NCBI GenBank assembly: GCA_026388535.1
Contig: JAPLJP010000106.1
Span: 1 to 54,266 of the forward strand
From: Deltaproteobacteria bacterium
GTDB taxonomy: Bacteria; Desulfobacterota; Syntrophia; Syntrophales; Smithellaceae
DNA: 54,266 bases
Direction of reading: 5' to 3'
Position numbers and translations under genes: made by a program. The notes under the pieces are model-generated. The model saw nothing but the letters and a program-made list of their open reading frames with translations, was not told the DNA's origin and did not search any database. This document shows, one piece after another, positions 1 to 54,266 of this stretch (within the stretch, counting starts at the first letter, position 1; each line of letters begins with the position of its first letter).

Positions 1-833
1 TTCAAGAGCCGTTGCTTCTGAATAATTCGGTTTATGAAAATGTGGCTCTGGGTTTAAAATTCAGAAGATTAAAAAATGACGAAATCAGAAAGAGTGTTCA
101 GAGCGCTCTGGATTACTTTGGAATAGGCCAATTGGCGAAAAGATCCGCTAAAACACTTTCCGGTGGAGAAGCAAAAAGAGTATCGCTGGCGCGCGCTTTT
201 GCCATCAAACCGCAAATCATTTTACTTGATGAAGCTTTTAACTCGCTGGATCCACCCTCCAGGGAAACTATTATTGATGATTTAAAACAGATATTGGAAG
301 AAACAAAAATCACGGCAGTGCTGGCGCTTCACGATCGTGAAGAAACTCTGCGTCTGGCGCAGGATGTAAGCGTTATGAAAAGCGGCAGGATTGTGCAATC
401 AGGAAAAACAGCCGAAATATTTAATCAGCCGGACTCTGAATTTGTGGCTAACTTTGTCGGTACGGAATCAATATTGGAAGGCACAGTGAGCACCTGCGCC
501 GACGGCCATATGGTTGTCTCTATAAATGGAAAATCAATAGAAGCGGTTGGTGATTGTTCCATCGGACAAAAAGTATACTGCTGTTTGCGGCCGGAAAATG
601 TGACCGTATCCAGTCAGACGCAGAGTAAAATAAGTGCGCGCAATATTTTCGAAGCCAAAGTTTCCCAAATTATCCGCCAGGGATTTTTTTATAAGCTGAC
701 TCTTGATTGCGGATTTGCCTTGGTTGCTTACATCACAATACCTTCGTGCGAAGATTTAAGTATCGCACAAGGCGGGACCGTAATCGCTTCATTCAAAGCC
801 ACGTCAGTGCACGTCATTCCCCGGGGAAAATAA
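1..833 (+). CDS. Tungstate/molybdate-type ABC transporter ATPase, 5' end missing
   Basis: ATP-hydrolysing subunit of an ABC importer on the cytoplasmic side of the membrane. The gene starts before the window: the frame is open from base 3 and reads straight into a Q-loop (QEPLLL), so the TTG at 12 is internal and Walker A lies upstream. Visible in the part read from base 12 are the signature LSGGE (residues 49-53), Walker B ending in DE with the D-loop (IILLDEAFNSLD, Ala replacing the usual Pro after DE) and an H-loop (ALHD). Residues from about 145 form a TOBE/Mop-like region containing SARNIFEAKV and FKATSVHVI, which is typical of molybdate and tungstate importers. The choice of tungstate is an inference from the AOR genes at 15.5-19.4 kb, which need a tungstopterin. 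Sulfate or another anion is a less likely substrate. Confidence 0.85.
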   Translation, partial: QEPLLLNNSVYENVALGLKFRRLKNDEIRKSVQSALDYFGIGQLAKRSAKTLSGGEAKRVSLARAFAIKPQIILLDEAFNSLDPPSRETIIDDLKQILEETKITAVLALHDREETLRLAQDVSVMKSGRIVQSGKTAEIFNQPDSEFVANFVGTESILEGTVSTCADGHMVVSINGKSIEAVGDCSIGQKVYCCLRPENVTVSSQTQSKISARNIFEAKVSQIIRQGFFYKLTLDCGFALVAYITIPSCEDLSIAQGGTVIASFKATSVHVIPRGK

Positions 834-902
834 TCTTTCTTCGGGAAAAGAAAAAGATAAAAGTAATGATGTTGTAATCATTTTTAACTTGAAAGAAACA
901 AA

Positions 903-930
903 TTGTTAACCATGACGCACATGCTATACT
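903..930 (+). promoter_or_regulatory. Candidate sigma-70 promoter upstream of acyl-CoA ligase
   Basis: TTGTTA at 903-908, a 16-bp spacer, then TATACT at 925-930. It is weaker than the candidate at 1016-1044 and lies in the 423-bp gap between the ABC ATPase and the acyl-CoA ligase. Confidence 0.35.
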
Positions 931-1015
931 TCAATCCAAAATCAATTCAACGATTCATGCCTGAAGACAAATAGCGGCACTCAACCTTACATTTTATAGC
1001 CAATATATTTTTAAC

Positions 1016-1044
1016 TTGACATTCTATGTTAGCGTCTTTATAAG
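1016..1044 (+). promoter_or_regulatory. Strong candidate sigma-70 promoter of acyl-CoA ligase
   Basis: A perfect -35 (TTGACA, 1016-1021), a 17-bp spacer and a five-of-six -10 (TATAAG, 1039-1044). Transcription would start near 1051, giving a leader of about 200 nt before the ATG at 1257. I see no known riboswitch in that leader. The rest of 834-1256 is AT-rich and holds nothing else that I recognise apart from the AAAGGAGG ribosome site just before 1257. Confidence 0.65.
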
Positions 1045-1256
1045 GAATCCACTATATTTCATTATGCTCTTGAATTAGTGAAACACTATTTCATCCTTCT
1101 CAACTGCTTCTTCGTGAAGTACAAGAAGTACAATATGTAAAGTCTGTAATCAGTATTAAAATCGTTTCTTTGTACTATTTATCAATGGCAATTACGAAAT
1201 AGTCTATACTCATCAGTAATTTAATAAAAATTTATTGTGACAAAAGGAGGGGTGTC

Positions 1257-3068
1257 ATGGCACAATTCCAAGAAACGTCGATGGGGGCAATTTTTCAAAA
1301 CAGGGTTCAGCAGTACTGTGACAAGACGCTCGTCATTTACAAAAACAAATCTGGTAAATGGGAGGAAATCTCTTGGAACAAGTTGAACGAAATGGTTCAG
1401 GATCTAGGTATGTTCCTCATCAAGAGAGGCGTCCAACCCGGCGACAAGGTAGCTCTCTTCTCGCCCAACCGCTATGAGTGGTGGGTGGCTGATTTGGCAA
1501 TCATTTCAGTGGGTGCGGTGAATGTCCCCATCTACGCAACCAATTCCCCAGAGGAATCCCGCTACATCATCGACAATTCTGATGCCAAGAAGTGCTTTGT
1601 CGGCACCAAAGAGCACATGGAGAAGATTCTTAAGGTCAAGGACAAACTACCCAACTTAGAGGAAATCATCATATTTGACGACCTCGATAAGCCCGTTGCC
1701 GGCGTCATGACCATGGCAGAGGCACTGAAGGAAGGCAAGGCAACTACAAACAAAGACGAATTCGACAGGAGACTTATACCCATCAATATAGGAGACGTGG
1801 CAACCATCATCTACACCTCCGGGACCACGGGCAACCCCAAGGGAGTCATGCTTACGCACAAGAATTTCGTGTCCAACGTAAACCAGCTAAATGCAGTCGA
1901 TCCGGAATTCCTCTCAGGCGATCATACCTTCCTGTCATTCCTTCCCCTTGCTCATTCCCTGGAGAGAACTGTTGGATACTACGCCGCTATCTTTCTTGGC
2001 CACAAGGTGGCCTTTGCCGAGAGCACGGATAAACTCCTGGAAAATTTCCAGGATATCCGGCCCACATTCCTCGTCAGCGTGCCGCGCATCTATGAGAAGG
2101 TGCATGCGGGTATCACTGCTAAGGTTGCTGGTGCCTCACCCATAAAGAAGGCCCTGTTCAACTGGGCAATGGGGCTGGCCAAGGAGAACCTGCCGTATAT
2201 CTGCAACGACAAGGAGAGGACCGGCTGGTTTGCATTCAAATATAACCTAGCCGACAAAATCATCTTCAGCAAACTCAAGGTAGCCCTTGGGATGGATAAG
2301 CTGCATGGAGCCATGTCAGGAGGTGGACCGCTGTCCGTTTCCGATGCCGAGTTCTTCCTTGGTATGGGCATCAGAGTACTCGAAGGCTTCGGGCTCACCG
2401 AGACCACGCCTGTAACCAACGGTAACAAGCCTAAAAAGATCAAGCCGGGGACCGTTGGCCCGGCACTGAAGGACACCATCATCAAGATCGGTGAAGGCGG
2501 TGAGATCCTCATCAAAGGGCCGCAAGTAATGAAAGGATACTATAAAAACGAAGCGGCAACCAAGGAAGCCTTCACTCCGGACGGTTTCTTTCGCACTGGA
2601 GACATCGGCGAAATCGACAATGACGGGTACATGAAGATCACCGGCCGCATCAAGGACATTATCGTGACCTCCGGCGGCAAAAATGTCTCACCCCAGAACA
2701 TCGAAAATACTCTCGTAACCTCCTCCTTCATCGAGCAGGTGGCAGTAATCGGCGATAACCGGAAGTATCTCTCCGCCCTCATTGTGCCCTCCTTTGCAAC
2801 CTTGGAGAGCTGGGCCAAGGATAAAAACATCTCCTTCTCAAACCGCCAGGAACTCATCAAAAATCCCGAGGTAATTAAGCTATTCGAACATGAGATTGAA
2901 GAGCAGATGAAAGACTATGCCCGAGTAGAGCAGATCAGAAAGTTCCTCCTTATGGAGAAAGAATGGTCACAGGATAGCGGCGAAATGACCCCCACTATGA
3001 AACTCAAGCGATCGATCATTCGCAAGAAATACGAAAAAGAGATCGAGTCCCTGTACCCACAGGAATAG
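1257..3068 (+). CDS. Long-chain acyl-CoA ligase (AMP-forming), FadD-like
   Basis: Activates fatty acids to acyl-CoA through an acyl-adenylate. At 603 residues the length is normal for bacterial long-chain acyl-CoA synthetases. The AMP-binding P-loop YTSGTTGNPKG starts at residue 186. The adenylate motif is GFGLTETTP. The hinge region reads DGFFRTGD with D449. The C-terminal TPTMKLKR around residues 578-585 holds the likely catalytic Lys (K582). A strong AAAGGAGG lies just before the ATG. It stands alone between two AT-rich spacers and its codons are visibly more G/C-ending than its neighbours, which may reflect high expression or transfer. Fatty-acid activation fits a syntrophic lifestyle. 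The chain-length preference cannot be read from sequence alone. Confidence 0.93.
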   Translation: MAQFQETSMGAIFQNRVQQYCDKTLVIYKNKSGKWEEISWNKLNEMVQDLGMFLIKRGVQPGDKVALFSPNRYEWWVADLAIISVGAVNVPIYATNSPEESRYIIDNSDAKKCFVGTKEHMEKILKVKDKLPNLEEIIIFDDLDKPVAGVMTMAEALKEGKATTNKDEFDRRLIPINIGDVATIIYTSGTTGNPKGVMLTHKNFVSNVNQLNAVDPEFLSGDHTFLSFLPLAHSLERTVGYYAAIFLGHKVAFAESTDKLLENFQDIRPTFLVSVPRIYEKVHAGITAKVAGASPIKKALFNWAMGLAKENLPYICNDKERTGWFAFKYNLADKIIFSKLKVALGMDKLHGAMSGGGPLSVSDAEFFLGMGIRVLEGFGLTETTPVTNGNKPKKIKPGTVGPALKDTIIKIGEGGEILIKGPQVMKGYYKNEAATKEAFTPDGFFRTGDIGEIDNDGYMKITGRIKDIIVTSGGKNVSPQNIENTLVTSSFIEQVAVIGDNRKYLSALIVPSFATLESWAKDKNISFSNRQELIKNPEVIKLFEHEIEEQMKDYARVEQIRKFLLMEKEWSQDSGEMTPTMKLKRSIIRKKYEKEIESLYPQE

Positions 3069-3073
3069 GGGAA

Positions 3074-3132
3074 CCAAACTCCAAAGAAGGATATACCGAG
3101 AGAATGGATTAAGAAGAGCAATTGGAGTTTGG
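3074..3132. repeat. 11-bp perfect inverted repeat after the acyl-CoA ligase
   Basis: CCAAACTCCAA at 3074-3084 is the exact reverse complement of 3122-3132, with 37 nt between. It begins 5 bp after the ligase stop. No T-tract follows, so it is not a classic terminator; it may be an mRNA 3'-end stem or the scar of an element. The remainder of 3133-3446 is AT-rich with a small CCGCC/GGCGG stem at 3160-3174 and nothing else recognised. Confidence 0.5.
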
Positions 3133-3446
3133 ACTATTCTGACAAACACAATCTGGAGTCCGCCATGAAGGCGGTGTCAAAAATTCTTACCGGGAGGAAG
3201 GCCTGATAAGAAAGTATAATTCTTCCTAAAAATTGAGCAGGGCATAAGGTACATTTAAGTCTGCTAATTGCTATGATGCTTACTTTCAAATGGTTATCAT
3301 TGATTCACAGTGATGCAGCCAAGTATCACTGTGTAGCTAAAGTCTATTCAAAATCACATGCTCATCACAAAAGTCTTGCGGTGTAATTTTGCAGTGGTCT
3401 GAAAAACATGCATGTGGCATCCCATATGTTAAATCTGGGAAAAATG

Positions 3447-3475
3447 TTGGAAAATTTGTAAAATTATATTATAAA
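3447..3475 (+). promoter_or_regulatory. Candidate sigma-70 promoter of ferritin
   Basis: TTGGAA at 3447-3452, a 17-bp spacer and TATAAA at 3470-3475, about 100 nt upstream of the ferritin ATG. The -10 is good and the -35 is weak. Confidence 0.4.
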
Positions 3476-3573
3476 TTAAGCACGAAGTTGTTGGTTGTTA
3501 CAGAGTAACTAAATCAATCGTTTAACTATCAATAAAATAATCTTTTAACTAATAAGACAGGAAGGTGGATAAA

Positions 3574-4110
3574 ATGATTGGAGACAAAATAAGAAACGCG
3601 ATGAATGAACAGATCAAACACGAAATGGAATCGTTCTACATCTATTTATCGATGACCGCTTATTTCCACGCGCAGAACCTTGACGGCATGGCGCACTGGA
3701 TGCGTTGTCAGGCGCATGAGGAAATGATCCACGCCATGAAGTTTTATGATCACATCCTCGACAGAGGCGGCGTAGTAACGCTTTTGGATTTGAAGCAGAT
3801 AAAAACAGCATGGAAAAAACCTCTGGAGGCCTGGCAGGATGCCTATGAACATGAAAAGTTTATCACCGGCAAAATCAATAATTTAACTAAAATATCCCGT
3901 GAAGAGAACGACTATACCTCCGAGCCTCTGCTTTCCTGGTTTCTAAATGAGCAAATTGAAGAAGAAAAAAATACGGAAAAAGTCTCCCGCGAACTGGCTA
4001 TGGTGGAAACATCAAAAGAAGGCATTCTGATGCTGGACAGGGAATTAGCAACTCGTATCTTTACAGCGGGATCACCGCTTGATCCGGCTGCTTACAATGT
4101 CGCCCCATAA
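3574..4110 (+). CDS. ftnA: Non-haem ferritin
   Basis: Cytoplasmic iron-storage protein that oxidises Fe(II) and keeps it in a 24-subunit shell. I chose the ATG at 3574, not the in-frame GTG at 3565, because AGGAAGG (3559-3565) is then 8 nt away and because this numbering puts the ferroxidase ligands exactly where they lie in E. coli FtnA: E17, E50, H53, E94, Q127 and E130 are all present. At 178 residues it is a full-length bacterial ferritin without haem-binding features of bacterioferritin. In an anaerobe it probably guards against oxygen exposure and supplies iron for the iron-sulfur enzymes coded nearby. The thioesterase gene follows after a very short gap. Confidence 0.93.
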   Translation: MIGDKIRNAMNEQIKHEMESFYIYLSMTAYFHAQNLDGMAHWMRCQAHEEMIHAMKFYDHILDRGGVVTLLDLKQIKTAWKKPLEAWQDAYEHEKFITGKINNLTKISREENDYTSEPLLSWFLNEQIEEEKNTEKVSRELAMVETSKEGILMLDRELATRIFTAGSPLDPAAYNVAP

Positions 4111-4116
4111 TACAGT

Positions 4117-4563
4117 TTGTGTGATATAAGGAGAGCGGACATTTTTAACTACGATCTTTATCTGGAAAAATTCAAAGCCGGTCAAAAGGGAATAAATCCT
4201 TTCCTGGATTATCTGGACATAACTTTAGTTGAGTTAAAAGACGGTTATGCCCGATTTCGTATGCCGGTACGTCCGGAATATTTACAGGGGGCGAAAGCCA
4301 TGCAGGGAGGGCTGATAGTCGCGCTGGCTGACGAGACAATCGCCCATGCGATGATGACTCAATTAAGCCCGGAAGAAGGTTTAACCACAATCGAACTCAA
4401 AAGTAATTTTCTGGCGGGTGTTAGCGACGGGGAACTTATTGCCACCGCCACAGTCTTTAAAAAGGGACAAAGTCTGGTTATCGGAGATTGTTTAGTTACT
4501 GATAATAAAGAGAAAAATGTCTGCCGTGTTTCGGCCACTTTTCTGCTTTTGAAGAAAAAGTGA
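4117..4563 (+). CDS. Hotdog-fold thioesterase (PaaI/4HBT family), unusual start
   Basis: Probable acyl-CoA thioesterase. The 148-residue hotdog domain carries the helix motif MQGGLIVALADE (Gln where His is commoner) and a C-terminal strand region with LELKS-like TIELKSNF. The start is odd. The longest frame uses TTG at 4117 with no ribosome site, whereas a perfect AAGGAG at 4128-4133 sits 7 nt before an in-frame ATT at 4141, which would give a protein beginning with FNYDLYLEKF. No in-frame ATG or GTG lies near. It follows ferritin by 6 bp and may be co-transcribed with it. A role in fatty-acyl or aryl-CoA turnover is inferred; substrates in this family vary. Confidence 0.8.
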   Translation: MCDIRRADIFNYDLYLEKFKAGQKGINPFLDYLDITLVELKDGYARFRMPVRPEYLQGAKAMQGGLIVALADETIAHAMMTQLSPEEGLTTIELKSNFLAGVSDGELIATATVFKKGQSLVIGDCLVTDNKEKNVCRVSATFLLLKKK

Positions 4564-4676
4564 AAAATAATTGAATATTTGTAAGCCGGCATATCCTTAT
4601 TGACTATCAGTCGTAAATTTGCTAAGTCAACCTCAAACTAATTGTTTTAAACAAATTTATAATCAGGATATTTTAA

Positions 4677-5327
4677 GTGATTGATCTGCATACTCATTCC
4701 ATTTTCAGTGATGGCGAGTTAATACCCGCGGAGTTGGCACAGCGAGCCTATGCCGCAGGTTATAAAGTTTTAGCCATTACCGACCACGTTGATCATTCCA
4801 ATATTGATTTTATTATTCCCAGGATTATCAAAGTCTGTTCCAAAATAACGGAAGCAGGAAAAATAAAGGTTTTCCCCGGCGTTGAAATTACGCATATTGC
4901 TCCAGCTCAGATAGCTGATTTGGCTGATGAAGCAAGAAAATTGGGAGCAAAGATAGTCATTGTGCACGGGGAAACGATTGTCGAACCTGTCCCGGCAGGA
5001 ACAAATCTGGCTGCTCTTAAATCATCAATAGATATTCTGGCCCATCCCGGACTTCTGACTGAAGAAGATGCTCGTCTGGCCGCGGACAGGGGAATTTATC
5101 TGGAAATTACAACGCGGAAGGGTCACAGTTTGAGTAACGGACATGTCGCGCAGATGGCGAGAAAATTTAAAGCCAGCTTGATTCTCAATAACGATGCTCA
5201 TTCTCCTGCTGATTTCGTAAGTAGCGAAAGGGCTACCCAAATTGCCCGTGGCGCCGGACTGACTGATGATGAAATATCCGCTATGTTAGAAAACTCAAGA
5301 AGGATGGTGGCAAAGTTACAGGTATGA
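4677..5327 (+). CDS. PHP-domain metal-dependent phosphoesterase
   Basis: A 216-residue stand-alone PHP domain (polymerase and histidinol phosphatase fold). Metal ligands are in the expected order: H5 and H7 in DLHTHS, D36 and H37 in TDH, E70 in PGVE, H97 in HGE, H123 in AHPG, and D173 and H175 in NNDAHS. Such proteins hydrolyse phosphate esters; no specific substrate can be named. The start is GTG at 4677 with AGGA eight bases before. Its stop overlaps the ATG of the glycosyltransferase (ATGA), so the two are probably translated together, which points to sugar-phosphate or glycan metabolism. Confidence 0.88.
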   Translation: MIDLHTHSIFSDGELIPAELAQRAYAAGYKVLAITDHVDHSNIDFIIPRIIKVCSKITEAGKIKVFPGVEITHIAPAQIADLADEARKLGAKIVIVHGETIVEPVPAGTNLAALKSSIDILAHPGLLTEEDARLAADRGIYLEITTRKGHSLSNGHVAQMARKFKASLILNNDAHSPADFVSSERATQIARGAGLTDDEISAMLENSRRMVAKLQV

Positions 5328-6586
5328 AAAGTAAATCCAGTTCAAAGCCGTTAAAAGTTTGTTTGTTAACCTATCGAGGCAATCCCAATTGCGGCGGACA
5401 GGGCGTTTACATTAAACATTTAAGTAAAGCGCTAAGCGATCTCGGACACCATGTTGATGTTTTATCTGGTCCTCCTTATCCTCATCTTGATTCCAAAGTG
5501 AATTTGCATAAGCTTCCCAGTCTTGATCTTTATAATCCGGAACATTCTTTTCGTCCAAAAAAAGTGAGCGATCTTGCCAATCTCTTAAATATGTATGAAT
5601 ACTTAACCATGTGCTACGGCAAATTTCCGGAACCGTTTACTTTCGGGGTACGGGCGTATCGTTATTTGCAGAAAAGCAAAATGAATTATGACATTGTTCA
5701 TGATAATCAATGTCTTGCTTATGGTATCGGGAAAATAGCACAGGAAATTGTTCCCACAATAGCAACGATTCATCATCCTATGACCTTTGATAAACAGGAA
5801 TACCTTCGAGCAGCAAAAACAGAATTAAAAAAAAGGCGTGTCAAACGCTGGTTTACCTTTATTGAAATGCAGAAAAAAGTGGCGCGACAGTTATCACATA
5901 TTGTAACCGTATCTGAGTGTTCTAAAATAGATATAGCTAAAGAATTTTCTATAAATTTATCCAAATTCCGCGTTGTGCCTAACGGCGTTGACAATGAATA
6001 TTTTTATCATGTTCAAAATGACTCGCGACCAGAAAATTCCATTATCGTAACCAACAGTTCGGATACACCAATAAAAGGTTTAAAATATCTGCTGGAAGCT
6101 GTCGCTAAAATAAGGAAAAAACAATCTGTAAAATTAACAGTTATCGGTGAGCCTAAAAAAGATAGCTCAATTGTGAAACTTGTAGCCGAACTGGGAATCG
6201 GCGATATTGTCCACTTCACCGGTCGCATAAAAAATGAAGAATTTGCCGGTTATTATTCAAATGCAACTATCGCCGTTGTTCCGTCTTTATATGAAGGTTT
6301 TGGTCTGCCGGCGGCGGAAGCGATGGCTTGTGGCGTGCCTCTGATCAGTACCAGCGGCGGCGCTCTGCCGGAAGTTGTCGGAAATGCCGGTATGATTGTT
6401 CCTGCGGCTGATGCTGATGCTCTGGCCAAAGAAATAATATTTCTATTTAAAAATCCTGACCAAAGAAAAAAAATGGCACAAGCGGGAATCGAGCGCGTAA
6501 ATTCTATCTTTAATTGGTCAGTCGCTGCCAAAGAAATGGTAAAAATATACAGAGAGACGATTAATGGTTACCGTAGATCTGCATGA
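5324..6586 (+). CDS. Glycosyltransferase family 4
   Basis: Retaining GT-B glycosyltransferase of 420 residues that probably transfers a nucleotide-sugar residue to a lipid or glycan acceptor at the inner membrane. The N-terminal domain starts with GNPNCGGQGVYIKHL, the usual donor/acceptor loop. The C-terminal domain shows the EX7E motif (E324 and E332, in YEGFGLPAAEAMACG). It overlaps the PHP gene by 4 bp and the following methyltransferase by 23 bp, so these are one translation-coupled operon. Donor and acceptor are unknown. Confidence 0.92.
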   Translation: MKSKSSSKPLKVCLLTYRGNPNCGGQGVYIKHLSKALSDLGHHVDVLSGPPYPHLDSKVNLHKLPSLDLYNPEHSFRPKKVSDLANLLNMYEYLTMCYGKFPEPFTFGVRAYRYLQKSKMNYDIVHDNQCLAYGIGKIAQEIVPTIATIHHPMTFDKQEYLRAAKTELKKRRVKRWFTFIEMQKKVARQLSHIVTVSECSKIDIAKEFSINLSKFRVVPNGVDNEYFYHVQNDSRPENSIIVTNSSDTPIKGLKYLLEAVAKIRKKQSVKLTVIGEPKKDSSIVKLVAELGIGDIVHFTGRIKNEEFAGYYSNATIAVVPSLYEGFGLPAAEAMACGVPLISTSGGALPEVVGNAGMIVPAADADALAKEIIFLFKNPDQRKKMAQAGIERVNSIFNWSVAAKEMVKIYRETINGYRRSA

Positions 6587-7268
6587 TTTGAATTTAAAAC
6601 CTAATGACGTTGTTCTCGATGCGGGTTGCGGGTTGGGCAGGCACTTGCGCTTTCTGGCAAAATACCCCAATCTGAAAATTTTCGGAATAGATAAAAATAC
6701 AGGGGCATTACGTGAAGCCTTGACCTCTTTGGAAAACATGCCTGACGCGGTGTCGAAAGATTATTTGGTTTCCGAAGCAGACATCAACAGGCTTCCGTTT
6801 GCCGATATTTCATTTGATTGTGTAATTTGTTCGGAAGTTTTAGAACATATTCCGGATCATGAGACAGCCGTAAAAGAGTTGATTCGCATATTGAAACCGG
6901 AAGGCACGCTTGTGCTCAGTGTGCCGCGTTATTATTCGGAGAAAATTTGCTGGTTAATTTCACATGATTATTATAATTCAGAAGGCGGTCATATTCGGAT
7001 TTACAGGAAGAAAGAACTCAAGGAAATGTTAATGAACCAGGGCTTTAAATGCTTCAAAATTAATTACAAACACGCTCTACATATGCCTTACTGGTGGCTT
7101 AAATGTCTTGTAGGCCTGAACAATGAGGAAAACATCTTGGTTAAATATTACAAGAATTTTTTGATATGGGATATGATGAGAGATCATTGGTTCATTCGGC
7201 TATTGGAAGATTATTTGTTAAATCCGATTATGGGCAAAAGCATCGTGTATTATTTTAGAAGAGGGTAA
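6564..7268 (+). CDS. Class I SAM-dependent methyltransferase
   Basis: Cytosolic methyltransferase with a Rossmann fold. Motif I DAGCGLG is at residues 19-25, the acidic post-I position is in GIDKN, and a motif-II-like SEVLEHI is present, all typical of the UbiE/Methyltransf_11 group. Length 234 residues; the C-terminal third is rich in aromatic residues and may bind a lipid-like acceptor. It overlaps the glycosyltransferase by 23 bp and is followed after 4 bp by the toroid protein. Its substrate is probably the product made by its neighbours; this is inference. Confidence 0.9.
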   Translation: MVTVDLHDLNLKPNDVVLDAGCGLGRHLRFLAKYPNLKIFGIDKNTGALREALTSLENMPDAVSKDYLVSEADINRLPFADISFDCVICSEVLEHIPDHETAVKELIRILKPEGTLVLSVPRYYSEKICWLISHDYYNSEGGHIRIYRKKELKEMLMNQGFKCFKINYKHALHMPYWWLKCLVGLNNEENILVKYYKNFLIWDMMRDHWFIRLLEDYLLNPIMGKSIVYYFRRG

Positions 7269-7272
7269 TTTA

Positions 7273-8307
7273 ATGGAATTAAAGCTTTCCATAAGTGAAG
7301 AATTAAGTCCGATTTCGCTGGAAAAAATCGCCGCTTTTATTGGTTCTATTCAAAAAGAAAACGGTGAAATTCCCTGGTCGGCTGGAGGAAAGACAGATCC
7401 CTGGGATCATGTGGAAAGCGCGATGGGGCTGAGTATCGGAAGTTTCTACGCTGAAGCAAAAAAAGCTTATGAGTGGCTGGCAGAAACACAGCTTCCCGAT
7501 GGCAGTTGGTGGTCGGAAATTCAAGATGGAAAGATTATCAATTCCTGCAAAGAATCAAATTTTTCTTCCTATGTCGCAGTGGGTGTGTTTCATCATTACC
7601 TGATCACCCGTGATATAAAATTTTTAAAACAGATGTGGCCTACCATCTCGGAAGGTATTCAGTATGCGATTAATTTGCAGGCTCCCGATGGAGAGATTTA
7701 CTGGGCAAGAAATAAGCAAGGCGCCATTGATAGAATGGCTTTGCTTACAGGTTCCAGTTCGGTTTATATGAGCATTAAATGCGCTCTGGCTATTGCGGAT
7801 ATTTTAGGCAAGAAACGACTGCGCTGGCGAAAAGCAATGGATGCGCTGGGTGCGGCGATAAGAAACAGACCGGATCTTTTTAATATGATCAAATCGCGGT
7901 ATTCAATGGATTGGTATTATCCCGTTTTATGTGGTGCCATCAGCGGCGAAGAGGCTAAGAAAAGGATAGCTCATTCATGGGAAAAATTTGTAGTTCCGGA
8001 ATGGGGGGTGCGCTGTGTAAGTGACCGGCCATGGGTGACAATGGCGGAAACAGCAGAATTTATTCTAACTCTGGTAGCTATTGGTGATATTTCGCGAGCT
8101 AAAGCGATATTCAGCTGGTTAAATGATAAAAGATTTTCCGACGGGTCTTTCTGGATGGGAGTAACTTTTCCTGATGGAGTTATTTGGCCGGAAGAAAAAA
8201 CGGGTTGGACGGCGGCTGCAGCGATTCTGGCCTGGGACGCTTTAAATGAAATAACTCCGGCGGGAAAAATTTTCAATCATAAATTCTGGGCTTCGTTGAA
8301 TAAGTAA
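7273..8307 (+). CDS. Prenyltransferase/terpene-cyclase-like alpha/alpha-toroid protein
   Basis: A 344-residue protein with repeated short motifs of the squalene-oxidase/prenyltransferase repeat kind: LPDGSWW (74-80), APDGEIYW (about 136-143) and DGSFWMG near the C-terminus, plus TDPWDHVESAMGL at 41-53. These fit an alpha/alpha-barrel. I see no DXDD of squalene-hopene cyclases, so cyclase activity should not be assumed; some families of this fold are structural or act on sugars. It sits 4 bp after the methyltransferase in the glycosyltransferase operon, so a role in making or modifying a glycolipid is an inference. Confidence 0.7.
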   Translation: MELKLSISEELSPISLEKIAAFIGSIQKENGEIPWSAGGKTDPWDHVESAMGLSIGSFYAEAKKAYEWLAETQLPDGSWWSEIQDGKIINSCKESNFSSYVAVGVFHHYLITRDIKFLKQMWPTISEGIQYAINLQAPDGEIYWARNKQGAIDRMALLTGSSSVYMSIKCALAIADILGKKRLRWRKAMDALGAAIRNRPDLFNMIKSRYSMDWYYPVLCGAISGEEAKKRIAHSWEKFVVPEWGVRCVSDRPWVTMAETAEFILTLVAIGDISRAKAIFSWLNDKRFSDGSFWMGVTFPDGVIWPEEKTGWTAAAAILAWDALNEITPAGKIFNHKFWASLNK

Positions 8308-8509
8308 AGATTTATTCTGTGAGGCGGTATTTTCGGATTGCGCTCACGATCAATAACGCGTTTTGGAATTTCCCAGCTCCGGCCACGGACAAATACGCTA
8401 TAAACGCGGTAGGTCGCTTTATTATAGGAGCTTCTGGCTCCTGCCGGAGGTAGCTCCACTTTTTTGACATAAGTTCTCAGCTAAAAATCCAGTTTAATAA
8501 GGTAAAGAA

Positions 8510-9232
8510 TTGAGAAAAGATCATCGTCCATATTACGTTAAACTATTATATAACAAGTATCAGAAATGGTATGCGCGATATTTTCTCGCTCCTCAATTCG
8601 AATATTTCGGCCGTGGGCTGGTTTTTATGAAACCACAGCACGTGGAAATATTCGGCGGGCCGGTTTTTCTGGGAGACTACTCAACTGTTATTGCCACGCC
8701 GGATAGAAAAGTAAGATTTGCTGTCTGGCCTGTGTGGATGGGTGCAGGAAAAATTGAAATAGGCAAATGTTGCCTTATTTGTCCGGGAACAAGAATAATG
8801 TCAGCTTCATCCATAACTATGGGTGACGGCTGTATGACAGCTCAAAATGTCAGTATTTCCGATGCCGACTGGCATGATTTATACGATCGCAGTATGCCGA
8901 TAGGGAAAACTCAGGCTGTTACAATCGGTAATAATGTCTGGCTCGGAGATAGTGTTATTGTAGGAAAAGGAGTGACGATAGGAGATAATGCTGTGATCGG
9001 CGCCGGCGCCATAGTTGTGAAAGATATTCCCGCCAATGCAATTGCCGCCGTCAATCCGGCAACTGTTATAAAATATCTAGATCCGAATATACCTATGAAG
9101 ACGAGAACGGATTGGCTTGCTAATCCGGCAAAACTGGCTTCGGATTTTGAATTAATTGATCGAGCGTTGATGAAAGGCAACTCTTTGGCGGGTTGGTTCA
9201 GATCGTTGCTTTTCCCACGCAGAGGAGATTAA
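8510..9232 (+). CDS. Left-handed beta-helix (hexapeptide) acyltransferase
   Basis: Acetyl- or acyltransferase of the WbbJ/LacA type, 240 residues, with hexapeptide repeats from about residue 85 to 185 (for example IGNNVWLGDSVIVGKGVTIG and the following IGAGAIVVKDIP) and a probable catalytic His in ADWHDLYD. Such enzymes acetylate sugars or amino sugars. The start is TTG at 8510, preceded by AAGG. It is separated from the toroid gene by about 200 bp containing a small GGAGC/GCTCC stem (8427-8441), so it may have its own transcript, and it is followed after 3 bp by the radical SAM gene. O-acetylation of the glycan made upstream is an inference. Confidence 0.88.
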   Translation: MRKDHRPYYVKLLYNKYQKWYARYFLAPQFEYFGRGLVFMKPQHVEIFGGPVFLGDYSTVIATPDRKVRFAVWPVWMGAGKIEIGKCCLICPGTRIMSASSITMGDGCMTAQNVSISDADWHDLYDRSMPIGKTQAVTIGNNVWLGDSVIVGKGVTIGDNAVIGAGAIVVKDIPANAIAAVNPATVIKYLDPNIPMKTRTDWLANPAKLASDFELIDRALMKGNSLAGWFRSLLFPRRGD

Positions 9233-9235
9233 GAA

Positions 9236-10810
9236 ATGCGCATTGCTATTATTGCTCCGCCTTATCCACTGGAGGAAATGCCTTCTCCACCGCTGGGCGT
9301 TACTTATGTCGCCTCGGCGTTCGAGGCTGCCGGAGCTGAAGTTAAAATCTTTGATTATATCGTTTGTGCATACACTAAAGAAAGTCTGGAAAAACAACTG
9401 AAAGCTTTTCAGCCTGACGCGGTGGGGGCCACTTCTGTAACAATGAATTTCTATAAGGCACAGCAGATACTTCATGACGTAAAAAATTATAATCCGGAAA
9501 TAGTTACAATGATGGGTGGTCCTCATGTGTCTTTTACTGCTATGGACACTTTAAGGCAGTATCCGGACATAGATTTGATTGTGATTGGAGAAGGAGAGGA
9601 CACAATTGCTGAACTGACTCCTGTTCTGAAGCAAAAAAACAAATGGCATGATATTCGTGGAATCGCTTACCGCGACGGTGACGAAATAATTACAACAGGC
9701 AAAAGAGATTTCATTACAGATATTGATAGAATTCCTTCACCGGCGCGTCATTTACTGCCAATTTCCCGCTATCGCGCTTTAGGGTTCCCGGTCAGCTTAA
9801 TAACCGGCAGGGGTTGTCCCTATTCCTGTATATTTTGCCTGGGACGCAAAATGGTCGGATCCAAAGTTCGTAGAAGAAATCCTAAACTTGTTCTGGATGA
9901 AATAGAAACAATAATCGGTTACGGCTTTGATCGCATTAATATAGCGGATGATCTTTTTACTTCCGATAAAGAACGGGTCAAAGAAATATGTACGGGAATT
10001 AAAGAGCGTTCCTTGAAGTTCGTTTGGAGCGCTTTTGCGCGTGTAGATACGGTGAACCCGGAAGTATTCGATCTCATGGCTCAGGCTGGTTGCGATAGTG
10101 TCAGTTTTGGGGTGGACACGGGCAATCCGGAAATGCTCAAAAGAATAAAATAGGGAATAAATCTGGAACAAGTCTATTCAGCCGTGAAGATGTGCCAACA
10201 GGCGGGAATGATTGCCCACGCGTCGTTTATCATTGGTTTGCCGGGAGAAACTAAAGACACTTTACGGGAATCAGACGATTTTGCGAAGAGCACGAAAGCT
10301 ATTTACGGTTACCATTTTCTCGCGCCTTTCCCCGGTACGACAGTTCGGGAAAAAATTAAGGATTATGATCTGGAAATCATAACGGATGATTGGAATCGTT
10401 ACGATGCCAATGACGCTATTGTAAAGACTTCAGCCCTGCTGCCGAAAGACATGCATGAATTCGGTGCCAGTTATGATGAAGAGATGGAAGCCGACTGGAA
10501 TAAAATTGTGCGTAAATATCATGAAGGAACCGCTGATCTGGAAGACAGTATGCGTGTTGAAGGCAACTGGCGCATGAAATTGACATATCAAATTCTAAAG
10601 AATGACATTATCGAAAAATGCGGATTTATTGAACCCGCTTTATTTAAAGGAACAAAAGAGAGCGCATTGAATGAACTTTGCCGGAGAGTAATAAAGTCTG
10701 CAAATATAGATGCCAAGGTGGTTGATAATACTATTCGTGATTTTGCCGGACGCAATTATCTTCAAGCAGATTTTTCCGAGAAGGGGTGTCAGTGGTCCTG
10801 GTCAACTTAA
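9236..10810 (+). pseudogene. B12-binding radical SAM protein interrupted by an in-frame TAG
   Basis: Whole frame is 524 codons, the expected size for a cobalamin-binding radical SAM enzyme (methyltransferase, cyclase or thioether-type). Residues 1-140 form the B12-binding fold (APPYPLEEMPSPPLG, then MMGGPH). The radical SAM cluster ligands are C194, C198 and C201 (GCPYSCIFC). Codon 306 is TAG (10151-10153) in the context KRIK-TAG-GINLEQV, where homologues usually have a second Lys or similar residue. The same frame continues to a stop at 10810 with a conserved-looking FIIGLPGET segment. One substitution (for example AAG to TAG) explains it. Options are a recent nonsense mutation, a sequencing error, suppression, or amber recoding. 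If not read through, the N-terminal part lacks part of the barrel. Confidence 0.8.
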
Positions 10811-10821
10811 GTTTTTTGATA

Positions 10822-11439
10822 CTACTTTTTGCGTATTAATATTCCCAGTGATTCGCACATGGGCATTTCTTCGTATATTCCGGAAGCAACCGCTTTCTTA
10901 TAAACAATATAAGGTGCTTGTCCGCCTTTTGCCGGATCAGAGAATATATCGTGAAATAAAAGATAGCCACCAAAGATTAAATTCTTCGCCCAAATTTCAT
11001 AATCGCTCAACACCGATTCGTAAGTGTGACTACCGTCAATAAAAATCAAACTGAGAGGAGTTTTCCATACCAGGCCTATTGTTGCCGAACGGCCGATTAC
11101 AGGAATTACTGTGCCTTCCAGATCAAAATCAGTGATCGTTTTGCGGAAATGTTTTAATGTGTCTATCGTTCCTGTTTCTTTATCCAGCAAGTCGGGGTCA
11201 AAATATTCTTGTCCCGGCTGTTGCTCTTCTGAACCACCGTGATGATCAATGGAAAAAAGAACAGTAGAATTTTCTTTACAGGCCATACCTAGATACACGG
11301 ATGATTTGCCGCAGTAACTGCCGATTTCCAGACAGGGACCGTTTTTACCGGCTTTTAGGGCCATATTGTAAAGGCAATTCGCCTCGCACTCATCTAGAAA
11401 TCCCTTTACCTTGTCTATTTTTATTTTGTTTATTTTCAT
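10822..11439 (-). CDS. Class I SAM-dependent methyltransferase (Methyltransf_24-like)
   Basis: A 205-residue methyltransferase. Motif I is CLEIGSYCGKSS, followed by the acidic SIDHHGG, and a metal-ligand-like IFIDGSHTYE typical of the class found in lipopolysaccharide and cephalosporin-hydroxylase-type clusters. It is convergent with the radical SAM gene, ending 12 bp after it. The ATG at 11437-11439 has no clear ribosome site. Location suggests that it modifies the same glycan or lipid as the upstream cluster; this is inference. Confidence 0.8.
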   Translation of the reverse strand: MKINKIKIDKVKGFLDECEANCLYNMALKAGKNGPCLEIGSYCGKSSVYLGMACKENSTVLFSIDHHGGSEEQQPGQEYFDPDLLDKETGTIDTLKHFRKTITDFDLEGTVIPVIGRSATIGLVWKTPLSLIFIDGSHTYESVLSDYEIWAKNLIFGGYLLFHDIFSDPAKGGQAPYIVYKKAVASGIYEEMPMCESLGILIRKK

Positions 11440-11569
11440 TTCAAAAAAACTTGTAAAATTGATTTGCTATTCCATAGACTTTATTTAAATAAGAAATATG
11501 CATTAATCACGGCAATGAACTCCAAAGCAAGATTTAGTGTATTCATAGGCCAACATAGCTTCGCACGTA

Positions 11570-11831
11570 TTATAGCCCCGCGTCGCTTCGCTCCTGGGAT
11601 AATTCCCAATAGCCTATGTGGCTATTGGATAGTTCGGCTTACTCTTCAAACTTCGCTACGCTCGTTTTCAGAGAGTCTCACTGCGACTGGCGCTTCAATC
11701 TTCACTTCGTTCGTTTTACCACGGCACTTCGCGCCTGGTATAATTCGTCCTGCAAGCTTCAGTCGTAGATGCCTTTCAGGGTATTCACTTTGTTTCTGAA
11801 GCTTGGGTCTCATTATCAGCGAGTCTCATTA
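11570..11831 (+). repeat. Mosaic stem-loop repeat, copy 1
   Basis: Non-coding block made of hairpin modules joined by conserved linkers. Modules: a CC-rich stem with CGCTTCGCTC in its loop (11575-11600), a 23-nt hairpin with arms CCAATAGCC (11606-11614) and GGCTATTGG (11620-11628), a TACCA/TGGTA hairpin (about 11717-11741), and a long-loop hairpin with arms CAAGCTTCAG (11753-11762) and CTGAAGCTTG (11796-11805). The linkers GGATAATTC and GAGTCTCATTA recur in the other four blocks. A 111-codon open frame across it is not a believable gene. Positions 11440-11569 hold nothing that I recognise. Confidence 0.85.
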
Positions 11832-11850
11832 AATTGGAGTTTCACAATGA

Positions 11851-11884
11851 AAATGGCAATTGCTTTTAAAAACAATTGCCATTT
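11851..11884. terminator. 12-bp perfect hairpin downstream of the TPR gene
   Basis: Arms 11851-11862 (AAATGGCAATTG) and 11873-11884 pair perfectly around a 10-nt A/T loop. It lies 40 bp past the TPR gene stop (minus strand), where it probably ends or protects that mRNA. T-runs after the stem are only 3-4 nt on either strand, so termination strength is uncertain. Confidence 0.55.
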
Positions 11885-11924
11885 AAGCAAACATTATTAA
11901 TAAAATATGCGACGCTTATCAGGA

Positions 11925-13346
11925 CTACATAATTTCTTTATATATCTTCCATTCGTTGCCTGTTTTTCTTAGCTCCAGCGTCTTTTTGCCAGTAGTCTTA
12001 ATCAATGAGGAGCTGTAATCTTGGATAAATATCGCTTTGGCATTATTTCCATTTACCGATATTTTTAAATTATCAATACCGATTTTTATATTCTTGCTGT
12101 TATTGCGAACATTGTTTTTAAATGATAACCATTCATCCAAATTCATTTTTCTTGATTTGAAATTTTCATCGTAGCAACTTCGGTAATTCTCCATATCGCC
12201 TGATTTCCAGCTGGTCAGCCATTTAGTAACCAAATTTCGAATATCTTCTTTAGTGGTTGATATTGTTTGTTTGCTTTCAGCTTGAGTTGCACTTGTGTCG
12301 GCAACAGCATCCGCAGCGGCGGCAACAGGAACGGCTGTCTCGGCGACTGGTGCTGTAGAGGTAATAGGTTCAGCAATAGCCGGCGCCGCTGCAACAGAAA
12401 CAGGCGCAGCTGTTGCCACGGGCATTGCTGTTTTTATATTTAGTTTTTCTTCAAAAAGCTGTACAATTTCCTTCCTAACATTTCCTGTATCAGAATCTTT
12501 TTTCACAGGAACATATTTAATAAAATCTTCATAAGCATCTTTATTGGGATTCTGGCTTATAGCAGTTGTGTAATCCGCCAAAGACTTTCCGTATTGTTCA
12601 AAGCTGTAATAAGCAAGCCCGCGGTTGTAGAAAGATGCGCTGTCGTTGGGATTTTTTTCTATAGCCTTATTATAGTCAGCAATAGCTTGCTGAAAATTGC
12701 CTTGAGTTTGATAGGCAACCCCACGGTTGGCGTAAAATCCGGCAACATTGGGATTTATTTCGATGGCCTTGTTGTAATCAGCGACGGCCTGTCGAAGATT
12801 TCCTTGGGTTTGATAAATGTTTCCTCGATTAACATAGACTCCGGCGAATTTAGGATTTATTTCGATGGCCTTGTTGAAATCGGCAACAGCCTGCTGAAGA
12901 TTGCCTTGAGTCTGATAAGCAATTCCGCGGTTGCCATAGGCTGCTGCGAATTTAGAATTGGCTTCAATAGCTTTGGTATAGTCAGCAACGGCTTGCTGAA
13001 GATTGCCTTGTTTTTCATACGCGTTTCCACGATTATAATAAGCTTCTGCATATTTGGAATCGATTTCAATGGCTTTGGTATAATCGGCGATAGCTTGATT
13101 TATTTTTCCCAGTTTTCCATAGGTGTTTCCACGGTTGTAATAGGCTTTCGCATGTTTGGAATTAACTCTAATGGCGTTGGTATAATCAGAGATGGCTTGC
13201 GTGAAGTTTTCTTGTTTTCTAAAAGAATTTCCGCGGTTGAAGTATTCTTCCGCTGTTCCCGCAGGTATATCTGGCACTGACTCGGCAAAAATTGATGGTG
13301 TAAATAATAAAAATATCAGCGATAAAGTAAATAATATTTTTTTCAT
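11925..13346 (-). CDS. Exported TPR protein with C-terminal NTF2-like domain
   Basis: A 473-residue protein with a Sec signal peptide (KKILFTLSLIFLLF, then SIFA), seven TPR repeats of 34 residues (about 30-265), an Ala/Pro/Val-rich low-complexity linker (about 300-360) and a C-terminal NTF2/SnoaL-like domain (about 365-473; KWLTSWKSGDMENYRSCY...LELRKTGNEWKIYKE). That last domain is closely similar to the one in the broken L,D-transpeptidase gene at 22 kb. TPRs suggest protein-protein contact in the periplasm. The ribosome site AAGGAAGG lies nine bases before the ATG. The TPR-coding DNA is itself an imperfect tandem repeat of 102 bp, prone to copy-number change. Confidence 0.88.
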   Translation of the reverse strand: MKKILFTLSLIFLLFTPSIFAESVPDIPAGTAEEYFNRGNSFRKQENFTQAISDYTNAIRVNSKHAKAYYNRGNTYGKLGKINQAIADYTKAIEIDSKYAEAYYNRGNAYEKQGNLQQAVADYTKAIEANSKFAAAYGNRGIAYQTQGNLQQAVADFNKAIEINPKFAGVYVNRGNIYQTQGNLRQAVADYNKAIEINPNVAGFYANRGVAYQTQGNFQQAIADYNKAIEKNPNDSASFYNRGLAYYSFEQYGKSLADYTTAISQNPNKDAYEDFIKYVPVKKDSDTGNVRKEIVQLFEEKLNIKTAMPVATAAPVSVAAAPAIAEPITSTAPVAETAVPVAAAADAVADTSATQAESKQTISTTKEDIRNLVTKWLTSWKSGDMENYRSCYDENFKSRKMNLDEWLSFKNNVRNNSKNIKIGIDNLKISVNGNNAKAIFIQDYSSSLIKTTGKKTLELRKTGNEWKIYKEIM

Positions 13347-13403
13347 AATAATTGCCTTCCTTTAAAATTAAAGTTTATTGATATTCTTCCGAAGTGGTGG
13401 AAA

Positions 13404-13432
13404 AATAAAACAAAAATTATTTGCATTGTCAA
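13404..13432 (-). promoter_or_regulatory. Candidate sigma-70 promoter of the TPR gene
   Basis: On the minus strand: a perfect TTGACA (13427-13432), a 17-bp spacer and TTTATT (13404-13409), about 60 nt before the ATG. The 13433-13673 stretch on the other side, before the SCP2-like gene, is AT-rich, and I could not find a convincing plus-strand promoter in it. Confidence 0.6.
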
Positions 13433-13673
13433 GTTAATTCTTGCCGGATATTAAATCCGTTATCTTGTAATAAATTTTATCCTTTCAGATTTATTGTACT
13501 CACTAATATATAAATACATTGGGACCTAATGTCGGAAGATTGCGTTTGTTGAGAGTTGTTTATATTATTATTTTAAAGAGACAAAATATCAGGTTTTTTT
13601 CAAATATTGGTCTTGTGTAAAGATTTTAAGTATGTTAGAAGCCCTGCATACCATACAATTTATAATCTTTAAC

Positions 13674-13680
13674 GGGGGGG
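13674..13680 (+). promoter_or_regulatory. Run of seven G as ribosome-binding site
   Basis: Seven consecutive G end 4 nt before the ATG at 13685, where a Shine-Dalgarno sequence is expected. Homopolymer G tracts change length easily, so the distance to the start could vary between cells. Confidence 0.5.
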
Positions 13681-13684
13681 CGTT

Positions 13685-14218
13685 ATGAAAGCAATGACTG
13701 ACTACAAAGAGATTGTTCCCAAAAAGAAATGGTTTGAAACGCTTGTAACACGTGTTTTCTTTTTATGTCTGGGAATGGGTATGCAAACCGCCTATAGGAT
13801 TGATCCTGACGCAAAGAAGGAAATTGATAGTTTACCAGAGACCTTTTCCTTTCGCCTGGCGGTGGTCGGCGGGCCGAGCATGATAATGCTGAAAAAAGCC
13901 GGGTCATTTCAATGTTTCGGCGAAAAGGAAGTCTTCTACTGTGATGTCGAGCTCTGGTTCAAGAATATTGAGTATGCGTATCTTACCATGACCGGACGGA
14001 TGAGTGTTCCCAATATAATATATCACAACAGACAGTTTATAAAGGGGAACTTGAAACATATGATATGTTTAAATAGGGTTATGACTATCACTCAGAGTCT
14101 TCTCTTTCCAAACTTCATTGCCCGTTTCTACGTCAAGGAAGTCCCTAAGATGACATTTAAGCGGCTTATTAATATGGGAATTACATATTTCAACGTTGGT
14201 TATGGAGCAATAAAATAA
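13685..14218 (+). CDS. SCP2-like lipid-binding protein, first of three
   Basis: A 177-residue protein. The region DVELWFKNIEYAYLTMTGRM and the following segment, with KGNLKHMICLNRVM and SLLFPNF, resemble the SCP2 sterol-carrier fold, which binds hydrophobic ligands such as fatty acyl chains. The assignment is weaker than for the protein at 19456. It is 33 bp upstream of an Fe-alcohol dehydrogenase and opens the 8-kb cluster, so a job in presenting a hydrophobic alcohol, aldehyde or acyl group to the dehydrogenases is inferred. The start has a G7 tract as its ribosome site. Confidence 0.6.
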   Translation: MKAMTDYKEIVPKKKWFETLVTRVFFLCLGMGMQTAYRIDPDAKKEIDSLPETFSFRLAVVGGPSMIMLKKAGSFQCFGEKEVFYCDVELWFKNIEYAYLTMTGRMSVPNIIYHNRQFIKGNLKHMICLNRVMTITQSLLFPNFIARFYVKEVPKMTFKRLINMGITYFNVGYGAIK

Positions 14219-14251
14219 TAATAATATATATTTCACAAAAGGAGAAATGAT

Positions 14252-15475
14252 ATGCTGTTTCATAAAAATGAAGTTATTCCTGAATATTATGAATTTTTTA
14301 ACTCAGTAAAGATAGTATCCGGCTATAAAGCCCTCGAAAATATTCCTTTCGAGCTAAGCCGCTTAGGAGCCAAGAGGCCGATCATTATTACCGACAAGGG
14401 TGTGGAACAGGCCGGTCTTATAAAAGTTGTGGTGGATAGTTTCGGTGGTACGGATACTGTGATCGGTGCCGTATTTGATGAGACGCCACAGGATTCCTCC
14501 GATAAGGTTGTCAATCAGATTGCATCCATATATCGGGCTAATAAGTGTGACTCCATAATTGCCGTGGGAGGAGGATCGGTAATTGATACGGCAAAGGGCG
14601 TCAATATTGTTATTACTGAAGAGACCGATGATCTCTTGAAGTTTATGGGTAATTTCCGGCTCAACAAGCCGATGAAGCCTTTTATTGTAATACCAACCAC
14701 GGCAGGTACTGGTTCTGAGGTAACCATGGCGGCGGTTATTGCAAATCCAGAAAAAAAATTAAAGATGCAGTTTACTTCTGATATGATGCTGCCGAAACTA
14801 GCAGTGTTGGATCCACGAATGACCGCGAGCATGCCACCAAAAATCACCGCTGCTACTGGTATGGACGCTCTTACACACGCAGTAGAAGCGTATATAGGAC
14901 CGCAGAAAAACCCGGTAAGTGATGCTTTTGCAGTTGCTGCCATTGAGCTTATCAGAAATAATCTCGTCAATGCGGTAAAGGATGGAAAGAACGTTGATGT
15001 GAGATTGGCCATGGCCAATGCTTCACTGCTGGCGGGAGTCGCTTTTTCGAACTCTCAAACAGCGATAGTTCATGGTCTTGCTCATGCGAACGGCGGTTTG
15101 TGCCATGTGCCTCATGGTATAGCAAATTCAATATTACTTCCTTTCGGACTGGAATTCTATATTGAGAAAGGCCCAAAAACAAAATCAAAGGTCAAAAATA
15201 ACATAGAAAATCTGCTGCTTTCCTTCGTTGGTCCTGAAGAGTTTGTGAAGGTGCCGGTAGAGGATAGGGCGAAAAGCACAGTCGCAGCAATCAGAAAAAT
15301 TACCAATGAACTGAATAAACTCTGCGGCCTTCCTTTGAAACTCAGAGATGCCGGCGTTCCTGAAAACAAGTTAGGAGAAATAGCGCAGTTGACCATAGAC
15401 GATGGTACCGCCGCATTCTTCCCTGTTGAAGTTAATTATGAGGAAGCACTGGGCGTTTTAAAAGCCGCTTTTTAA
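14252..15475 (+). CDS. Iron-containing alcohol dehydrogenase 1
   Basis: Group III NAD(P)-dependent alcohol dehydrogenase that interconverts a primary alcohol and an aldehyde. At 407 residues it is slightly longer than the 380-390 residue norm. The nucleotide motif is GGGSVIDTAK. Metal ligands by comparison with FucO are D205, H209, H274 and H288, with the conserved H278. A clear AAAAGGAG precedes the ATG. It lies between an SCP2-like gene and an AOR gene, so its aldehyde product probably feeds the AOR. Chain length of the substrate cannot be read; the SCP2 neighbours hint at a hydrophobic one. Confidence 0.92.
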   Translation: MLFHKNEVIPEYYEFFNSVKIVSGYKALENIPFELSRLGAKRPIIITDKGVEQAGLIKVVVDSFGGTDTVIGAVFDETPQDSSDKVVNQIASIYRANKCDSIIAVGGGSVIDTAKGVNIVITEETDDLLKFMGNFRLNKPMKPFIVIPTTAGTGSEVTMAAVIANPEKKLKMQFTSDMMLPKLAVLDPRMTASMPPKITAATGMDALTHAVEAYIGPQKNPVSDAFAVAAIELIRNNLVNAVKDGKNVDVRLAMANASLLAGVAFSNSQTAIVHGLAHANGGLCHVPHGIANSILLPFGLEFYIEKGPKTKSKVKNNIENLLLSFVGPEEFVKVPVEDRAKSTVAAIRKITNELNKLCGLPLKLRDAGVPENKLGEIAQLTIDDGTAAFFPVEVNYEEALGVLKAAF

Positions 15476-15512
15476 ATGGGCCTTAATCTCTTTATGAAAT
15501 AGGGGTAATATT

Positions 15513-17346
15513 ATGAGCGATACTAAAGAAAAAGAAATTAATGTAAAGGAAAAGAACATCCCTGAAATAGTAGGTACAAGCAATAAGGTCTTGGAAGTTG
15601 ATCTGACAAATAAAACATATACTATCTATCAAGTCAAAGATGAAGAGAGAAGGATGTATCTAGGCGGCAAGGGGTTGGGGCTAAAACTAATTTATGACCG
15701 GATGCCGGCAAAGATAGATCCTCTCGGCAAGGAAAACATCATTGCTTTCATGCCCGGCGTATTAATGGGAACCGGCGCACCTTGCTCGGGACGTTTTTCG
15801 GCGGTAACCAAGTCACCGCTGACCGGAATTATGGATCATGCCTCATGCGGCGGACCATTCGGCATGAGCCTGAAAACTGCTGGATGGGATGGAATATTGA
15901 TAAAGGGAAAATCTGAAACTCCTATTTATCTCGTTGTTACTTCTTCAGGCGTGGAATTTAAAGACGCCGCTGCTTTATGGGGAAAGGATGCTTTTGAAAC
16001 GCAGGAACTGCTCGGTAAGAATAAGAATGCCGGTGCGGCGGTTATCGGTCCTGCCGGGGAAAACAAGGTGCTCTTCGCCAATATCGTCTCTGAGAAACGC
16101 TTTTTGGGACGAGGCGGCATGGGTGCAGTCATGGGTTCCAAAAACCTAAAGGCTGTTTACGCTATTGGCGGAGCGTACAAAATAGTAGCTAAAGATCAGA
16201 AAATATTTGACAAGATTAAAAAAGTAGCTACAAAACGCATCAACAACAGCCCGAGCACTTCACATGCGCTCAGAAAATTCGGAACAAACAATCTGGTTAA
16301 CTTTACCAACTTGAGTGGTATTTTACCGGTGCGAAATTATACCGAAGGATCATCGGATAATGCCTATAAAATTACCGGTGAATATTATAGCGAAAATTTC
16401 AATACCAAGCATCATACCTGTAAACCCTGCACAATTCTTTGCGGCAAGTCCGGAACTTTTAACGGCAAGGAATTATCAGTACCGGAATATGAAACCGTCG
16501 GGCTGATGGGTTCCAATCTGGAAATCTTCGATCCGGTCGTAATTGCCGAATGGAATGACCTGTGCGGCAGGCTCGGCATGGATACGATCAGCATGGGCGG
16601 CACCATGGCCTGGGTAATGGAGGCCGGAGAAAAAGGTTTGATCAAGACGGATTTGAAATTCGGTTCACCGGAAGGGGTGGCCGCTGCCATAGAAGATGTA
16701 GCTTATGGCAGGGGATTTGGTCAGGAAATGGGTCGGGGTTCGCGTGCCTTATCTCAAAAATACGGTGGCGCTGATTTTGCCATTCAGGTTAAGGGTATGG
16801 AATTGCCCGCCTACGATCCGCGCGGCTCCTTCGGCATGGGGCTCAATTATGCCGTAGCCAACAGGGGCGCCTGCCATCTTGGATTTTTATTGTGCAATGA
16901 ACTCTTTGCATACGTGCACATTCACCACATTTGCCTATATTGTAGAAAATCCGGTTGTAAAATACAACGGACTTATATACCTCAGAGTTGTAATGAATTA
17001 TCTCTATCCGGTAGTATTTATGTTGGGCAATATAACCCTTGATATCAGTATCTACCATAAATTCTGGTCGTCTATAACAGGAATGAAAATGTCGCGTTCA
17101 GATTTTTTAAAGGCGGGCGAACGCATCCATATCCTTGAGCGCTACATGAACACACGTGAAGGCATATCAGTTAAAGACGACACCTTGCCGGGACGTTTGC
17201 TCAAGGAAGGCCGCAAGAACGATCCCAAGGGAAGAGTAGTGCCTTTGGAAGAGATGCGAGAGAAGTATTACCGCATAAGATCATACGATGAGAATGGCAA
17301 ACCAACCGCAAGCATTATGAAGAAGCTCAAAATTGTAGCCATGTAG
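15513..17346 (+). pseudogene. Aldehyde:ferredoxin oxidoreductase 1, frameshifted and rearranged
   Basis: Tungstopterin enzyme family that oxidises aldehydes to acids with ferredoxin. Frame 1 (15513-17042) is normal to about residue 457: the N-terminal AOR domain and three cluster cysteines C303, C306 and C310 are present. After RGACHLG it departs from the family. Frame 2 (16879-17346) resumes with a TCTFTTFA segment holding the fourth cluster Cys and ends with a normal AOR C-terminus (KAGERIHILERYMNTREG). Compared with the intact AOR at 17495, about 50 residues are missing at the junction and about 34 extra residues lie between the fourth Cys and the SITG segment. Two overlapping frames, a net deletion and an insertion argue for a non-functional gene; an assembly error is the alternative. 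Confidence 0.8.
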
Positions 17347-17494
17347 TACTTGCAAGGAGTTGTGGATATACTTGCAGAACAAATAATGATGATGCGGAAC
17401 TTTAATTGTCGTCATTATGCCGAGACAGCAATTTCAGCTCTCACATCCTTTTTATTAAGCCATTATATTAAAAGATTGTGAAAGAGGTGATCGT

Positions 17495-19366
17495 ATGAGG
17501 AATTGTGAGTCGGGGTATGCGAGAAGACTGCTTGAAGTTGATTTGACGGAGGGAAAGATTCAAGAGACCCCCCTTGACGACGTTCTCCTGAGAAATTATT
17601 TAGGAGGCGGCGGCTTGGCGGCACACCTATTTCTTAATAGTTTCTCTCCGGAAACCGATGCTCTATCGGTTGAAAACCCTCTGATTATCATGACTGGTCC
17701 ATTAGTCGGCACGTTGTTTCCCGGAACCTCGCGCTTTGCTATATGCGCCCGTTCGCCGCAGACAGGATTTTGGGGAATTGGCACCTGCGGCGGCACTTTC
17801 GGACCTGAACTTAAGTTTGCCGGGTATGACGGCATACGTGTGCAAGGTAAAGCTCAAAAACCTGTCTATCTTTTGGTAGAGGATGAAACCGTGGAGATCC
17901 GTGACGCTTCAGATCTGTGGGGTAAGCAAGTCTATGAGGTAACCGACATATTGAAGGAACGGCACGGAGGGAAGCGAAAGCCAAAAGTTCTGGTGATCGG
18001 GCCTGCTGGAGAAAATAAGGTCCGTTTTGCGGCAATCGCTAATGATAAGGCCCATTATATCGGAAGAACCGGCATGGGCGCTGTTATGGGCTCAAAAATG
18101 CTTAAAGCGATTGTGGTTAGTGGCACAGGCAAGGTGTTGCCGGCTTTCCCGGAAGAATACAAAGCGCTTAGAACACGTCTCGTCGAGCAATGCAACGATT
18201 CCCAGTTTGCCCAAGGATTGCGGAGTATGGGTACGGCATCAGCCATGGATCTGGGGATGCTGACCGGGGATGTGCCGATACGCAATTGGACAAAAGGAGA
18301 ATTCGAGGGTACGGCGAAGATCGGCGGGCCAACAATGACCGCTGATTATCTGACCAAGGTACATGCCTGCTACGCGTGTCCAATTGCCTGCAAGCGGGTG
18401 GTCAAGGTGGATAGCGGCCCCTTTAAGACCGATGAGGGGCCGGGGCCGGAATATGAGACCTGCTGCACTTTCGGATCCTTCTTAGAAAATGATAATTTCG
18501 AGGGAATAGTCAAAGCCAATGAGATTTGCAACCAATATGGCGTTGATACCATTTCATGCGGGTCAACCATCGCCTTTGCCATGGAGTGTTTCGATAAAGG
18601 TATTCTCACCACGGCGGATACGGATGGGCTAGAACTTACCTGGGGTAATATCGACGCGGCGATTCAGATTGTAAAGAAAATCGCCCTGCGAGAAGGTATC
18701 GGCGATCTTCTGGCGGAAGGCTCTGCCAAAGCGGCGCAAAAAATCGGCAAGGGTTCTGAACAGTATGTCGTGGCTGTCAAAGGTCTGGAATTGCCGGCTC
18801 ATGATCCCAGAGGATTTCATGGCATGGGCCTGGAATATGCGGTTGGCTACCGTGGCGCCTGCCATCTTCAACATATGAGTCATACTATTGAGCAGGGAAT
18901 GGTTACTTACGAAGACGCCGGTTTTAAGAGTGATTATGACGGACCATCCAGCGATGGCAAAGCTGAAATGGTTGTTCTTTCCCAAAACATAGGAGTACCG
19001 GCCACTTCGGCTTGTTTATGTGTGTTCGTTTACGATTGTATTACCGTCCAGGATTTTGCGGATATGATTCATACTGTTACCGGGTGGGATTTTTCACAAG
19101 ACGATCTGATAAAAATGGGCGAAAAGATTTGGCTGCTGATGCGCGGTGTGACGAATCTCCTGGGTGCAAGAGCGGGCGATGATAAACTGCCGCCCCATAT
19201 TCTTACACCCCTGGAAGAAGGGGGGGCCTGCGGATCGGTTCCGGAAATCGATAGAATGCTTAAAGAGTATTATAACTTGAGGGGGCTTGATTCCAACGGC
19301 TTGCCCAGAAGAGACGTGCTGGAAAGAGCAGGTCTCAATGATCTTGCTAAAAAGCTGCATGGCTAA
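17495..19366 (+). CDS. Aldehyde:ferredoxin oxidoreductase 2, intact
   Basis: Full-length AOR of 623 residues, cytoplasmic, expected to carry a tungsten bis-pterin and a [4Fe-4S] cluster. The N-terminal domain has YLGGGGLAA and GTCGGTFGPELK. Cluster ligands are C292, C295 and C299 (CYACPIAC), with the fourth Cys in ACLCVF (C507 or C509, most likely C509). The C-terminal domain is normal. The ribosome site AGAGGTG precedes the ATG. It lies between the broken AOR 1 and an SCP2 gene; divergence from AOR 1 is large, so the two are not a recent duplication. It probably converts aldehyde from the Fe-ADHs into acid and yields reduced ferredoxin, or runs in reverse. Confidence 0.93.
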   Translation: MRNCESGYARRLLEVDLTEGKIQETPLDDVLLRNYLGGGGLAAHLFLNSFSPETDALSVENPLIIMTGPLVGTLFPGTSRFAICARSPQTGFWGIGTCGGTFGPELKFAGYDGIRVQGKAQKPVYLLVEDETVEIRDASDLWGKQVYEVTDILKERHGGKRKPKVLVIGPAGENKVRFAAIANDKAHYIGRTGMGAVMGSKMLKAIVVSGTGKVLPAFPEEYKALRTRLVEQCNDSQFAQGLRSMGTASAMDLGMLTGDVPIRNWTKGEFEGTAKIGGPTMTADYLTKVHACYACPIACKRVVKVDSGPFKTDEGPGPEYETCCTFGSFLENDNFEGIVKANEICNQYGVDTISCGSTIAFAMECFDKGILTTADTDGLELTWGNIDAAIQIVKKIALREGIGDLLAEGSAKAAQKIGKGSEQYVVAVKGLELPAHDPRGFHGMGLEYAVGYRGACHLQHMSHTIEQGMVTYEDAGFKSDYDGPSSDGKAEMVVLSQNIGVPATSACLCVFVYDCITVQDFADMIHTVTGWDFSQDDLIKMGEKIWLLMRGVTNLLGARAGDDKLPPHILTPLEEGGACGSVPEIDRMLKEYYNLRGLDSNGLPRRDVLERAGLNDLAKKLHG

Positions 19367-19455
19367 AAATGATCATCAATCTAAGTTTGATCTGGTAAGA
19401 AAAGAATAGGCTCATATAGAGCTAATAAAAATACAGAAAGAAAGGAGAAATTAAA

Positions 19456-20025
19456 ATGCCGTATACGTATGGAACGCCCGAGTGGGAAGAAGCTTTTGTA
19501 AAAAAGACAAAAGAGAGGATCGAAGCCGCGGAACAACCCTTAATATGTTTTTCGCCTGAGTGGATGGGAATGTGGGAAAAACTGCTTCAAGGGGATGCAA
19601 AATACAAAGAAGTGGCGAAAAATTGGGAAGGTTCGGTTATCTTGCATATACAAAAAAATTCTGAACTTGGCGTAGATCAGGATATTTTTGTGTGGATGGA
19701 TCTCTGGCATGGAGACTGTAAATCACTCAGATATGTTCCAAGGGAAGTTGGAGAAAAGGGTGATTTTGTAATTACAGGAACGCTTGAGCGTTGGATATCA
19801 GTGGGTAAAAAGCAACTGGATCCGGTTAAAGGAATGATGCAGGGCAAGCTGAAGCTGAAGGGAGACCTTCCAACAATTGTGCGCAATGTAAAAGCCGCCA
19901 TGCGCTTGGTGGAAACATGTGCGGAAGTGGGAGGCAAATTCCCGGATGAGTTGAGCAAGGAAGAGGTGGAAAAATTCAGGGGAATTGTTAAAGAGCTAAC
20001 CACAGAATTTAGTATTACGTCATAA
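19456..20025 (+). CDS. SCP2 sterol-binding domain protein
   Basis: A 189-residue protein whose C-terminal half has the classic SCP2 end: GMMQGKLKLKGDLPTIVRNV followed by a helix with MRLVE. The central part (SVILHIQKN, then FVWMDLWHGDC) forms the beta-sheet. The family binds fatty acids, acyl-CoA or sterol-like ligands in a hydrophobic tunnel. A strong AAAGGAG precedes the ATG. It lies between AOR 2 and Fe-ADH 2, the second instance here of an SCP2 gene beside an alcohol dehydrogenase, so it may carry the hydrophobic substrate between enzymes; this is inference. Confidence 0.85.
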   Translation: MPYTYGTPEWEEAFVKKTKERIEAAEQPLICFSPEWMGMWEKLLQGDAKYKEVAKNWEGSVILHIQKNSELGVDQDIFVWMDLWHGDCKSLRYVPREVGEKGDFVITGTLERWISVGKKQLDPVKGMMQGKLKLKGDLPTIVRNVKAAMRLVETCAEVGGKFPDELSKEEVEKFRGIVKELTTEFSITS

Positions 20026-20038
20026 CCAAGCATTAACA

Positions 20039-20082
20039 ACACTGGATGGATGCATGTTTCTATTTTTGCTGACATCCAGTGT
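20039..20082. terminator. Perfect 10-bp hairpin between SCP2 and Fe-ADH 2
   Basis: Arms ACACTGGATG (20039-20048) and CATCCAGTGT (20073-20082) with a 24-nt loop, starting 14 nt after the SCP2 stop. No T-tract follows. It is more likely an mRNA 3'-end stem or processing site than a strong terminator, and may set different levels for SCP2 and the downstream dehydrogenase. Confidence 0.45.
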
Positions 20083-20165
20083 AAATGTATCTGGTTTTGA
20101 ATCTTCTCGTGTTTTTGATATGTATGAGGATTTAATTAATTTAATGACTTAAAGAGAGGTGTAAT

Positions 20166-21329
20166 ATGGCTTATGACAGGGATCTGGCCTTTGTATATCG
20201 CAATCCCACCAAATTGGTGTTCGGTGAGAATACGATAAATGAAATAAGCTCGGAAATAGGTGAGCTGAAATGCAGCAAAGCGTTACTTATGACAGATAAA
20301 GGAATTGTTCAAGCAGGACTGGCTGGGCGGGTGGAAAAGGCGCTTGGTAGTAAACTTGTCGGAACATATGATGGATGCATCCAGGATTGCGGGCTACATA
20401 TCATCAACGGAGCCGCCGAGTTCGCCAAAAGCAAGGGCGCCGATATACTGGTTAGTGTGGGCGGCGGAAGTGTTATAGACACAGCCAAAGGGGTGGCTAT
20501 CCTTTTAAAGGAAGGAGGCAAAATACAAGACTACGCAGGATTTCAAGTCCTGTCCCGTCCGCAAACACCACACATCGTCATTCCTACCACCGCAGGCACA
20601 GGGAGCGAAGTCACCTACGCCGCGGTGGTGAAGGATTGGGACGACAACCGGAAATTGCTCTTCGGCGATAATTTTATTATACCAAATGTTGGTATTCTTG
20701 ATCCGACCATGACGGCAGGGTTGCCGCCTATGCTTACCGCCACCACAGGCATGGACGCCTTCTGCCATGCCGTCGAAGCCATCCATGCCTTACAGTGCGA
20801 ACCGATTTCTGATGCCATGGCGCTACATGCCATCAAATTGATCATGCAATATCTCCCCAGATGCGTGGAGAAGGGAGATGACCTTTTTGCCCGCGGTCAG
20901 CAGTTGCTGGCGTCCACAATGGCGGGGGTAGCCTTTGGCAATGCCCAGATAGGCCTCGTACATGCCATGGCCCATGCCGTGGGAGGGCTATTCAAAGTAC
21001 CGCACGGGTTAGCCAATAGCATTCTTCTTCCGCATGTTATACGTTACAACATGGATGTTTGCGCAGACCGCTATGCCATGATAGCACGCGCCATGGATCT
21101 GAACGTAAAAGGCATGAGCGATGAAGAAGCGGCTAACGCGGTAGCCGATGCCATCAGTGCGCTCACCAAGAAAATGCATGTGCCGCAAAAATTAAGGGAG
21201 GTTGGTGTTCCGGAAGATGGGTTGGCTAAAGCGTCGGACTATGCCTTGTCCGATGGATCAATTGTCTATAATCCAAAAATCATGTCCGACACGGAAGAGA
21301 TTTTGAGCGTGTACAAAAAAGCATGGTAA
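20166..21329 (+). CDS. Iron-containing alcohol dehydrogenase 2
   Basis: Second group III alcohol dehydrogenase, 387 residues, the usual length. Nucleotide motif GGGSVIDTAK; metal ligands by comparison with FucO are D197, H201, H266 and H280, with H270 as the conserved extra His. It differs clearly from Fe-ADH 1, so the pair may differ in substrate or cofactor preference. AGAGAGGTG precedes the ATG. Its codon choice is richer in G/C at third positions than the pilus genes downstream. Its neighbours are SCP2 proteins on both sides and an AOR relic. Confidence 0.93.
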   Translation: MAYDRDLAFVYRNPTKLVFGENTINEISSEIGELKCSKALLMTDKGIVQAGLAGRVEKALGSKLVGTYDGCIQDCGLHIINGAAEFAKSKGADILVSVGGGSVIDTAKGVAILLKEGGKIQDYAGFQVLSRPQTPHIVIPTTAGTGSEVTYAAVVKDWDDNRKLLFGDNFIIPNVGILDPTMTAGLPPMLTATTGMDAFCHAVEAIHALQCEPISDAMALHAIKLIMQYLPRCVEKGDDLFARGQQLLASTMAGVAFGNAQIGLVHAMAHAVGGLFKVPHGLANSILLPHVIRYNMDVCADRYAMIARAMDLNVKGMSDEEAANAVADAISALTKKMHVPQKLREVGVPEDGLAKASDYALSDGSIVYNPKIMSDTEEILSVYKKAW

Positions 21330-21383
21330 ACCAACTGGAACAGAAAGAAAACGAACCCAAATGAATAAAATTCAGGAGGCAAT

Positions 21384-21806
21384 ATGGCGGCTATAATCAA
21401 TTTTTCACCCGGTATGGATGACGGAGGTCTTCCCGTAATGATGGCCGACATTATTAAGGGCAACTTGCGTGATAAACCACAAAGAGAAAATGACTTTAAC
21501 GCGTTAAACGGCAATATATATATTCAGGCCGAGGATGCGGATGTTGACATGACCATGGTTTTTGAAAAAGGAGTAATGACTGTGTATAACGGCAGGATCG
21601 GAAAACCCAAAATATGCATAAACACCGACTCCACCACGTTGCTTGATCTCGCCAATATTAACATTAAATTTGGGTTGCCTTATTATTTCGATAAGGCAGG
21701 GCTTGGAGTAATAAAAAAACTTGTAACTCGTGAGCTGAAGCTGAAAGGACTGCTTACTCATCCCATAATGCTGACCAGGTTTACGAAACTCATGTCATGC
21801 CAGTAA
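21384..21806 (+). CDS. Small SCP2-like protein
   Basis: A 140-residue protein. The segments VDMTMVFEKGVMTVYNGRIG and TRELKLKGLLTHPIMLTRFT resemble the core and last helix of SCP2 domains (KLKGL matches the KLKGD motif of the protein at 19456). A GGAGG ribosome site precedes the ATG. It directly follows Fe-ADH 2 by 54 bp and precedes the remains of an AOR gene, so the order SCP2-ADH-(SCP2)-AOR resembles the front of the cluster. Confidence 0.7.
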   Translation: MAAIINFSPGMDDGGLPVMMADIIKGNLRDKPQRENDFNALNGNIYIQAEDADVDMTMVFEKGVMTVYNGRIGKPKICINTDSTTLLDLANINIKFGLPYYFDKAGLGVIKKLVTRELKLKGLLTHPIMLTRFTKLMSCQ

Positions 21807-21842
21807 GGCAACATTAGATCGGCTTTTGATGTTTTAACGAAA

Positions 21843-21992
21843 AAATGCGTGAAAGTCTGTATGGCCGGCGAGAGAACTTGTATTATAGAGCGCTTTATGA
21901 ACAACCGGTAAGGTATCTATTCTAATAAGGACGATACCTTGCCGGGGAAACTCCTTCAAAATAAAACCGTTTCACCACTTAAATACAGCTAA
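21843..21992 (+). pseudogene. Relic of a third AOR gene (C-terminal end)
   Basis: Reading the frame through ATG 21861 gives KVCMAGERTCIIERFMNNR, a stop (TAA, 21909-21911), then GIYSNKDDTLPGKLL and an end at 21992. This matches the C-terminal end of AOR 1 (KAGERIHILERYMN, then TREGI, then KDDTLPGRLL) residue by residue, with the stop replacing the Glu of REGI. The rest of the gene is absent. It is therefore the decayed 3' end of another AOR copy, left beside Fe-ADH 2. It overlaps the end of the minus-strand transpeptidase gene by a few bases. Confidence 0.8.
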
Positions 21993-23075
21993 ATAATTTC
22001 TCTGTATATTTTCCATTCACCGCTTATTTTTCTCAGCTCCAATTTCTTCTTGCTTTTGCTGTTGAGTATCGAGGAACTGTAATATTGAGTAAATACTGCC
22101 GTAGCAATATTTGCATCCGCTGATATGTGCAAATTATCAATGCGAATATTTATATTCTTACTGTTCTGGCGCACATCGGCTTTATGAGAAATCCAGGCAT
22201 CTAAGTTCATTCCTTTTGACTGGAAATCCGAAGCATAACAGCCGCGATAATTTTTCATATTGCCTGATTGCCAACTGGTTGCCCATTTATTCACCAGATT
22301 CCGGACATCTTCCTTGGGGATAGATTTAGTCTCTTTTTGTTTAGTGTTCACTTGAGCTAATTGCTTAGTTGTGCCGGCTGGCGGTGTTGTAGACGCCGCC
22401 GCCGACCGAGCCTCGGAGGTATAAAGAATCAATTGTTTTAATATCCCTTTCGATAAAAGCCTTATTCCATGATGTTAAAATTCTCTCTAATTCTTTCTTA
22501 GAAGGTGGAACGTAATTTTGGGGGACCCATTTTAAAAACTCGGAAATAATAACAGGTGTTTTATTAAAATAGATGAAATTGGCCAGGCGCTTAAGATCGC
22601 TGTCATGCAAAACCACACAACCTTTTGATTGTGTTGGTAATAATGTTTTCGTAGTGCCATGAATCCAGATATTATTGCCGTTTTTGCCGGCTCTTTTATC
22701 GGATATGGTTGGATAATCCAAAGGAAAAGCCATAGAGCCGTAAATTTCAGGAGGACCGGGATTGTGCAGGATTCTTGTCACAAAGAAAATTCCGTTCGGA
22801 GTTTTTGCGTCTCCGGCAAACTGTTTAGATCCGGGATTTTTTCCTGTAGAACATGAAGCTTCAAATACTTTAGAAAAAGTTTCATCTTTATGAAAAACGT
22901 ATATCTTTTGATATTGCTTATCAACAACTACAATATAACCGGAAGATAGAGAAACTATTGAATCCGGTATCTTCTCCGCTCCCGGAACAATGCTTGATGA
23001 TGCTCCTGTTGGATAGAACAGGAGCATCAAAGATAATAGGGCAATATAAACAGGAAATAATTTTTTAATCGTCAT
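21989..23075 (-). pseudogene. L,D-transpeptidase (YkuD) with NTF2-like C-terminus, frameshifted
   Basis: Periplasmic peptidoglycan cross-linker. From ATG 23075 it has a Sec signal peptide (KKLFPVYIALLSLMLLF) and a YkuD domain with the active-site pattern IHGTT...SKGCVVLHDSDL (His and Cys present). This frame ends at 22365 after the start of a helix, ILTSWNKAFIERDIKTIDSLY. A second frame (21989-22432), overlapping by 68 bp, resumes with a linker and an NTF2-like domain very close to that of the TPR protein at 12 kb. A one-base shift near 22400-22430, in an unusually GC-rich stretch for this gene, would join them into a protein of about 360 residues. The transpeptidase domain alone is complete and could still work. 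Confidence 0.75.
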
Positions 23076-23359
23076 AATAGTTAGAATTCTAATTATTTTA
23101 TTGAAAAAAACTGAGCTTCCATAGCAAAAACTTAACAATCATTCAATCCTTTTAATTGTGAAAATCGTATAATTTTTAAACTTATAAATATTTTTAACAA
23201 TAGTCTTTAAAAAATACAATTTAAAAGTAAGAATAAATGATATAAAAAGAAGCAAAAACCTATTAAAAAAAACACTGGAATTATGCATTATTATATTGCA
23301 ATAATTATAAAAAATTGATAAAAACATAAGAAAATTAACAAAAATGTAAGGAGATTTTC
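23076..23359. other. Very AT-rich divergent intergenic region before the pilus locus
   Basis: About 280 bp of extremely A/T-rich DNA between the divergent transpeptidase and pilus genes. A perfect TATAAT lies at 23168-23173 on the plus strand but without a matching -35. No -24/-12 element was seen here, so the assembly genes are probably not sigma-54 dependent. Confidence 0.5.
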
Positions 23360-25234
23360 TTGTCTAAAGCAAATAATGACATAAACTCAACAGAAAAACT
23401 TCTTAATGTTATACGCGGAAAAGATGAAGAATCTTTCAGCGAATTGGGAAAGTCAAAAGATCCTTTATCTAAAGGAAAACCAGTAAAAAAAGTCAGTATT
23501 ACATTACCTAAGCATTTCTTCGATAAAATAAGTTATACTGTGGGGGTTGATATCGGCCGCGAATTTATCTGTCTGGTCAAGACCGCCAATAATTCTGACG
23601 ATAGGCCTATTTTGGTTGACCAAAAGGTTATCAAATACGGCCCTCAGATATCTAATGGTTCGCCGGAATTCAATGCTCTTTTGAAATCTTCACTTATCGC
23701 CTTTTGCGGTTCAATTGCTAATTGTAAAATCTGGACAAAGATATCTACGAGCGATGTTAACGTCTATTTCATTAAAGTTCCGCGCGTGCCTAAAAAGCAA
23801 CTGGAAAATGTGATCTATTGGACAGCGAAAAAAGAAGGTTTCATTGACGAAAAAAAATCAATTTTTGATTTTGAACTGCAAGGTGAAGTTTCCGATCATG
23901 ATAAACCCAAATACTCCGTTATGATCTATACAGCCCTTAAATCTTCGATTGAAGAAGTTAAAACCTTGTTCTCGGATATGGGAATAAATCTTGCCGGAAT
24001 TACGATAGTTCCTTTCGCCATACAGAATATTTTCCGGTCAAAATGGATGCCGGCCAATGAAGAAATATTTGCCAGCTTGTTTATTGGCAATAATTTTTCC
24101 CGTATTGATGTTTATAAAAAAGAGAATCTGGTGATGACCCGCGGCATCAAGACAGGCAGCAGCAACAGCATGGTGGAAGCAATTGCCGCTTCTGTTTCGG
24201 ATAAGACGGGTAATTTAAAATTGAAACATGATGAAGCAAAAAAAATTCTTTTCAGTCTCAGCCCTGATTCTGAAAAGTTAAAAGATACAGATGTCGGTTA
24301 CAATTTAAAAAAAGAGGAAATACTGGAGATGATTTCTCCCGTATGGGAAAGATTAGCCCGCCAAGTTGATCTGACTTTAAAAACATCTTCAATAGGATAT
24401 CAGAAAGTTGAAAAGATATACATTTTATCGTCAGTGAATGTTGATAATTCTATTCTGGATTACATGAGCGATCAATTAGGGACAAAAACGGAATTTTTTG
24501 ATCCTTTTAAACAGCCGGAATCTTCAGCCGTTGCAGAATCTTTAAGCCTTTCCAAGAGATTATTGCTGTCTCCGGCTTTGGGTTTTTCTTTGTCGGACAA
24601 CAGGCGAACACCTAACGCTATCTATACTTATTCCGAAAAAAGTAGAGAAATAAACACGCAACAAATTAATAGATTAGCTTTATTATCCTTTGTGGCAGCT
24701 TTGATTATTTGCCTTATTACGTTAATTTATCAAGGTTCAAAGTTGAACATTCTTAAAAAACAACGAATAGGATTAGAGAAAGAATTGGCTCTTTATAATC
24801 CGATTTTATCAAAGGACAAAATCTTTAAAATGGCTAACCAATTAAAAATGCAGATAACAATTTCCCGTCAATACGCGCAACGGTATTTAGGAGTGGCGGT
24901 AATTGGGGAAATTTCTGATATTACACCTCAAAATGTACATCTGATCAGTTTAAAAATGACAGAGGGAGGCGTTTCGCCAATTGGTACGGCAAATAAAATA
25001 CCCACTGGAAGCGCTTCAAATGTCCCTGCTGATAAAACACCAAAAGAAACGAGCAATGGAATAACAATAGAGGGAGTTATTTCTGGAGACAGCGGCATGC
25101 AGGATTTGACGCAATATGTAATGAAGCTGGAAAATTCACAAATATTAAGCAATATATCGATACAAAAAAATAGCATTGTTACCTTAAAGAAAAGCGAAGT
25201 TCTGCATTTTATTTTAAGCGCTAAACTAGGTTAA
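23360..25234 (+). CDS. PilM-PilN fusion (MshI-like) pilus platform protein
   Basis: A 624-residue protein that joins two parts usually coded separately in type IV pili. Residues about 60-430 form the actin-like PilM domain (VGVDIGREFICLVK, then cytoplasmic). A single membrane helix (about 438-459, LLSFVAALIICLITLIY) is followed by a coiled coil and a PilN-type periplasmic domain (GEISDITPQNVHLISLKM). This resembles GspL architecture. Start is TTG at 23360 with AAGGAG six bases away. The PilO-like gene follows after 2 bp. It is the first gene of the pilus assembly operon. Confidence 0.85.
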   Translation: MSKANNDINSTEKLLNVIRGKDEESFSELGKSKDPLSKGKPVKKVSITLPKHFFDKISYTVGVDIGREFICLVKTANNSDDRPILVDQKVIKYGPQISNGSPEFNALLKSSLIAFCGSIANCKIWTKISTSDVNVYFIKVPRVPKKQLENVIYWTAKKEGFIDEKKSIFDFELQGEVSDHDKPKYSVMIYTALKSSIEEVKTLFSDMGINLAGITIVPFAIQNIFRSKWMPANEEIFASLFIGNNFSRIDVYKKENLVMTRGIKTGSSNSMVEAIAASVSDKTGNLKLKHDEAKKILFSLSPDSEKLKDTDVGYNLKKEEILEMISPVWERLARQVDLTLKTSSIGYQKVEKIYILSSVNVDNSILDYMSDQLGTKTEFFDPFKQPESSAVAESLSLSKRLLLSPALGFSLSDNRRTPNAIYTYSEKSREINTQQINRLALLSFVAALIICLITLIYQGSKLNILKKQRIGLEKELALYNPILSKDKIFKMANQLKMQITISRQYAQRYLGVAVIGEISDITPQNVHLISLKMTEGGVSPIGTANKIPTGSASNVPADKTPKETSNGITIEGVISGDSGMQDLTQYVMKLENSQILSNISIQKNSIVTLKKSEVLHFILSAKLG

Positions 25235-25236
25235 CC

Positions 25237-25773
25237 ATGATGAAAAAAATAAATATTAGTATGGAACAGAAAAATTTGTGGCATCTGGCAACATACGGTG
25301 TGATTATATTACTTATTGTTATTTTGGGGATAGTTCCTTTGTATTTTAAGAATGCTTATCATGTGACGGAGAATAAAAAATTAGAATATCAAATCAAGGA
25401 GCAAAAGGAATTAGGGCCGATTTATACAACATTGCTCAATAATATGAAAAGTAAGAATTCGTATGTTTTACCAAACCCTGAAAAAACAACAATGCCTCGT
25501 TCAGAAGCAGGAAAATTTCGAGACGATTTTCAGATGATAGCAAAAAGAGCAGGGCTGAAAATCGCATCATTTACTCCGGATTTTAACACATCGGCTGGAA
25601 CTTCCACATCTTTTTTGCATAATGTTGTTCTGAAAGGAGACTTTGCAGGCTTTCGCAAAATCTTAATCGGACTGGGAGAAGTTCCTTATTTGGATAGAAT
25701 TGAGGAAATCAGTATTCAGCAAGGTGCCGATTTAATGGAATTTAGAATGAAAATCTGGATAGCAATTAAATAG
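25237..25773 (+). CDS. PilO-like (MshJ-like) inner-membrane pilus protein
   Basis: A 178-residue bitopic protein: short cytoplasmic start, one membrane helix (about 20-38, VIILLIVILGIVPLYF), a coiled-coil stretch and a ferredoxin-like periplasmic domain (FRDDFQMIAKRAGLKIASF, then LKGDFAGFRKILIGLGEVPYL). It pairs with PilN in the alignment complex. It starts 2 bp after the PilMN stop, so it is translation-coupled. The gene is short and divergent in sequence, so the assignment rests on position as well as pattern. Confidence 0.8.
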   Translation: MMKKINISMEQKNLWHLATYGVIILLIVILGIVPLYFKNAYHVTENKKLEYQIKEQKELGPIYTTLLNNMKSKNSYVLPNPEKTTMPRSEAGKFRDDFQMIAKRAGLKIASFTPDFNTSAGTSTSFLHNVVLKGDFAGFRKILIGLGEVPYLDRIEEISIQQGADLMEFRMKIWIAIK

Positions 25774-25791
25774 TTTATACTAAAGGTACAC

Positions 25792-26289
25792 ATGGCCAAG
25801 TTAAAGAAAAGAGAAATTATAATTTTGGTGATTGCGGCTTTATTTGTTTTGTATGCCGGTTATGTATATTTAATTGCTGGTCCGGCGGGTAAGAAAGTTA
25901 AGCCCGCTTCCGATACGGTGAAAATTAACGATTTTACAAGCGAATTGAGTAATGATTTAGGTAAAGATAAACTTACAGATTTTGATGAATATGTAATAAA
26001 AAGAACTCAAACCGATTGGGCGAAAAATCCTTTCTGGAAAAAAGACCTTTATAGAGCATGGGCAGCCAGAGAAGGGGCTGATGGCGGTGGCGCTACATCG
26101 CCTAAAATAATTTATTCCGGTTACGTAGATTCAGGCGGAAATAAAATGGCTGTGCTTAACGGCCTGGAATATAGAGCAGGGGAAAAATTAGAAATGGAAG
26201 GTTATATATTAAAACAGATTACGCCTTCGAAGGTTTTAATTTTCGATAAACGTACGGGAAACAATTTAGAAATTCCCATACAAGAATAA
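25792..26289 (+). CDS. PilP-like (MshK-like) pilus lipoprotein-position protein
   Basis: A 165-residue protein with an N-terminal membrane helix (EIIILVIAALFVLYAGYVYLI) and a C-terminal beta domain IIYSGYVDSGGNKMAVLNG...YRAGEKLEMEGYILKQI like PilP/GspC HR domains, which connect the inner-membrane platform with the secretin. No lipobox is seen; anchoring is by the helix. It lies 18 bp after the PilO-like gene and just before the secretin, the expected place. Confidence 0.75.
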   Translation: MAKLKKREIIILVIAALFVLYAGYVYLIAGPAGKKVKPASDTVKINDFTSELSNDLGKDKLTDFDEYVIKRTQTDWAKNPFWKKDLYRAWAAREGADGGGATSPKIIYSGYVDSGGNKMAVLNGLEYRAGEKLEMEGYILKQITPSKVLIFDKRTGNNLEIPIQE

Positions 26290-26313
26290 AATATGCCATT
26301 GGAGGTTGTCACT

Positions 26314-27888
26314 TTGAAATACTCTACAAGCAATAAGAATATCGTAATGGTGGGGTTTGGTCTTTTCGTGCTGATATTTGTTTTCGGCTGTGCTGAGGGA
26401 CTTAACAACCAGAAGAAAGATGATTTTATGGATAAATGGTCCACTTTAGCCGAGAACTCCGAGGGACATTCTCCTTCCGCTGAAACCAAAAAAATTAATG
26501 TGAAAGCTATAACGGAAAAACAAGTTCCGTCTACGCCGCTGTTGGGACCGGAATTAAAAAAACTGCCTGTAACGCCAATTCATTTGACCATGCGCCAGGC
26601 GGATCTCAAAGCAGTATTGCGGGCGATGGCCAAGTCTGTTGGTATGAATATTCTGGTAAAAAACGAGCTGAAGGGTGAAATCAGCGTAGATTTTAAGGGA
26701 GTTCCCTGGGATAAGGCGTTTACCGGATTACTGCGTACCTATGGTTTATCTTATGTCTGGGAAGGCAATATTATCCGGGTAATGACTACAGATGACGTGG
26801 AACAGGACTTAAAACGCAAAGTGCAATTGCGAGATATTCAATGGGTTGATCCTCTTTTGGAACCGGTAGTGATAAACATTGATTACGCCGACCCCAAAAA
26901 ATTGGGAGAAACGCTTCAGGATTTTCTGACCAAAGATAAGGATGGAAAAGCGCGCGGATCGGTTAAGGTTGATGAACACAGTAATTCTCTCGTTATTTCA
27001 GCCACTCGTGATGACCTTGCCAAGATACTGCCCATTATTGAAAAACTGGATAAACCTACGCCCCAGATTTTAATTAAAGCCAATATCGTGGAAACAACCA
27101 AAGGAATTGCCCGCGATTTGGGAATTATGTGGGGAGGATACAATAAGAGTTCTAAGGTTGCTGGTAATGATGATCTTATTGTGACAGGTGGTGGCACTTC
27201 TCCTCTGGGTAGTATAGGAGGAAAAGGATTAGGAGTGAATTTTCCGGCTGATACATCCGGATCTGCGATTGTTACTCCCATGGGTGCTTTAGGTTTGTTA
27301 TTCGGAAAGATTGGCGGGAATTTATTAGAGGTACAATTACAGGCCTTGCAGCAGGATAATAAGTTGAATATTCTCTCCAGTCCGTCCATTACAACCTTAG
27401 ACAACCAGAAAGCATATACGGAAAATGGTGAAAGAGTTCCCTTCGTTACACTTACATCCGTCAGTGGTGGCACACCTACTCAAACTACCACTTTTGTAGA
27501 CGTTGTATTGCGCCTGGAAATTACGCCGCATGTAATTGACGGTAAAAATTTAAAAATGACAATTTTAGTGAAAAAAGATGAAGTGGATACGACAAGGAAA
27601 GACAGCTTGGGAGATCCGTACATTATAAAGAAGCAAACTGAAACGGTTTTAATTGTTCAAGATGGAGAGACAATTGTTATTTCCGGTTTAACTAAACAAA
27701 CCAAATTACGTGGGGAAAGTGGCTGGCCGTGGTTAAAGGACATTCCCGTTTTGGGCTGGGCTTTTAAATCGGATAGTAAAAGCGATAATATGGAAGAAGT
27801 TCTTATATTTATTACTCCTCATGTACTGCAAGTTGGTAGTAATAATCAGAAGGCATCTTCGGTTGAACAAAATATAAAAGAAAATTAA
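26314..27888 (+). CDS. mshL: Outer-membrane secretin (MshL/PilQ type)
   Basis: Forms the outer-membrane channel for the pilus. I prefer TTG 26314 to ATG 26293 because GGAGG (26301-26305) then lies 8 nt upstream; the product of about 524 residues starts with a lipoprotein-like signal (GFGLFVLIFVFGC). Domains: a short STN/N0-like domain (MRQADLKAVLRAMAKSVGMNI), an N1 region (VDEHSNSLVISATRDDLAKI), then the secretin core (VETTKGIARDLGIMWGG; VPFVTLTSVSGG; GETIVISGLTK; WPWLKDIPVLGWAFK). The order fits MshL. It ends 90 bp before the ATPase gene. Confidence 0.92.
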   Translation: MKYSTSNKNIVMVGFGLFVLIFVFGCAEGLNNQKKDDFMDKWSTLAENSEGHSPSAETKKINVKAITEKQVPSTPLLGPELKKLPVTPIHLTMRQADLKAVLRAMAKSVGMNILVKNELKGEISVDFKGVPWDKAFTGLLRTYGLSYVWEGNIIRVMTTDDVEQDLKRKVQLRDIQWVDPLLEPVVINIDYADPKKLGETLQDFLTKDKDGKARGSVKVDEHSNSLVISATRDDLAKILPIIEKLDKPTPQILIKANIVETTKGIARDLGIMWGGYNKSSKVAGNDDLIVTGGGTSPLGSIGGKGLGVNFPADTSGSAIVTPMGALGLLFGKIGGNLLEVQLQALQQDNKLNILSSPSITTLDNQKAYTENGERVPFVTLTSVSGGTPTQTTTFVDVVLRLEITPHVIDGKNLKMTILVKKDEVDTTRKDSLGDPYIIKKQTETVLIVQDGETIVISGLTKQTKLRGESGWPWLKDIPVLGWAFKSDSKSDNMEEVLIFITPHVLQVGSNNQKASSVEQNIKEN

Positions 27889-27978
27889 CAAGTCAAATGG
27901 CAATGGAACATACGAAAAAATAAAAAGGGGTTGGGCTCGAAACAATAGCCGATGTAAGCAGCAAGATGGCGTTTAAAA

Positions 27979-29520
27979 ATGAATTATTACGATATTCTCA
28001 ATCTTAAAAAAGAGCCATTTTCCAACTCCCCGGAACCGGAATTTCTATTTCAATTGCCACAGCATACGGATTGTTTACAAAGGCTGGAATTAGCTGTTCG
28101 ACTACGCCGCGGAATTAATGTGGTAATAGGAGACATCGGTACCGGAAAAACTACTTTATGTCGTAAACTTATCCAGAACCTTTCCTCTGCTCCTGAAGAT
28201 TCTACGGAAATTGAAACTTACCTTTTACTTGATCCGGCATTTAACAACGCCGTTGAATTCCTTCAGACGGTTGCTTTGATGCTGGGAATTAAAGATTTAA
28301 ATAATTGCGAAAGCGAGTGGCATTTAAAAGAAAGAATTAAGACATATCTCTTCAGTAAAGGCGTGGATGAAAAAAGAATAGTTGTCCTGATTATTGACGA
28401 AGGACAGAAAATTCCCGAAAACTGCCTGGAAATTTTGCGGGAATTTCTTAATTACGAAACAAATAATTTTAAGTTGCTGCAAATAATAATTTTTGCTCAA
28501 AAAGAATTCCAAAAAATTCTTAAGAAGCGCGCTAATCTTTTTGATCGGGTTAATCTTCTCTATCAACTCTATCCTCTGAACTTTAGACAAACACAAGCGA
28601 TGATCAACTATCGGCTCAGCGTCGCGAGAGATTTTGAAATCAAACCATCTCTGTTCAGCTTTGGGGGGCTTGCCGCTGTTTATCAGGCTACGGGAGGCTA
28701 TCCGCGCAAAATTATTTTTCTTTGTCATCAAATAATTCTAAAGATGATCATTCGTAGCAAGAAAAAAGCCGGCTGGTTTTTGGTCAGAAGCTGTGTAAAT
28801 GAAATGACAACCCCATTACTTAAAAAATTAAGATTGGCGCTGGAGAGTGTTTTAATTATCATTGCTCTGGGTCTTTCGATAAGCACAATATTATTTCAGT
28901 ATCGAGATGCTGACGCGCATAAACAAACACCGGCAGTTTCCATTGTTCCCGAAGTTAAACAGGCGCCCCCGGTTTCCATTGCTCCTGATTCGATAATTAT
29001 TCAGAAAGATGAAAAACATGATGTTAAAATTCCTGATTATATTGGAAGATTAACAATGCCCCAAAAAAGAACCATCTGGTGGACACTGTATAATATTTAT
29101 GGTGAAACAAGTTCCGATATTATGGACTCGGTTATTACAGCCAATCCTCATATTAAAAATAGAAATATAATTGCGGAAGGAACTATTGTTGCACTTCCAT
29201 CAATTCCCGCGGATATAAAACCCGTAAATAAAGACGATATTGTTGTTGTGGTGGAGAGTGGAAAAGATCTGGAAAAGATGTATAATATTTTTCGTAACAA
29301 TCCTGATGAGAAAAAGATGCCTCCATTGGTTTTCTTTTCCTTCTGGAATAAAAAAGAAGGGATTGAATTTGCGATTGTTATTGATAAATGTTTCCAAAAC
29401 ATCAGTGCCGCAGAAGAGGCTATTGGCAAATTACCACCTGTAATTGCCGCCAAAACAAAAATTTTATCTCAATGGGATGCGGATACGGTTTTTTTCAATC
29501 GCCGCGCATTGCAACATTGA
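27979..29520 (+). CDS. mshM: ExeA/MshM-like AAA ATPase with periplasmic C-terminus
   Basis: A 513-residue protein. Residues 1-280 are an ExeA-type AAA domain: it starts with YYDILNLKKEPFSNSPEPEF, Walker A is GDIGTGKTT (51-59) and Walker B is VVLIIDEGQ (135-143). A membrane helix (about 289-307) leads to a periplasmic part with a LysM-like stretch (about 360-405; WWTLYNIYGE...ANPHIKN...IVALPSI) and a final domain of unknown type. ExeA relatives help to seat the secretin in the peptidoglycan. The extra C-terminal part may do the work of the missing mshN. Confidence 0.85.
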   Translation: MNYYDILNLKKEPFSNSPEPEFLFQLPQHTDCLQRLELAVRLRRGINVVIGDIGTGKTTLCRKLIQNLSSAPEDSTEIETYLLLDPAFNNAVEFLQTVALMLGIKDLNNCESEWHLKERIKTYLFSKGVDEKRIVVLIIDEGQKIPENCLEILREFLNYETNNFKLLQIIIFAQKEFQKILKKRANLFDRVNLLYQLYPLNFRQTQAMINYRLSVARDFEIKPSLFSFGGLAAVYQATGGYPRKIIFLCHQIILKMIIRSKKKAGWFLVRSCVNEMTTPLLKKLRLALESVLIIIALGLSISTILFQYRDADAHKQTPAVSIVPEVKQAPPVSIAPDSIIIQKDEKHDVKIPDYIGRLTMPQKRTIWWTLYNIYGETSSDIMDSVITANPHIKNRNIIAEGTIVALPSIPADIKPVNKDDIVVVVESGKDLEKMYNIFRNNPDEKKMPPLVFFSFWNKKEGIEFAIVIDKCFQNISAAEEAIGKLPPVIAAKTKILSQWDADTVFFNRRALQH

Positions 29521-29543
29521 GGTGATAATTATCCGGAGGATAA

Positions 29544-31247
29544 ATGAAAAGTAAAAAACGTCTCGGTGAGATACTTGTAAAGAATGGACTTTTAACCGAA
29601 GAAATGCTCGGCAAAGTCTTAAATGATCAAAAGAAAACCGATCTAAAATTCGGCCAGTATTTAATACGACAGGGAATCGTTCAGGAAAAACAAATAATAG
29701 ATTTATTGAGCGATCAACTCAACATTAAAAAATATCAAATGAACGATTTTCCTTTAGATCTGGAACTGGTGCGTTATATTCCCATTGAAATCGCGCAAAA
29801 AAATCAAGTAGTTCCTTTAAAAACAAAGGGAAATCTATTGATGATCGCAATTGTTGATCCTCTGGAAATAACAATCCTGGATTCCATCGAAAAATTAACA
29901 AACATGGAGGTTGAACCTGTAATTTGTTCGGAAACGGAAATCAATCAGCTCATCAATAGTATGTACGGCATGCAATCAGATTTGGGTGATATTATGAGCA
30001 CCATGGAAGTAGAATCCAAGGTCGAAGAAGACTCGGAGAATAAAGATGAAGTTCAAGTCGCCTCGCTGCAGGATATGGCGGGAGAAGCACTGGTTGTTCG
30101 TTTGACTAATTCTATTTTTGCTCAGGCTATTCGCGATAAAGCAAGTGATATCCATATCAGTCCGCAACAAACTACGGTACAGTTGCGTTATCGTATTGAC
30201 GGAAAACTGATCGAAATGCCTTCACCCCCCAAGTCTTTATTTTTGTCCGTCATTGCCCGCGTGAAGATTTTAGCCAATATGGACATTACTGTTTCCAGAA
30301 TTCCTCAAGACGGCCGGTTTACGCTCAAAATAGAAAATAAGGAAATTAATGTCAGAGTTTCCTCAATTCCCACAATTCACGGGGAAAATATTGTCATGCG
30401 TCTATTGGATATGAGCTCAGGTATTTATACGCTGAACCGTTTGGGCATGGATGCCGAAGATATGGCAAAAATTGAAAGTATGTGCATTAAACCTTACGGG
30501 ATGATTTTAAGCACCGGCCCGACAGGAAGCGGCAAAAGCACCAGTCTTTACGCAATTCTAAATTCAATAAACAAACCGGATATAAATATAATTACATTGG
30601 AAGATCCCGTAGAATACAGAGTTAATGCTATTCGCCAGGTGCAGTTAAACCGCAAAGCGGGAATGACATTTGCCGGTGGTTTGCGTTCAATTCTTCGTCA
30701 GGATCCGGATGTTATTATGGTGGGTGAAATAAGGGACGCGGAAACTGCCGCGGTAGCCGTGCAAGCGGCGCAGACCGGACATAGACTTTTAAGCACTGTG
30801 CATACTAATGATGCCGCGGGAGTTATAACACGATTTATTGATATGGGCATTGAACCTTTCCTGATTTCATCTGTATTGATAGTTTCTTTTGCTCAAAGAT
30901 TAGTACGTACCGTTTGCCCTTATTGCAAGGAACATTATGATCCTCCGGCAAATGCTCTTGCCGCTTTAGGAATAACGGCGGCGGAAGCAGTAAACGCTGA
31001 TTTTCAGCGCGGTAAAGGATGCAGTCAGTGCAAAAACACCGGTTACAAGGGAAGAACAGGTATTTTTGAAGTTTTAGTCGTTGATGAGATGGTTCAAGAA
31101 ATGATTGTCAAGCAAAGACCGAGCCCGGAAATTACGCGTGCAACTGTAGCTGCCGGTAAACTGAAAACACTGAAAGAAGATGCCGCTAAAAAAGTAATTC
31201 AAGGAATTACAACTCTGGAAGAGGCGGTTTCCACTGTTATGGCTTAG
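29544..31247 (+). CDS. mshE: Pilus extension ATPase with c-di-GMP-binding MshEN domain
   Basis: A 567-residue GspE/PilB-family ATPase. The N-terminus holds two tandem 24-residue motifs of the MshEN type: residues 6-29 (RLG, L11, V12, G15, L22, L26, Q29) fit perfectly, and 35-58 fit with K35 and F36 in place of R and L; the spacer is 5 residues. MshEN domains bind cyclic di-GMP. The ATPase core has Walker A GPTGSGKS (K331), an Asp box (MVGEIRDAETAA), a His box (STVHTNDA) and a four-Cys zinc knuckle (CPYC...CSQC). A GGAGG ribosome site precedes the ATG. No retraction ATPase (PilT) is in the window. Confidence 0.93.
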   Translation: MKSKKRLGEILVKNGLLTEEMLGKVLNDQKKTDLKFGQYLIRQGIVQEKQIIDLLSDQLNIKKYQMNDFPLDLELVRYIPIEIAQKNQVVPLKTKGNLLMIAIVDPLEITILDSIEKLTNMEVEPVICSETEINQLINSMYGMQSDLGDIMSTMEVESKVEEDSENKDEVQVASLQDMAGEALVVRLTNSIFAQAIRDKASDIHISPQQTTVQLRYRIDGKLIEMPSPPKSLFLSVIARVKILANMDITVSRIPQDGRFTLKIENKEINVRVSSIPTIHGENIVMRLLDMSSGIYTLNRLGMDAEDMAKIESMCIKPYGMILSTGPTGSGKSTSLYAILNSINKPDINIITLEDPVEYRVNAIRQVQLNRKAGMTFAGGLRSILRQDPDVIMVGEIRDAETAAVAVQAAQTGHRLLSTVHTNDAAGVITRFIDMGIEPFLISSVLIVSFAQRLVRTVCPYCKEHYDPPANALAALGITAAEAVNADFQRGKGCSQCKNTGYKGRTGIFEVLVVDEMVQEMIVKQRPSPEITRATVAAGKLKTLKEDAAKKVIQGITTLEEAVSTVMA

Positions 31248-31265
31248 ACTAAAGAAGGATAAAAA

Positions 31266-32489
31266 ATGCCCAAATATATTTATCAAGCAATCAATCAGAA
31301 TGGAGAGGAAATATCCGGTAATTTAGAAGCTGAATCAGTTGAGGTGGCAACTTTCATTCTGGGTTCCCGTGATCTTATACCATCAAAGATCAAGGAACAA
31401 AGTAAATCTGAGAGTGATCTCTGGTTGAAAGTTTTATCCTTAACAAACAAAGTTAAAACGATGGATCTGGTAATGTTTACAAAGCAGTTCCATTCTATGT
31501 TAGTTGCCGGTATACCGATTTTAAGAATATTGTCTATTTTGGAGGAACAGACAGAGAACAAAAGTTTAAAACAAGCAATATCAAAGGTTGTTAAAGATAT
31601 TAATCAGGGTTCATCTTTTTCGGACGCATTGCAGAAATTCCCCGGGATATTTGATCGCCTTTATTGCGATATGATCAAGGCGGGAGAAATCAGCGGAAAT
31701 GTGCCGATTGTATTAGAGCGTCTGATTTACATTATTGAACATGAAGCAAAGGTCAAGGCAGATATTAAATCGGCATTGAGATACCCTATAATAGTTCTTG
31801 TCGCCTTATCCGCTGCGTTTGTGGTTCTTTTAACTTTTGTGATACCTCAATTCGCTTCCGTTTTCAGCAGCGCTGGTTTGGTTTTACCGTGGCCGACAAA
31901 AATGGCCATGCTTATGTATGCTTTTATTTCCAAATTCTGGTATTTGATTCTTGCTGTAATAGTGGCAATTGTTCTTGGCTTGCGATTTTATTTTAAAACA
32001 AGCAATGGCAGGTTCGTAAGGGATTCTATTTTATTAGAAATGCCTATAGTAGGGCCGGTATTTCAAAAGGCGGCATTATCTCGCTTTGCCAGTATCTTTG
32101 CAATTTTGCAAAGCAGCGGCGTTCCTATTATGCAATCATTGACAATCCTTTCCGCGACAATGGGTAATGAGGCCCTTTCACGAACTTTTGATAATATCCG
32201 TGAGCGTATTAAAGAAGGCGCCGGGATTTCCGCGCCACTAAAATCGGCAAAATATTTTACCCCTATGGTTGTTGATATGATCGCGATTGGTGAAGAGTCA
32301 GGGAAGATTGATGAAATGCTGCGGGCTGTTGCGATTCATTATGATAGTGAGGTTGAATATGCGATTAAAGGTCTTTCCGACGCAATAGGTCCTATTCTCA
32401 TTGTTGGTTTGGCCGCGGTTGTCGGCTTTTTTGCCCTGGCCATATTTTTGCCTATGTGGGATCTTACAAAACTTGCAACACATCATTGA
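31266..32489 (+). CDS. mshG: Inner-membrane platform protein (MshG/PilC/GspF family)
   Basis: A 407-residue polytopic protein with two T2SSF domains, (KTMDLVMFTKQFHSMLVAGIP) at about 60-185 and (LSRFASIFAILQSSGVPIMQS) at about 270-395, and three membrane segments near 170-195, 220-240 and 375-395. It anchors the assembly ATPase and pushes pilins into the fibre. It starts 18 bp after the ATPase stop. The 134-bp gap that follows separates it from the sigma-54 activator; no terminator was seen there. Confidence 0.93.
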   Translation: MPKYIYQAINQNGEEISGNLEAESVEVATFILGSRDLIPSKIKEQSKSESDLWLKVLSLTNKVKTMDLVMFTKQFHSMLVAGIPILRILSILEEQTENKSLKQAISKVVKDINQGSSFSDALQKFPGIFDRLYCDMIKAGEISGNVPIVLERLIYIIEHEAKVKADIKSALRYPIIVLVALSAAFVVLLTFVIPQFASVFSSAGLVLPWPTKMAMLMYAFISKFWYLILAVIVAIVLGLRFYFKTSNGRFVRDSILLEMPIVGPVFQKAALSRFASIFAILQSSGVPIMQSLTILSATMGNEALSRTFDNIRERIKEGAGISAPLKSAKYFTPMVVDMIAIGEESGKIDEMLRAVAIHYDSEVEYAIKGLSDAIGPILIVGLAAVVGFFALAIFLPMWDLTKLATHH

Positions 32490-32623
32490 TGATGGAACCA
32501 AAAAACTGGACAAATCTTTAGGTATTCTCTGACACCCTGAAAGGCACGCGATGGCAAAAGCGGCAATAACTACAACAGGTAAAATCAGACTTCTTACGAA
32601 TTCGGCATTAAATAGACAAAGGA

Positions 32624-33943
32624 ATGAAGAAAAAAAATATTAATATAAGTTTTTATATATTGATTCCGGTAATTTACACTGGAATATCAATGATCGGTAT
32701 TATTTTAACATATCAATTATTTAAACAACACGAAAAAATCAATCAGATATCTTCCCTGAATTTTGTTTATATAATTACAACAATGGCGTTATTCACTTTT
32801 CTTATAAGTTTTCTTCTCCTGCGCTTTTTTTTAAAACCCCTCATAAGATTTGTTAATAAAACGCAGAAAATTTCCATTATTGCCAATTCCCCATTGGGAA
32901 AACAAAAAAAAATAACGGAGGATTTTGACCAAATTACCAAGCTATTTGACAACGTGACGAATATTCTGAGCAATGTTGAAGCAAAAGAATTATTTCCTCA
33001 TATTATCGGCTCCAGCGCCTCTATGCGCAATATTTTTACACAAATTATAAAAGTTGCTTCGACCGATTCCACAGTTCTTATTTCCGGTGAAAGCGGAACA
33101 GGCAAGGAATTGATTGCTTCGAGTATTTACGAGCACAGTATGAGGAAAGGCAAACCTTTTATTAAAATTAATTGTGTGGCCATTCCGGAAGGGTTGCTCG
33201 AAAGTGAACTTTTCGGTCACGAAAGGGGTTCATTTACCGGCGCCACCGAACAAAAAAAAGGAAAATTTGAAATAGCCGACAGAGGCACGGTTTTTCTGGA
33301 TGAAATCGGCGACATGCCCATAGCAACTCAGGCGAAACTCCTGCGTGTCCTGCAGGACAAAGAATTTGAAAGGGTAGGCGGAACAAAGCTTATTCGGGTG
33401 GATATTCGATTTATCGCAGCTACAAATAAGAATTTACCCGAAATGATTAAAAACGGAACATTCAGAGAAGATCTTTATTTCCGTTTAAATGTTTTTCCCA
33501 TTTCTCTTCCAGCTCTCAGAGAGAGAAAAGAAGATATTTTTCCCATAGCAAATTATTTCCTGGATTCTATGACCAAACCGGCAAAGTTATCCACTTCCGC
33601 ACTGCAGGAATTAATCGGTTATTCGTGGCCGGGAAATATCAGAGAATTGAGAAATGTCTTGGAACAAGCTTCTATATTGAGTGAAAATGGTATTATTGAA
33701 CTGCAGCATTTACCGGCACTATTGAAGAAAAATTCGCTAAATATTGTAAATAATATAAGTGATGATATGGCTCTTGAAGCTAAACTTGAGTTAATGGAAA
33801 AAGAGATAATCATTGACGCTTTGAGAAAAACAGGCGGCATTCAAGTAAAGGCGGCAGATATTCTAGGGATAAATCAAAGAAGCCTCTGGCACAGGATTAA
33901 AAAGCTCCAAATAGATGTAAACAGCATAAGAAATCTACAATAA
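32624..33943 (+). CDS. Membrane-bound sigma-54 activator lacking a receiver domain
   Basis: A 439-residue bacterial enhancer-binding protein. Two N-terminal membrane helices (about 7-28 and 43-66) and a short HAMP-like linker replace the usual receiver. The AAA domain has Walker A GESGTGKE (155-162), the sigma-54 contact loop GSFTGA (202-207, Ser as the second residue, a known variant), Walker B TVFLDEIGD and an R-finger region. The C-terminal Fis-type helix-turn-helix (KAADILGINQRSLWHRIKKL) binds DNA. It lies between the platform gene and the pilin gene, 260 bp before the pilin, which has a well-formed -24/-12 promoter. It is the likely activator of that pilin gene and would sense a membrane or envelope signal. 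Confidence 0.9.
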   Translation: MKKKNINISFYILIPVIYTGISMIGIILTYQLFKQHEKINQISSLNFVYIITTMALFTFLISFLLLRFFLKPLIRFVNKTQKISIIANSPLGKQKKITEDFDQITKLFDNVTNILSNVEAKELFPHIIGSSASMRNIFTQIIKVASTDSTVLISGESGTGKELIASSIYEHSMRKGKPFIKINCVAIPEGLLESELFGHERGSFTGATEQKKGKFEIADRGTVFLDEIGDMPIATQAKLLRVLQDKEFERVGGTKLIRVDIRFIAATNKNLPEMIKNGTFREDLYFRLNVFPISLPALRERKEDIFPIANYFLDSMTKPAKLSTSALQELIGYSWPGNIRELRNVLEQASILSENGIIELQHLPALLKKNSLNIVNNISDDMALEAKLELMEKEIIIDALRKTGGIQVKAADILGINQRSLWHRIKKLQIDVNSIRNLQ

Positions 33944-33951
33944 TTGTAGAT
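33933..33951. promoter_or_regulatory. 8-bp palindrome, candidate enhancer site
   Basis: ATCTACAA (33933-33940) and TTGTAGAT (33944-33951) around TAA, which is the stop codon of the activator gene. It lies about 150 bp upstream of the -24/-12 element, a normal distance for a sigma-54 activator binding site. No T-tract follows, so it is not a good terminator. Confidence 0.5.
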
Positions 33952-34101
33952 AAAGCACTAACTTTTGTAATTTTCCGGTGTATCTAGGGGCGGGAATCTT
34001 CGGAATGTTAAAGTTAACAATACAAAAAAGTTTAGTTAATTTAACAAATTAGAAAGGCATAAGTTGGAAAGCTAATAATTTGTTCAGAACACTTCTTCTA
34101 A

Positions 34102-34117
34102 TGGCATATCTTTTGCT
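34102..34117 (+). promoter_or_regulatory. Sigma-54 (-24/-12) promoter of the pilin gene
   Basis: TGGCAT-N5-TTGCT with exact 16-nt geometry (GG at 34103-34104, GC at 34115-34116, 10 nt between), matching the consensus TGGCAC-N5-TTGCA at all but two positions. Transcription would start near 34128, giving a leader of about 75 nt before the pilin ATG. The activator gene lies directly upstream. Confidence 0.85.
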
Positions 34118-34203
34118 TTTTAATTAAATGTATTTATTAGTAATTTTAAAAAAGCGTTAAGAGTTAATAATAAATTTTACATTAATTAAGAAAGGAGAAA
34201 AAA

Positions 34204-34584
34204 ATGTTAAGAAATGAAAAAGGTTTTACGTTGATCGAAATCATCGCCGTGCTGGTGATCTTGGGAATCTTGGCCGCGGTAGCTATTCCAAGATACTTAG
34301 ACTTGATGGCTGAATCAAGAAGAAATGCTGCGCAAAGTGCCGTTGCAGAAGTGCAGGCACGTGCAAGTAATCTTTATGCTAGAAGTCTTTTAGCCGGAGC
34401 TGCGTTGGCTGATTGTGCTGCTGTTGCAGGAGCTGTTGGTACCAGTTTAACAGCTCAGTCTCTTGGTGATTTCACAGTTACTAACCCACCTACCTGCACA
34501 GGTGCTAACATGACAATTACTGTAACGGCAGTAAAAGGCGAACCAGTAAATGTAACAGGAACTTGGACTTATCCATTGCCATAA
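34204..34584 (+). CDS. Type IV major pilin (MshA-like)
   Basis: A 126-residue prepilin with a short leader cut after Gly7 (NEKG|FTLIEI), Phe+1, Glu+5 and the long hydrophobic helix (AVLVILGILAAVAIPRYLD). Two Cys (in ALADCAA and PPTCTGA) probably form the C-terminal disulfide loop. A strong GAAAGGAG lies before the ATG. It has its own sigma-54 promoter and its own terminator, which fits a highly expressed major pilin. The protein is short and Ala/Thr-rich. Confidence 0.94.
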   Translation: MLRNEKGFTLIEIIAVLVILGILAAVAIPRYLDLMAESRRNAAQSAVAEVQARASNLYARSLLAGAALADCAAVAGAVGTSLTAQSLGDFTVTNPPTCTGANMTITVTAVKGEPVNVTGTWTYPLP

Positions 34585-34612
34585 GATAAATAAAAAGAAA
34601 TACGTTTAGGAG

Positions 34613-34645
34613 AAAATAGCGTGAGGTGACTCACGCTATTTTTTT
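34613..34645 (+). terminator. Strong intrinsic terminator of the pilin gene
   Basis: Stem ATAGCGTGAG (34616-34625) with CTCACGCTAT (34630-34639), loop GTGA, extended by A-T pairs, then a run of seven T. It begins 29 nt after the pilin stop and isolates the pilin transcript from the genes that follow. Positions 34646-34796 hold nothing that I recognise. Confidence 0.93.
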
Positions 34646-34796
34646 CTTTATTTTTCAATTAATGTATGAATTTTATGGCGAAATAATAAGCATCATTAAT
34701 TTCTCCAGCAATAATAGAGCCTCTTTCATGTTCATTTCGAACCTCTTGCAGTTAGTTCTCCGCTTTTAAGGTTTATTGATATCAGTCTAAATTTAC

Positions 34797-34825
34797 TTGA
34801 TATTAGATTGTTGCGGTAATATTAT
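34797..34825 (+). promoter_or_regulatory. Candidate sigma-70 promoter of the ECF sigma operon
   Basis: TTGATA (34797-34802), a 17-bp spacer and TATTAT (34820-34825), each five of six to consensus, about 70 nt before the ATG at 34894. Confidence 0.6.
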
Positions 34826-34893
34826 TAATCATATTAAAAAGTATTGCGGTTGCGGCATGTCAAGGCAGTTGAACAATATCTCTTAAAAGCCAA

Positions 34894-35472
34894 ATGACAA
34901 TGGATCAAAAAACCGAGATCGAAATTATTATCAGAGTTTTGAAGGGTGACAAGCAGGCTTTTGCAATGCTTGTTGAAGAGTATAAAACACCTATTTATAA
35001 TTTAGCTTACCGCATGACAAGAAATTCAGCGGATGCCGAGGATCTGGCCCAGGATACCTTTTTTCGTTCCTTCAACCAATTGTCTCATTACGATACAACC
35101 CGCAGCTTTTACACCTGGCTCTATACGATCAGCCTTAATCTTATCCGCAACCACCTGAAAAAAACAGGCCGTCGCCGACAGACAAATTTCTATCAACGGG
35201 AGGTACCATCCGATGTTCTGGCTTCTGATAAGGAATCGGAAGCTTTACGGGAAACCGCTGAAAGAGATGAGCAGCTCAAAGAGAAGGTAGAGAAACTGGA
35301 AAATTGCCTGCATAAGTTATCTCCGGAGATTCGCGAATTGCTTGTTTTGCGCTTCTATCAGGGACTTTCCTTTGAAGCAATTGCCGAAATCACAGGTCTT
35401 TCTCAAAGTGCCGTCAAAATGCGGGTCTATAGAGGATTGGAAAAATTACAAAAAGATTTTGAAACAATGTGA
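34894..35472 (+). CDS. ECF-family RNA polymerase sigma factor
   Basis: A 192-residue group 4 sigma factor. Region 2 (about 22-90) contains YNLAYRMTRNSADAEDLAQDTF and the -10 contact stretch YTWLYTISLNLIRNHLKK. Region 4 (about 130-187) has LPEIRELLV-like LSPEIRELLVLRFYQGLSFEAIAEITG and the recognition helix SQSAVKMRVYRGLEKL. It follows the pilin terminator and precedes a small membrane protein that may be its anti-sigma factor, with the minor-pilin genes translation-coupled after it. It probably controls this or a surface-related regulon; this is inference. Confidence 0.92.
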   Translation: MTMDQKTEIEIIIRVLKGDKQAFAMLVEEYKTPIYNLAYRMTRNSADAEDLAQDTFFRSFNQLSHYDTTRSFYTWLYTISLNLIRNHLKKTGRRRQTNFYQREVPSDVLASDKESEALRETAERDEQLKEKVEKLENCLHKLSPEIRELLVLRFYQGLSFEAIAEITGLSQSAVKMRVYRGLEKLQKDFETM

Positions 35473-35523
35473 CTTTTAGCAGGTAAGGTTGTATATATTT
35501 ATATAAAGGAGATTTTGCGGATA

Positions 35524-36129
35524 ATGTTTAAAAACGAAGATGGAAACTGGGCGCGGTTCCGTGATTTGACGAAAATTATGGAAAATGTTTCCCCAAAGCT
35601 ACCTTCAGAATATTTCACGGCGAGAGTCATGGCGCGTATTTCCGATGAAAAAGAAGCGGTACAATCGTTTTCCCTCGGGCAATTGTTCTCCACCAACCTG
35701 AAGGTCGATTTTCAGCATTCCGTGACTAAGACTGAATGCGCCTTCTACTTCCTTCTTACCGGTTTTTTCTATTTTATTCTCGGCTTAATAATGATTATTA
35801 GCCTGCCGTTGCCGGCGATACTTCCCGGTAATGGCTGGCTTTCAATTCAGCCGTTTTTGGGGCTTTTGCTTGCCGCTGAGCTATCTACCCTTGGCATCGC
35901 AGTTTACACAAATGGCGATTCCGCCGTTCGTTTCGTCCGCGCGGGAACATTACTTTACGCGACGCTTATTATCCTCAACGGCTGGCTGGGTGCTTTATAT
36001 CTCAAAGTTTATGTGGCGATTATTTTCACAGCAATCTTTTCTGTAACCGGGTTGGTCATAGCTTTATTATTGGGATTGGCGGTTGACCGTTATCACCCGG
36101 AAACCATTTTTTCGGAGGTGCGCGGATGA
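35524..36129 (+). CDS. Four-helix membrane protein, probable anti-sigma factor
   Basis: A protein of about 201 residues with a soluble N-terminus (about 80 residues; LPSEYFTARVMARISDE is like the zinc-free anti-sigma domains seen beside ECF factors) and four membrane helices. Start is either TTG 35515 (3 nt from AAGGAG, too close) or ATG 35524 (12 nt away); I chose ATG. It follows the ECF sigma gene and its stop overlaps the next pseudopilin start (ATGATG/TGA). The role as anti-sigma is inferred from position; there is no family name that I can assign with confidence. Confidence 0.65.
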   Translation: MFKNEDGNWARFRDLTKIMENVSPKLPSEYFTARVMARISDEKEAVQSFSLGQLFSTNLKVDFQHSVTKTECAFYFLLTGFFYFILGLIMIISLPLPAILPGNGWLSIQPFLGLLLAAELSTLGIAVYTNGDSAVRFVRAGTLLYATLIILNGWLGALYLKVYVAIIFTAIFSVTGLVIALLLGLAVDRYHPETIFSEVRG

Positions 36130-36587
36130 TGCGAGACCTAAGAAAACTTAAAGGTCAGGGTGGCTTAACCATGATAGAGATCATCGCTGTTCTGCTGATC
36201 ATAGGGATCATCACAGCCATAGCGATTTCCCGGATGTCCAATAGGAGCGACTATGATCTTCCTTCTCAGGTAGAAGTAATAAAAAACCACCTTCGCTATG
36301 CTCAGACCAGAGCGATGAATACTGATACTGTTTGGGGGATCACCTTTGACTCCCAAACAACGTATTACCTTTTTCAGGGCGCAGGTAATACAACGCCGGT
36401 TCCGATTCCCGGAGAAAACGCTACCAAAGTAAATCTGACTGTAAAGAAATCCAGCCTTAAGATCACTTCGAATACACCCCAGACGATTACCTTTAACGCC
36501 TATGGAAGTCCGGGGTCTACAACTCTCACAGTAGGGACCACTGGCGGGAGCATCACTGTAACGAAGAATACGGGATTTATTCCCTGA
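36126..36587 (+). CDS. GspH/FimT-like minor pseudopilin
   Basis: A 153-residue prepilin-like protein with cleavage after Gly in GQGG|LTMIEII, Glu+5 and a hydrophobic helix (AVLLIIGIITAIAIS). The body has YDLPSQVEVIKNHLRYAQTRAM, characteristic of GspH/FimT, followed by beta strands (TPQTITFNAYGSP). It overlaps the previous membrane-protein gene by 4 bp, tying the sigma factor pair to the minor-pilin genes. It may prime pilus assembly. Confidence 0.88.
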   Translation: MMRDLRKLKGQGGLTMIEIIAVLLIIGIITAIAISRMSNRSDYDLPSQVEVIKNHLRYAQTRAMNTDTVWGITFDSQTTYYLFQGAGNTTPVPIPGENATKVNLTVKKSSLKITSNTPQTITFNAYGSPGSTTLTVGTTGGSITVTKNTGFIP

Positions 36588-36621
36588 GAGATTATTTTGG
36601 AAAAAGCCCAGGAGGGAATGT

Positions 36622-37083
36622 ATGTATTTTAAGAACATTAAGATGAAAAAAAATAAACTTTTTCGCAGTCGTGCAAGTGGTTTTACCCTGATTGAAGTTA
36701 TTGTTACAATCGTTGTGGCCGCGATTCTTGGCGCCATGCTGGCCACCTTTATGAAAACCAATATAACTGGAAGCGCCAATCCTGTAATCCGTGTCGGAAA
36801 TGAATACAATCTTGGCCAGGTTATGGAAAATATTACAGCGAATTACAAAAAAATGATTGCTACAGATTCGACACCACTGGCGACAATCAAAAGTAGTATA
36901 GGGGCGGCAGGCAGCACAGTCAATAATGCCTATGGTTCATACAAGGTCATTAACAACGATTATATAACGTTTAATTGTTCCGGTAGTAGCTGCTCGGCAA
37001 GTAGCGGAGGATCATTACTATTAAAAGTGACAATCGCCGATCCGCTTAACACACAAACAATTACCGTGCTGTTTACACAGTAG
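36622..37083 (+). CDS. Minor pseudopilin
   Basis: A 153-residue prepilin with leader ending RASG|FTLIEV and helix IVTIVVAAILGAMLATFM; two Cys (NCSGSSCSAS) close together in the C-terminal half. The leader is long (20 residues) for a class III signal if the ATG at 36622 is used; an in-frame ATG at 36643 would shorten it. It lies between a GspH-like gene and the double pilin, as for MshC/MshD. The precise subtype is uncertain. Confidence 0.85.
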   Translation: MYFKNIKMKKNKLFRSRASGFTLIEVIVTIVVAAILGAMLATFMKTNITGSANPVIRVGNEYNLGQVMENITANYKKMIATDSTPLATIKSSIGAAGSTVNNAYGSYKVINNDYITFNCSGSSCSASSGGSLLLKVTIADPLNTQTITVLFTQ

Positions 37084-37118
37084 TTTATAGCCGGGAATCA
37101 GGTATGCAGGAGATCATC

Positions 37119-40100
37119 ATGAAGAGAGAATCAGGGTTCACGCTTATTGAGGTCATCGTCACTCTTGTTCTGGTCGGCGTTATGGCCGCTGTCGCCGGCA
37201 TAGGTATTGTTTCCGCGATGAAAGGATATGTGTTTGCCAAAAGCAACACGGTCATTGCCGGCAAAGCACAGGTTGCTCTGGCAAGAATAACAAGGGAATT
37301 AACGGATCTTAGCGACGTAACAACTGCGAATACGGCTTTTATTGTGTTCAATGAAATAGAGGCGGGAGGGAGCTCGGATACAGTTGCCATCGGTCAAAAC
37401 GGTACGCAAATCAAGATCGCCAAGGGCAATCTGGGAACAACGCCGGATTATACAGCAGGTGATACTCTGGTTGATCAGGTTACAACATTGAGTTTTGCAT
37501 ATAAAAAAGGTTCTGATATCTGGACAACCGCTGACGATATTTCTCTTCTATCCCACATCGTTGTCTCTCTGACCATGAGCGGCGCCGGAGGAGGAAGTAG
37601 CGTCAAGTTCAATACGACAGTAAGCCCAAGAAACAACGGAAATTTCGGCGGCGCTCCGCCACCGACTCAGGAAAACAAGCCGCCAGGATTCGGTTGTTTT
37701 GTGGCCACTGCAGCGTATGGAAATCCGTATCATCCCATGGTTCTCCTTCTGAAACAATTCAGAGATCAATACCTGGCGACATGGCCGGGTGGTCGTCCAT
37801 TGATTCAATTCTACTACAAGGTAGGACCATATCTCGCCGGAATGATCCAGGATAAGCCCTGGGCGTCCAGACTGGCGAGAGTTTTGCTGCTGCCGTTTGT
37901 TGTGATAGCTTTTCTTTTAGTCTATGCAAAAGGAAGCATACCCCTTGTGATATTAATGATCATTGTCGGTATTTGGCTGATCAAACGTTATCCGATGAGG
38001 TGGAAATTTATGAAAAAATCAATGGCAATTCATGATGAAAAAGGATCCGTCCTTATCGGGCTCATTGTTACAATGGTCATTATGGCCGCTCTTGGGGCCG
38101 CGCTGTTAGCACTGACCTCGACATCCAGTGTAAACCAGGCATATGGCGTCATGGCTCAAAAAGCTTACTATCTCGCGGAATCCGGTTTCCGGTATGCAGG
38201 TAGTCAATTTTTAAATGTCACCGATAGTAATACCAACGGCAAAAATGATGAACAGAACTCAAAAACTAATGATCTGAATGGCCGGACGCTTATCATGGCC
38301 GAGGGATCCATTCAACTTCATGTGATTCCATTTCATTATGCGGCTTCAGCGGCTGCCGCCCTTAATGCCACCACCTTATCCGTGCGATTTCCCGGGGGCA
38401 CTCCTGCTTCCTTTGTCATCCCGTCAACAGGTCAGATTCAGATCAAAACACAGACCTATAATGCCACTATCCAAAAATATACTACATACACCAACACTTA
38501 TAGTTATACGAATTTTACCACTGGAAGTGGTACCGGGACATTTACGCTTAGTACTGGATTGGTTCGCGCCGTCCCGGCATGGACATCGGTCACGGTGATT
38601 GCACAGGCTTCCTCATCTCCTGCTACTCAAACAATTACACCCAATTCGGACTTGACCCAGACCGCAAACCGGTTGACCTTGTCCAGACCGGCGACAGGAT
38701 TCTTCATGCCGCAGTACAATGGCGAATTTATGATTAAAGGAGATCCGAACAAATATGTGTATAAATATGCCTATCGGATCGATGGTACTTCAACGACCAC
38801 ATTGTACGGGGTCAGCATTGCACAAAAGAATGCAAACGGGACGGAGATTCATACGCAAATAACTGTGACAGCATCTTCATACAGTATTATTCCTAAAGAT
38901 TATTTTACTGTTGTTTCCACTGGTACCGTCGGCAGTGTCAGCAGAACTATGACCTACATCACGCCGGTAGATATTGTAGCCTCCGCCATTGGATCCGGCG
39001 ATTTAACGACATCTGTGGATCCTTTTACCGCTGGGACTAACCCAGGTGATGCGGCAAGCCATTGGTATGCACCCATTTCCGGAAGTTATAGTGTATCAAG
39101 TAGTGTATCCGGCGGAGCAAAATCGGACGTTAACAATCCAACGGGACTGGCTGCTTTGCGTATGACTAATTCCTATGACTATGGAAATTGGTTTAGTAAG
39201 CACTTCAGTCTAATTGCTATAAAATGGGATTCGACTTATGCCTATTTCGGTGGGTCATGGTATAATAATAGCAACACCTTGAGTTACGACACGCAAGTAA
39301 AGATGAAACTGCCTCAGCAAGATAATTATATGGCGGGAATGGTTTTCCGCCTTAATCTGGGGACATCGGGAAATGTGTCCGATACCTCAACGCTTGGCGC
39401 AGCTTTTCTGAGAGGCAATAATGGCGATTCGGGTCCTTTATTGTGGCTGGATAACGATGGCATAGAAGACGGGGTAGTCCCCCTGGAGAATGTTCCCATG
39501 ATTGTTTTATGGCAAAAACCTTTAGGAGGTGGGTCATTATCTGCGATGCAATGGATTGCCTATAAAATTATCGGTCCGACAATTAACTTCAATGGCGGTC
39601 AAAATCCATTTTTTGCTAATGGAGCAAACAGCTATTATATCAGGGGGGGCGCCAGCGGCGCCCGCGCCAAAGTAATATCGGTCGGCACAGCCGATAGCGG
39701 CGTAACGGGATCTCTTGATGTCTCTTCAGTATATTCAACGTTTCAGACGGGTGAACAACTTTTTCAACTTATAAATCAAGATCCGAATCGTTTAACAGGT
39801 CCAACGGCCCAGGTAAACGGTACGGCTTCTTCAACAAGCGTCCCGTTTAATAATGGGAGGGATGTAAAAACCGGGAATATAGGCATTTTATTAAATGATA
39901 TAATTGTAGGAAGAAGCAGTGGCGCTATTGCGAGAGTAACTCTCGTCACAACCACCGGGACAGGGACATGGAAGAATGGCAGTGCTAGAGGGACATTGAC
40001 CATTACCGAAACGGAAGGTGGTTTATTCCAAAACAATGAGTATCTGGATGTTTACCGTCCCAGTTCTACATCCAGTGCTCTGTTTGTTTTATATTATTCA

Positions 40101-40652
40101 TTATCCGATATTTTAACAACTAGTACCAGTAATTATATTAAGGATTGGTCTTCGCTTGTGCTGCGAATTACAGAGTCAACGGCCGACAGCAACCCTTTCA
40201 ACGGGACAGATGTGAATGACATCAGGATTTATGTGGGTGATACAGCCTTGCATGGCGCGCCCACAGGTTCTCCTTTGGATACATTAAGAAAAGCTAATCT
40301 GCGATGGAGCAATCCCCCTGCGACTGATGATATTCAATGGCCGCCCGATACGGGCTGGTCTTCGGCTTTGGATCCCACCAAGGATTATTTTACACTTGTA
40401 CAGGGATGGGTGATGAATTCCGCATTGGCATCGTCGTTCAAGCTGACAGGTACGACAGAAGAGCCCAATTCCACCATCCGGACAACTCTGTTCACGACCA
40501 ACGGACTTACCTCGTTTACTCAGCAGGAAGTCGGGTTGCAAACAGCAGGCACGGACATGTACAACAATACATATTTCGAAGATTTTGCCGTCATAATGCT
40601 AGGCGCTGGCATCCAGGAAAATACCGGATTCTCGAGCCCTCTGCAGTATTGA
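37119..40652 (+). CDS. Giant fusion: pseudopilin, CFI-box domain and PilX-like pilin
   Basis: A single frame of 1177 residues; the ATG at 37119 has CAGGAG six bases before and leaves leader MKRESG|FTLIEV. Part 1 (1-190) is a pseudopilin. Then a CFI-box domain (C193 in CFVATAAYGNPYHP, then FRDQYLATWPGG) and two hydrophobic helices (about 253-292). A second class III-like leader follows at residue 298 (HDEKG|SVLIG; no Glu+5, as in PilX/MshP-like pilins), with its own in-frame ATG (38010) and GAGG nine bases before it. The remainder (about 350-1177) is a Ser/Thr/Gly-rich beta region like large minor pilins. It may be a true fusion, or two genes whose stop was lost; internal initiation at 38010 could still give the second protein. 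Confidence 0.82.
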   Translation: MKRESGFTLIEVIVTLVLVGVMAAVAGIGIVSAMKGYVFAKSNTVIAGKAQVALARITRELTDLSDVTTANTAFIVFNEIEAGGSSDTVAIGQNGTQIKIAKGNLGTTPDYTAGDTLVDQVTTLSFAYKKGSDIWTTADDISLLSHIVVSLTMSGAGGGSSVKFNTTVSPRNNGNFGGAPPPTQENKPPGFGCFVATAAYGNPYHPMVLLLKQFRDQYLATWPGGRPLIQFYYKVGPYLAGMIQDKPWASRLARVLLLPFVVIAFLLVYAKGSIPLVILMIIVGIWLIKRYPMRWKFMKKSMAIHDEKGSVLIGLIVTMVIMAALGAALLALTSTSSVNQAYGVMAQKAYYLAESGFRYAGSQFLNVTDSNTNGKNDEQNSKTNDLNGRTLIMAEGSIQLHVIPFHYAASAAAALNATTLSVRFPGGTPASFVIPSTGQIQIKTQTYNATIQKYTTYTNTYSYTNFTTGSGTGTFTLSTGLVRAVPAWTSVTVIAQASSSPATQTITPNSDLTQTANRLTLSRPATGFFMPQYNGEFMIKGDPNKYVYKYAYRIDGTSTTTLYGVSIAQKNANGTEIHTQITVTASSYSIIPKDYFTVVSTGTVGSVSRTMTYITPVDIVASAIGSGDLTTSVDPFTAGTNPGDAASHWYAPISGSYSVSSSVSGGAKSDVNNPTGLAALRMTNSYDYGNWFSKHFSLIAIKWDSTYAYFGGSWYNNSNTLSYDTQVKMKLPQQDNYMAGMVFRLNLGTSGNVSDTSTLGAAFLRGNNGDSGPLLWLDNDGIEDGVVPLENVPMIVLWQKPLGGGSLSAMQWIAYKIIGPTINFNGGQNPFFANGANSYYIRGGASGARAKVISVGTADSGVTGSLDVSSVYSTFQTGEQLFQLINQDPNRLTGPTAQVNGTASSTSVPFNNGRDVKTGNIGILLNDIIVGRSSGAIARVTLVTTTGTGTWKNGSARGTLTITETEGGLFQNNEYLDVYRPSSTSSALFVLYYSLSDILTTSTSNYIKDWSSLVLRITESTADSNPFNGTDVNDIRIYVGDTALHGAPTGSPLDTLRKANLRWSNPPATDDIQWPPDTGWSSALDPTKDYFTLVQGWVMNSALASSFKLTGTTEEPNSTIRTTLFTTNGLTSFTQQEVGLQTAGTDMYNNTYFEDFAVIMLGAGIQENTGFSSPLQY

Positions 40653-40693
40653 AAAATTTCGCGGGAGCATATTTTTAACCCGCTTCCGAAACG

Positions 40694-40735
40694 AAAGGCT
40701 GACATCTTTCAATTAAAGGTGTCAGCCTTTTTATT
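40694..40735 (+). terminator. Intrinsic terminator of the minor-pilin operon
   Basis: 16-bp stem (40694-40709 with 40715-40730, one G-T pair), five-base loop and a T-rich tail. It lies 41 nt after the stop of the large pilin fusion. Confidence 0.92.
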
Positions 40736-40753
40736 GTCTGTTGGTTGATCTAT

Positions 40754-40836
40754 CCTCCGCTGGCGGAGGTGTCACGTAGTGACGGAGGTGGATGCGGTGT
40801 TTCAACAAGTCCACCCCCAACCCCCGCCGGCGGGGG
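40754..40836. repeat. GC-rich cluster of palindromes
   Basis: Three palindromes close together: CCTCCGC-TG-GCGGAGG (40754-40769), GTCAC-GTA-GTGAC (40771-40783) and the 16-bp perfect palindrome CCCCCGCCGGCGGGGG (40821-40836). They contrast with the AT-rich surroundings. It looks like a REP-type extragenic element; a short frame through it codes only for Pro/Gly-rich repeat translation. Positions 40837-41008 hold only the pepA leader. Confidence 0.6.
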
Positions 40837-41008
40837 ACAGAAAAATACTTTTTATAAATATTTCTCTCCTGATCAAAAAGAAGACCGAAACCTCTCCTTG
40901 AAATTCATCACAGTGATTTCTGCTTAATAATTGACTTTTTTCTGGTATGTGTTATCTTCCGGCTCAAATGAGTAAATAATGGCAATTTTTTTAAAGGAGG
41001 ACGATGAA

Positions 41009-42508
41009 GTGAAAATATTTGTCAAAAAAGGAGTTCTTGCCGATGCAAAAAGTCAGGCAATTATTTTAACTTTATTTGAAGATAGTAAAAAATTGTCCGG
41101 AATTACGCTGGAGATTGATAAAAAAAGCGGCGGATTGATCAGTGAATTACTCGGCAACGGCGATTTTGAAGCCAAGCCTTCTCAGGTATCAGTCATTTAC
41201 ACCAGAGGAGCACTGCACGCAAAAAGAATAGCCCTTGTCGGTATGGGGAAACAAAGCGATCTCAATCTGGAAAAATTGCGCGCCGCTTTCGCTTCGGTCA
41301 TGCGGCATCTGCGGAATCTGAATGTCAAGGAAGCGGCGACTTCCATTAATTTAAATCTTTTACCCGGTAAAAAAGAGCAGGTAGCGCAGGCAGTGGCGGA
41401 AGGCGCTTTATTAGGACTTTATCAATACACACCATATAAAACCGTCGGGCGCGAAGATTTAAAAGAGATGGATCAATTAAACATCATAGCTGACGAAAAA
41501 AATTTCTCTCTTGTTGAAACCGCGATAAAAAAGGCGCAGATAATCACCAGCGCCGTTTATTTCGCGCGCGATCTTATTTCCGCGCCTTCCAACGAAATGA
41601 CGCCTTCTATCATGGCGCAAAAAGCGCGGGAGATCGCCCGCAGAAAAAATATTTCCTGCAAGATTCTGGATAAGGACAAGATCAAAGAAATGGGCATGAA
41701 CGCTCTTCTTGCTGTCGCCTCCGGAAGCAATGAAGAGCCGAAGTTTATTATTCTGGAATACACGGGCGGCAGAAAAAACGCGGCGCCGGTTGTTTTGGTG
41801 GGCAAAGGATTAACCTTCGACAGCGGCGGAATTTCCATTAAGCCTTCGGAGAAAATGGACGAAATGAAAACTGATATGTCCGGTGGAGCGGCTGTTATGG
41901 GCACGGTTATGGCGGCTGCTGATCTGCATCTGCCGCTCAATGTCGTCGGACTTATTCCCGCCACGGAAAATCTGCCCGGAGGCACAGCGTATAAACCGGG
42001 AGATATTTTAAAATCATATTCCGGGAAGACCATTGAAGTTCTTAATACTGATGCCGAAGGCCGTTTAATTATGGTCGACGCCCTTACTTACGCTTCAAAA
42101 TTTAAGCCTGCGGCCGTTATTGATGTCGCGACGCTTACGGGGGCCTGTATTATAGCGCTGGGCGATGACGTCATCGGCATGCTGGGAACGGATGATAAAC
42201 TTAAAAAGGAAATCATCAGCGCTTCCCGGACTACCGGAGAGCTTGTCTGGGAACTTCCGTTGTGGGAAAGTTATCACGAACTTATCAAGAGCGATATTGC
42301 TGATTATAAAAACAGTAGCGGAAGAGCTGCCGGCACAATCACCGCCGCCGCGTTTTTAAGCAAATTTGTTGGAGATTATCCCTGGGTTCATCTGGATATT
42401 GCCGGTCCGGCCTGGACAAGCAAAGAAAAGGCTTATGTACCCAGAGGTGCGTCGGGAGTAACTGTTCGCTTGCTGGTGGAATTTCTACGCAATCGTGTAC
42501 GAAAATAA
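41009..42508 (+). CDS. pepA: Leucyl aminopeptidase (M17)
   Basis: Cytosolic two-metal aminopeptidase that removes N-terminal residues from peptides. I chose GTG 41009, giving about 499 residues, because AAAGGAGG (40993-41000) lies 8 nt before it; the upstream ATG 40979 has no ribosome site. The catalytic domain shows GKGLTFDSGGISIKP (Lys and Asp metal ligands), KTDMSGGAAV, and the hallmark NTDAEGRL. The C-terminus ends with VRLLVEFLRNRV. It is followed after 3 bp by the DppD-like gene, so peptide breakdown and peptide import are coded together here. Confidence 0.95.
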   Translation: MKIFVKKGVLADAKSQAIILTLFEDSKKLSGITLEIDKKSGGLISELLGNGDFEAKPSQVSVIYTRGALHAKRIALVGMGKQSDLNLEKLRAAFASVMRHLRNLNVKEAATSINLNLLPGKKEQVAQAVAEGALLGLYQYTPYKTVGREDLKEMDQLNIIADEKNFSLVETAIKKAQIITSAVYFARDLISAPSNEMTPSIMAQKAREIARRKNISCKILDKDKIKEMGMNALLAVASGSNEEPKFIILEYTGGRKNAAPVVLVGKGLTFDSGGISIKPSEKMDEMKTDMSGGAAVMGTVMAAADLHLPLNVVGLIPATENLPGGTAYKPGDILKSYSGKTIEVLNTDAEGRLIMVDALTYASKFKPAAVIDVATLTGACIIALGDDVIGMLGTDDKLKKEIISASRTTGELVWELPLWESYHELIKSDIADYKNSSGRAAGTITAAAFLSKFVGDYPWVHLDIAGPAWTSKEKAYVPRGASGVTVRLLVEFLRNRVRK

Positions 42509-42511
42509 AAT

Positions 42512-43501
42512 ATGCCGCTCCTTCTGGAAATAAAAGATCTGGTGACGGTTTTTGATACCGTCCGCGGAAGAATCAAAGCTGTTGACGGAGTTTCTTTGAA
42601 AGTCAATTCCGGTGAAACTCTGGGAATTGTCGGCGAATCCGGTTGCGGCAAAACAATGCTTTCCCTCTCGATTATGCGTCTTGTCCCCGCCAATGGCAGA
42701 ATAATTAACGGCGAAATATTATTTTCCGGAAGTGATTTATTAAAATTATCAGAAGATGAAATGCGCGGCCGACGCGGCAGTGAAATCTCCATGATTTTTC
42801 AAGAGCCGATGACTTCACTCAATCCCGTCTTTCGCGTAGGTGAACAAATCGCCGAAGCTATCCGTTTGCATCAAAATCTTCCGGCTAAAAAGGCAATGGA
42901 GTTAAGCGTTGAGCTGTTGAGCGAAGTGGGAATTACCGATCCGCAAAAACGTGCTCGGGATTATCCTCACAATCTCAGCGGCGGCATGCGCCAGCGGGTA
43001 ATGATCGCCATGGCAATGTCCTGTCATCCCCGGCTCTTGCTTGCCGATGAACCCACAACGGCGCTGGATGTCACTATCCAGGCGCAGATTCTTGATTTGA
43101 TTTCCGAACTAAAGCAAAAAAATGATATGGCGGTTGTTTTAATCACGCATGATTTAGGCGTGATTGCTCAGGCCGCGGAAAAAGTCGCCGTGATGTATGC
43201 GGGAAAAATAGTTGAAAGCGCTTCGGTGGAAGCGATGTTTGCCAATCCCCTGCATCCATACACTCAAGGTTTGCTGGAATCAGTGCCGGCGAGATGCGTT
43301 GAATCCTCGGAAAGAGGAAAGTACCTCAAAACTATTCCTGGTTCTGTTCCTGATTTGTATGACGTTTCTTCCGGATGCCGTTTTTATGAAAGATGTTCTT
43401 ACGCCGTTGAAGAATGCGCGCAAAAAGAGCCGACGCTTTCGGAAATTGAACCCGGCCATTTTGTCTCCTGCCGGAAATACGGCGGGAAGAAAAATAATTA
43501 G
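42512..43501 (+). CDS. Oligopeptide/dipeptide ABC ATPase, DppD/OppD type
   Basis: A 329-residue ABC ATPase. Walker A GESGCGKT (near 42), signature LSGGMRQRV, Walker B LLLADEPTTALD, H-loop ITHD, and the oligopeptide C-terminal region with Cys-rich CRFYERCSYAVEECAQ, which can bind a [4Fe-4S] cluster in this family. It starts 3 bp after pepA with no clear ribosome site, so translation is probably coupled. No permease or substrate-binding protein gene is in the window, so these must be elsewhere or the ATPases serve another system. Confidence 0.93.
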   Translation: MPLLLEIKDLVTVFDTVRGRIKAVDGVSLKVNSGETLGIVGESGCGKTMLSLSIMRLVPANGRIINGEILFSGSDLLKLSEDEMRGRRGSEISMIFQEPMTSLNPVFRVGEQIAEAIRLHQNLPAKKAMELSVELLSEVGITDPQKRARDYPHNLSGGMRQRVMIAMAMSCHPRLLLADEPTTALDVTIQAQILDLISELKQKNDMAVVLITHDLGVIAQAAEKVAVMYAGKIVESASVEAMFANPLHPYTQGLLESVPARCVESSERGKYLKTIPGSVPDLYDVSSGCRFYERCSYAVEECAQKEPTLSEIEPGHFVSCRKYGGKKNN

Positions 43502-43516
43502 GTTAGCGAGTGGATA

Positions 43517-44494
43517 ATGCCCATCTCATTGGTTGAAATTCGGGAACTGACGAAAAAATATACTTTAAGCGGCGGTTTTTTTAATTCTCAGAGAAGAATT
43601 ATTCATGCCGTTAACAATATTGACCTGCGAATTTTCAAGGGTGAAACTCTTGGTTTGGTCGGTGAATCCGGTTGTGGTAAGTCCACTCTGGCACGACTAA
43701 TGACGAGATTGGAAAAACCTTCATCCGGTTTCGTGAATTTTAAAGGTGAAAATATTTTTTCGTACGATAAGGAAGCGTTGAAAGCCTATCGGCGTAATGT
43801 CCAGATAATATTTCAGGATCCTTATTCATCGCTCAATCCGAGAAAGTCCGCGTTGAGCACAATTAAAGAACCTCTTACTATTCATCGCATAGGAGATAAG
43901 AAGACGCGCAATAAAGTTGCGCTGGAAATTATGGCGAAAGTCGGCTTAAACAGCCAGCAGGCTAATCGTTATTCACATGAATTCAGCGGCGGACAGCGCC
44001 AGCGCATTGGAATAGCGCGGGCGCTTGTGTTAAATCCGGAGTTAATCATTGCTGATGAACCGGTTTCATCTCTAGATGTTTCCATTCAGGCGCAGATTCT
44101 TAACCTGCTCAGGGATTTAAAGAATGATTTTAATCTAACATATTTGTTTATTTCACATGATCTTAACGTCATCCGGTATGTTGCCGATCGCGTTGCCGTG
44201 ATGTATTTAGGTAGAATTGTCGAACTCGCTTTAAACAAAGATATCTATGATCGTCCGCTCCATCCCTATACCCGTATGCTGCTTGCGGCAGTACCGTCCT
44301 GCGCTCCCCGCAAGAAGGAGAAAATAATAAAAATCAAAGGAGAGGCCAGAGCCGAAAGTGATAAGGGCTGTCCTTTTCAAAACCGCTGTCCCTATAAAGC
44401 CGAAATTTGTGCCAAGGAAGAACCGCGGCTGGAAAAGTTAGATGAGCAAAGCTTTTGCGCCTGTCACCTGACCGGATCAATTCAGGAATCATAA
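43517..44494 (+). CDS. Oligopeptide/dipeptide ABC ATPase, DppF/OppF type
   Basis: A 325-residue ABC ATPase paired with the previous gene. Walker A GESGCGKS, signature FSGGQRQRIGIARAL, Walker B LIIADEPVSSLD, H-loop ISHDLNVI, and a C-terminal CPFQNRCPYKAEIC region of the OppF family. Its stop (TAA, 44492-44494) overlaps the ATG of the next gene (TAATG). Confidence 0.93.
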   Translation: MPISLVEIRELTKKYTLSGGFFNSQRRIIHAVNNIDLRIFKGETLGLVGESGCGKSTLARLMTRLEKPSSGFVNFKGENIFSYDKEALKAYRRNVQIIFQDPYSSLNPRKSALSTIKEPLTIHRIGDKKTRNKVALEIMAKVGLNSQQANRYSHEFSGGQRQRIGIARALVLNPELIIADEPVSSLDVSIQAQILNLLRDLKNDFNLTYLFISHDLNVIRYVADRVAVMYLGRIVELALNKDIYDRPLHPYTRMLLAAVPSCAPRKKEKIIKIKGEARAESDKGCPFQNRCPYKAEICAKEEPRLEKLDEQSFCACHLTGSIQES

Positions 44495-45111
44495 TGGCGG
44501 AAGAAAAGATATATATAAAAAATGGCCATCTGATAATTGAAGCTTTATTAGGCAGGGCTTCAGAAGAAGGCGTTGTAATCTGCCATCCGCATTCATTGAT
44601 GGGCGGTTCAATGTATAATAATGTTGTTGAGGCGATTCAGAAAGCGTTTACCGCTGAAAATATTTCCACTTTAAGGTTTAACTTCAGAGGAGTAGGCGGG
44701 AGCACCGGTGTTTACGAAGAGGGGATGGGCGAACAAAAAGATATTCTTGCTGTTTGTGAATATCTGAAAATCCTTGGGCTGACAAAATTATTTTTAGCGG
44801 GCTATTCCTTTGGCGCGTGGGTTGGTTCAAAAGTTGTGGGCGAAAGCGATAATCCTTTTTCCTTCAGTTTCTTTGTTTCTCCCCCGATTGATTATTTTAA
44901 ATTCAACTGGGATAATTTAAAAAACAAGATCAATTTTCTTGTCTGTGGGGACTGCGATCAGTTCTGCGGGATAGATGTTCTCGTCCGGCAAGCGCAAAAA
45001 ATAAATTTGCCGATCGAAATAATTCACGGCGCGGATCATTTCTATTCGGGAAAAGAAAAAGAACTTATGCGTATTATACATAAATGCATAATTGAAAAAA
45101 ATACAGAATAA
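44494..45111 (+). CDS. Alpha/beta hydrolase
   Basis: A 205-residue hydrolase of the small carboxylesterase-like group. The oxyanion region reads VVICHPHSLMGGSM, the strand and turn RFNFRGVGGSTG, and the nucleophile elbow AGYSFGAWVG (Ser). The Asp is probably in VCGDCDQFCG and the His in HGADHFY. It overlaps the ATPase gene by one base, and translation is coupled. Similar proteins are often annotated as dienelactone hydrolase-like; the substrate is unknown. Confidence 0.85.
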   Translation: MAEEKIYIKNGHLIIEALLGRASEEGVVICHPHSLMGGSMYNNVVEAIQKAFTAENISTLRFNFRGVGGSTGVYEEGMGEQKDILAVCEYLKILGLTKLFLAGYSFGAWVGSKVVGESDNPFSFSFFVSPPIDYFKFNWDNLKNKINFLVCGDCDQFCGIDVLVRQAQKINLPIEIIHGADHFYSGKEKELMRIIHKCIIEKNTE

Positions 45112-45124
45112 TTACAAAAAAAGC

Positions 45125-45153
45125 TTGATTTTGAAAAAAAACGGTGTTATTTT
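45125..45153 (+). promoter_or_regulatory. Candidate promoter upstream of cold-shock gene
   Basis: TTGATT (45125-45130), a 17-bp spacer and TATTTT (45148-45153). If used, the cold-shock mRNA would have a leader of about 215 nt. Match quality is moderate. Confidence 0.35.
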
Positions 45154-45266
45154 TAGAACAACGTTAGAAAAACCGCTCTTTTATTATAACTTTATTAGTA
45201 AAATTAAGAGTGGCATCGTTCAGGAAATTGTTAGTGTTTAGTGCTAAGTTTTACAAAAAATAAATT

Positions 45267-45316
45267 AACCGCAAAGAATTCTTCAGTTGAAGAACAGAAT
45301 TCATGCGGTTTTTTTT
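45267..45316 (+). terminator. Hairpin with T-tract in front of the cold-shock gene
   Basis: AACCGCA (45267-45273) pairs with TGCGGTT (45304-45310), and GAATTCT (45276-45282) with AGAATTC (45296-45302), followed by eight T (45309-45316). It ends 58 nt before the cold-shock start, so it is either the terminator of the upstream operon or an attenuator in the cold-shock leader. Confidence 0.75.
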
Positions 45317-45373
45317 GTTTCTGAGGAATTTATATCCGATAAGAAACAAATATTTTAAAGGAGGGTTTTAGCT

Positions 45374-45574
45374 TTGGCAGAAGGAAAAGTAAAATGGTTC
45401 AACGAGAAGAAGGGGTTTGGCTTTATTGAAAATGATGAAGGCGGAGATGTTTTTGTTCATTATAGCGCCATTAGCGGGACAGGATTCAAGACTCTTTACG
45501 AGGGCCAGAAAATTCGTTTCGATATTGAACAGGGAAACAAGGGTCCCAGCGCAACAAATGTTCAGCCACTATAA
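45374..45574 (+). CDS. cspA: Cold-shock protein
   Basis: A 66-residue single cold-shock domain that binds single-stranded RNA and DNA. RNP1 KGFGFIE and RNP2 DVFVHYS are intact, with WFNEKKG before them. Start is TTG at 45374 with a strong AAAGGAGGG eight bases away. A hairpin with a T-tract in front of it may regulate it. Confidence 0.96.
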
Positions 45575-45606
45575 TTTTTTCATTTATTAAAGTTAACTCG
45601 AACTAT

Positions 45607-45848
45607 TGAACTATCCCCATTCGCTTCGCTCAGGGGATAATTCCCAATCCCGATAATCGGGATTGGATAGTTCCACTTGCGTTTTAAGCTTAACTTCGAT
45701 TGCTTTCAACGAGTGTCACTACGATTTACGCTTTAATGAGCCTTGATTTTCCGAAACATAGTGATCGGAAAATCTTAGAGCGAATTATCCCGCCACCTTT
45801 AGGATGGAGGGACAAACTTCACTTTGCTCGTTTTCAGCTTGTCTCATT
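45607..45848 (+). repeat. Mosaic stem-loop repeat, copy 2
   Basis: Modules in order: TATCCCC/GGGGATA hairpin (45612-45618 with 45633-45639); the 23-nt hairpin CCAATCCCGA/TCGGGATTGG (45644-45653 with 45657-45666); and a 110-bp core (45728-45837) that starts with a GATTTTCCGA/TCGGAAAATC hairpin (45745-45754 with 45765-45774). The end of the block runs into the MATE gene and supplies its last codons and stop. Confidence 0.85.
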
Positions 45849-47180
45849 AAAACGCCGCAGTTCTTTTTTTGCCCAGAAGATGACAGCGAAAAATGCAATT
45901 AGATTGGCTAAAGGAAGCGCCAGCCATACGCCTGTAAGTCCGAAATAAAGTGGTAAAATAATCAAAAGAGGAATAAAGGCAATACTGTCCCGGAGGAAAA
46001 GTAAGAACATGGCCAGAGTACCTTTGCCCAAGCCCATAAACATATTTATGAAAATTATAATAGGAGCGATTAATACAAGTGCAGAGACATGAATACGTAA
46101 AGCCGGTACTGCTATTAATATCAAAGCAGGGTCTTTGGAAAAAAGTCCGACTATCTGCGGAGCGAATATCTCCAAAATTATAGAAGCGATAACGGCAAAG
46201 AAAAGTGATACCTTAAGGGTGACGAAAACAGACTCTCTTAATCTTTGAAAAAGTCTGGCGCCTGAACTGAATCCGACAATTGGCATTAAACCGAAGCCGA
46301 AACCGAAGAGTACCATGGTTACCAGACCGGTAACGCGAAAGCATATTCCCAGCGCTGCTATGGCCAGAGAACCAAAACCAGCAAGAACATGATTGTAAAT
46401 AACTAAAACCAAGCTGACAATCAAATTTATGGCTATTGAAGGGAGACCTGTTGAATAGATTGAATTAATTATGGAAATATTAGGGATAATATATTCCAAT
46501 TTAAGTTCATATTTTGATGATTTTAATTGCATAAAATATACGGAGAATATACAGGCCATGAATTGGGCGAAAACAGCGGCAAGCGCCGCTCCTTTAATAC
46601 CCAAGCGAGGAAAATGGCCGATTCCAAAAATCAAAAAGGGATCTAGAAGGGCACTGGAGATGGAGGCGATTAAAACAACGTACATGGACAAAAGAGGCCT
46701 CCCTTCGGCGCGCAGTAAATTGTTGGACATCATGGAAAAAAAGAGAAACGGCGAACTGAAAACTATGATATAAAGATAATCGTGGCAAAGAGGCATTATT
46801 TCATTAAAAGCGCCGAAAGCGAGAAGAATCGCATCTCCAAACAATAAAACAGAAATGATCATGATTAAACCAAAGAAAAAGGAGAGGGAAAATATTTGGC
46901 CGGCAGTTTGTTTCGCCCGGATAATTTTTCCGGCGCCGAACATCCGTGCGGAAAAAGAACCGGCGCCAATACCTGTTCCGACACCTATTGCGGCAAAGAT
47001 CATTTGAATGGGAAAACAAACGGTAAGAGCGGCTAAGGCTTGGGAACTTAAACGTGCCAGCCAGAAAGTATCAATAAAATTATAGATAGACATGGCTGTC
47101 ATCGCTATAATTGATGGCCAGCTCATTTTTATAATAAGAGGGAAGATTGATTCTTTCTCTAAATCCAGCCGTTTAATCAT
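45834..47180 (-). CDS. MATE-family efflux transporter
   Basis: A 448-residue inner-membrane antiporter with 12 hydrophobic segments in two halves. The MATE pattern is visible in the first helices (PSIIAMTAMSIYNFIDTFWLARL) and the mirrored second half (GLPSIAINLIVSLVLVIYN). It probably exports cationic drugs or metabolites with Na+ or H+ exchange. The last residues (RRFNETS) and the stop come from the neighbouring mosaic repeat, so the natural C-terminus may have been replaced. No clear ribosome site lies before the ATG. Confidence 0.92.
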   Translation of the reverse strand: MIKRLDLEKESIFPLIIKMSWPSIIAMTAMSIYNFIDTFWLARLSSQALAALTVCFPIQMIFAAIGVGTGIGAGSFSARMFGAGKIIRAKQTAGQIFSLSFFFGLIMIISVLLFGDAILLAFGAFNEIMPLCHDYLYIIVFSSPFLFFSMMSNNLLRAEGRPLLSMYVVLIASISSALLDPFLIFGIGHFPRLGIKGAALAAVFAQFMACIFSVYFMQLKSSKYELKLEYIIPNISIINSIYSTGLPSIAINLIVSLVLVIYNHVLAGFGSLAIAALGICFRVTGLVTMVLFGFGFGLMPIVGFSSGARLFQRLRESVFVTLKVSLFFAVIASIILEIFAPQIVGLFSKDPALILIAVPALRIHVSALVLIAPIIIFINMFMGLGKGTLAMFLLFLRDSIAFIPLLIILPLYFGLTGVWLALPLANLIAFFAVIFWAKKELRRFNETS

Positions 47181-47248
47181 TTTTTATAATATGGTGTGAA
47201 AGTGATTGTGTTGCTTACATACAAAGATAGATAATTTCAAGGTAAAAT

Positions 47249-48157
47249 ATGACGAAAAATCTGATTGTTATTCTGGGGCCAACTGCATCAGGTAAAACTC
47301 ATCTGGCGGCGATGCTTGCCAATGATTTGCAAGGTGAAATAATTTCCGCTGATTCCCGTCAGGTTTATAAAAAAATGGATATCGGCACAGGCAAAGATCT
47401 GAATCAGTATATTGTTAACGGCCGTCTGGTTCCGTATCATTTGATAGATATTACGGAGCCGGAGAATGAGTTTAACTTATTTGAATTTCAAAACAGATTT
47501 TATAAAATATTCAGCGAACTCACGGAAAAGAAAATAATGCCTGTTCTTGTCGGAGGGACCGGCCTTTATCTGGAATCAGTTCTTACAGGCTATGATATGC
47601 CTGTCGCTCCGGTAGATGAAGAATTCAGAAAAAATATCAGCCGGAAATCAAAAGATGAACTGCAAGAAATGCTTCTGTCTTTGAAACCGAATATGCATAA
47701 CAGTACCGATCTTGAAGACACTGGGAGATTAATCCGGGCAATAGAAATTGAACGGGCACGAAATATAAAAGATCGAGGTAACCCCACCAAGCCGAATATT
47801 GATGCTGTGGTTTTCGGAATCAGATGGGAAAGATCAACTCTGCGTCAGCGTATTACAGAAAGATTAAAAGAAAGACTGGAAAATGGCATGGCGGAGGAAG
47901 TCATAAATCTGCATACCGCAGGATTGAGTTGGACGAAACTGGAGAGCTTCGGTCTGGAGTATCGTTTTATTTCACAATATCTGCAAAAGATCATTACATT
48001 TGAAGAAATGACCAAAAAGTTAAACACCGCTATTCACCAATATGCCAAAAGACAGGAAACGTGGTTTCGGCGGATGGAAAAAAAAGGCATACTGATTCAC
48101 TGGCTCCAAAGTAACGAATATTCTTTGTTGAAAGAAAGCGTAATGAAATTTCTGTGA
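47249..48157 (+). CDS. miaA: tRNA dimethylallyltransferase
   Basis: Adds a dimethylallyl group to A37 of tRNAs that read UNN codons. A 302-residue protein with P-loop GPTASGKT (10-17), SADSRQVYKKMDIGTGK, VGGTGLYLESVL and AIHQYAKRQETWFRR, all diagnostic of MiaA. The end of the gene touches the next start (TGATG). It is adjacent to a glycosyltransferase-like gene with which it is probably co-transcribed. Confidence 0.96.
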   Translation: MTKNLIVILGPTASGKTHLAAMLANDLQGEIISADSRQVYKKMDIGTGKDLNQYIVNGRLVPYHLIDITEPENEFNLFEFQNRFYKIFSELTEKKIMPVLVGGTGLYLESVLTGYDMPVAPVDEEFRKNISRKSKDELQEMLLSLKPNMHNSTDLEDTGRLIRAIEIERARNIKDRGNPTKPNIDAVVFGIRWERSTLRQRITERLKERLENGMAEEVINLHTAGLSWTKLESFGLEYRFISQYLQKIITFEEMTKKLNTAIHQYAKRQETWFRRMEKKGILIHWLQSNEYSLLKESVMKFL

Positions 48158-49512
48158 TGAAAAGAAAATCTTTAATTGATATATATCTGCGCAATTACTC
48201 AGTGGGTGAAAAGTGGGAGTTAATTGCGAATAATACTGATGATATTTCTCAGGTTGTCGTGATACCGGCTTACGCGGAAAGAGAAACGCTTCTTTCCACT
48301 CTGGCTTCTTTAGCGCGTAATTCATCTTCGTCTTTGGAATATTCTTTTATATCGTGTGTTATTAATAATAAGGATAATTCATCTTCTGCGGCGTTAGAAA
48401 ACAACCTCCAGACAATCGAATATTTGGACGCCTTGGTGAAAAAGAAATCTTTAAGAAAATTCAGTACTGATAAGAAAATATATCCTGTTTTGCTTAATTT
48501 GTCCGATGCGAAATTGAAGCTGGGCTACATTAACGCCTCGTCAAAAGGATATGAAATGCCGCGGAATACCGGCGGCGTGGGAATGGCGCGAAAAATCGGC
48601 ATGGATATGGCCTTGCGCCTGCTGAGAAAAAATTCCTCTTTTCCCAATTTGATTATAAGTCTCGATGCCGATACTTTGGTCAGGGATAATTATTTGTCCA
48701 CGATAAAAAATTATTTTACGCCGGAAGTCAAAACTGCAATTGTGTCTTATGAACATCAGATGCCGGAGGCTTTTGAAGAACAGGCCGCCATTGTTTGTTA
48801 TGAAATGTTTTTGCGCTACTGGGTTCTGGGACTAAAGTATGCGAAATCTCCCTGGGCTTTCCATTCCATAGGCTCAACGATTATCGCATCAACTGAAGCT
48901 TACCTCGGAGTCAGGGGAATGAATAAGCGCAAAGCGGGGGAAGATTTTTATTTCTTAAGCAAACTCGCTAAAATGGGGGAAATTAATTATATTAAAGAAA
49001 CATGCGTTTATCCTTCAGCTCGCTCTTCCACTCGTGTTCCTTTTGGAACGGGAAAAAGAATACAAAGATTTCTTGCAGGCGTTTGCAAAGAAGAATATCG
49101 TTTATATGATCCGCAAATATTCGTGATATTAGGCGATTGGTTGCAACTTATGAATGGCCTGTTTATCACCGGCGAGGATGAAGTTTTAACAAAAGCGGAG
49201 AGAATCCATCCCAGTTTAAAGGATTTCCTGAAAAATAGTGACTTTTCTGCGATCTGGTCAAATATACGCCGCAATGCGAAAGACGAAAAAACTCTCGGCC
49301 ACCAGTTTAATGACTGGTTTGACGGGTTTAAAACTTTAAAATTGATTAATTATTTCACCAGAGAAGTTTATCCTCAAATTAATATGTTTGAAGCCCTGGC
49401 GCGAATTATTTCTATGTCGGGAATGTCTGGATTAAAATTAAATTCAGAAGCAGACATTCCCCAATTAGAAGAGCAGATAAAAACTCTGCAATACTTACGC
49501 ATGATAACATGA
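48157..49512 (+). CDS. Family 2-like glycosyltransferase
   Basis: A 451-residue GT-A-like protein. The nucleotide-sugar region begins VVVIPAYAERETLLSTLASL, a DXD-like motif is in LIISLDADTLVRDNY, and GEDFYFLSKLAKMG is the usual acceptor-side loop. No membrane helices are evident. I chose ATG 48157, which overlaps the miaA stop, over GTG 48154. The product is unknown. Confidence 0.82.
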   Translation: MKRKSLIDIYLRNYSVGEKWELIANNTDDISQVVVIPAYAERETLLSTLASLARNSSSSLEYSFISCVINNKDNSSSAALENNLQTIEYLDALVKKKSLRKFSTDKKIYPVLLNLSDAKLKLGYINASSKGYEMPRNTGGVGMARKIGMDMALRLLRKNSSFPNLIISLDADTLVRDNYLSTIKNYFTPEVKTAIVSYEHQMPEAFEEQAAIVCYEMFLRYWVLGLKYAKSPWAFHSIGSTIIASTEAYLGVRGMNKRKAGEDFYFLSKLAKMGEINYIKETCVYPSARSSTRVPFGTGKRIQRFLAGVCKEEYRLYDPQIFVILGDWLQLMNGLFITGEDEVLTKAERIHPSLKDFLKNSDFSAIWSNIRRNAKDEKTLGHQFNDWFDGFKTLKLINYFTREVYPQINMFEALARIISMSGMSGLKLNSEADIPQLEEQIKTLQYLRMIT

Positions 49513-49557
49513 TGATATATATCAGAGTTAATCCCTCGTCGCCGCCGTTATATCTTT

Positions 49558-49650
49558 ATGAGCTCATTATCCCACAGCGCTTCGCGCCTGGGATAATTCG
49601 ACTAACGCCTCAAACGTTGCTGCGCTAGTTTTCGACGAGTCTCATTATAA
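49558..49650 (+). repeat. Mosaic stem-loop repeat, copy 3 (short)
   Basis: A TATCCCA/TGGGATA hairpin (49568-49574 with 49589-49595), linker AATTCGACTA, then an arm-loop-arm unit of 10-12-10 (49606-49615, 49616-49627, 49628-49637; 7 of 10 pairs), and closing linker AGTCTCATTA (49638-49647). It is the smallest block and shows the basic unit best in the forward direction. Confidence 0.85.
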
Positions 49651-49655
49651 TTATC

Positions 49656-49684
49656 TTGACGTATATGTTTATTTTACATATAAA
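49656..49684 (+). promoter_or_regulatory. Sigma-70 promoter of the PpiC lipoprotein gene
   Basis: TTGACG (49656-49661), a 17-bp spacer and TATAAA (49679-49684), each five of six, 43 nt before the ATG. It begins 9 bp after the last conserved base of mosaic repeat copy 3. Confidence 0.72.
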
Positions 49685-49726
49685 CTTCAAAATAAAAAAC
49701 TGCAAAACATTTTCTGGAGGAAATTC

Positions 49727-50776
49727 ATGAAAAATAAAATCAATATAATCTGGAAAGCTATTTTAGTTTTATTTGTCTTTTTTCTGGTGTCAGGTTGCGG
49801 CGATAAAGAGAAAACAAAAGAAGTATCTCCCGCTCCGGCGGTTTCTGAATCTCATGCTTCCCCCAACGCGCCGTTTGTTGCAAGTGAGCAATCTAAGCCA
49901 TCTGATATAGTTGTCAGTGTTGATGGGAAAGTTCTAAAAAAATCTGAATTGGAACAAGACATCAATAAGATAATAAAAAAGTTTAAGGATAAAATACCGG
50001 CCGATAAACAAAAAGAAGCGAGAATAAATATTAAGAATCAGTTGGTAAATACATTTGTAATGAAGACTCTTTTAGCAAATGAAATTGAGAAAAGAAAAAT
50101 TGGAGCGAACGATCAGGAAATAAAAGCAACAAAAGACAGGATACAAGCAAGTCTTCCGCCAAACAAAAAATTGGATGAATTCTTCAAAGAAAATGGCATA
50201 TCTCAAGAAGAAATTGCGTTTGCAGTAAAGGTGGAAAAATTTAAAAATCAGGAAATCGGTGATAAGGCAAAACCTACGCAAAAGGAAATAAACAAATTTT
50301 ACAAAGATAATCAAGAAAAACTGTTTGTTGAGCCGGAAAGTGTTCATGCCCGTCATATTCTTGTGGCCACGAAAAAAGAAGATAATGACAAAGTCAAAGC
50401 GCAGAAAAAGGAAAAAATAGAAAATTTGCGCAAGCAATTATTGAATGGTGGTGACTTTGCAGAACTAGCCCGTAAAAATTCCGATTGTCCGAGTAAAGAA
50501 GTTGGTGGTGATTTGAATTTCATAAAAAAGGGGCAAATGGTGAAAACTTTAGAAGATGCCGCCTTTTCACAGAAGAATAATGTTATTGGTCCAGTAATTA
50601 CAACGGAATATGGTTATCACATTATTCAGGTGCTAGATCATAAACCCGCTAAGAAATTATCTTTAGACAAGGTTAAGGGCAGTATTTCCGCTCATCTGGA
50701 AAAGCAGAAAACAATGCAAATGTTTAATGATATTTTGAAAAATTTACAACAAAAAGCGAAAATAATAGTTTATTAA
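49727..50776 (+). CDS. Peptidyl-prolyl isomerase lipoprotein (parvulin, PpiC/SurA-like)
   Basis: A 349-residue exported lipoprotein with lipobox LVSGC (Cys24), then a Pro/Ser-rich linker, a SurA-N-like helical domain (about 58-190) and a PpiC parvulin domain (about 200-310; ARHILVATKK, GGDFAELARKNSDCPSKEVGGDL, TEYGYHIIQVLD). It assists folding of envelope proteins in the periplasm. A GGAGG ribosome site precedes the ATG. Confidence 0.92.
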   Translation: MKNKINIIWKAILVLFVFFLVSGCGDKEKTKEVSPAPAVSESHASPNAPFVASEQSKPSDIVVSVDGKVLKKSELEQDINKIIKKFKDKIPADKQKEARINIKNQLVNTFVMKTLLANEIEKRKIGANDQEIKATKDRIQASLPPNKKLDEFFKENGISQEEIAFAVKVEKFKNQEIGDKAKPTQKEINKFYKDNQEKLFVEPESVHARHILVATKKEDNDKVKAQKKEKIENLRKQLLNGGDFAELARKNSDCPSKEVGGDLNFIKKGQMVKTLEDAAFSQKNNVIGPVITTEYGYHIIQVLDHKPAKKLSLDKVKGSISAHLEKQKTMQMFNDILKNLQQKAKIIVY

Positions 50777-50808
50777 ATTAATTTTTATCGGAGCAAATTT
50801 TAATCTGT

Positions 50809-51627
50809 TTATTTAAAACTGTGTTCACTATCGGGGAAATCGCCATGTTTCACTTCCGCGATATAGGTTTTAACCGCTTTTTTAATTTCCAAATTTAGAT
50901 GGGCGTATTTCTTTACGTGTTTGGGAGTAAATCGATCGTATATTCCCAGCATATCATTAATTACCAGAACCTGGCCGTCGCAATTAACTCCGGCACCTAT
51001 GCCTATAGTCGGAATATCAATGGAGTTGGTTATTTCAGAAGCAAGACCTTCCGGAATGCATTCCAGAACGAGAGAGAATGCGCCCGCTTCTTCCAGAATT
51101 TTAGCGTCTTCAATAATTTTACGGGCGGAATCTTCTTTTTTCCCCTGTACTTTGTAACCACCAATTTGATGGATAGATTGAGGCGTTAAGCCCAAATGGG
51201 CCATAACGGGAATTCCTGCAGAAGTGATCTTTTGCACGGTCTCCGCATATTCTCTTCCGCCCTCTAATTTAACAGCTTGGGCGTTTGCTTCCTGTAAAAA
51301 CCTGCCGGCATTAGCCAATGCAGTTTGTCCAGATATCTGATAGGATAAAAAAGGCATGTCCGCAACAATTAAAGCATTCTGAGCGGCACGAGAAACCGCT
51401 TTGGTGTGATGCAACATATCTTCCATGGTGACAGGCAGTGTAGTGTCATAACCTAAAACAACCATTCCCAATGAATCGCCGACCAAAATAATATCAATAT
51501 TGCATTCGTCAAGTATGGAAGAAATCGCGTAATCATAAGCTGTAAGCATAGTGATCTTTTCTCCCGCCGCCTTCATTTTTTTTATGTCTAAAGTGGTTTT
51601 ACGGCTACTTTTATTTTGATTGCTCAT
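50809..51627 (-). CDS. panB: 3-methyl-2-oxobutanoate hydroxymethyltransferase
   Basis: First committed step of pantothenate synthesis: makes ketopantoate from 2-oxoisovalerate and methylene-tetrahydrofolate. A 272-residue protein with [55 protein letters not shown] and [15 protein letters not shown], all family hallmarks. The ribosome site AAGGAG precedes the ATG. It overlaps the end of the DUF2520 gene by 17 bp, so the two form one operon. Confidence 0.96.
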
Positions 51628-52513
51628 GATTTATCGCTCCTTTTAAAATAGCATTCATTGTTTTTACCTGCCGGGCATTAAGCGTTCCCTTTTGTTGCGC
51701 TACTTTAACCGTTATTAATCCCAGAGAAGAATACAAAGAGGAGTATTGCGGCATATTTTTATTAATTGCTTTGATATGTTTCTTGATCGTGCCGAAATCA
51801 CCGCGGGCAATGGGGCCTGTAAGGGAAGGAATCGAACCGGAATTCTCGATATTTTTAAGGCTGCCGTAAACTAAAGGCAGATAAGCTGCTTTTGCGTCTT
51901 TTTCATTCAGACCGATAGATTTATAAATGGATTCTACAGTGTTCATTAAAGAAACAAGATAATTGGAAGCAAGGCAAGCGGCAGCGTGATAAAGCGGCTT
52001 TTGGTCAGAAGAAATTAAAAGAGGAATCCCTTTTAAATCGCGAACAATATTTCTTGCCGTCGCCTGAGCTTTTTTATCCGCTGTAATTGCAAAATAACTT
52101 CCGGGGATGTTTTTTATAGCTTGGTCAATTGAAGAAAAGCTTTGCAATGGATGAACGCTGGCAACCGCCGCGCCTGCTTTCTTTGCCGCATCAAGCAGAT
52201 CCAGGCCGCCGGCCCCACTCATATGGAAAACTAATTTCCCTTTTATTGCCGGACAAAGGGCAATATCCTTACAAGCAGAAGAAATAACGTCATCGGGGGT
52301 GGTAATTAAAATACAATCAGCTTTTTGCACCGCTTCCCTAGATTTGAGAAAAGTTTCACCTTTCATATAAAGGAGAGCTCTTTTCCTTGCTGCGGGAGAT
52401 TTATCGGCTATGGCAATGATTTTATAGCCGGCTTTTCTTAATAAAAAACCGATGGCTGTTCCAACCATTCCGGCGCCGATAATTGCAAAATTATTTAAAT
52501 GCCTTTTATTCAT
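51611..52513 (-). CDS. Rossmann-fold DUF2520 oxidoreductase
   Basis: A protein of about 300 residues with NAD(P)-binding [16 protein letters not shown], a middle [10 protein letters not shown] that is typical of DUF2520 proteins, and a helical C-terminal domain like ketopantoate reductase. It lies directly before panB with a 17-bp overlap. No classical ketopantoate reductase (panE) is in the window, so it may do that step; this is inference from fold and position. I chose ATG 52513; the upstream TTG 52519 has no advantage. Confidence 0.85.
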
Positions 52514-52534
52514 ATTCAAATGCGACTTACTTCA

Positions 52535-52901
52535 ATATCCCTGCCTTCGGCGGGATAATTCAACTAACGCTTTAATAAGCCCTGATTTTTACCCTAAAGG
52601 GCACTGCGCCGAAACGTAGTGCTCGGAAAATCTTAGAGCGAATTATCCCACCACCTTCAGGTGATAGGGACAAACTTCACTTCTCTCGTTTTAATTGTAT
52701 CCCACAATCCTCATTCGCTTTGCTCGTTTTCAGCGAGTTTCATTATCCCACGGTGCTGAGCGCTTGGGATTGTTCGACTTACGCTTCAAACTTCACTTCT
52801 CTCGTTTCAATTGTATTCCACAATCCCCATTCGCTTTGCTCAGGGGATATTTCGACCAGCAAGCTTCAGTACACTTCGTTTCTGACGCTTGGGCCTCAAT
52901 A
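52535..52901 (+). repeat. Mosaic stem-loop repeat, copy 4 (longest)
   Basis: In order: an ATCCC-GCC-TTC-GGC-GGGAT hairpin (52537-52556), the core module with a 19-nt insertion (52567-52692), CACAATCC-linked hairpins, a TATCCCA/TGGGAT hairpin (about 52745-52770), an AATCCCC/GGGGATA hairpin, and a final 10-12-10 unit with arms CAAGCTTCAG (52860-52869) and CTGACGCTTG (52882-52891). Bases 52609-52684 occur again, inverted and identical, at 53972-54047. It fills the gap after the DUF2520 gene. Confidence 0.85.
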
Positions 52902-52929
52902 AAAAAGGCCTTCCGCAAAAGGAAGACCT
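52901..52929 (-). terminator. Minus-strand intrinsic terminator without a minus-strand gene
   Basis: Read on the minus strand, AGGTCTTCC-TTTTGC-GGAAGGCCT (52929 to 52906, nine pairs with one G-T) is followed by a T-tract. No minus-strand coding gene lies to its right before the plus-strand HAD gene, so it may end a small RNA coded between about 52930 and 53080. Confidence 0.7.
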
Positions 52930-53080
52930 CGACAGTTAAATAAAAAAACGAGCACCGTCTCAGTCGACAGAATGGATCCAAGCGGTTGGCTAATATCTAC
53001 CACTAGCCGGAAACTTAGTCAAATATTATTTAAAGAATCAAACTTGTGTTTGTCGCGGCACTTCGTTATATAGATATAAG
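52930..53080 (-). ncRNA. Possible minus-strand small RNA
   Basis: About 100-150 nt that are less AT-rich than usual spacers, contain possible stems (GGCTA/TAGCC around 53000) and end in the terminator at 52901-52929 on the minus strand. No known RNA family was recognised and no promoter was convincing. This is a prediction only. Confidence 0.3.
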
Positions 53081-53085
53081 GTGAA

Positions 53086-53733
53086 ATGATGAAAAAAATA
53101 GATTTAATGATATTTGATTTCGATGGCACTCTTGTTTCCACAGGCGCTGATTTGGTAATGTCAATAAATTACATGTTGAATTCACTGGCGCTGAAGGAAA
53201 AACCGGCAAAACAAATTCTTTGCTTTGTCGGCGACGGTATAAGCAAACTGGTTGAAAAGACGTTAGGGGAAGATAATATCAAATATCATGAAGAAGCGAT
53301 GAGAATTTTTACTGATTATTATGGCAAACATCTTTTGGATAATACCGAACTCTGTCCTCAAGCAGAAGAAGTCTTGAAATGTTTTGAAAATAAAAGAAAA
53401 GTTATTTTGACTAACAAGCGCTATAATTTTACATTGGCTATAGCGCAAGGGGTAGGCATAGCAAAATACTTTGTGGAAATAATCGGTTCCGATTCCACGC
53501 CGTTCAAGAAACCGGATAGCCGCGTGATAGATTATTTGTTAAATAAGTACAAAGTTGTTAAAGAAAACATTATTATCATAGGCGACGGCGTCAATGATAT
53601 CGCTGTAGCAAAAAATTCCGGCATATTGAGTTGCGCGTATTTAAATGGAATGGGCAACAGGAATGATTTGTTGAATCTTGAAGCCGATTATTATTGTGAA
53701 GACCTTTTGGAAATCAATTCTTTGTTTTGTTAA
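53086..53733 (+). CDS. HAD-family phosphatase (phosphoglycolate phosphatase-like)
   Basis: A 215-residue haloacid dehalogenase hydrolase. Motif I DFDGTLVSTG (nucleophile D11 or D12 region, FDFDGTL), motif II ILTNKR, motif III Lys in PFKKPD, and motif IV GDGVNDIAVAKN. The helical cap lies between motifs I and II, as in Gph/PpaX proteins. The ribosome site AAGGTGA precedes the double ATG. It is enclosed by a 76-bp perfect inverted repeat belonging to the mosaic repeats. Confidence 0.92.
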   Translation: MMKKIDLMIFDFDGTLVSTGADLVMSINYMLNSLALKEKPAKQILCFVGDGISKLVEKTLGEDNIKYHEEAMRIFTDYYGKHLLDNTELCPQAEEVLKCFENKRKVILTNKRYNFTLAIAQGVGIAKYFVEIIGSDSTPFKKPDSRVIDYLLNKYKVVKENIIIIGDGVNDIAVAKNSGILSCAYLNGMGNRNDLLNLEADYYCEDLLEINSLFC

Positions 53734-54072
53734 TGAGACTAAAATTTCAGGAACGGAGTGAACTGAAATTTAAAAGTCGAATTAGTGAGTCCCAAGTTTT
53801 AATGAGACTCAAATTTCACAAGCGCAGTGTAGTGAAATTTGTAAGTCGAATTATCCCACATGCACTTTCATGTGGGACTATATAGCAAATGAAACTATCT
53901 CTTTAGCAAAGCACATAGGGATCTCCCATAAGCTAAGCGAATGGGGATTGAGGGATATAATTGAGAACGAAAGAAGTGAAGTTTGTCCCTATCACCTGAA
54001 GGTGGTGGGATAATTCGCTCTAAGATTTTCCGAGCACTACGTTTCGGAAAATCAAGGCTCATTAAAGTGTTA
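53731..54072 (-). repeat. Mosaic stem-loop repeat, copy 5 (inverted)
   Basis: Two tandem units of 69-nt spacing begin with TAATGAGACT (53731 and 53800) and end with AAGTCGAATTA (53774 and 53843). Stems are AAATTTCAG/CTGAAATTT (53742-53750 with 53763-53771) and CAAATTTCAC/GTGAAATTTG (53810-53819 with 53832-53841), each with a 12-nt loop. Then a CCCACATG/CATGTGGG hairpin (53855-53876) and an inverted core module (53963-54072). It lies between the HAD gene stop and the tilS start and uses the opposite orientation to copies 2-4. Confidence 0.87.
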
Positions 54073-54080
54073 GTTAAATT

Positions 54081-54266
54081 ATGATAAAAAAAATTAATCA
54101 AACTATAAAGAAATATAATCTATTGGAAAAAGGCGAACATGTGGTTGTGGCGATCTCCGGTGGACCTGATTCCACAGCGCTTCTGACAGCTCTTGTATCA
54201 ATAGCGCAGAAAATGGATTTGAGCCTGATAGCCGCTCATTTCAACCATGGATTGCGCGGAGAAGAA
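54081..54266 (+). CDS. tilS: tRNA(Ile)-lysidine synthase, 3' end missing
   Basis: The first 62 residues of TilS, cut by the window end. The PP-loop SGGPDS is at residues 26-31 and the second hallmark HFNHGLRG at 53-60. TilS makes lysidine at C34 of the tRNA that reads AUA and is essential in most bacteria. The ATG is 9 bp after mosaic repeat copy 5, with no clear ribosome site between them. Confidence 0.93.
   Translation, partial: MIKKINQTIKKYNLLEKGEHVVVAISGGPDSTALLTALVSIAQKMDLSLIAAHFNHGLRGEE

Follow-up and report, generated by a model that had tools for sequence, protein, structure and literature searches.

A family of dispersed 54-nt intergenic hairpins whose fold is kept while its sequence changes in Smithella and distant bacteria

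The five repeat blocks of the window (the whole stretch of DNA analysed here, 54,266 nucleotides) belong to a single family of intergenic elements found in Smithella/Syntrophaceae, whose unit is a 54-nt hairpin. As the fold is kept while the letters change, something in the cells probably recognizes the shape of the strand and not its sequence. Our preferred reading, which we hold with about as much confidence as doubt, is that of a dispersed, non-autonomous, REP/BIME-like mobile hairpin recognized as a folded single strand, DNA being likelier than RNA. What sequence comparison reveals is a high copy number, pairing kept through change, presence or absence at corresponding sites, insertion at gene boundaries, identical modules in unrelated flanks, a GNA-rich triloop, and occurrence in contigs labeled with several phyla.

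RESULTS

The repeat unit is a 54-nt hairpin of fixed geometry

The unit is read on one strand as TAATGA-GACT, a 10-nt arm, a 12-nt tip, a second 10-nt arm, and AGTC-GAATTA, and the tip holds a mini-stem with a triloop. A preliminary description of this DNA had noted the 10-nt arm, 12-nt loop, 10-nt arm geometry, which proved exact, with the repeats in register across modules. The same description joined the hairpins by invariant linkers, a view that we had to abandon: GGATAATTCGACTTACGC does not occur exactly in the window (the best match, at 49591-49608, has 1 mismatch), and the linkers are not separate from the hairpins. They are part of the stem, the GACT of the GGATAATTCGACTTACGC linker pairing and covarying with the AGTC of the other linker. 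The hairpins had been correctly seen but were quoted from the opposite strand, the structured strand being the reverse complement of the one given.

At the foot, TAATGA/GAATTA, two GA steps face each other and probably form tandem G.A pairs. Because these GA letters are part of every selection rule, the conservation of the foot is no independent test, and the foot G.A count from the larger module set is circular. In our main alignment (A1), the triloop is GNA in 32/50 and ANA in 12/50 of the tips closed by C..G, and the outer closing pair is A-T in 35/65 and G-C in 22/65. The GNA share is lower in this recount than in the larger set, whose tip figures (GNA 226/285; tip G.T 65/696) were set aside as evidence because many of its loci had been retrieved by means of a pattern in which tip letters are prescribed. 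We rejected GAGCGAAGCGA, a longer invariant tip, as the core of the element, with only 10 exact copies in 389 kb.

In most cases a further hairpin (A), generally ATCCC..GGGAT, comes after the 54-nt one (B); a second stem of at least 6 was found after 138/343 modules, compared with 3 in shuffled flanks. In Smithella, the hairpins are nested in composites with fixed ends, about 5'-GTGAAACTCC to CATACCCGTGATT-3'. The complete composites found measure 94-345 nt, which is too short for a transposase gene. The block described at 11570-11831 is real and forms part of one such composite (Table 1).

At E<0.001, the covariance model recognizes 11 modules in the window, in agreement with the five related blocks first reported; 9 of these 11 were already in A1, the alignment behind the model, and so match it by construction.

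Table 1. Elements of the hairpin family in the window
Feature	Position	Strand	Basis or detail
Complete composite element	about 11505-11845	-	5' end GTGAAACTCC (11836-11845), internal modules, 3' end CATTGCCGTGATT (11505-11517)
A-type hairpin after B module	11570-11606	-	family D5
54-nt B module	11630-11683	-	covariance model, 68.3 bits
54-nt type module, longer tip	11741-11815	-	covariance model, 44.1 bits
A-type hairpin CCCCTGAGCGAAGCGAATGGGG	45613-45637	-	families D7, I10
54-nt B module, CACT/AGTG linker class	45668-45721	-	covariance model, 60.9 bits
54-nt module, TGATTTTCCG/CGGAAAATCT arm class	45734-45787	+	covariance model, 61.6 bits
A-type hairpin ATTATCCCAG-tip-TGTGGGATAAT, adjoins module	49564-49600	-	sequence
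54-nt B module between 452-aa ORF and SurA/PpiC-like gene	49594-49647	-	covariance model
Module, insertion in tip	52573-52645	+	covariance model, 28.2 bits
Rearranged module, good match in 5' half only	52692-52745	-	covariance model, 28.1 bits
54-nt module, start directly at T-tract of terminator-like stem GGTCTTCC..GGAAGGCCTTTTT	52848-52901	-	covariance model
54-nt module, its TAA is the stop codon of HAD hydrolase gene 53086-53733	53731-53784	+	covariance model
54-nt module, CAAATTTCAC/GTGAAATTTG arms	53800-53853	+	71.7 bits; DNA fold z -4.2
54-nt module, TGATTTTCCG arm class	54011-54064	-	covariance model, 62.0 bits

The module beside the SurA/PpiC-like gene has no counterpart in 10 of the 12 relatives in which the gap was read, and folding programs favor another fold for it (DNA z -0.76, RNA z -1.40). 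The module at the HAD stop codon differs by a C-G to T-A pair change from its orthologous copy in genome G014.

The family is present in high copy number

Further copies in the genome, the first check proposed for the family, are plentiful. The linker occurs at 166 places in the host genome (at most 3 mismatches; 0 in a reversed-pattern control), and the covariance model gives at least 151 matches there; such per-genome model counts are lower bounds and not unbiased copy numbers. With ten linker letters fixed, pairing required, and all arm and tip letters free, a descriptor retrieved 71 modules from 389,462 bases of the host genome; the reversed sequence yielded 1, and three Markov shuffles yielded 0-2. 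This sample consists of the window and 20 stretches picked for holding copies, so that no unbiased density can be taken from it. Most of its modules (62/71) lie outside ORF calls, with 15% of the bases being non-coding. The elements are thus intergenic mosaics of palindromes and linkers, as BIMEs are. Searching Rfam 15 with seven other loci in addition to the window (at the gathering score, or at E<=0.1 for 45500-54266) returned a single tRNA and no match to the element, and our literature search revealed no earlier description of the hairpin family.

Arms and linkers covary

Alignment A1 contains 66 sense windows out of 129, with a linker score of at least 15. Antisense and chance windows were left out, as was one off-register window (L083:3478, score 15), and rows were chosen by linker letters alone, pairing being no criterion. 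Over these 66 copies, 18 of the 20 pairs have changed on both sides and 88% of the cells pair, compared with 26-37% when the partners are slid, confirming the earlier statement that the stems differ yet stay paired. Cells changed on both sides number 285, versus 88.7 after shuffling, and the covariation score of 0.591 exceeds both the shuffled value of 0.188 (reached in 0/500) and the slid values of 0.05-0.13. Covariation above chance, which had been named as a check, is therefore found in A1 and also in the 43 model-derived Omnitrophota copies described below.

Orthologous copies show how the letters change. We dropped identical modules, repeated sequence pairs, and pairs with flanks above 98.5-99% identity. 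Among the closest 22 orthologous pairs, one-sided changes (18) are as frequent as double changes (19), a point against our preferred reading. Of 67 orthologous-site pairs, 23 differ at 22-34 of the 54 positions; modules of unlike arm families can stand at the same nucleotide in different species; and 168/286 double changes are not transition pairs. These last three observations would suit a process with neither function nor dedicated enzyme, in which template switching or gene conversion rebuilds palindromes and ectopic recombination through foot and tip swaps the arms. We consider this improbable: empty sites indicate true insertion, template copying alone would not preserve the tip, nor a register of exactly 54 nt, in different phyla, and a hot spot hit repeatedly by insertions accounts equally well for the presence of unlike modules at one site. 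The preliminary alternative of selection on structure or a palindrome-rebuilding DNA process is supported as a pair of mechanisms.

Copies occur in distant phyla

Genomes labeled Omnitrophota contain matches in at least 71 of 193 cases. In alignment A4 (43 ungapped copies out of 61 listed, from 69 matches), 99.0% of cells are paired and double changes number 181 versus 49, for copies found by a model that rewards pairing. One Omnitrophota MAG has 12-26 nt repeats of tRNA 5' ends beside its copies. Copies were also found in contigs labeled with several phyla, one of them on a phage contig.

Many elements lie at gene ends

Sites are filled or empty between species, and a target duplication is not clear. 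One identical 54-mer occurs at 12 places in three species; its nine copies in G014 have upstream flanks at most 39% alike. At resolved composite sites, insertion is 3' of TTTAT or TTTCT with no duplication, where a MITE of a DDE transposon would have terminal inverted repeats and a target-site duplication; for the module at the HAD stop codon, a TA duplication is an alternative reading. Ends paired over up to 345 nt in 36 stretches yielded no autonomous copy that combines the same ends with a Y1 transposase, ends paired over 1-4 kb being taken as chance.

To count gene ends, we excluded 90 modules that were not first in an array, 18 that follow a GTGAAACTC relic, and 34 that follow other element pieces, as well as modules with less than 400 nt upstream and repeats of one flank. 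An ORF of at least 100 codons runs into 61 of the 236 clean array-first modules, and 42 of these 61 ORFs stop at the first codon of the module, where about a third would be expected with a random frame. A perfect terminator stem with a T-tract lies directly upstream of 11/236 array-first modules, compared with 1/1323 control positions. Over all modules, the presence of six Ts in the last eight upstream bases is a weak signal (27/378 versus 13). The sense strand runs with the neighboring genes in 75/107 tandem contexts (three sets, partly overlapping), and divergent and convergent gaps hold copies too, roughly in proportion to gap length. A replication-strand bias was not seen, sense-strand GC skew being positive in 30/56 clusters, with contig-level skew as a weak proxy.

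Mismatches suggest a folded single strand, DNA likelier than RNA

In the arms of A1 without columns 15/16, 483/520 cells are Watson-Crick, with 4 G.T and 4 A.C. Arm G.T is thus no commoner than A.C, indicating that wobble pairs are not tolerated in the arms. Mismatches are asymmetric: A.G and G.A together number 12 versus 4 for C.T and T.C in A1, and 54 versus 11 over 348 distinct modules. In the tip, G.T is common (13/130, with A.C at 2; A1). Energy folding shows no preference for DNA, and RNA fold z-scores are strong in 3/4 sense copies tested. PMC4686876 describes DNA mini-hairpins with GNA or GNNA loops as extraordinarily stable and nuclease-resistant, and names at least two G-C pairs. The tip studied here shares the GNA triloop with d(GC-GNA-GC). 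Those mini-hairpins are known as short DNA fragments, whereas here the motif caps a natural repeat, ANA also occurs, and A-T outnumbers G-C as the outer closing pair. Taken together, the GNA-rich tips, the rarity of arm G.T, and the mismatch asymmetry suggest a folded single strand, with DNA likelier than RNA.

The main alternative is a role as RNA, in which the sense strand is transcribed at gene ends and the two hairpins together serve, as RNA, in protein binding, processing, or mRNA protection, with selection on the RNA keeping the pairing. The co-directional orientation, the copies at stop codons and after terminators, the strong RNA z-scores, and the tolerance of G.T in the tip agree with this role, as does the module being more conserved than its flank in 20/22 orthologous pairs (1-11 differences; a choice biased by low difference). 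We nevertheless regard it as rather unlikely, since divergent and convergent gaps hold copies roughly by their length, 10/60 Omnitrophota copies are antisense to the adjoining start codon, arm G.T equals A.C, Rfam holds no matching family, and little transcription would be expected of copies that lie immediately behind an intrinsic terminator.

Candidate enzymes and known systems

No mobilizing enzyme was found when Y1 transposases and reverse transcriptases were looked for in 17 genomes of the genus. A Y1 transposase (PF01797) is present in 13/17 and absent from 4, in MAGs 79-100% complete in which such a gene may be missed; three of the 4 genomes without a Y1 match hold at least 99-140 model matches. 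Modules occur in 4/30 Y1 loci of the genus (7 matches in 85,757 bases) and in 2/3 of those in the host genome. By inspection, two of the three host Y1 genes sit among other repeats, the GGGGACAG type in L032 and the GTAGGGCGCG palindrome in L033, and the IS200-type gene of G010 has other ends. A RAYT/Y1 enzyme as general mobilizer is thus unsupported over the genus, although host loci carry modules. Group IIC-like retro-insertion after terminators is likewise unsupported, reverse transcriptase (RVT_1) being found in 8/17 genomes and not in the host.

REP/BIME elements (GTAG- or CGTC-tagged palindromes), together with REPINs, are among the closest known systems. According to PMC3733652, REP/BIME elements are short intergenic palindromes in high copy number, arranged as mosaics or doublets near gene ends and often supplying a stop codon, as reported for GTAG REPs. 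The elements described here resemble them in these respects and differ in the absence of a tag, the 54-nt unit, the GA-facing-GA foot, the GNA-rich tip, the nearly free covariation of arms and linkers, one architecture across distant phyla, and no genus-wide association with Y1 genes. GTAG or CGTC lies directly at the foot in 1/373 modules; within a 12-nt window over the 5' foot, GTAG was found in 19/373 and CGTC in 1. The initial impression that this is not a REP therefore holds with regard to tagged REPs: the family lacks the GTAG/CGTC tag, is not clearly enriched near Y1/RAYT genes, and so does not qualify as a classical REP. Ordinary repeats derived from REP/RAYT or IS200/IS605, with the tag lost and the transposase lost in some genomes, would also be mosaic, palindromic, and stop-supplying, and would fit the lack of target duplication at clear composite sites and the widespread Y1 protein, with modules in most host Y1 loci. 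The near-absence of the tag, the few module-bearing Y1 loci in the genus, and the other repeats or ends that accompany the Y1 genes lead us to consider this origin quite improbable.

TnpA-REP, a relative of the IS200/IS605-type transposons, recognizes the shape of a hairpin together with single-stranded features, and does so on one strand only; integron integrases are named as a parallel (PMC8266576). Our elements are like IS200/IS605-type single-stranded DNA transposons and their non-autonomous derivatives in their hairpins, the lack of a clear target duplication, and insertion 3' of a T-rich motif at resolved composite sites, and unlike them in composite size, in the lack of a matching autonomous copy among the 36 stretches, and in that no replication-strand bias was seen. 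Integron attC sites are recognized through the folding of a single strand, the fold being conserved and the sequence variable. The present elements would share this property, except that they are dispersed and lie outside cassette arrays. Neisserial intergenic mosaic elements with dRS3 and pneumococcal BOX elements combine variable units with conserved palindromic joints; here too, variable units are joined by palindromic joints, with the difference that pairing and covariation extend to the joints and that the 54-nt geometry of the units is fixed. In PMC3733652, dRS3 is classed as CGTC-1.

DISCUSSION

For the mobile hairpin that we favor, we propose that an enzyme of the host or of the element would bind to the folded strand at its conserved tip and at its TAATGA/GAATTA foot and would ignore the arm sequence as long as the arms pair. 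It may insert the element near gene ends, much as TnpA-REP acts on REPs and IntI on attC. Copies with unpaired arms would not be re-mobilized, so that the fold would persist as the sequence drifts, and insertions at stop codons would survive because the TAA or TAG-TGA of the repeat itself replaces the stop.

A broader view, which we put forward only tentatively, is that of a class of mobile DNA that spans phyla and is defined not by its sequence but by the fold of a single strand: a 54-nt hairpin with a tandem G.A foot and a GNA-type tip, which a putative new single-stranded DNA recombinase might insert at stop codons, terminators, and tRNA ends, with exchange among Syntrophales, Omnitrophota, Bacteroidota, and phages.

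Bacteria commonly carry dispersed palindromic repeats, but conservation of the fold itself can rarely be demonstrated. Here, nearly all pairs of the hairpin, including those of the joints, have been replaced with pairing kept in two distant phyla, which makes the question of folded DNA, folded RNA, or junk directly testable and points to a putative structure-reading enzyme in syntrophs and Omnitrophota.

Anatomy of the module and the composite element

The module is a 54-nt hairpin. Its 5' side consists of TAAT-GA-GACT and a 10-nt arm, a tip of 12 nt follows, and its 3' side consists of another 10-nt arm, 2 nt, and AGTC-GA-ATTA. The linkers, which the preliminary description took to be invariant, prove not to be so: together they make up the foot of the stem, where they pair on both sides of two GA steps that face each other, and they covary (GACT/AGTC, CACT/AGTG, AACT/AGTT, GGCT/AGCC, and GACC/GGTC). 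Arm sequences fall into many families, with 32 distinct arm pairs among the 43 modules of the Omnitrophota set, and the tip is a two-pair mini-stem capped by a triloop. The modules of A1, our alignment, were selected solely on linker letters. C..G closes 50 of its 65 tips, and the triloop of these is GNA in 32 and ANA in 12.

TCC or ATCC stands immediately 3' of the module in 294 of 354 cases, and a perfect stem of at least 6 pairs lies within the following 47 nt in 138 of 343, compared with 3 in shuffled flanks. A second hairpin thus usually follows the module. The larger composites of Smithella have fixed ends, GTGAAACTCC at 5' and about CATACCCGTGATT at 3', and complete composites of ~140 nt are present in the source genome.

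Features located in the window and in other stretches
Feature	Stretch	Coordinates	Remarks
Composite element	window	11505-11845	complete
Tandem repeats	window	12544-13257	six 102-nt repeats within TPR-repeat protein gene
Module	window	49594-49647	folding programs favour another fold
Looks like a small RNA	window	about 52902-53085 (-)	between DUF2520/Rossmann gene and HAD gene; ~180 nt ending in terminator
Y1 gene, RAYT type	L033 (G000, own genome, contig C127)	900-2100	amid copies of GTAGGGCGCG palindrome
Module on viral contig	L258	1471-1524	between two ORFs; contig has major head protein, tail-fibre-like gene, head closure gene

The minus-strand stretch that looks like an unannotated small RNA is kept in all 14 genomes in which the gap was read, our own included, and has no Rfam match at E ≤ 0.1.

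The two sides of the stem covary

The reading of the blocks as hairpins that stay paired while their sequence changes was borne out. A1 (66 modules, 65 distinct) contains 285 double-change cells compared with 88.7 ± 6.8 in shuffles, with double changes at 18 of 20 pairs. Pairing reaches 88.4% of cells (shuffles, 66.4%; partners slid, 26-37%), and the covariation score is 0.591 (shuffles, 0.188; slid, 0.045-0.125). Further pair types did not exceed chance in A1 (48 versus 46.0 in shuffles). Of the 20 pairs, unguided RNAalifold recovered 15. In the 43 Omnitrophota sequences, which come from another phylum, double changes affect 16 of 20 pairs and 99.0% of cells are paired, a figure that is partly selected because they were gathered with R1, our covariance model, which rewards pairing.

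Across 67 pairs of orthologous sites holding unlike modules, we counted 286 two-sided changes that keep Watson-Crick pairing versus 94 one-sided changes, 22 of them to G.T. In the closest 22 pairs the counts are 19 and 18, indicating that in-place evolution passes through mismatches. A clear case in the window is the module starting at 53731, where one arm pair is C-G and is T-A at the same site in the relative G014.

Folded DNA or folded RNA

The A1 arms (columns 15/16 apart) are Watson-Crick in 483 of 520 cells and show no sign of wobble tolerance, with four G.T and four A.C. Their mismatches are asymmetric, A.G plus G.A outnumbering C.T plus T.C by 12 to 4 (54 to 11 in a larger set), which points to the sense strand, reading TAATGA..GAATTA, as the structured one; this is the opposite of the strand originally quoted. 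G.T is tolerated in the tip (13 of 130 in A1; A.C, 2). PMC4686876 reports exceptional stability and nuclease resistance for DNA mini-hairpins that have a GNA loop and two or more G-C pairs; in the module, the outer closing pair is more often A-T than G-C. Energy folding gives no decision between DNA and RNA. Of 107 tandem contexts, counted over three partly overlapping sets whose arrays are not independent, 75 have the sense module pointing the same way as the genes next to it. This is compatible with RNA as well, but would also follow from insertion downstream of stop codons and terminators. On indirect evidence, DNA is favoured as the structured molecule.

Copy number and distribution

Further copies do exist: the linker occurs at 166 places in the source genome (2.86 Mb, 193 contigs, completeness 96%) at ≤3 mismatches, and the reversed pattern at none. 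At ≤2 mismatches it was found in 31 of 99 searched genomes, our own included, the control giving single matches in 3 of 99. A rule of ten linker letters plus pairing returned 71 modules in a 389-kb sample of the source genome, 1 in the reversed sample, and 0-2 in three Markov shuffles. In 271 loci (1.8 Mb), many picked for holding copies and some partially overlapping, 408 windows had at least 3 linker pairs and at least 7 arm pairs (reversed control, 0).

R1 matched all 17 genomes of the genus, whose members include Smithella and Syntrophaceae records, and 58 of 155 of the order; in a phylum sample it matched 4 of 247, all of the same family and one being the source genome. Exact-pattern matches, among the matches listed, include MAGs of Ignavibacteriae, Bacteroidota, Omnitrophota, and Geobacteraceae, where each group name comes from one record title and single contigs may be binning errors. 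One Bacteroidota copy adjoins a ribosomal L13 gene and is probably native, since the best PDB match of this L13 is 7jil, which we take to be a Flavobacterium structure. For the phylum to which the Omnitrophota MAG belongs, R1 matched 71 of 193 genomes, and for the class that holds one of the Ignavibacteriae MAGs, 8 of 149; both counts include the MAG itself, and the other seven of the latter are weak.

Mobility and insertion sites

In panB synteny across 15 relatives, the same gaps occur both filled with elements and empty. Compared with the empty G007, G014 and G010 carry the insertion directly in front of the HAD gene's native TAG stop. The composite of L252, compared with the empty L224, sits between TTTAT and TAGCGG without duplication, and a by-eye comparison of the kpr-had gap gave the same picture (G008 and G014 composites versus G007 and G012). 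An identical 54-mer occurs at 12 places (nine in G014, two in G010, one in G002), and the nine G014 upstream flanks are at most 39% alike.

In the Omnitrophota MAG G396, modules lie beside tRNA genes at four loci (L291, L295, L296, and L300). In these units the 3' end runs into a repeat, 12-26 nt long, of the tRNA 5' end. Such repeats look like a target duplication, which the inspected Smithella sites do not show in this form.

Of the 236 clean array-first modules, 61 are entered by an ORF of at least 100 codons. The first codon of the module serves as the stop in 42 of the 61; about one-third would be expected under a random frame, because the module holds stops in its frames. For another 71 an ORF ends ≤250 nt upstream, and the remaining 104 lack an ORF end of this kind. 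A perfect terminator stem with a T-tract lies directly upstream of 11 of the 236 (1 of 1323 control positions). Purifying selection against insertion within genes must account for part of this gene-end pattern. GTAG REPs, too, are reported to supply stop codons (PMC3733652).

One site can carry, at the same nucleotide, unlike modules in different species, which may mean that the site is a hot spot or that modules are replaced in place. Two Ignavibacteriae MAGs of different species (L186 and L226) share a module at an orthologous site; the tip of the second hairpin has changed.

Candidate mobilising enzymes

No mobilising enzyme was found for the family when Y1 transposases (PF01797) and reverse transcriptases were looked for in the 17 genus genomes. 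PF01797 is present in 13 and absent from G003, G008, G011, and G012, which hold at least 12, 139, 99, and 140 R1 matches, respectively. Reverse transcriptases occur in eight genomes and not in our own.

Modules were found at 4 of 30 Y1 loci of the genus, two of these four being among the three Y1 loci of the source genome. By inspection, those two Y1 genes sit amid other repeats, GGGGACAG-like and GTAG-headed. PMC3733652 describes repeats of these kinds with TIRYT and RAYT genes. A link of the family to a Y1 enzyme is therefore possible but unproven.

The palindrome around the L033 Y1 gene looks like that gene's own GTAG-type REP. The Y1 genes of L031 and L032 share the same neighbour gene, and L032 is flanked by GGGGACAG-like repeats.

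Classification of the family

A keyword search of open-licence papers found no earlier description of the family. It works like REP/BIME and IS200/IS605-type hairpin elements; it lacks the GTAG/CGTC tag of REPs and is therefore not filed there. We regard it as a variant form of dispersed palindromic repeat, whose architecture is defined by the fold and common to several phyla.
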